A DNA stretch of 58,881 nucleotides from Dimargaris cristalligena. Taxonomy: Eukaryota; Kickxellomycota; Dimargaritomycetes; Dimargaritales; Dimargaritaceae. Shown here one piece after another: positions 1 to 58,881 of the stretch. Position 1 is the stretch's first letter; each line of letters starts with the position of its first letter. The position numbers and the translations under genes are program-made. Under the pieces are notes generated by a model. It was not told the origin of the DNA. It worked only from the letters and a program-made list of their open reading frames with translations, and ran no database searches. The stretch covers positions 1-58,881 of the forward strand of contig JANBQC010000107.1 in assembly GCA_027576995.1 (NCBI GenBank), written 5' to 3'.

Positions 1-335
1 TTTTTCCCACTAGACTGAGACTGCTCCAGTTGGCCCTAATAAGGTTATCAGGCTATATTACCTTGTGGTATTAATTGTGACCACAACAGGCCATTGGCTG
101 TGTATAAAAATGGTCTAGTTGATGTCAGTTTCTTAGTGTCTAAAGTGCTCCTCTTCCCAGCCATACATAATCTATTACGCCCATTGATGGTCGTTTAACG
201 CCCTATCTTATTGGACGAGTCACCCACCCCTTACGCACCCCCTCACATTGCCCCATTCCATTGACTCACACTCAAACTGCTTGAATTCCCTTTCCTCCGC
301 TTATAAACTATTTATTCGATTCTTATTCATCCACC

Positions 336-2378
336 ATGACCAACGGTAAACTTCGCATTCTCTGTCTGCACGGCCATGTCCAGAGCGGACCCGTCTTCCG
401 AGCCAAAACGGGTTCCCTTCGCAAGGGTCTTAAGCAGGTCGCCGAGTTCGGTAAGGCATATATGAATTACTTACCCATTGGCTCTGCTCACCGACTTCAT
501 CCTGCAACCAGTCTTTTTTTTTATTAGCAAGCCCAACCTGCTGAGTTAAGCCGGGCCGGTTTTTTTATTCAAAGGTATTTTTGTGAAGAAGAATAAGAAG
601 TGTCCCCCAAAAACCCGGGGACCTTCTGTCCTGCCTTATTAAGAGGAGTTTGCCCGATTATTAGTAGTATAGAGGGGGGTTGTTTACCAAAAATAAGGAC
701 TACATATGCGACGATTAATCGCTATCCCTTCGGAGCTGTTTCTAATGGACGTACCCACACTCTCCCTATTTATTAATCCCTATAGAGTATATTTCCTCAC
801 CGCTTCCCGTGGAGTTGTCCCATGCGTCCCCCTCGGACGAGCCCAGGGACAATGCCAGCGATGGGGCTGTTAAAGGTGAGTATTATACGAGAAGCTAATT
901 CTCGATTTGTAAAGTCATAAAAAACCTAGCTGATAACATCCATACCGCATATCCTACTGTAGAATATGTATAATGGCTACAACGTGGAATGCTCCATTGA
1001 TTTTAATTCGGAATTATCGATATAATATGATTCATGCCGCCTACTTACTTGCGAATCGCCACTAATATATATATATATATTATGTTGAACATCACGACAT
1101 GAATGGCCTTTCGTTTGCCAGAGGAACCTAAGTTGGGCTGGTTTCGGGTTACGAATGATGCCTCTGGCCATCGTCTACACGACCTTCAAAAGTGTCTAGA
1201 TACGATCAAGCATGCCCTAGAAACTATGGTAAGTTCCTTCATTTTCCGATGATTATTATGGACTAGCGTCCCAATATGCTTAGGGTGCTTCCTTAATACT
1301 GCGTAACCAGGCCCTATATGGAGCCACGACCGGGTCTCATGCTTTATTTTGGGACGTTGACATCATTTGAATTTCAACCATACAGGGACCTTTCGACGGC
1401 ATTCTCGGCTTTTCGCAAGGTTAGTTTCCCGGTCCAGCTATTAATCCATATATGAATTGCTTTACAGTTATGTGTATAGCTAACTAAGGGGTAAAAATGT
1501 TACCAGTTGATGTCAGTCGAGGTGGTCCACGACCGTGATACTAACCAATTTCGACTTTTTTTTTTACTTTCGGGGGTTACGACGTGGCTTATTACCTACC
1601 TACTCGTATCCCCGTATACTAGGCGCTGCAATCGTCGCCATTGTGCTGCTTATTATAGCCGATCAAAAAAAAACCGCCCTCAAGGGAGTGGCCCCGTCGA
1701 GCGACTTCCACTTCCAGGTTTCCGACCCCAGCCTACTCCCCCGTTTCGTTATCTTATATGGTGGATTTCAGGTTAACGTTAAGGAACTCGCCCAACTGTA
1801 CCAACCTGAGGCGGTTGAGATCCCCTCTCTACATGTTATTGGTCAAAGTGATGTGATTATTGCTCCAGGTAGGCGGCAATGAGAGCCCAAATCCCGGATT
1901 ACTGGAATGTCTTTTCCGCCCCCCGCTCTATTCTCGGCCACAGGCGCCATATCCGTGTCGTTTTACACATTCTTCTCGGCGGTATAGTTATTTACCGACC
2001 TAATTGATGGTACGAGACCTGTATTTACCGTTGTTATGAAGCAATAACCCAGTCTCACCATACCATATTGTCTATATTAACTTTGTGATTTTATGTTTAG
2101 AACGGAGTGAAAATCTCAGTCATGCATTCAAGAACCCGGAGCTGTTGTACCATCCGGGAGGGTAAGCTCGCCACCTATTTTATTTACATATTATATTTAG
2201 ACTGGATATAGCGCCCAGGCGAAGTTCACTGAAGGTGTGCGTGTAACTAACTACTAATCCCCATATTTATGGTTTCTATTTGACACTTATTAGACATTTC
2301 GTCCCTGCATCGCCGGCCCAGGTGAAACCTCTAACTGCTTTTCTCCAGAGTTTCATCCGCGTACCTTCTCCTCTTTAG
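336..2378 (+). CDS. FSH1-family serine hydrolase (OVCA2-like), six or more exons, exon 2 unresolved
   Basis: Alpha/beta hydrolase of the FSH1/OVCA2 family, predicted soluble esterase. Exons seen: 336-450, part of about 740-875, 1122-1228, 1386-1419, 1623-1868, 2101-2161 and 2294-2378. Phases agree at every junction from 875 onward. Exon 1 encodes the family start (ILCLHGHVQSG, then FRAKTG). The nucleophile elbow GFSQG is split between the exons ending at 1419 and starting at 1623. The acid is likely the Asp in IGQSD, and the base is the His in HPGGHF, where the Gly-Gly is again split by an intron. The protein ends SFIRVPSPL. Exon 2 is the problem: the part reading ELFLMD and the part reading PLPVELSHASPSDEP lie in different frames. 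The only acceptor giving good sense before ELFLMD would end in GG rather than AG. The gene may use unusual splicing, contain an error, or be decaying. Family assignment is firm; intactness is not. Confidence 0.8.
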
Positions 2379-5300
2379 ATGACGTAGTAATGGTTTGGCA
2401 AGGGCGATAGTAAATACCCTCCCCTCCCCCGTACTCCCTGTAGCTAGAGGTCTGCCTGGGCGACATCTACAATCCGAAAATCGTGTAAATAAATTCTCAT
2501 TTTGGGGACAACGAAGGTGGGATAGTTGATCGATATGTGTGTCCCTTAACTGTCCATGCCCACAATTGGTGGTTAAGCAAGCCCGCGCGCGCCCCTTCCC
2601 ATCTCACCCTCTTTTTTTTTTGTGGATTTTCCTATTCGTTAATGATTCATTGTGTGGCTGTCTTTTGTAATGCCTCTAGTAATGAATGCAATGGGAGTTA
2701 TAAAAGTAAGCGGTGGAGGTGATGTGCACTTGCTGACATACCCCATGTCCCGTTCACTCGTTTCTACGTCCTACGTTCTCCTCCTCCCCATTAAATTTAC
2801 CTTCAAGAACACACCACTATTTACATTATAATGGGCTTTTCCTTGATGAGCAGTACTGACAAAGAAATGTTGTAAAGGTGACAATTAAGTGATTTTCGAG
2901 GAGATTAGTAAAACAATGGAATTTTTAATTTCGGATATATTAAAAAGCGATAAATGCAATGAGGGCGGTTATGCTTTCGCCGTTTCGGTGGCCCTAATGG
3001 CGATCTTTTCTAGTATTGAACAGGCGCTGGTTATTAATATGGCGCTGATCAGACCATGAACTACCATTGGCCATCTATTAGTGTAATACGAATAATAGCG
3101 GGGGTACATTTCATAGAAAATAGATGATTAAACCCATCCACCAATGTGTATATACCTGATAGCCTAATGGCCGAATCCGTGAGCAAGCCCTAGCTAGGGT
3201 AAAGCGAAGATAATTCAGAGTAGCGGTCGAGAAAAAGTAGTTTTAGAGATATTAAAAAGCGACATATCCACTAGGGTGTGGGGAATGCCGTGGCGGCTGA
3301 CCAGTTCCGATAGTATCCCACCACAGGCGCACCCTGGCCTATATATTCGCTTTACTAGGACTTTTTATGTCTAATGTCCCACCAGGGGGCAAATAATAAT
3401 GGATCTCCTCCACCTTCCTTTATTACTCTATTTTTACACCTTCGGATGGACATGCTTATATAAATTGATTATAATCTGATGGACACTATAGATCCTCATA
3501 TCCACCATTGTTCGGCTACGACGACTAATTAGAGGGGCTGGCTACCTTTACAAAAAGACCGTATATATGAATCGCCCCTCTCTTCTCTGTGACCTTATAC
3601 AATTCAGGGATATGGGAGCCATTCAACAGATCTGCTGAAGGGACGGAATAGAATACAAATGGGCGAGTTGGGAGGGGGCATTCTTTGCAGCCGGATAAAT
3701 TAAAATTAATGTGTAACAGACAATACGACAGGTATGGATCCGCCACTGATTAACTCGGCTCGCTTGACTGGTTGTGTCATTTTAATACGTACATCCCTAT
3801 TTTTAAGGGTTATTAAAGACTGGTAGGGAGAGTATACGTGAAGATTGGTTTTATATAATTTGGGTGCGTTTTTTCTTCTGTGGTTAAACTTTATGTCAAG
3901 TAATTCAGCTATATAATGGGATGCGATCCTTTAATATAGCCGGATATTGCCTAGTGGTAATGCTGGTTGGCTGAAAACCTATGGGGCAATAATAAGACAG
4001 CATTAACCAGCCTAGCCTGAATGAACGGTTTTGTCTGACTTCGGTACCCATTAAATAGCCACGGACTACCGATAGCATTTACCTTGACCCATAGTTAACC
4101 TACACGGCCAATAAATACCCCATCGCACCTAGTAGTATTATGAAATGGCTGTGCTATATGAATTTAGGGAATACGGACTTTTCTCTAACATCTGCACGCC
4201 AACTCCTATATCTAACATGTCTGATTCGACCAACAATACCAAAAAGATTGGGTTATATATTCTAATGGATAGAGGTACGAGTAATGAGATTAGTGATGGA
4301 ATTAAGGTCAGCCCCAATAACCGGAGCATAAATTTGGGTAGTAGTGGTTCGAGATACAGTTCCGGATACTAGAATGGGAGTAGCTCTAACAAAATATTGA
4401 TTCAAAACCGGCATATTTCTATAAACACCCATTCCGCCCATCGGTATACGTTGCAAAAAAGGTTACTGGGATCCCAGTTCGGCCCGTAGATGGCATGGTT
4501 TTAATGAGATATCCGTCCTCTCCATTTAGTTTAATAAAACTCCCACATTGGTCTTAAGCATAATAACCATTGCTAACGTAAATGGAGGGGACAGGCATAT
4601 GGAAAAGTACGGGCGCCACCTCGGTTGGACAGGCACGTTGTTCCAACGAAGGGTATATACGTATTTATATATTCCGAATCTTCGCATTATGTAAAAGATT
4701 TGACGCGGCTAGAGTCGTACTCTTTAGTAAGGTGGCATATTAACAATGTAGTTACTGTACTAGAGTGAAGCGAAGCGATGGTAATGGCTTGCTATCGATA
4801 TGGCGCTGTACTAGTCTTTATATATATATATATATATGTATAGTGTAATTCACTTGTGGGGAGGTTTGGGCATTTAGGGTAAACGGTGGACCACGCGACC
4901 TTTTCAGGCCCATTGGGTTACTAAAAGGGTGTCAAATTGCTTTAAACTTACACATCCTCGGCTGTATAGTTTCATCAATAAAAGGTCCCGCTGGGAATAT
5001 CCAATCCAGTTAGCCCCATGGGGTACTCAATCTATACTGCTGAATAAGTCAATACATAAATTTCTAACAGGAGCATTCATGTTATAATAGCCTAGTTGAT
5101 CATAGTCACTTTAGTTGTATTACTTATGATCCTAATAACGTAGACGTACGTCACCCCCACTATCCAACCGTCTTTGGTGTACTCTGTAATATGTACTGTA
5201 TTTTACCTGACCAGGACAGCCTGGCCAGCACGGAATCCGGTGGGTCTCGGCCGAAACAAGAAAGTGCCTTAAAGCGTCTGAAATGGACTCACTCTGATGC

Positions 5301-8300
5301 CACTTACACTATGTGTGAGGTGTCTGTATTCTACCGGATTTGCTTATTGGGGTGCACCCCTGGATAATGGTGTTCGATCCGGGCAACCAAACTAAACTGA
5401 CTTGGTTTGGCCACATTACATCCCCAGCTATCCACCCCCTCCCTCTCCACTTCAGAAGTGCTCAGCTGGTTTTTCCAAAGTGACAATACACTGGAATGTA
5501 AAGTACTGCCTCTATTTTCAACCCTTCCGGCATAATTATGTATGCGAGTCTGACAGCGGACATTGACGGTAGGTTGAATCAGCATAATAATGTAATCACA
5601 GGGACACTATATATGTATTATGGTTAAGAACTATGATGGTGATATGGAATGTGAGCTTAGACCAACCAATTAACAGTAAATAGCTAAGGCCACCCGGCCG
5701 AAGGAGTTATACGCCCTGTCAGGTCGTCCAGCTGAGAGAAAGTTGGGGTGGGGACTCTTGAACCGAAGTACATGGTTAATTAATCGGTATGGTCCGGTAA
5801 AAGAGAGGATGCCCTCCCCATTCCCAGCCGATCGGGTGAGACGGCCGAATATATTCAATCAGGTTCTTTTGTAGGATGGATACTGTCATTTTTTTAATAT
5901 ACATAAAAATCGGACAATGCATATGGCGGCGATGTTTACCTCAAATTTGCATATAGTAGCAATATTGTGAGGTCAATTGACGGGCTGTAATTAATCTAGA
6001 ATGCCTTGCGAGTTGGTGAATAGAGGAGGAGGGCGTGCGTAATACTACGCATTATGAACTACCTGGTAGATCTATTTTATGGGGGTATTGCCTAACCCAT
6101 TCACCATCACTGGGCCAAACAGAAAAGTCGGGTGGAAGAGAATGGCGGAGACTGGTGCAAAACCATCAATACAGTCGGTTCGGGTAATAGATGATTGTTG
6201 CCACTCATTATTAAATATATCTCATTGGCATAGTTGACCTAGCCAGTCGGATTTTAATATGGTAGAAATGCCGCTAACTGAAGCTACCCGCGACTTATAA
6301 CAACAAACCCGACTGGTAGACCTTGTCTGGCTGGGTCCTTCTAGAGTGGCACGGAGGGGGGGGGGGGGTACAAATGATTGGAAAGTGTGGGATAAACTGT
6401 GCTGACATTATAGGGGTCAGGCAGGGTGCACAACATACAATGTACCTTCGGTGTGGTTGGTGTTTTTAGGGATTATAGAATAATTGGGCGATAAGGAGGG
6501 TGGAAGGTCGAATGGTGTTGACCGGCTTTTCATTCACCCCCCCCCGAACCAGGTAGAAGATAGTCTGTATATTTATCCCACACTCTCTTCTTAATTTACA
6601 TAAGTTCACCAATGGGTTGGGATCCATGATCGTATCCAACGTAATTCCCCCTGTTTACACCTTTTGAGTTCATTGATTGATAGTATAAGAGCAATACGAT
6701 CTACCTGGCATAGAAAGGCCCCAGCGATGCGGAGTGGTCAGCGGGGAAAGGTGGGTCGCACTCTTCTCTCGTTCGACTACAACTACTGCCCTATCCCCAT
6801 CCCCAGGCCCCCTAAAGCATGCACACGCGCTATTTTCCCAGAGGTACATTTTGGTATAGGATCGGATATATATATATATATATACAATTAAAGAGATAGG
6901 TGATTATTAAACCAAACCACACCCGTCACATGGGCCTGGAGAGCAGCCATTGGTTCGGGTGAACCCGTATCGCGAAACCATCTAAAGAACTGGTCAATCA
7001 AAGGACACCGGATACGGAGCAAATACGAAGGGAAAGAGAGAGGGAGAGGAATCCAGCTGTTCCCCACTTATCTTTCTCTCTCCCTTTCCCCTTGATACAG
7101 ATCGCCATACCCCAGCATCACTCCACTCTTCATTTACCAGCTAGACGTGCCAACCTGACCTTGGGGACTGGATAATAGATAATATCGATTTCCATTTTGG
7201 GGGCGATGGAACAGGTGTGCATAGATTCTTCTCTGCATATGTCCTTGTTGGGGGGTCAGGAGTGAAATCCCCAATCGGGCCGAATCTATGGATGTATTAG
7301 ACAATACCCCTTACCGCGGCTGTTACTCTTGGAGTGCACAAACCATTCCCCATGGCGGCGGTCGATGAATAACTGAAGAAAGGGGTGGTGTGTCTGCTAG
7401 ACATAAGCCAGAGACACCAACGGCCCAAGTCAAACGAAGCCGACCATAGCTAAATAGATTAAGAAGTGGGTTGGGCAACTTCCTCCTCCCACAAAGAGTA
7501 GTTGTGATTATGGATCACTCCAAACATGGCGCGATAAGAATCCCGTATCCAATGACAATGGGAACGCGAATGGACTGTGGAGCCAAACTGGTTACCTAAG
7601 GGGCTATAATCCATATGACCACCTGTATAATGTTTGAGGGCGGAGCCCACCCATCCATTTTCACCTGGTGGCGTGCTGCTGTCCTGAGTGTCAATTTGGG
7701 TTTAATCGGCCATATCGGGCTGACCCAAGAGAAGCCATACCAAAGCAACCAGCTCAGCGACCAGGATTAGCACTTATGGGTGGGGAAGTCCGATTATATT
7801 TCCCCCCCCCCTTACCTATATACCACCCGACCGGCCATGTTTAATGTGGATGGACACGCCTCGGTTTTCGCGGATTTCACACTCCCCCGCCGGCTAGGAG
7901 AGAGAGAGAGCCAATTCATGCAAGTCGTTCCAGCGTGATGCAGTCCGTCTGAGCGGGCAACCCATAGCTGTGGGTATATAACGAACCTTCTCTTGGATAA
8001 TAGGGGGGATAAAAGAAGAATAAGATTACAATAGGGCGGAACGGGTAAGACAATAGAACGGCAATGCAGTATGTGTTTCTAATGAGAAGGGTGGGGTTAA
8101 AAATAGTTAGATGGCTGTGTAACAATCGGGAGGAAGTTCCACGCCAAGGAATGATACATATAGGCGAGAAAGCCGGAACAACCCTACCAAACTGGGGCGA
8201 ACAACTTATTCATAGCCCACCTGAGAACCGCATTCATCCACCGATTTATTCATGCTGGACACACCAGAGGTTGTATATGTATTTAAAGCCCACCAGGCAG

Positions 8301-10458
8301 ATAAAGGCGAGATGGTCGGCGCAAATAGCAGGTGGGCGGGTTTTCAGGGCGGATACACACGCCCATAACCATACAACAATATAGTGAAAGAAGGGGGGGT
8401 GTTTGTATGCATGTATGCATACATACATCACAGTCAAGCTATTTCCCACCTCATCCAGGGCCCCTATCTCGGTTATCATCTTTTGGTTATCGCCTTCATC
8501 CGATTGGCTAACCATCCGAACCGGGCAAAGGCACGTTCTCCTCTCTCTCACTTCCGTCCATTTACCCTTACTACTCGATGTTTCTATTTTGGGCGGTGGA
8601 ACCAGATGGCCCACTATCGCTGTTTAAACACCTTCAGCTCCTTCTGTGTGTGTCTCTCTCTCTCTTTCTATATACTCCTTCACGAACCCCCCCCTCCCGT
8701 CCACCCCACCGCCGCTGTAATCGATTAAGCGCCCGTAATTCGAGGCGCCCAATAATTGCGGGTACCTGTCTGTAAAATCTAATTCGTTCGGAGGGAAAGT
8801 AGTAATAATGGCGGTGGTCTTCACTTTCATCATCTTTATCGGCCCCCACTATTCGTTGTGGTGGTGATTGGCTGGGCCCGGCACGTATTAGGTGCGAGAA
8901 GGAAAAGGGGAGGGGGTAAAGAAAGCGGAAAAGGGTGAAAAAGAGGCGGCCGTGGGCCCTCTCTCCCCCCTACTGTGCCCATCATCATGGCTTATCTCCA
9001 TGCTTCATCAGGCCTAATTGGCACTTGTCCTATTTTGTCTCCCCTCATTTTGGGCTACCTGCGCATACAATCCTCCTCCTCCTATCACACATCCCCTTCC
9101 CCTATTATATAATACAGCCCTGGTAATATGCGCATAATTCTCTTCTCTCCCTATTACTTCCGACCACTCAGGGTTGGGTGGAGGCCGCGGGCTATAAAAC
9201 CAACCCCTTTTCCCTGTTGGTCTAGCGTGGTTTATTAACTCGCATTTCCCTGGCCGCACACTCTTTTGATTGTGGTAGATTTGACCTATTATTCATACAC
9301 CCCCCTCTCCAACCCCTAAATTACTGGGCGTTTTCGAGTTGCTACGGACAGATTCCTGAGCTTTCCTTCCGGTAATATCCGCGCGATACACACACTCATT
9401 CACCCTTTTTATCAGCAACATATCCCAAACCCAACCAAACCTATATAGCCGTTGACTCACTTGGTGACAAAACCGAACCGCGTTTCTTTACATTAATAGA
9501 TCTCTAGTCCTTAGATTCCTCCATTTCTTCTACACTACTACCACTCCGCCTTAATTTTTGTGCCACGCCGATCCTGTCCACCTACGAAGCAGCCCCCTCA
9601 TTCCGTCCCCCTTAGTGTCACACACCCAGCCCCTTACGGCGTTAAAGTTCTCTAGCCCAATTTAACGCCGCCTCCAACTGCTTACTTACCTATCTACCTA
9701 TACGATACTAGTATAAACCTGAACCCTCTCACACACCCAGTGTCTTATATACCGTGGTCCTTGACTAGTCTTTACTTTATCAGCCACCCGCCCCCCTCCT
9801 TATCGTTTACATATACGCATATTTATAGTGTCTCACCCGCTCCCCTCTCTCCTCCCTTAATTCCCCCGCCATTGTTTCGGTCATCCGGCTTATCTCCCTA
9901 TCCTTATCAACCCCTATCTATTGTCGCTTGTTCCCGTCCCTTGACTTGACATGGCACTGCGAGTCACTTCAAAGTGCTACTACCTCCAACCCTTGGTCCC
10001 CCTCATACATCACTATTCCGCTTTGACGTCTTTGTCTAAACCTGTCGAACTATAACTCCCTGTTCATTCGACTCTCCCTCGTCTATTGTTCCGAACGTCT
10101 TCAGCCAAACTCTCCACTCTAGGATACACCGAGTCCCACCCCCTATACCTCTTTCTCTCGACCTCCCTTATATCTTGTATTATACCTTAATTCATTTCTG
10201 TCTCCCTCTTGGTCCCTCCATTCGTCGTAGCTACCACCCCCCCCTCTCTCTCTCTCTCTACTCCTTTGTAATTCTACTATTCGTCACGAATTTTGACGGC
10301 CTTTGAACCGGTGCGCTGCTTTTGATAGTTCTACTACTACTGTTCTCTTGTCACACCTACACCCACTGTACTGTGACGTGCTTTATTGGTCAACCGCTCT
10401 ATCACTACCCTTAATCACACCCTTTTTTATTACTCGTCTTATTTATTTTTTTACAGTC
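2379..10458. other. 8 kb stretch without a supported gene
   Basis: Only short open frames occur here, of the size and composition expected by chance, in roughly balanced base composition. It holds short (TA)n runs (about 1068-1081, 4820-4836, 6868-6883), a 13-base G tract at 6356-6368, and a small coding-like frame at 5191-5367 described under findings. From about 9.3 kb to 10.3 kb the plus strand becomes strongly pyrimidine-rich, including a CT run near 10240-10259. This is typical of a fungal promoter and 5' leader and probably belongs to the kinase gene that follows. I see no tRNA, rRNA or transposon coding sequence. Confidence 0.6.
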
Positions 10459-11985
10459 ATGTCGCGTGGTTTTACCCTTTCTAACCCCTCGCCGTGCTCC
10501 TTGTCGGGCTCTGCGGCTGATACGACGTCCAGTGACTCCGCGTCAGAACCCCCTGAACCGATCCCGCCCCGTCGCCTGCGTCGTCGCTTATCCATCGCCG
10601 ACCAGGAGCAAAACTGTATCTGGAAGCACCTTTACGGGGTAATCATGGATTCAGCCGATCAGGCCCAACAGCATGGCCATGAAGCCGATTTTCTGAAATA
10701 CCGCACCATCTCCCATATCTCCGGTAAGGACTACCAGCAAATGGCGCTGCACGCTGCCGCCGCCTCAGCCGGTGCCCACCCTCGATACCACCGGGGTTCG
10801 GATGCGTCCGAGACCTGCAGTGAGGGTACCGAGACGGGCCAGAGTGAAACGTCCGGCTTCGAATCAAACGCTTCAATACACACCCGTCGCAACTCCCCCA
10901 TCATTCACGTGGATGAGGATGATGATATGTACGTGGCTCCCTGCGAGCACCACCCGGCCAAGGGGGAGCGGCGCTATTTGATCAATGACCGTATCCCCAA
11001 AATCTCGACCGATCTGTCCAAGGTCGAATTCGGCATTCGGTCGCATGACTTTACTCCCCTGGCATTTAAAACGGTCCCTGATCGTATGTTGGGCGACCGG
11101 GAGTACCACATCTTGGAACAACTCAAGGCCCTCCCGAACGTGCTCCACCTCGAGGACTCCTTCGTGGACGACTCCGGGAACCGGGTCCTCGTTTTACCCG
11201 TGGTTAAAAAGATCCACGTCTTCCACCGGGACTTGCGGGAAATCCAGCGGATTATCAAACAGCTCCTGACGGCTCTCGTCGGAGTGCACCACAAACACAT
11301 TACCCACCTGGACATTAATCCGGCCAACCTCATGTCCGACGGCAACGATAACCTGGTGCTCATTGATTTTGGGCTGGCCTCGAAGTGTTCCGCTGGACAA
11401 TGCTTACCCTCCTGCGGTACCCCCGGCTTTGTGGCCCCTGAAGTGTTGGCGGGTACCGGCACGGGTCCCAAGGCGGACATGTATAGCGTGGGTGTGGTAT
11501 TGGGGATGATGCTGGAGGACTATTTCCCCTCCGTCGACCTGCGGTATCTGGGTGGGTCAATGGTGCGAACCACCACCACCGACCAAATCGTCTCCCAGCT
11601 GGAGGATATTCTTTCGCTCCGGCCGGAACGCTCGAGTAACTCGTACTTTTCCCCACTTGCCTCCAGTTGGGACTACTCTTCCCATGATATTCCCCATGTC
11701 GGTAGCTCATCGAGCGTGCCCAAAGTCATCTACGACGCTATTGACCTGCTGCGTTCCATGCTCCTGGCCGATCCCGAAGAACGTATCAGTAGTACCGATG
11801 CCCTGAACCACCCATTCATCCAAGCCGGCCCCTCGGAATTCGCCAATACCGATTACTGTACCTACATGAATAAATGGGGCAGCTACTTTTCGGACCAGCT
11901 GCGGGCCCGCACCCCACCTATGGAACCTTACGATTCCTATATGGGTGGAGGAGACTATCTGGATAATTACGTGATTTACTACTAA
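10459..11985 (+). CDS. divergent Ser/Thr protein kinase (508 aa)
   Basis: Single-exon protein kinase. The N-terminal 170 residues or so are low-complexity (Ser/Pro/Arg, then Ser/Thr/Glu-rich with an acidic patch) and probably regulatory. Kinase landmarks follow in order: a lysine in PLAFKTV (VAIK position), a Glu in DREYHIL for helix C, the catalytic loop HLDINPANL, the metal-binding DFG in LIDFGLAS, and the activation-segment end CGTPGFVAPEV. The protein ends after the usual C-lobe helices (LLRSMLLADPEERISSTDALNHPF). The catalytic Asp and Asn are present, but HRD is HLD, and no clear glycine-rich loop is visible. Loop and APE region recall CDC7-type kinases, but assignment below kinase level is uncertain. 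The start chosen is the first in-frame ATG, three bases after a TTTTTTTACAG that may end a 5'-leader intron; upstream frame lacks ATG. Confidence 0.88.
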   Translation: MSRGFTLSNPSPCSLSGSAADTTSSDSASEPPEPIPPRRLRRRLSIADQEQNCIWKHLYGVIMDSADQAQQHGHEADFLKYRTISHISGKDYQQMALHAAAASAGAHPRYHRGSDASETCSEGTETGQSETSGFESNASIHTRRNSPIIHVDEDDDMYVAPCEHHPAKGERRYLINDRIPKISTDLSKVEFGIRSHDFTPLAFKTVPDRMLGDREYHILEQLKALPNVLHLEDSFVDDSGNRVLVLPVVKKIHVFHRDLREIQRIIKQLLTALVGVHHKHITHLDINPANLMSDGNDNLVLIDFGLASKCSAGQCLPSCGTPGFVAPEVLAGTGTGPKADMYSVGVVLGMMLEDYFPSVDLRYLGGSMVRTTTTDQIVSQLEDILSLRPERSSNSYFSPLASSWDYSSHDIPHVGSSSSVPKVIYDAIDLLRSMLLADPEERISSTDALNHPFIQAGPSEFANTDYCTYMNKWGSYFSDQLRARTPPMEPYDSYMGGGDYLDNYVIYY

Positions 11986-12566
11986 TTACTGGAATCTGTG
12001 AATGAAAGAAGCACACCCATATATATATAATGCTTTTGTGAAGTAATGGTGGGGTGAATCCAACTTCACATTTTCCCCCTTCTTCACACCGCCTCCTTGT
12101 ATATGGTATTTCAGATCCAGCTGAATGGTTTTAAAAATCAATATTTTGGTTCTGTGACTTGAGCACTTTTGGTCATTTTATTCACTAATCTGTCCCCGGT
12201 CTATGGCGATTCCTCCCCTTATCCACTATAAAATACTCAATATAATCCCTTGTTATTACTCCCATCTTTTCGGTTCAATCTTTTGGTCGCAATAATGTTA
12301 CTGAGTAAATCAACTTCCCACCTCCATCTACTTTATTTAATACAAGTACTTCAGTATCTTAAAAGGAGAACAATAGATATAATATGCCGGCTTAGTCTAA
12401 ATGCCGCAAACATGGTTAATCCGAATGTTGTCTTAAGAAAATTGTGCTTACTTTATTGATGTGAGAAATACCTTACAACTAAGGGTGTACCATGCGAACC
12501 AAGTGTATCGACGATAGTATTGTCATGTGAAGGGGTGCCAATATATTCCCAAATGGGGCTGGATAA
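11986..12566. other. intergenic 3' region between convergent genes
   Basis: Spacer between the kinase stop and the end of the minus-strand esterase gene, so both genes converge on it. It is AT-rich with a short TA run near 12021-12030. I see no further gene. Confidence 0.5.
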
Positions 12567-14720
12567 TTAAGCGGGAGTAGTGGCTTGGCCCAACTGCGAA
12601 TTAGGGTGAAGAAATTCCATTGTCCATTTTTCATTATAGAGATTATTCTCACCACGAACCTCTCCATCCCCAGGTCCAATACCTTCTGAGCATTTCTCCT
12701 CCTCCTTTTCTTCCTTTTTTCCCTTCACCACCACCTTTTCCCCTCGATCCAATCGGTCCACGAAATGTTGAATGCGTTCCAAAGCCGCCTGGGCAACCGG
12801 AACCCCTACGCAAAAAAGGAGTTGGAATACATGGAACATATCGGGGTATAAATCGAGCTCAAATTGGGCCCCGGGAGTATGGTTTAGGCAATGGGCGAAC
12901 CGTACGAAATCGTCTGCCATTTGTTCGGCTCGTCCCCTTGGATTAAAATAGGCGGAAGGTTATGAAAAGAAGTGGGCGGATCGGTCGGGGTAGTGGTAGT
13001 GGTAGTAGGCATGGGGGTGAGCGGTGAAACGTACGGGTGGGTGATATACGGTAGGTGGCCGACATAGGAAGCGTCGGGGGATGCGTAACTGAGGGCCGGG
13101 TTGAACAGGGGATCGGTGATGAACACGGGGCCGAGAAAATCAAAAGGAATATGTTGGGTCCAGCTAGGCGTCGTGCAGGTTAAGTCCAGCCAAGGCTATA
13201 TATATTATACGGGTGGGTGATAGGGAAACAATACACTGGGTTAGTATAATAGAAGATTAGCGACGAAGGGTGGTCAAATGAAAATAATGCTACTAATAAT
13301 CTAAGCGTAGGGGTCAAGATCCTTTTAGAGGGAAGGTAACCGAAACGATACAGAGGACTTACCGATAGTAAAATGACGCCCTGGGGCAACGGCAAATTGT
13401 GGTCCCGGAGGAATAGCATAGTAGTTACGACTAAATCACCCCAATCCGGCGGCATATTTGAGTCATGATAATTACCAGAAAAAAACAATGGTGAGTTAAT
13501 ATGTGGTTATGAGCGGATCTCTAACTCTCCTTCAAAACGGTGGTAATTGGCGGTTACTTCAGTATCTGCGGAGCCATACCTTTACAAAATTTTGGGATTA
13601 TCTAACCAATTAACTCACTTAAGGTACCCCCGGCGCTATCACCGGCTAAAATAATCCGGTCAGCATTAAACCCCAGGCCACCTTGGGTAGGGGTTGCCAC
13701 CAGTTTCAGGTACGTGTAAATGACATCCACTAGGGCGCACGGAAACCGGTGTTCGGGGGCTAACCGATAGTCAATGGCTTCAGCGTGCGAGAAACAGCGA
13801 GTAAGGTAGGCACGCCACCACATTTGAATATATAGATTTAGAAATATGAATACAGAGCTGAATGAATTATATATAATTTCCACCCAAAAGTGCGTGGATA
13901 CATCGACATGTATGACCGTGCCCCATCCGTGGCTTTGGTTCCCTCATTCATCCAGCTGGGGCACAGTAACCGCCAAGTGGCCCTTAGTGTTATAGGCGGA
14001 TTATAATCCCACCCCGTACAATGATAGTGGGGGGGTTTCTAGTGTATTAAAGGTGATATTCAACTTACTAAAGATATGCCGACCAATTTGTTTCGACAGT
14101 TCGCAAATCAGGGGGCGATGGCCCCCGAAACCACCCATTACGAACCCGCCGCCGTGGAGGTACAGCATGATGGGTTCCGCGGGAAATAACGGGCCCAGGT
14201 GGCCCAAGGAATTAGCATTGGACTGGTGCTTGTGAGTAGTCATTCGGGCCGCCATCCGACCCTGAACTTCCCGATGGACCACCCACTCGGCGGGGAGGAT
14301 ATGGTCCTCAAAGGCCACATTGGTTGGTGCTGATGATGCTTTTTTAAAAGAGTTAGTGGTAGTGGGGCGGAGGAGTTGGGATATGGGTTCAAGGGCTTTG
14401 ACCAACCCTGGGATAGCCCGCACCTCGGATTCCTCCAGCGTCCAGGGATTAATCGGGTAGTTGATCCCCACCCGAGGTGATACCGCTAGGTCTCGTTGGT
14501 TGCGACGGGCGTAGTGGATACCGACTTTTAGGCTGGACGTGAAGGAGTGGTGTATAAAGGTATGGATAAGGGCGACTTTGAGGTCCCAGGTGGGCCGGCG
14601 GGGACCGCAGGTAAAGTAGGACCAAATGGTGCCGGCGCAGTGCAAGATTAGGGTGAGGCCGAGCCAGATATCACACCCGATGAACCAGGTGGTTTGGAGG
14701 AGACGGGCCAAGAGCGGCAT
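12567..14720 (-). CDS. HSL-type alpha/beta hydrolase (esterase/lipase), apparent frameshift in last exon
   Basis: Hormone-sensitive-lipase (GDXG) family esterase. Exons on the minus strand: 14720-14069, 13777-13619, 13430-13363 and 13195-12567, with matching phases. The first residues form a hydrophobic membrane anchor (about residues 5-35), so the enzyme is probably bound to ER or lipid droplet. The oxyanion motif HGGGFVMGG ends exon 1. The joined exons read TIDYRLAPEHRFP, the hallmark of this family. The nucleophile motif GDSAGG ends exon 2, PWLDL opens exon 4, and the catalytic His lies in DMFHVF. Between PPILIQ and RAEQMADDFVRFAH the reading frame changes by one base at a run of four cytosines (plus strand 12934-12937). 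One more base there would restore the family pattern. This is either a sequencing indel or a recent inactivating mutation. The start chosen is the first ATG in frame; a longer frame upstream lacks ATG. Confidence 0.82.
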
Positions 14721-16580
14721 TGGTAAAGTGGTGGGGGTAATTGGAGAGGGGATGGGTGCGGGTGGTGGAAGTGTAATCCGGTGCGATGATTTACTAGAAC
14801 AGACGGAAAAGCACAATAATTAATGGAGGGTAGAGATGAGGTCCCGCGAGGGCTATTGATCCTGGTTTTTATATGGACCATCACCCGGTGAATGGCTGCA
14901 GCAGGATCGAAGAATTGATGTCATACCGGATATAGCCCAAGGTCCATATTTACCACCACTCTTGTATAGTGATAGTGCCACGCAGTATTGGACCGGTCGA
15001 CCAAGAGAAATCTGACACTAACTCTATTTTTGGCATGGCTACCGCCAGGTCCCATTATCAGTTTAAATTGCAATGGCCTTTCTAGTATTCAGCAGTATTT
15101 GCACACCTCTGTATGATGAGAGGTACACGTTTGCGAATGGGGGTGTGTATGTGTATGTTATTGGGCCAATGCAATTTGCTACAGATATTTTCCACGGAAT
15201 TACACATGCTTATTAGTGGCCTCAAAGATGGGACCCTAGAAACCCTCTCGGGACAGTCTTCTTTGGAAAACCGGTTGGTATTGACTGATCCGCTTTAGTC
15301 TATGTAGGGCTGCGGTTTAAAGGGCTTTACGTAATTATTAATAGTTTAACATAAAACTTGGGTTTGTGTTCATATACCCCCCCCCCTTTCCCACCCCATT
15401 GCACAGTGCCGCCGTCTCCTGTTTGTAAAGAATACGAGGGCTTAACGAGTAGGCAGGAGAGATGATAGTCTTAGGGCTATGGTATGAATTAAGGAAAGCA
15501 ATCGACTGGAGAGGGATGGGCGGGATATGAAGATGTTAATCATTGTCGAGCAGTCTCGGTACAAGCTATGTGAGGTACTTCGACTTTTAGATCATGTCTC
15601 CTGTTTACATACGATAGCATGCACTCTCTCTCTCTCTCTCTCTCATTCTGTTTTACCGCAATCAGTAGCCATCCTCTGGAATCAATCCGATCGGGGAATA
15701 CAAAGGAGTGGCCAGGACCTACTACCCTGCTCGGCTTTTATTTTGTAATGTATCACTGCCTGTCACCTCGAAGACGAACAACCACACGGAGTAGTGAGTG
15801 GTCATAGTTGCAGTATAATAGTAAATGAGGGAGGGAGTACCAAACCGGTTATATAAAATGGGGTATGAAATTTTATCTGGTTATTGCTAGGATAGGAGAC
15901 ATATTCCGCCGACATCTCGAATCTCGCGGTTATTAGCGAGCATACCATGGCAACCACATCACATGAAAGGGACGCGGTTACCAAATCCAGTATTATTACT
16001 ATTTCTCCTACTTATTGACAATCCCCCGCATCACAGGCCCTGCTGTCGAGTTCCCTCCGAACCGCCGAGCAGCCAATTATCAACTCTCTCCTAGTGTATT
16101 TTTCTGGCTATGTAGTAAGTAACCAAATAATAAGAGAGATGAGAGGAGAGAGGAGGGTTCACTACCACCACCGCTCGGCCCGGCTTATTTTCACAGTACT
16201 TTATTCTGCCAGTCACAGCAAACCAAGTAAGGCGAGGGAGAGGGTACACTCTCTGTTGGTCAGAGAGCCGTACGCACCATTCCCCTCCCTCCTCTTCTAA
16301 TAAGAGGGGTAGGCGATACCGAAAGAAGAAGCCTCGGTTATTTAGCCCGTGAAATTCTTATGGGCTACTACTTACTAGGCTGCTCTTTTCCACTAAGGAA
16401 GTATCTTCCCCCTGACTATCTCTACTCACTCATTCCCTCCCTGTTTCTTAGTCTTAACTTATTCTTGAATTCCTACTTTTTGTTCAGACCCCGTTTGACT
16501 ATACGTTTCCTCCTCCTTAACCCCCTCCAAAAGCGCTCAACTACCTCAGTTCTTAACCCTTAGTGTTCAACTAAACCACC
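14721..16580. other. intergenic region between divergent genes
   Basis: Shared upstream region of the minus-strand esterase and the plus-strand phosphotransferase gene. It holds a CT dinucleotide run at 15624-15644 and purine-rich then pyrimidine-rich tracts between 16130 and 16560, probably promoter and leader of the downstream gene. Open frames are short and unrecognised. Confidence 0.5.
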
Positions 16581-18407
16581 ATGGTCGACGGACAAACCAC
16601 CTCTTCGGTTCGAGCGGGGTAAGTTTCCCCAATGGTGTACGTGGGGTGGGGTAAGAAGGGTTCCTGGGATATGGTAAATGTGAGAGTTCCCCCCACTGGA
16701 ATTGGCCCTCCAGTACTCCCAGGAATAGGCGACCACTACCTCATTTCTTAGCCTTCCGAAGCGGGGTTTTCCACTAGGCATTTCCAGGACTATACCCCCC
16801 TGCCCCGTGTTAGCCCAATTAATACCGCCAGTAGAGCGCCTATAAGACAGTCTCACTAAACTATGCTTCTATTTTATAAGCGCCTCCACCAGTTGGCCAC
16901 CCGAATAACCCTCCCACATATGGGTTAGCTGGGGTATATTATTTTATTCACAAACGTTGGAACATCTTTACTGACACGACCAGGTGCTAACTACGAACTT
17001 CATGTTCCTCATACTGGCCGTTAATTCTCCCTAACCCCCACCACCTCGTTTCACCTCATCTCATCTTATACCCTTTCAGCCATGAAATCGACCTCCGCCC
17101 TCTCGAAGCCTACCTGGCCAGTCAGGTCCGCCAAATGCGCGCCCCGTTGGCAATCCGGCAGTTCAACCTTGGCCAAAGCAACCCCACCTACTTGATCCAG
17201 GACGCCAGCGACCGCAAGTACGTGCTCCGCAAGAAGCCGGCCGGCACCCTGTTGACCAAGAGCGCCCATGCCATCGAGCGGGAATACCGGATTTTGAGTG
17301 CCCTGGGCCAACATACCGACGTGCCCGTGCCCAAGGTGTATTGCTTATGCGAAGATATTGGCGTGATCGGTACCCCGTTCTATGTAAGTGCCCATTTTAT
17401 ATATCAAGTTGGCTGCAGGGCCTAAAAATCACATCCAGTAGATTGGGGTTTTAATACGGCCATTTTCAATAATTATAGGTATTCGTTGGTGAGCCCTTTA
17501 ATTAACTCCATCGTGGCTGTATTTGTCTCCCCCCTCTCCTATGCATTCACTTATTCATTCATTTATCTAATAGGTTATGGAGTTCCTCGAAGGCCGCATT
17601 TTCAGCGACTTTCATCTCCCTACTATTCCATCGGCCGAACGCGGGTTGTACTGGCGTGAAGCCGTCCGCACTTTAGCCAAATTCCACCGGGTCGACTACC
17701 GGGCCATCGGACTCAGCGATTACGGGCGCCCCGCCCATTTTTACGAACGCCAACTGCAATCGCTCGCCAAACTGTCCCGCGTCCAAGGCCGGGTCCCGGA
17801 TCCCCGCCACCCCGGCCAGTCCGTGGGTGATTTACACCGCCTCACCGAATTCATTGACTGGATGCTCGCACATTCCGGTCCCGACGCCACCACGCTAGTG
17901 CACGGTGATTTCAAAATGGATAACCTCGTGTTTCACCCCACCGAACCGCGCATCATTGGCATTCTCGACTGGGAATTATCGACCCTCGGTCATCCCCTCT
18001 CCGACTTGGCCAACTTGCTCCAACCTTACCGCTGTGATTACCGCACTGGTCCCGCTTTCCTGCGCGGCTACCGGAATGCTCCCCCTTCCTCCAACACTGC
18101 TGAAGCGGGGACCAAAGACCTGCCGACCGAGGGGGAGTTGATTGACCAGTATACGGCCTTGACCCACCTCCCCGCCGTGCGGGACCATTGGTCCTTTAAT
18201 GTGGCGTTTGGGTTTTTCCGGCTGGCGGTAATTACCCAGGGGATTGCGGCCCGGGTGGCCAAAAAGCAGGCGTCGTCGGCCCAGGCCCAGACTTATGCGG
18301 CGGCGTTCCAGGAAATTATGGGAATGGCCCTGGCGGTCATGGACGAACAGGAACAGGAACAGAAGCAGAAGTCGAAATGGACGTCGTGGATTAAAAGTCG
18401 GTTGTAG
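16581..18407 (+). CDS. aminoglycoside phosphotransferase-like kinase (ACAD10/11 N-terminal type), 391 aa
   Basis: Standalone APH-fold small-molecule kinase, like the N-terminal kinase domain of animal ACAD10/ACAD11. Three exons: 16581-16618, 17080-17383 and 17574-18407, total 1176 nt in frame. The 38-nt first exon encodes [13 protein letters not shown]. Joined to exon 2 it gives [17 protein letters not shown], the normal start of this family, which is why this distant ATG was chosen. Then come GQSNPTYLI, the ATP lysine region YVLRKKPAG, an EREYRIL helix-C Glu, the substrate-region motif MEFLEGRIF across the second junction, the catalytic loop [15 protein letters not shown], and the metal-binding [18 protein letters not shown]. 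The tail is rich in Glu, Gln and Lys. No acyl-CoA dehydrogenase domain follows, so the fusion seen in animals is absent. The natural substrate is not known from sequence; in animals the relatives act in 4-hydroxy acid breakdown. Confidence 0.9.
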
Positions 18408-19434
18408 ATAACGGAGGAGGAGAGAGGAGGGTTAGATGAGATAGATATACTAGGAGAAAAGGGAGGGTGCGTAGGTTTATTATGGGCTGGTGGTTTCTAG
18501 CGGTACAACTACGGAAAGGCCCACCACCAACCACTCTTAATTCACAAGTCCTCTATGATCGACCCCACAGAAGTGACATGCACCATCGTATGGCATTTTA
18601 GAAGTCGCGAATACTACTTGGAAGAGCCCCCTCCCCTTCTAACAACTATTTCGAATTTTTGAACCAAAGAATGAGGGGAGGAGAGTCATAGCAGTACCCC
18701 GCCGTACTATAGACTACATAATATAATGTGGATATTCAATAAATCTTTTCAGAATACAGCTCCAAGTCAGCTGTTTTCCTTAGGAAAATAGCTTCATAAA
18801 TACAAGCTATACCAGGGAGAATGGCACATAGGATAGGGCCTATTATTCCTGACAAGTATAGTTTGATCCACGTCACTGGACTATTAATGTGCGCGGTTGG
18901 CGCAATTCATACAAATTAAATACGCTTGCGGACCACCAATCCTCTCCAGCAGCTTCGAACCTTACCAATAAGACCCGCGTAACGCAAGTCTTTATAGTAA
19001 AGTAGTAGTAGCCACGGTCTACATGATGTTAGCATCCACACACCTAACCCAAGTTGAATTTGAGCTGGTCTGGTGGTGTAGGCCCTGGGAAAGAAGAGAA
19101 CGGGAATGGGAATGATAATTGGAGGTATAGGGTTGAATTGGAAGGGACAACCCAAACTTTACTTTCCTTAACTCACATGAACCTTAAACTCATACTACTC
19201 ATTTAACTCACTCCTTCTTGTATTGTAGTTTGCTCTTTCAGCAGAACTTCGATACTCTTCATTCCACCATTTATATAGCACATTTCCCATTTTGGCCATT
19301 CAGTCTATTCATTGGATTTTTTACTCGGTTAACATATTCCTATTTTGACTTGGCCGATAAAACCTACGCCAATACCCCCCACCCACCCGCCTTCTTCTCC
19401 CTCGAGTCTCCCACCCCCGCCACTTATTTCGCTA
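18408..19434. other. intergenic region
   Basis: Spacer of about 1 kb between two plus-strand genes. Several 50-60 codon open frames exist, some hydrophobic, but none has a supported start or recognisable product. The last 200 bases become pyrimidine-rich before the PITH-domain gene. Confidence 0.5.
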
Positions 19435-19527
19435 ATGAGTTCCTGTCAGGGTGAAGCCGGTCCGAGCGACTACCAGCCCTCGGGCTCCCGTGGCCATAGT
19501 CATAGCCACGGACATGGGCATGGCCAT

Positions 19528-19563
<36 letters not shown>

Positions 19564-20824
19564 AGTCATGATCTCGAACCCGCCCTCAAAGACTCCCTGT
19601 ACAGTAAAATCGACATTGACAACGTCCGCGGGTACAACGAAAGTGATACCGGCGCAGCTAAGGGGATCATCAAACCGTGGCACCAGCGTAAAGAGCGCAC
19701 CCCGTGTTTGGAAAGCGACTGCGACGAGCAACTGATCGTTTTCATTCCGTAAGTCCCCCTTCCCTGCGCTCGGTTGTATTTTACCCACCCTCCTTCCTAC
19801 GCGGCGTCCCTTGGGGACTCTACACTATGAAAGAGGTATTATATAGTAGACACTAACCATGGTTCATCACTAAAATTACCCGCGCATGGGCGATTTTTGA
19901 TAATATAAACTGCACCGCAATTTCCGACGATTACTGGGATAGTCTAACCGGCATGGCCAAAATCAAATCCATCTTGCTCATCGGTGGACCCGGCGCCCAG
20001 TCGCCTGCCAAACTCAAAGTGTAAGTAGAGGACCACCTCCCCCCCTCCGCCCACACTTGCCAAACGAACGTTCCGAGTACTTTGGTGGATTGAACATTGG
20101 TCGGCATAAAACCCCGATTCATTGATAGATTCGCTTATAATTTCGACTGATGGGGCGCAGCTACAAACACCTAATTCGCCGGGCAGTCCGAATATTTATC
20201 TAACACCTTCAATTATAATACTCGATACTGCTGGGCCATGTCGGTAATTCACTAATACTCCATCTCCCCCAACGGCCTATAGGTTTATCAACTCCGATGA
20301 CATTGACTTCGACAATGTCGAGGATCGCACCTGCACCCAGGAATGGGATCTAATTGAGGATTCCGGTAAAGATGTGGTGGAATACCACACCCGGATCACG
20401 AAGTTCGGAAACGTTCGGAGTTTGACCCTGTATTTCCCTGAGAACTTTGGCGAAGACACCACCCGACTGCAGTATATTGGCCTTACGGGCGAATGGACGG
20501 AGGTAATTACGGTTTTCTGATTACTGAACATGCTCTTAATAGCCACCATCTGCGTTCTATCACTTCTACCCCCTGTCAATTCAGCAGCGTCTTCACTGGG
20601 TTGATGACGGATCAGCCATTGAAAGAGTACACTGTTTATATATTCATGTATAGACTTGCTTAATGTGTGGAACTATTACTGACTGATCGTATATCCAATC
20701 TTATAATCTAATGCCGATTTAGCTGCGCGACGATCCTCTGCTTACGGTGTACGAGCTCAAGCCCAATATGGCGGACCATAAAGTACCCGGTGACGAAAGT
20801 CGGGTGCACCAAAACATATTTTAG
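19435..20824 (+). CDS. PITH domain protein, PITHD1 homologue with His-Asp repeat, 237 aa
   Basis: Four exons: 19435-19748, 19943-20020, 20283-20502 and 20723-20824, all in phase. The order of motifs matches human PITHD1: a His-rich start, LYSKIDIDNVRGYNES, a KPWHQR segment, LESDCDEQLIVFIPLTG, KSILLIGG, KVFINSDDIDFDN, then NVRSLTLYFPENFGEDTTR, QYIGLTGEWTEL and the final ADHKV near the C terminus. The PITH domain is a beta-sandwich found also at the C terminus of the proteasome-associated thioredoxin TXNL1, so a proteasome-linked or cytosolic role is likely. The N-terminal repeat is expanded to a long HSHGHGHDHDHDHD-type tract (plus strand about 19497-19570, repeated GACCAC codons), longer than the short HGHSH of animal PITHD1. 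The tract could bind metal; its length may vary between strains. Confidence 0.92.
19497..19570 (+). repeat. GACCAC codon repeat (His-Asp tract)
   Basis: In-frame hexanucleotide-like repeat inside exon 1 of the PITHD1 homologue, alternating His codons with Ser, Gly and then Asp codons. Confidence 0.9.
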
Positions 20825-21653
20825 GATGAAATTGGGGAATATTTTCCCCACGGATCGATTGGTTTACACACCATCATTACTATCACTGCGTCTTCCCTGT
20901 GGAATGGAATGCTGTATATTTTATTTGAATAAGTGGACTTAATTGTAGCGTATTCGTTAGCACTTCTATAACCCACCTATCAATCAACATTAATCGCAAT
21001 AAATCCGTCACCTAATTAGCGAGCTGGTTTTCTATAAAATTCGTCGCTTAAGCGTTGACCCCCCCCCCACTACTTACTTCGTAACTAAATATATGTGGTT
21101 TGCTGTTAAAGAATTATTCCAGTTGGTTGGCCCTTTGGGGGTAAGATGGCGCACCTTTTCTATAAGTTAAATAATACAAGAGCCACTATGGATTTGAAGG
21201 AAACCATAAATGGGGATATTTTTGAGGCTATTCAGTAAAGAAAATACCCATTCATTGGTCACGCCTTGGTCATGCAGACAGCGCACGGAATGTATAGGAA
21301 ATATGTGAGGGCGGGGGAACGCAGCCCCCCACATCTGTCATCTGAAAGTTGGTGGGCGGGGGAACACAATTTCCCCCCTCTCTCCCATTCAACTTGTGAG
21401 AGAGGGGCGACTTTTCCAGGCCTTACCAACAGGATAAAACAAGGTTTTTGGTGTGATAATAATAATACTTGGCAAAATAGTAGTGTGTTCCTTTAGCACC
21501 CCAGCATACTCTATTACCACACAATACCTCCTTCTTACCTTTAGAGATTATATATATTTATATTATTCTATATTTTCCCCGGGCCAACCACACTATATTA
21601 GCTGTACCTTCAGTACTCTCTCCTACCCATCACCCCTGTTGTAATATATAAAT

Positions 21654-21699
<46 letters not shown>

Positions 21700-21993
21700 C
21701 ATATACCCTTCTTTTCTGGGCCCCGTGCCATTCCCAACCTCGCCTCTAGTGCCTCTCTTCTTCCTTTCCTTTCCTACTGTACTGTGAGACCCCTTTTCCC
21801 TTTTACCAGCACACCTCTCCCATTCGCCTATTTTGTCCTTCCTTAACTATTCTCCACTTTGTCATTATTCTCTTCTGAGGCGCAGCTTCGCTCCCCTACT
21901 CTACCTTATCATACTAGAACATTCTTATATACATCGCCCCAGTCCCCCCCTCTCGGTCTAGTAGTCGCATACAACCACCCCCCTCCCCACACA
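20825..21993. other. intergenic region with GA repeat and pyrimidine-rich leader
   Basis: Spacer between the PITHD1 homologue and SNF7. The first 600 bases have no supported gene. It then holds a long GA dinucleotide tract (21657-21696) followed by 280 bases of CT-rich sequence leading into the SNF7 start, probably its promoter and 5' leader. Confidence 0.55.
21657..21696 (+). repeat. (GA)20 microsatellite
   Basis: Uninterrupted alternating G and A for about 40 bases, roughly 300 bases upstream of the SNF7 start codon. It may act as a nucleosome-excluding or GAGA-type promoter element; length is likely polymorphic. Confidence 0.95.
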
Positions 21994-23491
21994 ATGATGA
22001 AACTATTTTTCGGCTCGAAGCCCAAGGCTTCCCCCAAAGACGCCATCGTCAAGATTCGGGAGAACTTGCTGATGTTGGAGAAACGTGAGGCATTCCTCCA
22101 AACTCGTATCGATAATGAACTCAAGGCCGCCAAGCTCAATGCCACCACGAACAAGCGAGGTACGTCAAAGGTTATTTTATTATTATTTTTTAAAAAAAGA
22201 AAACAGGGCCGATAGGAGGTGGAGGATTCCCGAGCGACATGGGGGGAGGTTAGAATTCCTTTATATGCACACCCTCTATATATCGATGGTTTAGGGTGGC
22301 CCTGGTAATCCCCATCGGCTGACCCTACCCCCTCCCATCTGATTCCCCTCTCGAGTATACCCCCAAATGGGGGAATCGTCGGTAGCTAATGAATGAGACT
22401 ACTCACCTCCCTGGTATTGCCAAGTCGCTGCTGGGTGCTAGCCCTAGCGTATTCATATATTTATTTCCGGGAATTACCCTTACTGTCTTCATGCATCCCA
22501 GCTAACCTATCCATGTGTATCTCCATCTATTCTACTAAATACTACGGTTACTCTATTATATCCCCTCTTAGCCGCTCTGGCCGCTCTCAAGCGGAAAAAG
22601 CAGTATGAAGCTGAAATCGAAAAAATCGCGGGCTCTCGGCTAACCCTCGAAACCCAAGTGCTGACCATTGAAAGCGCCAATATCAACCTGGAGACCATGA
22701 ATGCCATGCGCACTGGTGCTGAGGCCATGAAGACTATCCACAAGGACCTGTACGTAATCCGATTGTTTTTTTAATGATTTTCATGGTATAATTGTTGAGT
22801 GCGCCACAACCCATGCTCACCAGTCAGTCCGCCACTTAATGCCATCGGTTTAGCCAAACTACTCGGTCAATTTTACCATGTATACTAAACGCAGTAATCA
22901 CCTATATATATATATATATCCACTATAATATCTAATTTATACTAATACCCTTCCACCATTAGGAATACCGACAAGGTCGATGCCACCATGGACGAGATTC
23001 GCGAACAAATGGACCTGGCCAACGAGGTCTCAGAAGTCATTTCCCAGCCCAACGTATTCGGCACTGATCTCGATGAGGAAGAACTCAATCACGAACTGGA
23101 GTTGCTTGAACAAGCCGAACTCGACTCACAGTTGCTTAATGCCGAAAACCCGCCTGTGCGAACCCCACAGGTGGCCGTTTCCGAGCCCGGTAAGTTACTG
23201 CTTATTAATATGGTATTATTATACATTAGGAAACCAACTAAATCCTGCTCTAGTTTTAATAGGCAGGTTATGGATATGTCACTAATATAAATATTTTTAT
23301 TCTAACCTCTCACTTTTCTTCCTTTTAACCGTGTATTAATTCGGTATATATGATACCCACATCTCCTCCTTTATTTTTTTTTGATTTCCTTCCATCTGAC
23401 AGCCCCTACCAAGATTACCAACAAGCACCAGTCAATCAGCAAGGAGGAAGAGGATGAACTCGAAGAACTTCGGGCGAGTATGGCCGTATAG
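21994..23491 (+). CDS. SNF7: ESCRT-III core subunit SNF7 / CHMP4 (VPS32), 219 aa
   Basis: Four exons: 21994-22159, 22572-22749, 22963-23189 and 23403-23491, with matching phases and a total of 660 nt. Product matches the CHMP4/Snf7 layout. It begins MMKLFFGSKPKASPKDAI and has a basic first helix region (EKREAFLQTRIDNELKAAK, NKRAALAALKRKKQYE). Central helices follow (LETQVLTIESANIN, TGAEAMKTIH), then DKVDATMDEIREQMDLANEVSEVI, the acidic GTDLDEEELNHELELLEQ and a C-terminal acidic tail ending EEEDELEELRASMAV. Snf7 polymerises on endosomal and other membranes to drive inward budding and scission in multivesicular-body sorting, and is disassembled by Vps4. Two adjacent ATG codons open the frame; the first is annotated. 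Length is close to the family norm of 220-240. Confidence 0.95.
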
Positions 23492-25207
23492 ACGACGACA
23501 ACGACCAAACCCCACAATGGAAGAGGCGGGGGGGTGAACCAGAAAGGAACGTCGTTGCCAGTGGGACCTCTACATATTAAATGGTGATGACCATCATGCA
23601 ATTCTACCCTCGCGATCCAAGAAAATAATCAACGATTATAGACAGACCCCATGATACTTTACTTACCCTCCTCCCCTAACCATCCGGCATTAACCGCGCC
23701 AACCCCTTCGTACTCTATAATTCCCAATACTCTCACTCACCTGCCCTTTTATTACGTCTAACTCACCACTACACAATGTAGCCCTTCTCTCTGTTACACT
23801 CCATACGCTATTTTTTTTTATTCTATGTCTGTTGAACCCTTTCATTTTCTTTTATATTCTTCTTGACTTGACCCTCGTTATTATATCCCCCAATCATTAG
23901 GGCTACCCTATTATTCGTATTTTCTTTTCGAATCCAGCTTTTCAATATATATATATTACTGCCCCCACCCCATTCCACCCCTCCTCCTCACACACTTGCC
24001 AACTGAATCACTGGCCTAGTCTGACCAACACATGTATTATTGCCCAGCCAGGGCGGAGAACTACTTTAATTACCATTAAATCTTCTTGGCCTTTACCCTA
24101 CTCTCTATCGTACCCTCCCCACGCCTGTGGGGGTTTACTGCGTGCGATGTCTAAATATAGATCCATGTGGGAGAAGTTCATCCAAGCTGTATAACGAAAA
24201 ATCCATTTGATGAGGCAGGTACTACTGGTTGAAAATAAACATCCCACCAACTTTCCCATACACATATCGGTTAAAACCTTATACAACCAAGCTGAACTTC
24301 ACTCATGTGCTTTGTAACTCTAGGGTAAACATTTTCCTTGATCGAGACCACAAGTACACTTAGCTATGTAACATCAAAATCCCTTGACCTACCCCCCATT
24401 TCCCTGATTTACCCTGTCCGGGATTATTTTTGGCGCAGTGTAGCGTCAACAGGTAACTGTTGTTATACCGGGATTTGCGCCGGTATTGTCGATGAAGTGG
24501 TGGTTGTGCGTGGGTACACCTGAAATAAATCGGAACATGAGATATTATTTTACTGAATGGCAACTGACATGTTGACCATTGTTTCCAAAGCACTCTCTCA
24601 CGCTTAAACACAATAATGGTCGGACCATGGGTCAATCAACTCCAGCACATAAACCCTTCATTTTATGTAGAAGGGTTGGGGCAATGGGATTAGCAACATA
24701 TTGAGGTTTATTGGAATAATTACATACAGATGCTCCGTGGGATCAGATAAAGTGAGAAGGGGTAGGTGAATGGGGAGGGCATTTCGGATGCATTATGGTA
24801 TGTAATAAAGTTTGGTGAGGGGGGGGGTAGAAGAACCAGATGCCAGTAACGGTAGAAGGTTAAAAAATGGATAGGTAGTGGTTGAAGATTGCGTCCGCGG
24901 GGGAGGTGTGCAGATAGAAGTGAGGTCCGGCCTCATAATTTCGTGGTACTAGACATGGCCGTGAATAACAAACGAGTCGAATAAAGAGAAGAGGGGTATA
25001 AATAATACAAGGCGATTGATCCGCAAAATATAGGGATAAGATAATGGATACTATAAAAGTAATAGAGATGAAGGGTAAACTGGAAGTGCAGCTGGGAATG
25101 AAAAGATACGCGCGGTAAATAGCCTATCCAGGGGTAGAGAGAGAGACGAGCTATCTGGTTGGGCCAGGGAGGTATAAAAGTAGTAGAAGGGCGGGGAGTT
25201 TAGTAAC
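23492..25207. other. intergenic region containing one MITE copy
   Basis: Spacer between SNF7 and the end of the minus-strand CRIB gene. Apart from the 136-bp inverted-repeat element at 24169-24304 it holds AT-rich and pyrimidine-rich sequence, a short G run near 24818-24826, and no supported gene. Confidence 0.5.
24169..24304 (+). mobile_element. MITE copy A (136 bp, imperfect TIRs, 4-bp duplication)
   Basis: Non-autonomous inverted-repeat element. The left end starts GGGAGAAGTTCATCC. The right end read in reverse starts GAGTGAAGTTCAGC, and both ends continue into a GTATAA block, giving imperfect terminal inverted repeats of about 28-32 bases. It is flanked by ATGT on both sides (24165-24168 and 24305-24308). 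Its first 39 bases are identical to copy C read on the other strand. No coding capacity, so movement would need a transposase encoded elsewhere. Confidence 0.85.
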
Positions 25208-26029
25208 TCAATAGAGGTTGAGCGGTTGTTGGGGTACTTTGTAAGTCATGTGTGAAGCAGGGAGATCGATTGATGACGAACCCAATGAAGGTCGTAAGGA
25301 CATCCGTTTACAAGGGTAAAGAGGCGGGGAAAAGGAGAGGTCGTCGTGGGGGTTATTGGGGATCGATTCGTACCCATGGGTCATTTCCTGGGGCGCTACG
25401 GTACTCAAGCCACCAATACCTAATGATTATAAGCAAAAGCCAAGGGGAGACATTCAAATAGGTCAATACCAGTTGGGAAATACGATTGATAATGTATCTC
25501 GAATAGGTGGATACTCTCCCTAGATGCAAATTTGAATAAGAGAGGCGGTGTATCAGTTACTTACCCATATGAGTGGTATGCTAGATACAAGGTATATGAC
25601 ATCGGCAGAAATATAGAATACATGGACATTATGATTCGTTAATATAAAAAAATAGCAGTGCTTATAGGCGGTGATAGCGTGACCAACAGCGGGGGGGAGG
25701 GATCATCGGTTAAGCAAAATATGTGAGCGTAAATTTGGAGGGGATGGATGTGCCAAAAAGCAGATGGTGGTGAAGATCCACCATCTCCCCCATTTGTTAA
25801 ATAATAGCACAGAGGGACTGCAATAAGAAATGAACTCAACAAAATATTAGACATTTACCCGGAAGTTGGTAGGGGCACTGATAACCAGCTTGCGCACATT
25901 ATGTTTGGAGTTCCGCGACGAACGTTTCCGCTTGTGAGGGAGAGAAGAGGGAAGGCCCCTTTGGTCCATGTTGGGGACGTAGCCCAGGCAAGATGTGAAC
26001 AGGCCAGCGAAGGTCATTTTGACTGTCAT
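25208..26029 (-). CDS. small CRIB-motif protein (Cdc42/Rac small effector-like), 132 aa
   Basis: Small predicted effector of Cdc42/Rac GTPases. Three exons on the minus strand: 26029-25859, 25580-25565 and 25419-25208, total 399 nt in frame. Exon 1 ends KLVISAPTNFR; exon 2 is only 16 nt and supplies HTTHMG; together they give ISAPTNFRHTTHMG, which fits the CRIB consensus (I-S-x-P-x-x-F-x-H-x-x-H-x-G). The N terminus (MTFAGLFTSCLGY) with a basic HKRKRSSRNSKH stretch before the motif resembles the membrane-associating cysteine and basic region of CDC42SE proteins. The C-terminal half after the motif (MTHGYESIPNNPH, ending KVPQQPLNLY) is not recognised. A likely role is polarity or actin signalling at the plasma membrane. 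There is a second in-frame ATG four codons in. The microexon has clean AG and GTAAGT borders. Confidence 0.8.
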
Positions 26030-29000
26030 TATGAGATAGGGTAGGAGGTAGCGCAGTGCGGAATAGATAGCACCGATATGTGTATAAAGTGAAATAGAGG
26101 GATTGATGAGTTGGTGAGTTACGGAAACGAATAAGGACAGAAACTAACTACTTTCTCTACATAGGTATATAACAAAAAAACAGATATTGGAGTCAAGGGA
26201 GTTTCACTGCAATAATAGGGAGTAAAACCAAATAGGTCAAGCGATGGAGTGAGGCGGCCATGGACCGAAGTATATATATGAATGGGGCAATCCTGAGGGC
26301 TACATGTCCAAAAAACATCCCAATCAAAAGGAAGAGCAAGGGAAGGAGAGGGATAGGCATCGGGTTGCGCAGACAATCGGCAGTGGTAATTCACAGGGGC
26401 AATCCTTGCTATTATCCGGCACCCGATATGACTGTGGGCCGCAAATAGATAGAGTGGACGGAAAACCAATCTCCCTAGGCAGAGAGCCCAATTGTAGGTA
26501 TTTACCATGCCCCCCTCCCTTTCTCTCTCCACATCCATCACAACAAAATAGGGGATATGGTTGGCATATACTCCAATTTTGGCATTCGCTCAATCGGGCC
26601 ATGAGCACGGAGTAGCTGCAGCAGATGGTTATTCCAGGGGTGGCGAAAGGACTGAATATATGCAGTTAGTAAACTGCATATATTTATTTACCATCATTGG
26701 CTCTTTCCTTGGCCGCCCCGCAATACAAGGGGTCCTCTCTTTTAACCCCACCCCTCAATAATAAAGGATTTGGATAGAGAGGAAAGTGAATTAAGAACCA
26801 CTACTGCCTGAGGTTGTATGGATTGATGATATTGAAATGAAAAGAAAAAGGCCTCTACATGGCGAACAGGGCAGGCTGGAGCGGGGCTTACCTTGTGGAA
26901 TGGGAAAAAGATACGAAGAAGGCTTGGCGAAGGAAAGGTGTTCCCTAAAAGCAATAGGTTGTACAGGTGACACAGTGCGGGGGGTGAATAATTGGTGAGG
27001 AAGGGGGAAGAGGGACAATAGGACTAGGTACAATCAAACCACGCAGTGAAGAGGAGAGAAGGAGAGAGAGAGAGAGAAGTGGGGAGCGCAAATACGGAGG
27101 GTGGATCAGTTAAATACCTTTGTTTTCGAAGAGAACAATGTATGCGGGATAGTCGATGGGGGGTGGACAATCAGGACTTTCTCAAATGACGAACGATGGA
27201 GAATTAAACTGCAAAAACGAATACGAAGACGAAGCAGATGGATACGTGGTGGCCGATGGAGTCGAACAACGAATTAATAAGAGTAGTAGTAATAATAATA
27301 ATGGAAGTAGTAGTAGTGGAAATAGCAGGGGAAGGAGTCGTAAGTACCGATACTAATAATCAAGGGTGGTGGTAGGCAATAGAACAGGGAAAAACGAGGA
27401 CAGGCCAACGCCCGGGCTTTATATGTACAGGCCAGCCGCATGAATGCAGCTAGTTTATTTTCCCCGCATATACACACTCTGGCCCTAAGCTGGGCTCTAT
27501 TTCGGGAATTGGCTCATATGGAATTGTTGAGGGGTGGGTGGTCCCAGCCCAGTATTCTAACCACTGGTTCTGAAAAAACCCAACGGAGTGCTCCTTCCGG
27601 CACCCTTCCCGCAGTGTGAGGGTCACCAGCAGCCACTTTCTCTTCATTATCTCCTGCAGATTCAGCTGCCGCGACGGCTGCTCAATTGGCGCCAAAGTAT
27701 CTGGCGCATACGGTCACAAGCAGCCTTATTCCTTCTCCACTTCATTTTATTGCATTTCGGCTCCGTTCAGTTCAGTTCACTCGTCTATTCCCCCTTAATT
27801 GCTAATGATCTCATGCACTCTCCGTCCCCAATACTAAGGAGCGTATTAGTATTAGTAGTAGTCGAAGGGGTGAGTCTAGAATATGAACAGCCTTTGTGCT
27901 TCATGAATAAAATACAGAACCGCGACCTTTCCCCCACAGCGACAAAGGGGGGGGGTGGCTAATTGTGTGCGGTATCCGTAATAAAGGTGCAGCGATCCCA
28001 ATATTTTTGCATCCTGCGGTTGACTTGTCTCTGTGCGGGTGTACGTCAATGGGTCGGATCCGCCTTTTCCGTTTGACTTCCAACTAATGCAAGGCCCGGC
28101 AGTCAGGGCCGCTGCCCTACGGATAACTCCGCCAGCTGATCTTAATTTTGGTTTGGACAGCTGCGCTAGGAAATAACCAAAACAGACCAGAATAGGGCAA
28201 TAGTTGTTATGATTTTGCCAGGGGCTAGCAATATATTGGCAGGGTTAACCCACCAATGGGTTCGTTCGACTTGCCCTCCTCCTTCGCCAATCGAAGCTAC
28301 CGCTGGGCGAAGCCTTCTCGATATCTCTCTCTCTCTCTCTCTTTACGTAGCGACGGGAACTCTCGGTAAATATTTGGCGAATCACCCTCGTCGTTCTCTG
28401 TCTATCCTGAGAAGGGATCCCTGTCGTCTTCAGAAACTGGACATGGCGAGTTGACAGCCTAACGAGAAATCAAATCAAAACAACGCAGGCCGTTGTCATT
28501 TCCAATGATGGACGGGGTGCCAACTTAATGTCCAATGAAAAAAATGTATATCTATATGAAAATGAAAATGGTAATGAAATCCATGCCCAACGGCTCCTCA
28601 AGGTGCCACTGCCGAGTGTGTATTATTGATTACACTTGAATATATATATATATATATATATAACATTTATTATATTTTAGTATGGAATAACATGGTAGAT
28701 CCAGGAGAAAGGGATTGGCCGTCTCCCCGTGGGGTGAGGGAAAATGTCTCTGGCTTCTCACTGACTACCTCCCCCCACTCATACAGTCCGGCTCTCCCAT
28801 TTACCCTCTCATACACCTGAATCTGCATGTAACCCAGCTAGTTTGGCTGTGGGTGTCAAGCTCCCCTATTCCACATACACATATACGCGCACGCACATCT
28901 ACCCTACCACTACTCCCCCACCCCCGCCACGACTGAGCCCGTTAGTGCTCTACTGTGCTCGCTCCGTCATGGACCCACTGCTAGAAAGCCACTGCAAATC

Positions 29001-31474
29001 CGAGGGCTATTGTGTTATTGTTATGGATGATTCCAAGGGAGGGGTAATCCAAGCGGTGTCCTTCGGCGCGCTGCATCTGCGACCTGAAACCACACTGAGC
29101 AAACGTCAAACAACTCCTTCCAACGAAGGAGAATAGTCCTGCGCTAATATCAAAGAAGCACTCTCTACCGAGGCTCATCATCCAGAAATATGAAGTGTTT
29201 TCGCCATATATCCTAATTTCATAGCCGGCTGTGAGGCTCAGACTGTGCCAAGTTCGCGAGAGTGAACGTGTATACTAAATAAATGGATAGGCCAGTCAGT
29301 GGTCAGTGGCTCTCTCTAGAATGTACAGCGGTGTCCGATTAATGGCGTGGTTGTTCTCTCCTATTCGTTCCTTTACCGAATCACTATCATTTCTTTTATT
29401 AGTATTATGATTATTACTTCGGGATGGTGGCGAATAGCAAGTATAGAGGTGATGAGGCTACTGCAGTGTCGTCAAGTAATCGTAATTTAAACCAGGCGGT
29501 TCTTCAACCCCCAGGTGCAATGGCCCCGGATTACCCTAGGACGCCGGCGGACTTTTCATTTAGATTTCCTAGCCCAAGGATCAGCGTGTGATATCCCGTA
29601 GATTAACTGATTTAAAAAAAGTTCTTGAAGTGCCTCTATTTCGGCTATGGCTGGGCTGATTTTCCATAACCTATTTTTAACCGATCATGGCAAGGAGTTT
29701 CTTTCATTTCCCCTCTCCCTATCTTCCGCAATCATGCCCGTTTCATGCCGAAAATCAATTTGAATCATTCAATAGTGGTGGTTGCGCTTAATTTAATAAT
29801 ATATTCCATGTGATACCTTTCCCCCCCCCCATCTCCCCCTCGCCTACTCTTTCCTTTTCCCTTCTCTTCTCCTTCCTCCGGTCCTTTTCGCTCACCCTTG
29901 GTTCCTTTGTTCTATGATTACTCCCCCAATGACTCGGGATAGTCCCCCTCCGTACTATTATTAGACCATTTCGCATTTTTCTCGCCGTCGGCTGATCTAC
30001 TCTATTCTTCTCAATTTTACTCAACGCCGTCATCCCCCCTTCCCTCCTCACCTCTCTTCTCCTCTCACCTTCTCTCCCATACTCATTTACCTTCCAATAC
30101 AACCCCCACAGTCGCCAAATACATTGCCAATATAGATGGGAGGTGGAGGGGGCTTGGGATCTGGGGGTACTGTAGTAAGTCCACATGAACAATTAACAGG
30201 GAGATGTGGTCCAAAAATAGCACAGCGATAAAAATGGGGGCGGCGGGCACTGGATGGATGAACCGATGCTATCGAAGGGCTTGTCCTTTCTTTGATGTCT
30301 ATCGGTCAGCTGAGACGACGGCCCCATTGTAATCTTTGAAACATCCAGTATTCAGATATAATCCGCCACGGGATAAAAATAGATGTTTCCCTCCGCTATT
30401 TCCGGTGGGGCGTAGTCCTAACACTACCAGGGCCTTTTATTTTAGAATTCAAAGGTATTGGGATGGGGGGTATATTGAATACCCTTCGTCCTCCATGTCC
30501 TCGGGATTCAAAAATAAAAACAGCGGGCTAGGGTAACTAGAAAATATAAACCAGCCTAAAGAAACCCGCCTCTTTAAACAGCCGGGTCTATCTTGCTAGA
30601 CCAAAGGCTAAAGAAACCAGGGGGAGGAGGCTTGGATGGGTGAGTAATACATAGGCTGGTTAGTACAGCAGCAATGTCGGAGAGGTTACTTGGCGGATCT
30701 TTTTTTTCCTCATATCCCCTGACTACCGGTCCCTTTTTTAACATAACATAGTGAAGGGCTGCAATAAACAATATAATAATACTAAAAACAGACAGGTGGG
30801 GCAACGTTGGCACTTGAGGTTGGGTGCTGCTGATGTTTGGAGAGCCATACACTCCCCGAATAAGCAAATGCACAGGGTAAAGCGAAGGCCGGGAGGGGCA
30901 CTTCCTATTCCTCCTCCTTGCATTTTCGACAACCCGGCATTATAGTATATTGCAATAGTTGCACACACAACACACCCCAACCCAATCCAGCCACCCACCT
31001 AGCGGTCTATAGTTTGGCAGGTTAGAAGTGTCCAAGTTCCAGGGACATGGCTGTGGGTCAAACGGGGGGAGAATGGTCGTGTGAGTCAGCTGAACCACGT
31101 CTGGAATGCACCATCGCCCTTGGACGTCAACCCACTTTAGGTTATAGGGTAGTAAAGCCGACCCGGGGCGTGGGTATCGCGCTTAAGGCCAGGGAGGGGC
31201 CTAACTCCACCAGCGGACCGGAACGAATAATCATGGAATGTCACAATGTCCCCTCACCCTGGGCCTAAGGTAATAGCGCCGTCCCACGCCGAGCCGCCGC
31301 ACTCAAATGACCACCCCTTCCATATAAACCGCATTGTTCGACATTGGCCACCATCCCCCTCTCCCCTGTCTCGTGGTGTGAGAAATACCTTGGACCAAAC
31401 TTAAAATAAAATAGTAATCCAGGGTACTCGGAGCTCAAGTTTTTACAGTGGATTTATATCTGACACAATGCCGA
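26030..31474. other. 5.4 kb region with no confident gene
   Basis: Upstream of the CRIB gene start the minus strand is pyrimidine-rich to about 27.1 kb, as expected for its promoter and leader. Beyond that are a GC-richer patch at 27570-27720, another near 28090-28180, a CT run near 28323-28342, a (TA)n tract at 28640-28663 and another pyrimidine-rich stretch at 29.8-30.1 kb. Open frames are short (up to 134 codons at 29788-30192 on the minus strand, in low-complexity purine-rich sequence) and unrecognised. Multi-exon genes with very short exons could be missed. Confidence 0.45.
28640..28663. repeat. (TA)n microsatellite
   Basis: Alternating A and T for about 24 bases in an intergenic AT-rich stretch. 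Confidence 0.9.
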
Positions 31475-33059
31475 TTAACAGTAACAGACGGAATATAGCA
31501 AGGAATGGGGAGTCTGGGCCTGTACCTTTTCCACAATGGGCTCAATTTCTTGATCCAGGTCTTCTGCAGCCTCCATCTACAACAAAAGAGGTAAGGGGGA
31601 TGATAATACGTATAGATAGGTATGGGCCAAGCAGGAACAGTCACACAATTGGTCGGGGCGGGGGATTAGTCATCGGTTTAAACATTTGGCCTTCCAAAAG
31701 AACGCTCTTCCATTATACTGGCACCCTCCCCACACACTTTCATGCCAAGCTAAAGCCAAGTCCGGATATATACAAGCCCACCTGGTCATGAGGGCGGGAG
31801 AGGAAACCGGCGGATCTAACCCACAAATAATAGAACCCGTTGCAGTCGATGGGCCAAATTTTGCCCTGTACATAGATTGCCTACCTTTTCGGCCAGTTCC
31901 AGAATGACTTTCCCACCGATTGATGCATCCTTGTGATTATCGTTAATGGCCACATTGATAACGTGGACCCGCTTGCAGAACGGGGATCCCCGGCTAGTAA
32001 GTTCTAGGGGGCATGGGTAGACGAGACGTAAAGGGGGTTCCATAGTAATAATGTAATGCCAAAATTTAACCCGAGTCGGGCTAGAAGGTTAGAATAACCG
32101 TCTGTAGGCCTGCTTAAAAAAATAGCTGTAGACCACCAAGGAGGTATGGGTACATCATACCCAACCCAACCCCCTTACTTTCGGTTATCTCTTTTCCCTT
32201 CCCAGTGCGAATCAATATCCAGATGCAGCGACTGGGGTTCACGATATAGATGCGTGGGTGGAAGGTGATAGGATGTTAAATCCCTACACGTGTTTAGTGC
32301 ATCTGTACAGGGGGGTATGGGTGAAGGGCAAATGGGAGGGTAGGTGTGGGAGAGGAGGAGTATATGCCGCTCCCTATCCCGTGTAGTTTACCTTCACAGA
32401 CGGCATCGAAGCACCGTTCTTCGCAGGTAATGATTACATCAAAGGTAATCTGTGAATCCTGGAAGCGTTCAGGCGCCAGTTTGATCTTCTGATTGCGGTC
32501 CAGCATCGACAAGAGGCCGTTCCGGGTGTACCTGTTATTCATGTCGGTCGAGGCGTGTACATAATTGGCGGGTAAATTAATGAGTATTGATTAGCGGCCA
32601 TCAGTGACAGGCAGGCCCGGATTAACTAGCATGACCTAATGGGTATGTATGTAAGTGTGTGTGGCCGAGGTGGCCTCTAGTTTAGGGCATTACTGGCCCT
32701 ACCTTGGTGAATTTAGATCGGTCTTTAGTCGTCACTTGGAAGTAGTGGGCCCCATAATGAAAGGTGCTACATATATGGGGGGGAGGGGGTTACACGCGAT
32801 TGTGAAGGAGGCGCGGTATTCGGCTGAAAATAGGCTGGGACACTTACAATTCACTATCCCGGGCTTTCAATTTGGCGTATATTTCAGTATAGGGGGTACC
32901 AAAGTCAAAGACGTTGGGGTTATCGGCTGATGCGCCGGGTAGTCGCACCATACTGCCTGTCCCGTAGGAATGAACGTCGAAGCCACGCTGATTGAGGACA
33001 TGATGACCCTCCATACTCCGATTCTGGTTACTGGCGCAAATGACGGCAAATTGGACCAT
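31475..33059 (-). CDS. SSU72: RNA polymerase II CTD phosphatase SSU72, 190 aa
   Basis: Four exons on the minus strand: 33059-32848, 32531-32392, 32003-31885 and 31576-31475; total 573 nt, phases consistent. It begins [17 protein letters not shown], carrying the C-x5-R-S phosphatase loop (CASNQNRS) at the expected position. Other family blocks follow: [44 protein letters not shown], the ITCEER segment, [27 protein letters not shown], and a last exon reading [15 protein letters not shown] and ending SLLYSVCYC, like the HTVCFY end of human SSU72. The enzyme removes phosphate from Ser5/Ser7 of the RNA polymerase II CTD and takes part in cleavage/polyadenylation and termination. Length is normal (human 194). 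No sign of decay. Confidence 0.95.
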
Positions 33060-33897
33060 GGTGGAAAGTGTAAATTTCAATTTATATGTAATAGCCAACG
33101 GTGGTACGTGGTATGGCCCCGATTTGAGTAGATGGGAACAGATGTCTAATGTCGGCGAATGAACGTGGTGGGGGCCAATCAGAAATTAGGGTGAAATGGT
33201 GGGGTACAGGGAATGAATAAAGTCTGTAAATTGTCTAATATAACCAGTCGGAATTGGAGTGTGCCATGGAGGTTAGGAAAATGTGGAATGTGCTCAGCGA
33301 GTGGATTCAGTTTTCCAATCCAACCCCTCTAAACTTCGCGAAGGCACTTTCTGGCCCTCACGAAAAAGAACGGTTGCTTTTTTTCCAACTCTACTCAAAC
33401 AGCACCGGTACCCCGAGCTCTACGCTAAATACCTCGTTTATGAGTCCAACTGGCTTGGTTACCCTTGTAATCAGAGCTGGTTTATTAATGACTTATTTAC
33501 TAGTTTGCTACTATCCAGTCGGCGTAGCATGGCTGGAAAGTCAGTGGCGTACGCATTTGGAAGTCCCACGACGACCCACTGGAGGTTAGATCACAATTCG
33601 GATGTATGTCTACACATGTAGCCGGCTTACACGGCGCCACAAAGGTCCCAAATGACGCTTAGTTTGTAATATCCATAACCCGAGTAAACAAACCCGCGGT
33701 TTTCGGCTTCCATTAGGGTGAAATCCAAACCAGCTGTATAAGGTTTTACATAATATATATATGAGGGAATATATGTGAGAATAGCTTTTAACTAGTAATA
33801 TTGGCCTCATCCAATGGATTTTTCGCTATACAGCCTAAATGAACTTCTCTCATTAGCAACCAGTACTTCGTCCATTTAACGTTCGATAAACGCCCGG
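33060..33897. other. intergenic region containing one MITE copy
   Basis: Spacer between the SSU72 start and the end of the oxidoreductase gene, both on the minus strand. Two overlapping plus-strand frames of about 110 codons (33254-33621) have no recognisable product. MITE copy B lies at 33716-33851. Confidence 0.5.
33716..33851 (-). mobile_element. MITE copy B (136 bp)
   Basis: Same element as copy A in inverse orientation. The plus-strand left end is GGGTGAAATCC and the right end is GAACTTCTCTC; internal GGATTTTTCG and TAACTAGTAATATTGGCC blocks match copy C. It is flanked by ATTA on both sides (33712-33715 and 33852-33855). Its right end is 46 bases from the stop codon of the FAD oxidoreductase, so it may lie in that gene's 3' untranslated region. 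Confidence 0.85.
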
Positions 33898-35652
33898 CTA
33901 AAGCTTACTGGGTACTTCAATACCAATTTCACGCAGAGCCTGCCGGTCACTACCCAAGATATCCCACTTCTTCCCGGTCTGGCCCACCCGGGCAGCGGGT
34001 CGGAAAGTCTCGATTAAATCACCCGTGGCAAACGCCCTTCCTTCTTTTCCGAAGTGCTGGTTCAGGACCATACGGGCCACGATATCCGCACACTGATATG
34101 CCCGGGGCATACCGTCCCCACTAAACCCCGCACAAATAAACTGATTCGACAGATCCGATTGGAATTCCGCCAAGGGACCCACCCACGGCAAATAGTCCGA
34201 ACTGAACCCCATGATACCGGTCCAACTCTTTGCTACCACTAGAGGGGTTTCCCCCCGGAAAGAAGACGCATAGGAATAAGAAGAAGCTGATGAAGGGGGA
34301 GAGGCGGGAGCGGAAGCAAAGGCCCGGGATCCAACTCGGAGAAGGGCCGACCGGAGGGCCCGGTCAATGGCGGGGTTGACCTGACCATCGTCCGACTGGT
34401 CCACTTCCATGCTGGGCGTAGCATACCGCATCCCGCCGAAAATGACCATACGGTCGGGGCGTTGCATACCGTAGTCGAAACCGTGGTTGAAACTCGTCCC
34501 GAACGACCAGAGTCGGGGGGTCGTGAACCGTTCGGTGGCAATCACCTGGGCCCGAATGGGTCGGATAAGGGGGGCCAGGGCGGGGAGGAGGTGGCCGGCC
34601 CAGGCGTTGGTGCAGTGAATGACGTAGGTGGTTCGGAGGTTACCTCTAGGCGTGGTGACTAGCCATTGGGGTACGGGCGACGACGTAGTGGTGGTGGTGG
34701 GTTGGGGGGTCACACTGGTGACGGGAGTGTACGTTTGAAGATTAAGACCCTTGGCGAGGGCGAGTTCGACAATGCCCCAAACTAACTTGGCGGGCCACAG
34801 TTGGCACCCCGGGATTTTAATGGCACCGATAAAAGCATCCGATTGGTAACTCTAGGTCAATAATAATAATAATAATAATAATAAGCATATAGGTTTTTAG
34901 AACAGGTGTTGGTTAATAGTAGTATACGCCCCAGGGTTAAAATAGTACGGGATTATAAAGAACCAGTTGAAAAAATGGATCTCAAGAAATGGCCTCGTTT
35001 CCGTTTCTACCATACACCCTAATGTATTATCTGGCACCCTCGTATAAGAATACTATAGGCATACGTGGTTCCCTGACCTCCCGGGTCATTTTCGACCTCA
35101 AGCGACGTAACTCACCTTTTGGCACTGTTCCCGGTCCCACACTTCCGCTGGAATCCCGATACCCGCCTGCTGCATCGCCCGCCAGTCCGCCTGCAACGTT
35201 GTCCATTCCATTTCCGTCTGCGCTCCCAAAACACAACCGTTCAGCCGCCATTCACAATCAATGTTATACTTCTTTACCAGCGCCTGGAGCTGCTCTAAGG
35301 TGCGGTGTTCGAACCGGGTGATTTGGGCCGTGGTAGCAAAACCGTCGCTACGGACCCGTTCGTTAAAGTACCGGCAGTGCAGGGGAATAATGTGGCCGCC
35401 GTTCCGGCCGGTAGCGCCGGAGCAGGTTTCACGGGCTTCGAGAACGACCACCCGGGGGGCGGGGACCCCGGCCGCCCGTTCCTCGGCAAGGCGGAGCAGA
35501 TGCCAGGCCACCGAAGCACCCGCAATACCGCTGCCGATAATCACCACGTCGGCTTCGGATGGCAGGTGGGGCGTGGTACGATGCGTCTTGAGAGGGTTAT
35601 GCTCCAGCCAAAAGGGCGTCAACGGGTTGGGGTTAGGTAGACCAGGGTCCAT
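33898..35652 (-). CDS. FAD-dependent oxidoreductase, DAO family, 496 aa
   Basis: Two exons on the minus strand: 35652-35116 and 34851-33898, joining in phase 0. The start ATG gives MDPGLPNPNPLTPFWLEHNP. The FAD-binding Rossmann fold follows: DVVIIGSGIAGASVAWHLL (GxGxxG) near residue 36, the strand-2 acid in VVVLEARETCSGATGRNGG, and the GGHI flavin-contact region. Exon 2 carries the substrate-domain strands, YVIHCTNAWAGHLLPAL, GMRYATPS, and the C-terminal FAD contact GFSGDGMPRAY. The domain order is that of the DAO family of amine/amino-acid oxidases and fungal relatives such as Tda3. Substrate cannot be read from sequence. No signal peptide or peroxisomal C-terminal tripeptide (it ends PSKL) is certain, although a C-terminal KL with preceding S is somewhat PTS1-like. 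An AAT repeat lies in the intron. Confidence 0.9.
34859..34883. repeat. (AAT)n microsatellite in an intron
   Basis: Eight trinucleotide units just inside the intron of the FAD oxidoreductase gene, close to its 3' splice site on the minus strand. Confidence 0.9.
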
Positions 35653-36998
35653 GGTGTGGAGTGAAGACAATGCGGAGTGGGGTGGAACGAATATAGCGGG
35701 TACGGTGGAGGTCGATTGAGGCGAGCAAGATATACAAAGGTGAGAAATGTGGAGTAAATTTGGGGAAAAGAACGAGTAGTATAAGTTGGTATAGTTAAAG
35801 TTGCCAAGTGTAGCAAATTAATGACAGTCCAAGAATAACTTTAGCGGGCTATCGGGCGGTTATTATAACTCGACGGGCATGGTTGGTTAGCTGAGGTCAA
35901 GTGCGGGGCGTCGTAGGTCATCATAACCACCAATAGTAAGCAGTCACTCGTTTCCTCTCTCCAATACTCACTCCCTATTCCACCTCTCGTACGACGTTAG
36001 TCACACTTTCTCCGAATCAGGTGAATGATTGGGAAAGACGCCAACCTCCTCCCACAATACAAATTTAACCATTTGCGACACTGAAAAAAAAAATACCCCG
36101 GAAACCCCTAAAGTAATGTGGAGGACATAGTTATTAGAGTATTTATGGTGGTTGAAAGCGAGGGTGGGGATTGCCGGCAATTTCGTTGAGGGATTTTCCC
36201 GGCAATCCTCATTTTAATGGTCACGGTGGCCCGTCCGTTACACGGTTGAGCATAGGTGCGGCGGTTAGGGTCTGGGAATGATGGATGTCGGAGTAGCGGG
36301 TCGTGGTAATTGTCGAAAGTCGGAGGTGTTCGTTGTTTCATATGGGAATTGAAAGTACTGTCGCGCCATTCATATCTACCCAACAATCTCGCTAGGCGCT
36401 ACGAAAAGTCGCCTAGGCACGAGCAACCTTCTCGGGATATTCGCAATGTTGGATTAGGGCATGCCCCTGGATAAACGCACGTAATATGGTCGCAAGGCAG
36501 ACCTCTGCTATACCAAGAAGGGGGTGAAGACGGCATAGGCGGGGGTTAACTAATAGATGAAACATATTTGAGTGACATGGACTATTACACTTTCACGCCA
36601 TTTTACACATTTGACCTTTCGGGTTAATAAGCCATTGCCTACTGCGGGATGATTATACAGCTACTCTATACACACATCCACTGTAGCCATGAAACCAATA
36701 GTTCCAATTAATCGGTATATTATGAAAAAAACCTGAATAAGCCTTAGATTCAAGGAACCAATATATGAGAGGTTTTTAGAGAGACGAGAAACGAAATTCG
36801 GGGATACCTCTGTAGTTACGTATGAACCAAAGAGGACTTCAACACTTACTTTAAAGGTACGGAATATAATAGATTTTCGAGTACTGCCCAGTTCTACACT
36901 CCGCCTCGAGGTTATATGACCCTGGTCAGATTCTGCCACATTTTTAATACCGAAGAGCGGATGTATACGTTTATAAAATGACAAATCTATAAATTTTC
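35653..36998. other. intergenic region, with an open frame antisense to the 5S leader
   Basis: Upstream region of the FAD oxidoreductase. A minus-strand frame at 36661-37026 is open for 121 codons. It contains a GTAAGT donor-like site after IIFRTFK and runs into the antisense of the 5S gene; I do not recognise it and it may be chance. Confidence 0.45.
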
Positions 36999-37116
36999 GG
37001 TTGTGGCCATATTCGCGTGTTAGCACCGTATCCCGTTAGATCTGCGCAGTTAAGTACGTGTAAGCCAATTTAGTACTGAGGTGGGTGACCACTTGGGAAT
37101 AGTTGGTGCAACAACC
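36999..37116 (+). rRNA. 5S ribosomal RNA (118 nt)
   Basis: The ends GGTTGT and ACAACC pair to form helix I of 5S rRNA. Inside, the diagnostic blocks occur in order: TGGCCATA, GCACCGTATCCCGTTAGATC, AGTTAAG, TTAGTACTGAGGTGGG and TGACCACTTGGGAAT. The usual GAAGTTAAG reads GCAGTTAAG, a small departure. A run of five T (37117-37121) directly after the 3' end fits RNA polymerase III termination. The gene lies alone, away from any other rRNA gene, as in many fungi with dispersed 5S genes. It contributes to the large ribosomal subunit. Slight divergence means a pseudogene cannot be ruled out. Confidence 0.9.
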
Positions 37117-37121
37117 TTTTT
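37117..37121 (+). terminator. Pol III T-run terminator of 5S rRNA
   Basis: Five T residues directly follow the ACAACC end of the 5S gene, the standard signal for RNA polymerase III termination. Confidence 0.75.
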
Positions 37122-37548
37122 GCAGATTCTTCATTACATTCAATTATTTATTTTTTTAATATAAAAATAAACAAGGTACTGGTTTGCTTGAGGCTGCAAG
37201 GATGCCTCCCATCAGGTATTTGAGACCTGTGCATGGGGCTACCTCATTGCTGTATATTAAAGTTAGGTGAGTTTCATTTATTGGTATTATTGTGCTAGTT
37301 ACCTAGAATCACATAGTACTGGGGCCACAATTGTACTTTTTCCTAAGTGGTGACGAGCTTCAGCTACAGCAAGTCCCGGATTACAACATTAATGCACAAC
37401 CCGATTTTCTGAGATAGGAAAAATATTGACTTTTACCTCCTAAATAATTTATGGAAGTAAAATAGACATCAGATACTTAGTAGGGGGGGGAGATTATCGA
37501 TAATAATTTGCCTTGTGAAAAAAGGTGGTTTGTCGGGTATTGTAGAGC

Positions 37549-39470
37549 TCAGTTATCGACGTAACGGAATATAATAGAGTAGGCTTTAAAGGTCGTCTCA
37601 AATCCGTTGTGGTCAACAAAGGTGACGGTCCTATAAAAGTAATTGGTTGCCTTGACTTTGGCCATAAATCGAACGTAACAATTTTCGTGTTCTGCATATT
37701 CGACCTGCCCTAAGAAAGCAGTATAGCATTGGAAATACCACTAAAACAACTCTCGTTAGGGAAAGTCTGCATTAGTGTGTCATTCGCGCCGGTCTAATTG
37801 TTTTATCCCACTGACATATCCGAGATTATAATCGGGGCATTTTCCCCTTAATAGAGAAACCATACTTACGGTCTTTTTCCAACGATTTCATTTCACCGTC
37901 AAATGTCTGAACGTATAGGTTCATACTAGATGCGTTTATAGTAAGTACGCCTAGGGGGTTAAGCGGTGTACCAATAACTACGGTAGGATTCTAGACAAAA
38001 TAATGAATGGTGATTCGACTTGTCTTCTACAGTTGGGAAAGATTAATTGGGCAAGTCAGTATTGAGTAATGGTTAAATAGTAACGGCGGGGTAGGGTTAG
38101 AGATAAGCGATACGACCATTCATTTTATATACAGGGGGGGCTGGTGGAATAGTATACATTCACTAAGCTACCGATTTATTGATGAACTGTGGTAGAAATG
38201 TAACTAATCCGATATATTTAACAAAATCAGTATTACCTTTACATTAAACTTATATGAACCAAATGTACTTAACAATTACCCCGGAAGCCTAGTTAAAAAG
38301 GGGGGGTCGGGCAGATATGGCCATAATATCACATGTGAAATTGTTACTGCGTCGTTACCAACCTAATGGGATATGGCCTGAAATTGGTCAATCACTGATC
38401 TGATCAACTAACATTCATCTCCGGAGTTTGATTATATGATATAATAACGTATACATCCAAAACACATTGAAATATAACTATCGGTGTAGTCGCGGAAGTC
38501 CTAGACTGCCAAGCCAATGATAAATTGGGGGCAATCCTGCTATATTTATCAGAGATTAGGAATTATGATGCGACCACCGGGTACATGCTTGTTGAAACTA
38601 GATAAATGTAATGTGTTGGTTTTTAAAACGTGCCATGCACAACTCCACTTGGAATGAATCAGCCCATGTAACCTTACCTGGGTTGGTTGGAGAAAAACAT
38701 GGGGATGGGTGCAGGGGTGAATTTTAGGGTTACCAGACCCGTTCTATCCGTTTAGATTCGATCCAAAGGATGATTATCTATTGCACATGGGTACCACAAC
38801 GTCGGTTAGTTAGGTGGACAATTAAACATTATTACACTAGTATTTTGATTTCTTTAAGGGGTTTTAATGCCGAGTGAAACAACAATCGATCTATAATCAA
38901 AGTCGATTTCTTTGCTTATAAGTATAAATTCAATCTCTAAATATCGAATCACGGGACTCATTAGCAATTTATCAACCCTCCTATAGTCAACCAACAATAA
39001 TGGGTCAATTAATTCACCTGTATTTATGATTTGCTACCTAGATATGTATTTTTTTATGCATCGAAAAACCTGGTTAGCAAATAGTTGATGGTTGGATCTA
39101 ACCATAAGGGCGATATCCAGCCTGTTGTATAGACCCACCCTTATTTTACTCACCAACACCACCCGTGGTCGTGGTTTTTCATCCATCGGTGGACTTTGGG
39201 CTTTACCAGAAGCATCTCCTTTAATCTGGTTAAATAGAAATGGGGTATCAGGCCGGGTGGAAGAGTAGATCAACTGAGAGAGTAGGCCAATAGTCGTTTG
39301 CGGTGGGCACTTTTTCCCCGAGTTTACGTTTTGTCCCGTCTAGTTTCTATACACTGACCCACCGATTCATACAACTCCCGCAGGTCAAACGCGTAAACAG
39401 TGATGGAATTAGCCGCGACTGGGATTGGGGACTCTGCCTCTCGAATAATGATGACCACCAAATATATCCC
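37549..39470 (-). CDS. tentative multi-exon gene, product unknown
   Basis: A chain of open segments with splice-like borders on the minus strand. Candidate exons: 39470-39363 (IYLVVIIIREAESPIP, ending DLRELYES), 39273-39150 (LIYSSTRPDTPFLFNQIKGD, ending RPRVVLV), one starting at 39017 (SELIDPLLLVDYRRVDKLL), one ending about 38677 (LKFTPAPIPMFFSNQP), 38268-38237 (TFGSYKFNVK), 37990-37870 (NPTVVIGTPLNPLGVLTINA) and 37709-37549 (QVEYAEHENCYVRFMAKVKA, ending SIIFRYVDN and stop). Phases agree at most junctions, including GTAAGT donors after the 37870 exon. I could not join the third to the fourth exon or find the first ATG. The final part looks beta-strand rich. I do not recognise the family. Any one segment could be open by chance; the last two exons are the best supported. 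Confidence 0.35.
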
Positions 39471-40243
39471 CTAACCATGGGACCCAGTGGGGCAACGGCA
39501 ATCCCCTTCTTCTAACCACAGCGGCTTGCGTTTATTATCTGCGAGTAAGGGCGAGGGCTGATTAGCAACTATTCTGGATTCCTCCTATTCACTCCCCTAC
39601 CACTTAATCGCCGAATATCCAGAATATTCCCCCGCCATCTGTTTTAAAATTTTTACTCTCTAAAAAAAACCGCCCCCATATCACAGTTGGGCCTAGGCGT
39701 ATTTTTACTGGCTAACCGGGGTTTCAGCTATAGACTTTGGGTGGATGTGGCCTTCTTTAGCCATTGGCATCGACGGTGTCTCTCTCCACCAGTGGTAGGT
39801 AGTAAAGGCGTTTCCATTTGCTAGGGTCATAGTAAAATTTAATGCGAATTTTAAAAAAGTGTCATATGGGCAAGGTTGCCAGCGACAGATGTATAAAATA
39901 CAAAAATTAAGGACAGGATGGCCCGGATATCCAGTGAGGTTAAAGGGAGAGGGTGGTAAACGGGAGTCCGCCAGCATCTAAATTGTGCGCTGATATCAGC
40001 TAGGCAGAACTAAATGTATAAAAATAATAATAGTAAGAGAAAGGGAGAGGGAATGATGCGAGGAAATCGATAAATGTAGGAAAAGTACAAGTGGAAAAAG
40101 CAAAGTGGAACACAGTCTAATAATTACAGAAGCGTATATTATTCACACACCCCGGTGTTCTATAAATGGGGAGGGGGGCATCTAAATATCGGTCCAGCTG
40201 GAGTAAGCATCTACTTTACTTGGTCGAGGGGATGAGGTACTCT
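39471..40243. other. intergenic region
   Basis: Holds a minus-strand ATG frame of 90 codons at 39705-39977, unrecognised, which might be an upstream exon of the tentative gene, and the 3' side of the DUF155 gene. Nothing else is supported. Confidence 0.45.
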
Positions 40244-41764
40244 CTACCCCATAATCGAAGTCCTGGCGGTGTTGTGGCTCAGGTTTTGGGACTCGAAGTA
40301 GATGGTGACCAGACCAATGGCAACCTCGATACAAATCAGGATAATCACGATCCATTCGAGGAACTCGCCGTGGTTTCCGTTGAGGTGTTCACGCAACATG
40401 TCCAAGAGGTCACTGATGACACTCACGCGGTGGTTCATGATTTCGGCACGCTGGGAAATTTCCAAATAACCGCGGATGGCGTCGTAGAGGGGCTGGAGGG
40501 ACGGTTCGGACCAGAAAATCTCGGGCGTATCGAGAATATTACTGACCAGGTTGACGTTGATGCGCATGATAAACAGCTGACCAATCTTTTTGATGATAGC
40601 CGAGCGGGACATCTTGACCCGGCCGGATTTGGCCATCAACTGGGGAATGTGCTTGGTGTCGTTGATGGTATCTTCGACCAGATCCTCGTACAAGGTCAGT
40701 TTGACGGACTGAGCAATCGCGTGGGAGATGGCCATCTTGACCATATAGTTGCGGGGGTGGCGCAGGCGAATGACGTCGTTGTAAATCATAGGGGGGAAGT
40801 TGGGGTTATAATACAAATTGAATTCCTCGATTTCAATGTCAATGGCATCCAGGGACTCGACCTCAAACCGCCGGAGTTCCCGCAGGGTTTGCTTCTCCTC
40901 CTCCTGGGTCATGGCCCAGAAGACGATGACACCGTAGTCAAAGACAAACACCTCGCTGGTGAGGTGGTCCTTGATGAGATCAAAGTAGTCGCTCTGGTTG
41001 TCGGTACCGCTGTCCTTACGAGCGGCCATTTCGGGGGACATGGTATCGTAGGTCACTGAGGTGGACAATTTAAGGCCCTCGCGGGGGGTAGTGGACGGGG
41101 ACAGGTCGACCAAATTGTCACACTCAGCGTTCCTTGTCGAGGTTGGGTTGCCAATGGGGATACTCCGCTGTTTGAACGTGAAGGGGGAGTACAGGCACTC
41201 GTCCATCAATTTGGGGGCGGACTGGCGCGACTCCTTGCGCGACTGCAGGTAGCGGAACACGGCCTTGAGGTCGTAGGAAGTAGCGGTGCAGTAAGCGGTG
41301 ACGCGAGGCAGGGTATCCCGACGGAGTTTGCGCCAGCGTTCGGCGTCAATGAGGTGGGAGGTGCGGTCCTCGTTGGTGAGCTGGTTCAGCTGGTTGTATA
41401 CGTCGTCACCGCCGTAGAAGCTGCTGAGTACCTGACCCGGCTGCTCCTCGGCCTCGTCGGGGAATAACGCTAATTTATGCGAGGTTTTGGAGGTTCGGTA
41501 GGCCGACTTGGTCTTGCTCATCCCACGGTTGAGCACGTTGACGGACTTGGAGCTGGTCATGCGAGGTGGGCCCCGGCGGCCGGCGGAGGGGCCTTCGAGG
41601 CTGTGGTTGCTGGAGGAGGGGCTCAGAGTAACGGGGGCCTGGGCCAGGGGGAAGGCAATGCGCTGGGTCAGAGACGCCGAGGGATTGGGGATTCCGTCAC
41701 CGCTTTCGAGGACCTGGTAGTTGCCGCGGGACGGCCGGCGGAAGCGTTTAGTGATACTGGCCAT
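40244..41764 (-). CDS. DUF155 family protein (RMD1 / Sif2-Sif3 / RMND1-like), 506 aa
   Basis: Uninterrupted minus-strand gene starting at ATG (MASITKRFRRPSRGNYQVLE). The first 130 residues are Ser/Pro-rich and probably disordered. From about residue 150 the DUF155 fold appears: RVTAYCTATSYDLKAVFRYL, then VFVFDYGVIVFWAMTQEEEK, AIDIEIEEFNLYYNP, the helical LRHPRNYMVKMAISHAIAQS, LTLYEDLVEDTI, a SRSAIIKKIGQLFIMR segment and EIFWSEPSLQPLY. A single C-terminal transmembrane helix lies in EWIVIILICIEVAIGLVTIY. This is the layout of yeast Rmd1/Rmd8 and S. pombe Sif proteins and of the metazoan mitochondrial protein RMND1, which supports mitochondrial translation. Without a clear targeting peptide, the cytosolic or ER-anchored fungal subfamily is more likely than the mitochondrial one. 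Molecular function is not established. Confidence 0.92.
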   Translation of the reverse strand: MASITKRFRRPSRGNYQVLESGDGIPNPSASLTQRIAFPLAQAPVTLSPSSSNHSLEGPSAGRRGPPRMTSSKSVNVLNRGMSKTKSAYRTSKTSHKLALFPDEAEEQPGQVLSSFYGGDDVYNQLNQLTNEDRTSHLIDAERWRKLRRDTLPRVTAYCTATSYDLKAVFRYLQSRKESRQSAPKLMDECLYSPFTFKQRSIPIGNPTSTRNAECDNLVDLSPSTTPREGLKLSTSVTYDTMSPEMAARKDSGTDNQSDYFDLIKDHLTSEVFVFDYGVIVFWAMTQEEEKQTLRELRRFEVESLDAIDIEIEEFNLYYNPNFPPMIYNDVIRLRHPRNYMVKMAISHAIAQSVKLTLYEDLVEDTINDTKHIPQLMAKSGRVKMSRSAIIKKIGQLFIMRINVNLVSNILDTPEIFWSEPSLQPLYDAIRGYLEISQRAEIMNHRVSVISDLLDMLREHLNGNHGEFLEWIVIILICIEVAIGLVTIYFESQNLSHNTARTSIMG

Positions 41765-44700
41765 GGTGGAAAGGGTTGTCTAATAATATGAGAAGAAAGA
41801 AGGGGTAGAATAAAGGGGAGAACACAAGAGAGAGTTTGTTGTATTCAGCGGGGTTGTATGCAGGTAAAACGGGTATATGCTGCTGAAGTGAGGGTTGAGT
41901 TGAGTTGTACAAGAGGAGGAGGGCACAGGAGTGCTGCGGGGGGTTAGGCTCTGACCAATAGGCGAATGAACTAGAATAAGAGTGAATAAAATGAATGGTT
42001 AGGTTGACGGGGAGGCGGAGGGGAGCGGATTATATGTATAGAAGAGACGAAAGGAGGGGCGTAGGCTACAGCGAGAGTCTTGGAGAACCGAAAGAGGCGG
42101 ATTAGCATTCATCCGCTCTTTGTGACCCTTTCGGCGGCAGCAGCAGTGCGGTGTAAATGAGCAGAGGCAACTTAGAAGCCGCGATTGTCACATAGATTAA
42201 ATGGCATTCTCATCGACACCTCTCCCCCCCTGTACCGATACTGCATAATGGTGCGAATCTCGGTAGTTATTTAAATCATTGAGAGCTAGATGGAGAGCCG
42301 ATCATTCGACGTTTACGGGGAGAGAGCCCCCAGCATGGGCAAGGTAATGAACGTTATAGTATTCGAGCTGGAGCAGTTGGCTAGTCAGCATCTACCCGTT
42401 CGTTCGAGAGTAACCGGGAGGCGTAAGGGGTGCTGCTTGCGACGGGTTGGATATTGCCATGCCAAGGTCGTCATGGTTACCCAAGATATATACGGCGGTA
42501 TGGTATGTATCGCTAACGTCATGAAGGGGAGGGGCGGAGTGATAGTGACACGCACACTCTCGCTCTCATAACTGCCCAATCTCTTTAACCCCAAGGCCCC
42601 TTATTTCACACTGGTTATTAGTAATACGCCATTACCTATCTCCTCCCTGCCGTCCGTTCTCTGGATTGCTGCTTCTTGGTCAATCCTATTTCGCCACCCC
42701 TTTGGGTTAGTTTGGCGCCTGCTGTAGCTCTGTGCTCTGTAGAGTTGTTTTAGTTTAGTTTTGTTGGTATGGTTCGAGTTGTGGGGTGAATCCCAACCTC
42801 CTTTTGTTCCCCCCTGGCCTTACCTTATCCTATCGCCAGCCTGGGACTCCATGGTCTAGCCATTCCGTTAAGATAAACAGGGTAAGGGAGAGGAAAGTCG
42901 ATACTTTAGAAATAGAATAACCCCTTGCCGGCGAAATGCGGGTCTATTAATATGGGTGAAATTCAGCCCAGCTATATAAGGGTTTACATTATATGTGTAT
43001 GGGAGAATATATGGGAAATTTATTTTTAACTAGTAATATTGGCCGAATCTAATGGATTTTTCGTTATACAGCTTGGATGAACTTCTCCCATATCCATCGG
43101 CAGTAGACAAAGTCGCAAAGAAAGGGCGTATATGCGCCTAGAAAGGATTGCCAGATGCTTTGACTCCCGGTTTTGGGGAGGGGTTAAGCACCGCCAAAGT
43201 TTAAATGGTCCCGAACGAATACTTTTGTAGGGCTCGAAGGAAGCACACCCATGTCAAACGAAACAGCGGTGGACTTGTTCTCCTCCCTCTCCTGGGGTGG
43301 GCCGCCCTCTACAAGGCATAAACATAAACATCATGTACGCATAGAGCAGCGGAAGTGAGGCTTGATTTAATGGCAGCGGATAAGGAGAGGAAAAGGTGCA
43401 CAAGGCCTGAAACATCCCCCACCAACCGACCGTTCACGTGAGTCAATAGCAGCAGATGGGTTGGAAAAAAACAGGCTTGTGCGTTGTTCCAGCCAAGGTG
43501 AAAAAAAGACACCTCTAACCTATACTTCCTCTACATTCCACCCATTAGTGGGCTGGGGCTATAGTGTGGACCAAGCAGACTGACAGAGTGGGCCATGATC
43601 CCAATCCGACTTGGCCATTGGATGAGGGGGGCCTAGATTAGGTTGGTGGTATATTTTCCGGGAGGTTGGGATTCCCAATGGTCCCACCCCACCACCCGAA
43701 TGTATGCATGGATGAATGAATGGTTAACATCCACAGCACACGCTCGCTCGCCCAGCATGGTGGGAGACGCGCAGATACTATTTGGGCCCTCCCCTTTGAA
43801 GGCCCCCATGGTTAAGTTGGCTTAATGTCTGCATAACCGAGGTCCTTCCTTCTTTCCTCATTTTTTCCTTATAGTCACCCCTCTATAAATCTGACAGTAT
43901 ATGTAAGTCCACCGCCCAACAACGCGACCTATCCATCCATCCATCCCCCTAGTGGGTGCGGGGCCGGGGTCTTCGATGATACTTTGCCCCGAACAGACGA
44001 ACGGCGGAGGCGTCCATCCATCCACCCACCCAAGACGGGAGTCCGTATGACCCATACGGAAGGGGAAACCTGTCGACTGCTATTTCCCCCTGCATAACTC
44101 CGAGTAGATTCGTTTCGTCGGATGGGCCCACTTAATCTCGCCATGAGCCGATCCCCTTCGCGGTTACGATCCTGACATTCCCGACATGTTCCGATCCCGT
44201 TGAAGCGACCTAGGATCCCAAGGATTCGCTTTTCCTTGGCCTTGCCCTTGCCCATCCCTAGCCTCATCTCACTATGGTGTTGGCCATGACCTGTCTCTGC
44301 CTCCGGTTATTATTCATGGATATATTGCCGTCGAGCAACCCGTATATATAATATATTTATATATATTATTAGGGGGGTATGGAGTCATCGTAACGTCTCT
44401 CGAATGTCAAGCGCAGATGGGGTTCTCTGAATCTCCCTATCGAATCTCTACCGCGTTGGAGGATGTTGTTATAATTGTCGTTTATATATATATGAATCGT
44501 TAACCTGGGGTCACCTTCCCCAAGGAGTAAAACGCAGCTTTGGTCCTCGGTATGTTGTCCAAGCTGACTTCGGTTCTTCCCTCGCCGCACAAGAATTCAT
44601 TTGCAATTTCCCTCCTGTTGATCCAAGTCCATCCGGGATCGGAATGTGCAGTAGGATCTCTCTGAGATTGGTATACGGCGAACGTGGACATAGCCGTAGG

Positions 44701-45193
44701 AGCCCTATATTTCCGCTATTGGATAGTAGTGCGGTCTCGGTTAGTAGATACCTCGTCGTATATCGTTCTGCTTTTCCGGTCATACGGCGACAGTTATGTG
44801 GAAAGGGTGGTAGACTGCGCGTGTTGATGTTTTGCCGCCGGTTGGAGTCTGCACCTTGATTGAGTATTCCTACCTTCTTCCCGCTAGGCTTGCGCGCAAA
44901 GTATCTCGGCGATCTGGCCTTCGCGTATACCCCAGTCCCACCCATCTTTGTATTACACTCAACGGGTGTCACGCGGACGCCCTGGTCGATCTTTCGGCTG
45001 GGGGCTCTCCTATGGTTCTTGTGTCCGGCTGTCATAAAGTAGTTTATTCTGACCGGTTGTTCCCCTTTCCCTTATCCTTTTACCCTTATCTCTCCTCTAC
45101 ACCGGAGTCAACCTTTTTATCTTACTTTATCACTAACCCTGTTCCTCTGCGCACATGCATCCCCACCTGCCCCTCTTGTTCCAACTATAGCAA
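41765..45193. other. 3.4 kb intergenic region containing one MITE copy
   Basis: Purine-rich leader of the DUF155 gene up to about 42.1 kb, then mixed sequence with MITE copy C at 42954-43089. A TGGA/TCCA-type short repeat lies near 43928-44032. Overlapping frames of 60-174 codons occur at 43.9-45.0 kb on both strands with no recognisable product. The last 150 bases before RPS2 are pyrimidine-rich and end in CTATAG just ahead of the start codon, which may be the acceptor of a 5'-leader intron. Confidence 0.5.
42954..43089 (-). mobile_element. MITE copy C (136 bp)
   Basis: Same element as copies A and B, in inverse orientation relative to A. Plus-strand left end GGGTGAAATTCAGCCC and right end AACTTCTCCC. 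Flanked by ATAT on both sides (42950-42953 and 43090-43093). Read on the minus strand its first 39 bases match copy A exactly, so these two insertions are recent relatives. Confidence 0.87.
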
Positions 45194-45988
45194 ATGGCTG
45201 ACGCAGCTCCGGCCGATATTCGTGGTGGACGTGGTGGTTTTGGTCGCGGTCGTGGACGTGGTGGTCGCGGCCGTGGTCGTGGTGCCCCCCGCCGTGGACG
45301 TAAAGATGAAGAAAAGGATTGGGTCCCCGTGACCAAGCTCGGACGTCTTGTCAAGGAAGGCAAGATCAAGTCCATGGAGCAAATTTACCTCTTCTCTCTG
45401 CCCGTCAAGGAATACCAAATTGTGGATTTCTTCCTCCCCCAACTCAAGGACGAAGTCATGAAGATCATGCCCGTCCAGAAGCAGACCCGTGCCGGTCAGC
45501 GTACCCGCTTCAAGGCTTTCGTCGTCATTGGTGACAGCGATGGTCACGTCGGTCTCGGCGTCAAGTGCGCCAAGGAAGTCGCCACCGCCATCCGCGGTGC
45601 CATCATCCTGGCCAAGCTCAGCGTCATCCCCGTCCGCCGTGGTTACTGGGGTACCAACCTGGGTGAGCCCCACACCGTGCCCGTCAAGGTCACCGGTAAG
45701 TGCGGTTCCGTCCTGACCCGCCTGGTCCCCGCTCCCCGTGGTACCGGCATCGTCGCCGCCCCCGTGCCCAAGAAGCTTCTGCAGCTCGCCGGTATCTCCG
45801 ACTGCTACACCTCGTCCCGTGGTTCCACCCGTACCCTAGGAAACTTTGTGAAGGCTACTTTCGTCGCCATTGGCAACACCTACTCTTTCCTCACTCCCGA
45901 CCTGTGGGGTAAGACTAAGTTCTCCATGGACCCCTACCAGGAACACACCGATTTCCTGGCCAAGGCTGCCGACAAGCAACGCTTCTAA
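45194..45988 (+). CDS. RPS2: 40S ribosomal protein uS5 (RPS2), 264 aa
   Basis: Single coding exon. It begins [20 protein letters not shown] with the RGG-rich tail typical of eukaryotic uS5, where arginines are usually methylated. The S5 double-stranded-RNA-binding domain follows ([58 protein letters not shown]), then the C-terminal S5 domain ([60 protein letters not shown]) and the conserved end [11 protein letters not shown]. Length is normal. The protein sits near the mRNA entry channel of the small subunit and is needed for 40S assembly and decoding accuracy. Codon use is strongly biased to C-ending codons compared with neighbours, as expected for a highly expressed gene. Confidence 0.97.
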
Positions 45989-47749
45989 ATCTACCGACAC
46001 TCCTCTCCCCTCATTCCCCCTCTTAACATCAACTTCTGAGATGTCGGGTGGGCTAGGTGTATGAGTGAGTTGTCTCTTTTCCTTGAGTCTTTTTTTCATT
46101 TGGATGTTCTTGGGCGCGGTGTATAACCAAAACCTCCCCTTTCCTAACTAATCTATTATAGATTAACATGTAAACTTCCTCAAGGTTCTTCACTTCCACT
46201 CTTTCCCGCGCCTTTGTCCATTATAACCCCCAATTACGCCCCTCCTCCCCCTCCCTGTCCCTTCTATAAACAGTCAATTTTCTATACAAGAAACACACCC
46301 TCCCTCAAATCAATTTTTCAATCAACATCCCCTCCGCTCACTTTGTTCACCCTTGTCTAACCAATATCTCCCCTATCCCACCCTCGATGCTCCGTGGTTG
46401 ACGGGTTTGGTGACTCGTGGTCCATTTTTTTTTTCAACTTTTTTGGCTTTCCGTTACCTTCCTCAATACAGGTTTGATTTCCCGGCCATTGTCTGGTATG
46501 CTTAGTGTGTTTATGGTTTAGTGAGGAGATGCTGCCTCAAAATTGATGGTTGTGGATGAATGTTCGGATGCCCCTTTCGATTGAAGGGGGGGGTCCTCTG
46601 CTCAACGAAGTAGTATACCATTGTAGAATCAACAGGTAAAGTATTTTAAGATAATGGTTTGTGGCCCAATGTGAATATTTCGTCTAATAGGTAATTTCTT
46701 GAATTTAAATTCGAAGGAGTCATGTTAGCGTATCACAGATGGTTTATAATTCAATAACAGAGAGAGTGGGTCTATTATATGACCAGCTCTATTCCACATA
46801 ATTGGCTATTAGCCTCCTGTTTCCATTACACGGACTTGGTCGTGAAACATTTATTAGCCTATTCATTTTATCTTCTCCGCTCTTCATGGCGAAGAAATTC
46901 AACTCGGCTCCATAGTGAAATATTCGCTTAATGAGCCGGGCTGTACTGGTTAGGCCCCCAGTCTCCTCACTAATTAGGCTTTTCGAAAATTATTGCAATT
47001 CTTGAAAGATTGTGTTAAATTTCATCTATATGTATTGTATGCTAAGCAGTGCAGACACCATCTATTTGTCATGCTTACCTATTTATATACACTTCCCCAT
47101 TTTCCTGACGTGGCAGCCCCCCCCAGTCACAAAGCAGTAATTTCTTGGATATTCCTAAACTAGGTACACTTTGGGAAGTTCAGTTTACCTCCCTCCTATG
47201 CTTTTAACCATACCTCAACTTCTTAGATGGACTAATAAATATCCCGAAAGCCCTGTTTATTTTTCGGAGGTCTGGCTACCTCGACTTGACAGCTGGTATC
47301 ATCGGACTTGGATCCTAGTGAGGGGTTTTAGTCAACGTATCTTCAACTAATATAACTCACCGCCATTTCTCATCCAGCGGATTTCTTCACTCTACAACCA
47401 GATCGAGCCTCTCCCATACTGATGTATCACCTACCAAGCTCCTTCATTTTATCTCAGTTGGATTTTAAAAGGGGGTATTTAGTAAATTGCAGGCAAGCGC
47501 AGTGGTAATATTTCGGCTAAGAAAAACAGAAATACAGAGTACAATGGGGAGTATAGAAGAAGTCACAGCAGGAGGAATGCGGAGGGACAGTATGACAATA
47601 GTTATAATAGCAATAAAGTGTAAATGAAAAGCGAGTGGACCTCGAGTCAAGGGGGATGCGTCGTAAATACCATCATGAGGACGAGAAGTCTCGTACGTGA
47701 TACCCTCCCTTCCCCCCTTTAGTTCCGAATCAGTCCGCCGAACCACGCT
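45989..47749. other. intergenic region between convergent genes, with a diverged MITE
   Basis: 3' region of RPS2, pyrimidine-rich to about 46.4 kb, then AT-rich sequence with a diverged MITE-like copy at 46890-47026. A minus-strand frame of 93 codons at 47465-47746 directly follows the proteasome beta6 stop and is probably its 3' untranslated region. Confidence 0.5.
46890..47026 (+). mobile_element. diverged MITE copy E (about 137 bp)
   Basis: The 5' half (AGAAATTCAACTCGGCTC, then TTAATGAGCC and TACTGGTTAGG) aligns with copies A and D across roughly 70 bases at reduced identity. The 3' end AAATTTCATCTATAT resembles the AATTTCACCCATAT end of copy D. Spacing between the two ends is within one base of the 136-bp length of the other copies. 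No clean flanking duplication remains. Likely an older insertion. Confidence 0.5.
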
Positions 47750-48808
47750 CTAATCCTTCTTGAGCTCGTGAATCTGTTCCTCGACGCCCTCCCGGGTAAT
47801 GATGAAGATTTGTAAATAATCACCGGTGTAAATATCCCGTTCGGTAGCCGACGTGAAGGAGTCCTTGCAAATGCGGAGGGCCTCGGCCAGCGGCAAAGGG
47901 GTGACGGGTTCGAATTCGGTCACTTTGGGTTTACCCAGTTGGTTCTTGTTGCGCACCTGGTTATCCAGGAAGGGCTGGATCAGGGCCGACGCGGACCCAA
48001 AGGCACTGCAAGGGACCCGTTCGTAGGAACCTACGGCGTCGTAGCTGTACACGCAGCCCTTGCCGTCTTCGTCCAGACCGCCGAGGATGTTGAAGTCGTA
48101 GTACGGGAAGAAGCGCCGCTGGTACAGCATGATGGACAACATCTGGGCGATGGCCGAGGTGGACATTTCCTTATTGTGGTTGTGTTTGTAGGTCAGCATG
48201 CTTTGCTTAACGCGGGTGGTGACCATGGCGCAGTCAGGCTGGCAACCGGCGGTGGCCAGCACGGATTTGTTGGAGCTGGGAGAAGATAAATGTGAGAGGC
48301 AGGGTATGAATATGTAATCGAGGTTAGTGCTCGTCCCGTATCTATATCCATACCGTATAGCGAATTCATGTAGTATGTCTGGAGAGGGGAGTAGCGAAGG
48401 GGATGTTATACAAACCCAGGGAAGGTTCAGGGAAGGATGGGTGCACTTACAGCTTGAAGGTCTTGGGCGCAAATCGAGTATTGATGTTGTATCCGTTGCT
48501 CTGACGGGTATCACTGGCCAGGAGGCAGTAGTCTGGTCCAGCAATGGCCAGGTTCGTGCTATAAATCAATAGGTTGGTGGTAATAATATAAATAAAGAGG
48601 GCTATTGCTTTAGAGTAGTTCGTTTATAGGCATATGGTGTGTTGAAGGAGTAGCGGCCGATTTTCGAGTACAAGGCTGGGTTTGCGGTGTAAGACTACGG
48701 GTGGATGGAGGGTGTGACTTACCCGCCGTGATCTTCATAGGGAGAGAAGGCGGCCTCCTTGGCCTGCGAAGTAGGATGAGTGGAGGGTCGCACATGCATG
48801 GCGTCCAT
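47750..48808 (-). CDS. 20S proteasome subunit beta6 (PSMB1 / Pre7), 239 aa
   Basis: Three exons on the minus strand: 48808-48723, 48558-48451 and 48275-47750; total 720 nt in phase. It starts MDAMHVRPSTHPTSQAKEAA and continues FSPYEDHGGTNLAIAGPDYC, LLASDTRQSNGYNINTRF, as in yeast Pre7. The family signature follows: YQRRFFPYYDFNILGGLDED and GSYERVPCSAFGSASALIQP, LDNQVRNKNQ, then LRICKDSFTSATERDIYTGD, ending EEQIHELKKD. Beta6 is a structural, catalytically inactive subunit of the inner rings of the 20S core. It does not need N-terminal threonine activation. Lies head to head with the beta5 gene 730 bases away, so the two may share a promoter region. Confidence 0.95.
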
Positions 48809-49538
48809 GTTGGGCTAGATGGCGGTGGCCGCTGGGTAAGGGAGAGGACTGGAGGGGGAATAAGTAAGTATCAGGAAGCCCGAAAGCAATGTAGTAGCTT
48901 ATTGGAAAGTCAAGGGATAAACGGAAATGAACTTCGGGGGATGGAAACACAGATGCAAGGCTGTTCGTCAAGCAGGGCCTCCCGGCTTAGACTGACGATC
49001 GCTCTCGCTGGGCGATTCAAACTGCGCAGAGTGCTCTATGCGTATGCGGGGGGGAGAGTAGCATTCCCCCCCATTAGTCAGACATCATGGTGGCCTCCTT
49101 CCTTTCCCCCTTCATTAATACCAAGTCACCTGACTGGCTCATGAGTATAGAGGAGAGGGTAATACCTTCCCCGCCAATGTATTCTCCTCTCCCACACCGC
49201 CTATTCCATTCCACCACCATCACCTCCGCCTAGCTTGGGAGTTGTCGGATGTGGACGCATTGACTATAGGTATAGGGTGAGTTCAAAGAGAGGACAAGAG
49301 GCACCCATATCCAGCTCCGCTTACTCAGCCAACCACACTCTGCCTCCACTTTATCGCCATCTCGCACGGTAGGTTGACTCGGCCTCGTTCATTAATCTTC
49401 TACTATTCCATTTCCGCTTCTATCAATCCGCCCATTCCCATACACTATAACACTCCATCCTTCGTGCCGCATCTCCCGTTTATTCACTAGTTTCAGTGAC
49501 CGTCCTTTATCCAACCCCACAAACATAACCAGGGAACA
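48809..49538. promoter_or_regulatory. shared upstream region of proteasome beta6 and beta5
   Basis: 730-base intergenic region between the divergent start codons of two 20S core subunits. GGTGGC-containing sites at about 48824-48829 and 49088-49093 resemble the first half of the yeast PACE element (GGTGGCAAA) but lack the AAA, so no Rpn4 site is claimed. The beta5-proximal 150 bases are pyrimidine-rich, as in other leaders of this window. Confidence 0.4.
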
Positions 49539-50834
49539 ATGCTGAGCGAAATCGTCGCCCAATACACTTCGGAGCCTACCGGCTACGGGGCTGAGCTGAC
49601 CCCCGGTAACTTCCTGGCCCGCGATGCTGCGAAGCAGTTCGATAGCCTCTCATTCGATCTGCCCAACGCCGAGAACGTAAGTCGCATTCCAACTTACTCC
49701 CCGTTGCTAGGCACCCCTTATATTGTGACTATCTTCAAGTTCGGCTTATTTAGTGGACCCGCGGGCGTGTCCAAATATAGGTATTTGCAGTATGACCTGA
49801 ATAGACCGGGTCTTTCTAAAGCGTCTATCTAATGAGAAGGGTATGTGATCTAACCCTAAAACCAATCCCATCACCCCCCCCTCATCCTATTACTCTACCC
49901 CAGCCCATCGACTTCTTGAACACCTACACCGATGTCAAATCCGACAACGACAACCTCATCAAGCTAGCCCATGGCACGACCACTCTGGCCTTCAAGTACG
50001 CCGGCGGTGTGGTAGTAGCCGTCGATTCGCGGGCCACCCAGGGTTCCGTCATCGCCTCCCAATCCGTCAAAAAAGTCATTGAGATTAATCCCTACCTGCT
50101 GGGTACCATGGCCGGTGGTGCGGCCGACTGTTTCTTCTGGGAACGCGAACTGGGCCGTCGCTGCCGCCTCTATGAGCTCCGCAACAAAGAACGCATTTCC
50201 GTGGCCGCGGCCTCGAAGCTCTTGGCCAACATGGTGTATTCCTACAAGGGCATGGGTTTGTCCATGGGTACCATGGTGAGCGGGTGGGATAAGACCGGCC
50301 CGAACCTGTTTTACGTGGATAACGACGGCACCCGCCTCAAGGGGAATTTGTTCTCGGTGGGATCCGGTGCGACGTTCGCGTACGGTGTGCTGGATACCGG
50401 CTATGATCACGAAATGAATAAGGCCGATGCCATTGATTTGGGCAAACGATCCATCTACCACGCCACCCACCGGGATGCCTACTCCGGTGGTTATGTACGA
50501 AGTAAGTACCCTCTTTTGCTGTTCTATATAGTTGGTTTATTCGGTATTCTAATCTCAGTATACCTAAACTCTATTAAACGGGGCCGCCTCTCCCCCCATA
50601 TATATATATGTAGTTTCATAGTCAGCTAATCAGGCCACCTGGAGCCCCCCCACCATACGGTCGTATAGCCTGGCTAACTCCCATTCTACCTTTTCATTGA
50701 ATCACCTACCCCTTTCACCACCACCACTCTCAGTCTACCACATCAACAAAGAAGGTTGGGAATTCATCAGCCTTACCGACGTCGACGAGCTGCACTGGCA
50801 GTACGCCGATGAGTCTCGCAACCGCGGGGCTTAA
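49539..50834 (+). CDS. 20S proteasome subunit beta5 (PSMB5 / Pre2), chymotrypsin-like, 278 aa
   Basis: Three exons: 49539-49676, 49904-50501 and 50734-50834, all in phase, total 837 nt. Exon 1 and the start of exon 2 form a propeptide of about 70 residues. It is cleaved after Gly in [13 protein letters not shown], exposing the catalytic Thr near residue 71. Active-site partners are visible: the Asp in VAVDSRAT (D17) and the Lys in SQSVKKV (K33). Further family blocks are [80 protein letters not shown] and [10 protein letters not shown]. The last exon gives [11 protein letters not shown] and ends RNRGA. This subunit provides the chymotrypsin-like activity of the 20S core and is the main target of bortezomib-type inhibitors. 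No sign of decay. Confidence 0.96.
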
Positions 50835-51353
50835 TTGGGTGTACACTACGAATATGGTTTTTTTGTTTGGGTTATTTTATTAGTTATCCCTCTGAACTGT
50901 GCTACTCGGTTATCCTGGTCGGCATCAAATGGGAAAGTGTGTAACTCTTTGGTGGAGAGAAAGCCATACCCTGCCTCGACTTTCCTCAATATCATCATCA
51001 GGCACCCGCTGTATTAATCTATATATTCTCTCGGCCATGGTTTTACGTTATTTTCTATATCTTTTTTTTTTAAAATAAGAATTAAAAGATAAGATAAGAA
51101 ACACATCTACCATACCAAGATCACAGCTTCAAATGTAGTTTGACCCATCTCTGCCTCCATTTTTATTATTTTACTCGACCTTAACCGGTTCGCCATTCCA
51201 GGAAATAAACCACCTTCTCTACCATTGGGTGTTATGTTATATAGTTTCTTATAATTTTGGTTTTCAAAATGCAATTCCTGGATTTATTGAGCTCATTCGG
51301 GAACCATATTTATCCATCGCCATTTATATACATCTGCCAAGTCTAGGACCTCC
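50835..51353. other. intergenic region between convergent genes
   Basis: AT-rich 3' region between beta5 and the end of the F-box-like gene, with an A/T-rich stretch at 51059-51100 that may include polyadenylation signals. No further gene seen. Confidence 0.5.
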
Positions 51354-52978
51354 TTAAGTAATAAGATAAATGTGCGGGTATTTCACCTGGAAGTCACTTA
51401 TAGTTTGGGGATCGCGAGGTCGTGCACACACTTCTTGGAGATTAGGTACGCGCCGTTTGAGTCTTTCCAGGTCACCCCGGCCACAGTCTGAGTAATGTAG
51501 GTCAACCCGGGAAAGGGAAGTATTGTGAAAAGTATAAAGCAGTATTTTTGGGAGAAAGAACCCTTCGAAATCGAGAACATCAAACGATTTGAGTTTATGG
51601 CAATTGTTCAGGATGAGCGCATAATCATTTAAAGGTCCCTGGAAATGGATCATGGAGAAGTTGCGGAGTCGGGGGAAATTACGAACTATGAGGGTGCCTA
51701 TCCCGGCAATAATCTGATCCATGACTGGGAAATCTTTGGCAAAAGCGAGTGAGTTAATCTGGGGCCATGGCTGGTCATAGAGACGCCTCAACTGCGATTT
51801 TTGACCGGCAGAAAGGGTCTCGGGTTCGAAAGGAAAATCCAGTTCCAAATGCCGCAAATGTGGGTAGTCGGTCGCTACAAGGTCTCCCAAAGCTTGGCAC
51901 TGGGCCTCATCGCTACCGCATGATAGTTTGAGTGACACCAACCGGGAGAACCGACGCGGTTGTATAGTTAAAAGGAGGGTAAAATTCCATAGACTGTCGT
52001 ATAGGGCTAGGCGGGTTAAATGAGGGTACCGGTTCCGGAGCTCCTGGCAAATACGGTCGTCCGGTTCGGGCAAATAAAGGCGCAATTCCCGCATCCCGGA
52101 AAAAGGGGCCAGCATCTGGAGCATCTGGTCCGTCGTATCCGTTGCCGTGGGGGACCGTCCTTCCACATAAAGTTCGATCGACCGGATGCGGGCCAATCGG
52201 GCATAGAGGGCCTCGGTAAAATAATGCCTGACTAGGTCCGCATAGGAAGGGAGCGTCTCCAGGGGTTGCTGCTGGTCCAGGCTGACCAAGTGGATCGTCA
52301 AGCGCCGGGGGGACGCCGGGGCCAGGTGTTCCAAACAACGGGCCACCGCCGGCCAGCTCGCGGGTCGGCGTAAGTACCAGTCCACATGGTCGAGACGGCC
52401 CACTTCACTAAACAGTCGGCACACGGCCCTTAACCAGGCATACGGCGGTATGCTAGGGGATGGTTCCGGGAGGCGAATGAATAGGCTATGTAGACTCGGT
52501 CGGTACCGGGTGATAAACCGGGTCAGGGCCGGGGGTTGGAGGGGAATGTCACCCAGGTGGACGACGGAGAATTGGTACGAGGCGGTGATGGCCGGCCTGA
52601 GGGCATGGCAAACCCGGGCGAGGCGGAGTTGGCCTTGGTTGTCGAGATGGCGAATGAGTCGGTGGCCCCAGTCATGGGAGGGCTGAAAAAGCCATAGTAG
52701 TAGGGCTAAGCCTGGGGAGCAGGAGGCAGTGGTTAGTGATTCGCTACCTGACCTTACGGTGGAGTGGCGGCTAATGGGTTGGCCAATAAAGTGACTGACT
52801 TAGATTGGCAAATATGTGAAGGATAGCGGGAGATATATAGGTTTGTCTGTGGTTAAAGAAGTGTAATAGGGATTGAGAAAGCAGCCGATAAAAATTGGAC
52901 TGTCACGAACAGGAAAAATTGATGCTTGTGTTATATACCTTTGGCTCGATAGCGGTGCAATACCTTACTTATACCCAT
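51354..52978 (-). CDS. F-box / leucine-rich-repeat-like protein, about 465 aa
   Basis: Long open exon 52711-51354 (452 codons) with a proposed 40-nt first exon 52978-52939 (MGISKVLHRYRAK). Joined in phase they read RAKGLALLLWLFQPSHDW, then QLRLARVCHALRPAI, which resembles an F-box. The rest has irregular leucine-rich repeats: IRSIELYV, MRELRLYL, HLTRLALYDSL, RLVSLKLSC, HLRHLELDFP, KLKSFDVLDFEG and LSRVDLHYSDC. The layout is that of F-box/LRR substrate adaptors of SCF ubiquitin ligases; substrate unknown. Exon 2 has no usable ATG of its own before its repeats, so an upstream exon is required; the one proposed is supported by phase and a GTATAT donor only. An alternative 46-nt intron just upstream also has good splice signals but leads into a frame with a stop. 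Confidence 0.65.
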
Positions 52979-53644
52979 TTCAGTCGCTTGTATTAAATTA
53001 AGGAGATACGCGTAGTACAAGGTCAATGGTAGAAGAACCTATCATTAATAGAAAAAATCAGTGTCAGTAGACAGAAAAGATAAAAAGCACCAGTAAAGGG
53101 GGGATCAAAAATTACTTGACGTGCTAGGTTGGCCATGGCTGGTATTTAATATTGACCCCTATGGTTAAGATCCGGAGCATCTATCCTTGTTTACAGGTCA
53201 GTCATGCGAACTGGGAACCACAATAGCCCGCTTTCGCTTACTCTATACTCCTGCTGATGGACAATGCCATCTGGTTTCGGAATCACGGGTGCCCTCCTGA
53301 CCAGCTGCCACACCTCCTCGACTCTACAGGGGCTATATAATAAATATTGCGAAGTATTCATAAGTTGAGATAACCATTAGTTGGCCCATTTACTGTCACA
53401 CTGCTGATCAAAAGTCGCAGAAGCAGTGTTCATTGCCGCGACAGCTACAATCTACACACAAAACTGGTTACTACCTTTATGCCAGGCGACCCCGGCCAGT
53501 CCAGCCAAAGTCCACAAAATCACAATACTGATAGTCTAATATCATACAGCATTATTAAATAATCGATAATAATAGTAATAATCATATAGTGAGCCGCACC
53601 ATCTCGAATATCACAAAAGAAAAAAATTATGGTTCAACAAATAA
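52979..53644. other. intergenic region
   Basis: AT-rich spacer between two minus-strand genes, with scattered short repeats of AAT type near 53553-53585. No gene seen. Confidence 0.5.
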
Positions 53645-54805
53645 CTAATGATTAGTTTTCATCGAATAAGATTCCGAAATCTTAATGTCGTCGGGGTCTA
53701 CCACACTTTCCAATCCGATTTGTGAGCCAGTGGTTATGGGTGGCATGTCCAAAAACGTGTGCTGCCGGTACCCCCGGGGCTGTTTCGGAGCCGTTTTCCG
53801 CAAACTTTGCTGCCGACGGATCGTTTTAAATAGACACCAGCCCACAACAATTAGTAGCAATCCCACCACACCTGAGACCGTGCCCGCCACAATAGCCAGG
53901 GTGTGGTTGGAAGTGGCGGTGGTCGAGACCGCTTGGCCGTGCTCCATGACCCGGGCCCTAACGAACAGCCGGCGGTCCAAGTTCGAATCACTCCAAGGGG
54001 GGGTGGTGGTGGAGTTCGCCAGACCTCCGTCGGGGACTACCACCAGATCGGGGTATCGGTCGGTGACTTCAGCCCACGGTATTTGCGGGTCCGAAAGGGC
54101 ATCTGCTAGTGCTGCCAAGTGGGTTCCCTGCTGGTACGGAATCACGACGCACGGGCAATTGGCGAAGACGCCAATGTCGCGGCATTGGTTATTATCGCCC
54201 GACTGGTAGACGACGAACAGGTTGACTTGTTTGAGGTGACTGGCTGAAGGCGGATAGGTCGCCTTACCGTTAATTTCCTCGACCAGGACGACATACTTGG
54301 CTTCAGGGATCAAACTGTGACTAGTAAAATCCTCAAACTTAAGCAAAAGCCCCTTGGTTAAGAAGAAGGTGTGGTGTAAATTGACATAAATGGGCACATA
54401 TATAATGGGGTAAATATAAATGATGGGTTAGCTTTATGATTCGTGGGCATATTACTTATTCTAGCAGGGAGTTGGGGTAGGGCTGCGTGCCATCATCTCC
54501 AATGCACCCATGATATTGTAATAATTTCTAAGTCTGTAAAGAGCATCAAGAAAATCTACTAAACGTTCGCAACAGCTGTATGTCGTACTTACTCCTTCGG
54601 GTAATCGTATGTCACTATCAAGGCGAACAGTCAAGGTCGTATTGGCAACGACTGAGGTGGTTAGGTTCAGGACAATGTCCTTGGAGTTGGGGTTTAGCCG
54701 AACAACATCCCCGAATAGGGTTGTATCAGTACAGGTGACGAAGTTAATGTGAAGTAAAACGAGAATAAGGCCGATAAAAAAATATCGATTGGGTGGCGAT
54801 GGCAT
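53645..54805 (-). CDS. type I membrane glycoprotein of unknown family, paralogue 1 (306 aa)
   Basis: Two exons on the minus strand: 54805-54593 (213 nt) and 54352-53645. It begins MPSPPNRYFFIGLILVLLHI with a signal peptide likely cut after FVTC. The lumenal/outside part has FGDVVRLNP, an NLTT glycosylation site, KYVVLVEE, LFVVYQSGDNNQC, a Cys-rich CPCVVIPYQQG and RRLFVRARV. One transmembrane helix follows (LAIVAGTVSGVVGLLLIVVG, WCLF), with a stop-transfer KTIRRQQ and a cytoplasmic tail of about 60 residues. The fold around KYVVLV and LFVVYQS is reminiscent of a protease-associated (PA) domain, but that is a weak resemblance. A paralogue with the same structure lies upstream (56033-57155). Function unknown; a sorting receptor or cell-surface role is possible. 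A longer frame upstream lacks ATG. Confidence 0.75.
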
Positions 54806-56032
54806 GGCGGATTTGTCCGACTGGAAAGTAAGAGCAAACTGGGTTGACCAAAACCCGAAAAAACAAAAACAAATCGTATACGCAAACAATTGGATACTGT
54901 AGTAAATTCGATATTCCGATATTAAAACATCACTAAAAGTAGGCCTCTAGGAGCCGAATTATAATAACTGGTTGAAATATAAATCATTAGACAAGAAGGC
55001 GCCGTCAAGAGCAGCATACATATTCACACTAAGGGATAATGGTCCAGAATAAGGATGTGAAGAGGGGAATGCCAATTGACTGGCATATATTTCGGAAACG
55101 GCTTCTTCGTCCGAGCAGCTTTTTTATGGGCCTTTTTGACAAGCCCAGTGGTGGGTTGGAAAAAGCGTGTACATTCCTGGAGTGAAACGATGATCTTCCC
55201 TTGTGAGCAGGAGTGGAAACGTCTTTATTGATTATCCAAACTGACTGTGGCCTATTTGATTTAATAGTCGTATTGGCGTGGTTTGGGCCATTTTTCGCCA
55301 TTTAGGATAATCGTGAAGCGTTGGACAATCACTTTGTAAAACGAGAGTTTAATGCGCCAGTCTAGGATAGATACGGGGAACTACCAGAAAATCTGACTTG
55401 TTGTAGTTTTATTAAAAATTCTAGCTGAACGCAAAAGCAAAGCGATTGATTGCTTTTATTTAGGGAGGCAATAGGGGAACTGTTACATGATAATGTATTC
55501 GTCTGGGTGAGGAATAGCATATCCTTGGTGCTGGCAGGGCCACTTAGAGTATGGAGGTTCTGTTCACATGAGAGGGGTTCAACTGGACTGGATAACGAAA
55601 AATCCCCCTGACGAGGCAGAAACTACCGGTTAAAAAGAATTCTCCCGGGTATTATCATATACACACATCATTTAAAACCTCATACTGCTGAGCCGAATTT
55701 CACCCATATTAAGTATGTTTCCTGGACGGAGTGTTTTCAGCAAATGTGGGAGCTTTCGCCGAATAATTAGCCAGAACCAACCAAATTGAACCGAATTCCA
55801 TGCTCGGTAATAGCGAAAATCCACCCTCTCCTCCTCCTTGGTCTAGCAAGGTATTTCAAAGCATCTCAAAATGACCTATGCAGAGATCTGCCCCTTCGGC
55901 GTAGCTCCCTAAAACTAGAACCATCCTGCCTAATCTAATAAACTGGTTTCATAACACCCACTAGCATTTTTCATAATAGCGTTAATAAAACACAGGATAC
56001 ACCACAGGCCAATTTATATAGTACCAATAGTA
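54806..56032. other. spacer between tandem paralogues, containing one MITE copy
   Basis: About 1.2 kb separating the two membrane protein genes. It contains MITE copy D (55570-55705). An ATG frame of 90 codons on the minus strand at 55029-55301 (MAKNGPNHANTTIK, basic) has an unconvincing resemblance to eL29 and is not annotated as a gene. Confidence 0.5.
55570..55705 (+). mobile_element. MITE copy D (136 bp)
   Basis: Same orientation and exactly the same length as copy A. Left end GAGAGGGGTTCAACTGG, internal GATAACGAAAAATCC and GACGAGGCAG blocks, right end GAATTTCACCC. Flanks are ACAT (55566-55569) and ATAT (55706-55709), one mismatch, consistent with a decayed 4-bp duplication. More diverged from A than C is. 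Confidence 0.8.
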
Positions 56033-57155
56033 CTAAGATTTAATGTAAAATTTGCTGTTGATCGTAGAGGTGGACAATGCCATAGTAGTGTTGCTTTGTG
56101 AGGTTCTTTGACTATACCCTTCCTGTTCCTTCTTGGGATCCCTCTGCGACGACTCCTCTAGCCTTCTCTGGTGGTGGACTGTTTTACATAGCCACAAACA
56201 ACTGGCGAGTAGAATTAGCCCTACGACACTCGCGATTGCGCCAGCGACAATGGTCAAAGTCTGGCCGGTCCCATTATTCGGATCGGCTACTTCATCATCC
56301 GGTGTGACTTGAATCCGCACAAAAAGGCGGCGAAGTAACGATGGGTCCGTCAGAGCCGTCGCGTTGAGAGCCCCGGTGGGGATAGTGAGATTGGCCCAGC
56401 CGGGGAACTGATGCGTCACATCGGTCCACGCCAGCCGTTGGTTGTAGAGGGTACTGAGCATAGCGGCTAGTTGAATTCCCTGTAGGTAAGGAATAACTAG
56501 ACATGGAACCTGGGAATTGTACCCCAGTTCCCAACATCTGTTGCTGTTGTCGGACTGGTAGACAACGAAGAGGTCGATGGCTTGCAGTAGATCCACCGGT
56601 AGGGTGGTGCCTACTATACTATTGGTTTGCTTAACTAGAACTACGTATTTGACGGTCGTCAGTCGATTCTTCTCCAGGTCGTCGATCGCCATCATAATAC
56701 CCTAAGGGTTGGAATAAGTGAGATGTAGCATGTACCATTAAATGTGAAAAAGTAAATGAGTCGGCCCGCCAATCACAGTTTCGAGACATATCGAGAGTAG
56801 ACATTGTCGTACAGCAGTTGATGGTAAAGAATCGAACATATATTCATAAAAATACATGCCTACCAGAAACGACTGGTATGTTATTGTATTGATTCATAGA
56901 AATAGGTGGAAGGTTGCGAATAAACTGTGATTCAGCCCTTACCCCCTGTGATACTCGATCATCGTCTTGAAGTTGAAACGTCATGGTCGAGCTGGCTATG
57001 GTGGAAGTGGTGAGGTTCTGTTTAATGTCTATAAGACTCGGGTCTATGAGGATTACGTCGCCGAATATCATGGTCTTCGTTGAATTAGCAAATCCAATAA
57101 ATAGTATATCCAGAATTAGAATGGTCAGACGGCCCCAATTGACCACCCCCCTCAT
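56033..57155 (-). CDS. type I membrane glycoprotein of unknown family, paralogue 2 (293 aa)
   Basis: Two exons on the minus strand: 57155-56943 (213 nt, the same length as in paralogue 1) and 56701-56033. Both paralogues split at the same Gly-Gly junction. It begins MRGVVNWGRLTILILDILFI, a signal peptide ending near FANS. Matching blocks: MIFGDVILIDP, NLTTSTIAS, KYVVLVKQ, LFVVYQSDNSNRC, VPCLVIPYLQG, LLRRLFVRIQV, a TLTIVAGAIASVVGLILLAS helix and a basic KTVHHQRR stop-transfer. The Cys pair (one after YQSDNSNR, one in PCLVIPY) and one NLTT site are kept, so the extracellular fold is conserved while tails have diverged. No close known family recognised; PA-like fold is a guess. The arrangement indicates tandem duplication. 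Confidence 0.75.
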
Positions 57156-58881
57156 TTTATCTGCTGCCGGGAAGGATGCAAGAGGATATACAGATAAAAC
57201 AATGGACTAATACTTAATAATTATAAATATATGTATTTAATCAACTAATATACAGAGTGTATTAATATAATATGTTACAAAGATTGGTGTATAGAGAAAA
57301 TGGAATACCGACTATCAAAAAACATGTAAAAAAGAAATGGTGATAATTTCTATAGTTGACTTCATGTATATATAATGGCATTTGGCCCCCTGCCGTGAGG
57401 AGAGGACATACGGTTGTTATATACTTAGGTAGTGGTTGGGATAACTATGGAGATTTAATGTTAACGTGGCTGATCTTTTAAAAAATACCTGGCATGACGT
57501 ACGGCACATTGAGCGCTACCAAAACGGCGTGAATAATCTTCAGAATAGATCCCCAGTTTATGCGTACTGAGACTTGGCTGCTTTTACCCACATCTACCGG
57601 ATTGGCCAAGTCAGCCATTAGCCCAAATCCGCCTAACGATTAATAGTCTGAATGAGTAGGATGGGTCTGAAGAGGTATTGCGGTTTTCTAAAAAAAAAAG
57701 AAGGGCAATCCATTACAATTGCGTATACTTATGGTAACCTAATGGCTTGAAATGGAAACCTAAGGCGGATCATAATACATTCATGGGAAATACTATGATG
57801 GTAGAGCTCAGCATTAAGAATAAGCTCTGTATGTATATATTGGCCAATCATGACGCAGAGTAGGCCAACATGGCGACTTATATTGAATGGCCATTAAGTG
57901 GTTCAATAGGATGGTCATGGCGGACTGGGTTTTCTATAATGGGCACATTGGGATAATAGATATGCCAGCAGCTAGGACTGTTTTATGTTGTCTATATCAG
58001 GTGGAGACCAGATGTTACAGGAATTTTTTTCATATTTTTTTTTGGTGGAAGTGTTATACTGATTTTGGTTGTAACTAAGCTACAACTGTATATTAACCAC
58101 TGTATGTGGTTGTTCCTATAAGGAAGGTTCTATGGTACAACCATACCTAATGTAAGTAGCAAGCCAGGCAATAGTCCAGCCACAATGCCACAGACTATTC
58201 TGCACAACAGTAGTATATATATGCCAATAAAGTAGGCAGGCCTTTTCAATGAAGTGACTATAGGAAATGCTGCTAGTTATAAAAAAAACATCCAAAAGAG
58301 AGCAGTGATACATTGTAGTTAACTCACATTATTTAATCAATGGGCTAAGACTACATAGTTTAAAAATGTAGTCCTAGTGAAACCCATTGGGTTGGAACTA
58401 CTAAAGACATCCATAAAACTGGGTGGAAGAGAAGAAAGCAGTTAGAGAATGGCAGGTGACTCTAGGTGGCTAGTTTTATTGAACAGTGTAGTTAGCATGG
58501 AGCAGTATAAGTGGTTAAAATGGGAGGACAAAGAATAACCAAATATACCTACATAATTGGCCAGAAACAGGAGAGAATAATAGACCCATCAGGATATATT
58601 TTTCAAAATAACTAATGCATGAAGGTTATGCTAGTTGACAATAGGCCTATGGTTAGTGTAGTGAACTTACCACATTTTTTACCTACTTTTATTTTTAATC
58701 CATTTTTTGCACTTATTGGAAGTACACCCCTGATGAGTGAATGAGCCCCTGCCCCTGCCCCTGGCAAGTATGGTCATTTTTCCTCCATTTTCATTATTAT
58801 ATTATTTTTCCTATTATTATATTTTATACCCTTGACTGTGATGCACCCCTGCCCCTGACCAGATGATACCCCTGCATTCAC
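57156..58881. other. AT-rich terminal region with hairpin and CCCCTG motifs
   Basis: No supported gene. It holds a strong inverted repeat at 58339-58388 and several CCCCTG units in the last 160 bases (near 58725-58765 and 58844-58876). Open frames are short. The composition is distinctly more AT-rich than the coding part of the window. Confidence 0.5.
58339..58388. repeat. perfect-stem inverted repeat (hairpin)
   Basis: GACTACAT (58349-58356) pairs with ATGTAGTC (58366-58373) around a nine-base loop, and the outer AATGGG (58339-58344) pairs with CCCATT (58383-58388). It could be a cruciform, a terminator-like RNA hairpin, or the centre of a small inverted-repeat element. Confidence 0.7.

Follow-up and report, generated by a model that had tools for sequence, protein, structure and literature searches.

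The window, here the whole 58,881-nucleotide stretch of Dimargaris cristalligena DNA that was analysed, carries four full copies of a 136-bp repeat. Copies A (24169-24304; 24165..24308 with flanks) and D (55570-55705; 55566..55709 with flanks) lie on the plus strand, and copies B (33716-33851; 33712..33855 with flanks) and C (42954-43089; 42950..43093 with flanks) on the minus strand. These positions, the length of 136 bp and the occurrence of both orientations, all given in the initial annotation, were borne out on re-reading of the sequence. The same holds for the identity of the first 39 bases of copy A to those of reverse-complemented copy C, and for the 4-bp flanks: direct duplications of ATGT at copy A, ATTA at copy B and ATAT at copy C, and ACAT/ATAT, with one mismatch, at copy D. 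The window copies were scored with an nhmmer profile, and scores of 130.5 (A), 126.5 (B), 130.3 (C) and 103.3 bits (D, which is more diverged) were obtained. A diverged old copy at 46890..47026 on the plus strand, also listed initially, was recovered weakly (24.7 bits, E 3.8e-6); its 4-bp flanks differ. A possible extra fragment of the family, absent from the initial list, surfaced in maximum-sensitivity mode (nhmmer --max) at 47337..47415 on the minus strand (16.8 bits, E 2e-4). Relatives of copy A, with identity up to 99%, are present elsewhere in the genome. The end of an ORF for a DAO oxidoreductase (33898-34713, minus strand) lies 47 bp from copy B.

At first look, 935 genome candidates were found with copy A as query and 800 with copy B, and 40 were scored per query. 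The genome is estimated to hold roughly 800-1,000 copies, a rough density of one element per 28-34 kb. In the genome the 12-mer GGGDGAARTTCA was counted 793 times and its reversed control 19 times; the abundance of the repeat is not due to chance. The density first reported, about one copy per 12 kb, stands for the window (four full copies in 59 kb, five if the diverged copy is counted), which is two to three times richer than the rough genome-wide estimate.

The 96 distinct full copies sampled are mostly the best BLAST matches to copy A or copy B, together with neighbouring ones; the sample is thereby biased towards young copies and towards these two subfamilies. The length was exactly 136 bp in 78 of these copies; GGG stood first in 83 and CCC last in 73, and the fixed ends read GGG(A/T)GAA(G/A)TTCA. 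The imperfect terminal inverted repeats described initially were confirmed, 21-22 of the 28 outer positions pairing in three subfamily consensuses. Differences between A and B seem clustered, with two in positions 18-48 and 12 in positions 67-86, but the runs test on them gave p = 0.09, which does not establish that the interior is under constraint. The element is non-coding, and its length is insufficient for a transposase gene. An insert of about 300 bp inside one MITE (L016) was judged by eye to be another element.

Identical 4-bp flanks were seen at 80 of the 96 copies, against an expected mean of 57.3 and a maximum of 63 in 200 flank shuffles. Repeats of 1, 2, 3, 5, 7, 9 and 10 bp were not above the shuffles, and 6 and 8 bp gave one copy each. 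ATAT accounts for 67 of the 80 perfect duplications. Because ATAT is its own reverse complement, and target preference alone could yield ATAT repeats, such pairs are weak evidence when taken alone. The left flank was a tetramer other than ATAT in 23 copies; the same tetramer stood directly at the right in 13 of them (ATGT 5, AAAT 3, ATTT 2, and AGAT, TAAT and AGTT one each), and its reverse complement in none. Part of the 16 copies without perfect repeats are one base off or old. One additional G is present at the element end at L055, and the flanks are clearly unlike at L046 and at one L053 copy. Around the duplications of the 80 copies the preferred target is a palindrome, A-W-n-C-[ATAT]-G-n-W-T: position -3 is W in 71 copies, position -1 is C in 42, position +4 is G in 35 and position +6 is W in 75. 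The AWWT class makes up 72 of the 80 (ATAT 67, AAAT 3, ATTT 2).

Two nested insertions allowed the empty site to be reconstructed. At L076, subtraction of 136 bp and one ATAT leaves a 136-bp host copy that agrees with the consensus of subfamily B at 128 of 136 positions. At L054, the inner 136-bp copy lies between two AGAT, and the host is restored to 136 bp with a match of 123/136 to the subfamily-A consensus. At L057, two copies stand head to tail with a single ATAT between them and ATAT on the outer sides. Internal CACATAT is found in 32 of the 96 copies. As most insertions leave flanking ATAT and many copies contain CACATAT, existing copies can serve as targets for new ones, which yields nested and head-to-tail arrangements. 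Dispersal through segmental or tandem duplication instead of transposition would account for the clusters and head-to-tail copies (L057, L076), but it is very improbable: among copy pairs at least 98.5% identical, 49 had unrelated and none had related flanks, target duplications and empty sites were found, and the L057 pair with its single common ATAT is as expected from insertion into an existing duplication. The occurrence of near-identical copies in unrelated places points to recent movement.

A reading of the repeat as a dispersed gene for a structured RNA, or as a SINE-like retroposon derived from RNA, would suit the constant length in 78/96 copies and the single 4-bp hairpin drawn by RNAalifold (93% of cells paired, one pair changed on both sides), but this is extremely improbable, as the fold energy of -0.7 kcal/mol for 94 copies is close to that of column-shuffled alignments (mean -0.6, sd 1.0), the reverse strand gave no fold, Rfam at gathering score matched in the window only a 5S rRNA gene elsewhere and none of the element copies, copy B had no Rfam match up to E = 1, ARAGORN (bacterial code) reported no tRNA gene, and 4-bp duplications and inverted ends speak against an RNA origin. 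Neither a conserved secondary structure nor an Rfam match was obtained for the element. A box C/D snoRNA idea, suggested by a TGATGA of the left block, was rejected, as this motif is missing from subfamily C.

Consistent ends, uniform length, 4-bp duplications, two empty sites and many unrelated flanks are predictions of a miniature inverted-repeat transposable element (MITE), and they support this reading, which had been made initially from the window alone. Irregular ends or duplications among the genome copies, or a structured-RNA signal, had been named as outcomes that would speak against it; the ends and duplications were consistent and such a signal was absent. The repeat is very probably a MITE, a non-coding DNA transposon whose mobility we infer from these features of its copies. 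The kind of element is well known, and the family is a new one within it.

A longer relative bearing a transposase and sharing the ends had been proposed as a thing to look for. Seven end-pattern searches of the genome were carried out, in which a MITE end was kept and its next bases were forbidden; exact matches were required, and a diverged partner would hence be missed. The outer 12-mer pattern gave 10 matches as against 5 for its control, none of the ten having an AWWT flank and one (L039) having ATAA. Left ends diverging past position 36 or past position 66 had no match in the genome. Seven matches with the same letters were obtained for left ends diverging past about 48, and six were rejected, being full copies lengthened to 141 bp by a 5-bp insertion; the seventh, L047, ends at a contig end. 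Two right ends diverging past about 37 were likewise rejected, both being MITEs, one of them nested. Right ends diverging past about 28 gave five matches, comprising three MITEs (L048, L049, L052) and a longer relative (L050, L051). When the end was relaxed and an AWWT flank required, 15 matches were obtained as against 4 for the control. Three of the 15 appear by eye to be MITEs with a one-base deletion. At the other 12 loci, followed for about 0.6-1.2 kb inward, a second end was found at two, L094 being a version of 79 bp and L096 a diverged copy. Ten of the 12 ORFs of at least 120 aa at these loci were scanned and a transposase was absent from them; they comprised MscL, a prenylcysteine lyase, an ABC transporter, one zinc finger below the cut-off and six without a match. 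The PF25273 profile, tried on a hunch, had no match in the genome and was silent in 14/14 controls too, hence is uninformative.

The longer repeat (L029, L050, L051) has its outer ~38 bp in common with the MITE, and its interior is different and longer. At least three copies exist, which reach a contig end after 154, 580 and 1,694 bp; L050 is 88.7% identical to L029 over 159 bp, and L051 is 69% identical to L050 over 120 bp. Of the first 38 bases, 29, 30 and 26 equal the MITE consensus. As a control, a match of at least 26 was reached at only four positions of the window on both strands, the number of its full copies. Like the MITE, the longer repeat is inserted after ATAT; unlike it, the interior is unrelated past ~54 bp, the length exceeds 136 bp and only one end is visible. 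The assembled sequence, at most 1,694 bp, gave no recognisable protein. Half of what had been proposed was thus found: a longer repeat sharing the outer ~38 bp, in which no transposase was seen. By its letters it is a candidate longer relative of the MITE, with one end assembled. Its delimitation by eye as a 235-266-bp element is not supported by the homology of L029 and L051 past that point (score 52; shuffles up to 48, 0/300). L003, L052 and L049 lack the end of L051 but match its tail from ~324 bp inward, and this tail is read as a separate repeat.

A GRG start is known from Sola2 elements. The AT-rich 4-bp duplications and short terminal repeats of the MITE match published Sola2 elements, which makes a Sola2-type transposase the leading guess, unproven and held at somewhat below even. 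According to the part of PMC3627910 that describes them, Sola2 duplications are 4-bp and AT-rich (AWWT; ATAT, AAAT, ATTT), the class to which 72 of the 80 perfect duplications belong, and terminal repeats are 12-13 bp, or imperfect and 21 bp. The Sola2 elements of Dictyostelium fasciculatum (DFa) and Polysphondylium pallidum (PPa) share the ATAT/AAAT/ATTT set and short terminal repeats with the MITE, compared by description with terminal letters aside, whereas they are multi-kilobase and encode a transposase (888 aa in DFa-2) and Fanzor1 (same part of PMC3627910).

No transposase was identified, and the chances are about even that the MITE is moved by a non-Sola2 enzyme, whether of the PHIS (PIF/Harbinger-Nuwa), Ginger, piggyBac or CMC/Chapaev type or from a superfamily not yet described that cuts with a 4-bp stagger. 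In the PHIS and CMC portions of PMC4482050, NuwaI elements usually start with GGG, as does the MITE (GGG or GG for NuwaI/NuwaII terminal repeats together), and CMC duplications are 2-4 bp. The passages on duplication length in PMC10045372 give 0 or 1-4 bp for PHIS overall, and 4 bp for Ginger and some IS481EU. However, the PHIS groups in that portion of PMC4482050 have 3-bp motifs (ANT, CWG, TNA), those of NuwaI/NuwaII being CWG and TNA between C and G, unlike the MITE. The PF13359 (DDE_Tnp_4) model had 0 matches in the genome, a weak point against PHIS as its control was positive in only 1/14 genomes. Ginger ends, where described, are TG..CA, and piggyBac has CC..GG ends (PMC10045372, in part) and TTAA targets; neither agrees with the MITE, which has GGG (83/96) and CCC (73/96) with ATAT.

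As for the mechanism, a DDE/D cut-and-paste transposase encoded elsewhere would bind both element ends, excise the element and reinsert it at ATAT-like sites with cuts staggered by 4 bp, and gap repair after insertion would leave the 4-bp repeats. Nested and head-to-tail arrangements would arise by insertion into the family's own copies. The longer repeat would depend on this enzyme too for its movement, and may be a route to finding it. As a tentative and rather doubtful composite, the MITE and the longer repeat may form a group of shared-end elements in an early-diverging fungus, served by a transposase of Sola2 type or by an undescribed one whose palindromic target centres on ATAT; the MITE would have kept its length through ~25% subfamily divergence and spread partly into its own duplications and the internal ATAT of sister copies.

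Among known families, CMITE, the piggyBac MITEs of Acropora corals, also has a conserved interior and possible tandem arrays, but differs in its TTAA duplications and its piggyBac-type ends and partner, and no sequence relation is shown (PMC2872659, in the part on these elements). The silkworm BmMITE-10 likewise has an ATAT target duplication and was classed as novel, but is 258 bp long with ends CGTCGCTG.. and a different sequence (PMC2997013, in its entry for this family). In a shallow literature check, no paper title on transposons of Dimargaritales was among the matches listed. These results document a numerous, recently active DNA transposon family in Dimargaris, a mycoparasite, and bring a fungal example to the ATAT-targeting MITEs, of which BmMITE-10 is one. 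Its exact ends, target palindrome and young copies, together with the three contig-end copies of the longer relative, make the missing transposase a definite search target.

The four 136-bp elements reported in the initial annotation were found in the window sequence at 24169-24304 (copy A, +), 33716-33851 (copy B, -), 42954-43089 (copy C, -) and 55570-55705 (copy D, +), two in each orientation, and direct inspection gave the same 4-bp flanks as claimed. A profile built from these four copies was iterated across 90 sources, comprising the window and 89 loci (L001-L089) of the same assembly, 311,616 partly overlapping bases in total. It gave 117 matches, 103 of them end-to-end. Within the window the four copies and the diverged copy at 46890-47026 (E 3.8e-6) were recovered, and a fragment at 47337-47415 was picked up at maximum sensitivity (E 2e-4). 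An ORF for an FAD oxidoreductase (DAO) ends 47 bp before copy B (window 33716-33898), and the copy could be within the 3' untranslated region.

The genome searched is a 27.1-Mb assembly of 779 contigs, with the window as contig C107. As queries, copies A and B yielded 935 and 800 candidates at first look, respectively, of which 40 were scored in each case. The 12-mer GGGDGAARTTCA occurs 410 + 383 times in the genome, and its reversed control 11 + 8 times. As the full copies sampled carry 0.79-0.96 such 12-mers each, recognisable copies would number roughly 800-1,000 (about 0.45% of the genome, one per 28-34 kb), a rough estimate because the sample was picked by similarity. The host is probably Dimargaris cristalligena, judging from one gene, a DUF155 (RMD1-like) ORF at 40244-41764 (-) with its best protein matches in this species. 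It is identical at 394 of 395 aligned residues to a partial D. cristalligena protein (P0003, 395 aa; 91.6% identity including gaps, which make up 35 of 430 alignment columns), and matches two other entries bearing the species name at about 80%. D. cristalligena is described in PMC6784888 as a mycoparasitic fungus of the Dimargaritales. Elsewhere in the window (47750-50629), two ORFs matching the Proteasome family lie on opposite strands with about 1.3 kb between them.

Flanks, targets and ages were analysed in 96 distinct copies with both ends reached and 30 bases of flank on each side; the set omits incomplete matches, copies truncated where a locus ends, and second sightings of one copy in overlapping loci. 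The 4-bp duplication proposed from the window holds in this sample, the flanks being identical in 80 of 96 copies compared to a mean of 57.3 and a maximum of 63 when right flanks were shuffled among the copies. ATAT is the duplication in 67 copies. Because ATAT reads the same on both strands, the copies that inform are the 23 with another left tetramer; 13 of these have the same tetramer on the right and none has its reverse complement. The 4-bp flanks are imperfect in 16 of the 96 copies, several of them one base off or old; the L055 copy has one extra G, and the flanks at L046 and at one L053 copy are plainly unlike. In the 80 perfect-repeat copies, the target preference continues on both sides of the 4 bp and is palindromic, A-W-n-C-[ATAT]-G-n-W-T: position -3 is W in 71 copies and +6 is W in 75, while C occupies -1 in 42 and G occupies +4 in 35. 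Such symmetry would be expected of a dimeric DDE/D transposase that acts on the two strands at points 4 bp apart.

Nearest-neighbour divergence among the 96 copies ranges from 0 to 43% (median 3%). Pairs at least 98.5% identical have unrelated flanks in 49 cases and related flanks in none. The family thus includes very young as well as very old copies. Its two main subfamilies, A and B (38 and 35 sampled copies), are separated by 34 differences in 136 positions, and a third (6 copies) has 29 and 20 differences from them. The A-B differences appear clustered outside blocks 18-48, 87-95 and 104-117, which were picked by eye (runs test p = 0.09). A branch with a 5-bp insertion was found in 7 places by genome pattern search. 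Variant forms include a 79-bp short member (L094; G000:C63, near 53900-54030) with both ends present and ATAT on each side, and a shortened 126-bp member (L056). At L016 (943-1381), a MITE of a diverged subfamily is interrupted by about 300 bp of unrelated, ATAAT-flanked, A+T-rich sequence, possibly a small mobile element of another kind.

Movement of the unit, with duplication of 4 bp, is supported most strongly by the nested and head-to-tail copies. At L076 a subfamily-A copy is nested in a subfamily-B copy. Removal of 136 bp and one ATAT leaves a 136-bp host in which 128 positions agree with the B consensus, and the target of insertion is the host's own CACATAT. At L054 a B copy is nested in an A copy with non-palindromic AGAT on either side, and the restored host is again 136 bp, with 123 of 136 positions as in the A consensus. 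At L057 two copies lie head-to-tail with a single ATAT between them and ATAT on the outer sides, the arrangement that would result had the second copy inserted into the duplication created by the first.

A search for a longer relative sharing the ends and encoding a transposase had also been suggested. Genome pattern searches were carried out for MITE ends without the MITE interior, and nearly all of the matches that allowed a judgement turned out to be MITEs, degraded copies, genes or chance hits. A relative sharing one end was found at three loci; no transposase was recognised. L050 (1500-1653, contig C378) and L051 (1500-2079, contig C395) start after ATAT with a MITE-like end, diverge from the MITE past about 54 bp, and match each other at 69% over 120 bp. 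A stretch of L029 (823-2516, contig C731) matches L050 at 88.7% over 159 bp and is alignable with L051 over perhaps 300 bp. The first 38 bases equal the MITE consensus at 29 (L050), 26 (L051) and 30 (L029) positions; on both strands of the window, only four positions score at least 26 of 38, the same number as full copies. Long repeats tend to run off contigs in fragmented assemblies. Counted from the start of the repeat, the contigs of L050, L051 and L029 end at 154, 580 and 1,694 bp, respectively, and no far end was seen in them. The L029 stretch contains three ORFs of 77-122 aa without a convincing Pfam match. Judging from these alignments, an element longer than the MITE, with the same end, exists in the genome and is seen from that one end; it may be an autonomous partner or another passenger. 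A second dispersed repeat, without the MITE-like end, occurs near several MITE loci (L051 about 1818-2079, L003 520-261, L052 2319-2075, L049 62-221; pieces 76-80% identical).

Among the printed descriptions consulted, the best anatomical match is Sola2, for which PMC3627910 gives 4-bp AT-rich duplications (AWWT; ATAT, AAAT, ATTT) and short terminal repeats, 12-13 or 21 bp long. AWWT accounts for 72 of the 80 duplications of the 136-bp MITE. The likeness to this printed description, in the 4-bp AT-rich duplication and short terminal repeats, is one of how the element works, and membership in Sola2 is putative. A PHIS enzyme might still be the mover: duplications of up to 4 bp are quoted for PHIS in PMC10045372, although the groups described in PMC4482050 have 3-bp motifs, and a DDE_Tnp_4 profile search of the genome, with a weak control, gave no match. 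piggyBac and Ginger were rejected, each failing on target or ends.

The initial annotation had raised the alternative that the repeat is a structured RNA gene. The consensus fold of 94 aligned copies has one 4-bp hairpin, whose energy of -0.7 kcal/mol compares with -0.6 (sd 1.0) after column shuffling; the opposite strand of the alignment gave no consensus hairpin. For copy B, an Rfam search extended to E = 1 gave no match. With a fold no better than shuffled columns and no Rfam match at copy B, this reading was rejected. At the gathering score, the sole Rfam match in the whole window is a 5S rRNA gene at 36999-37117 (+; 94.5 bits), solitary amid protein-coding ORFs, from which 5S genes may be dispersed in D. 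cristalligena.

On the evidence of its sequence, the 136-bp repeat is a real, recently active MITE family. No earlier description of it was found in the open-access literature among the matches listed. It would be a new family of a known kind, the MITE; the longer relative offers a lead to follow.
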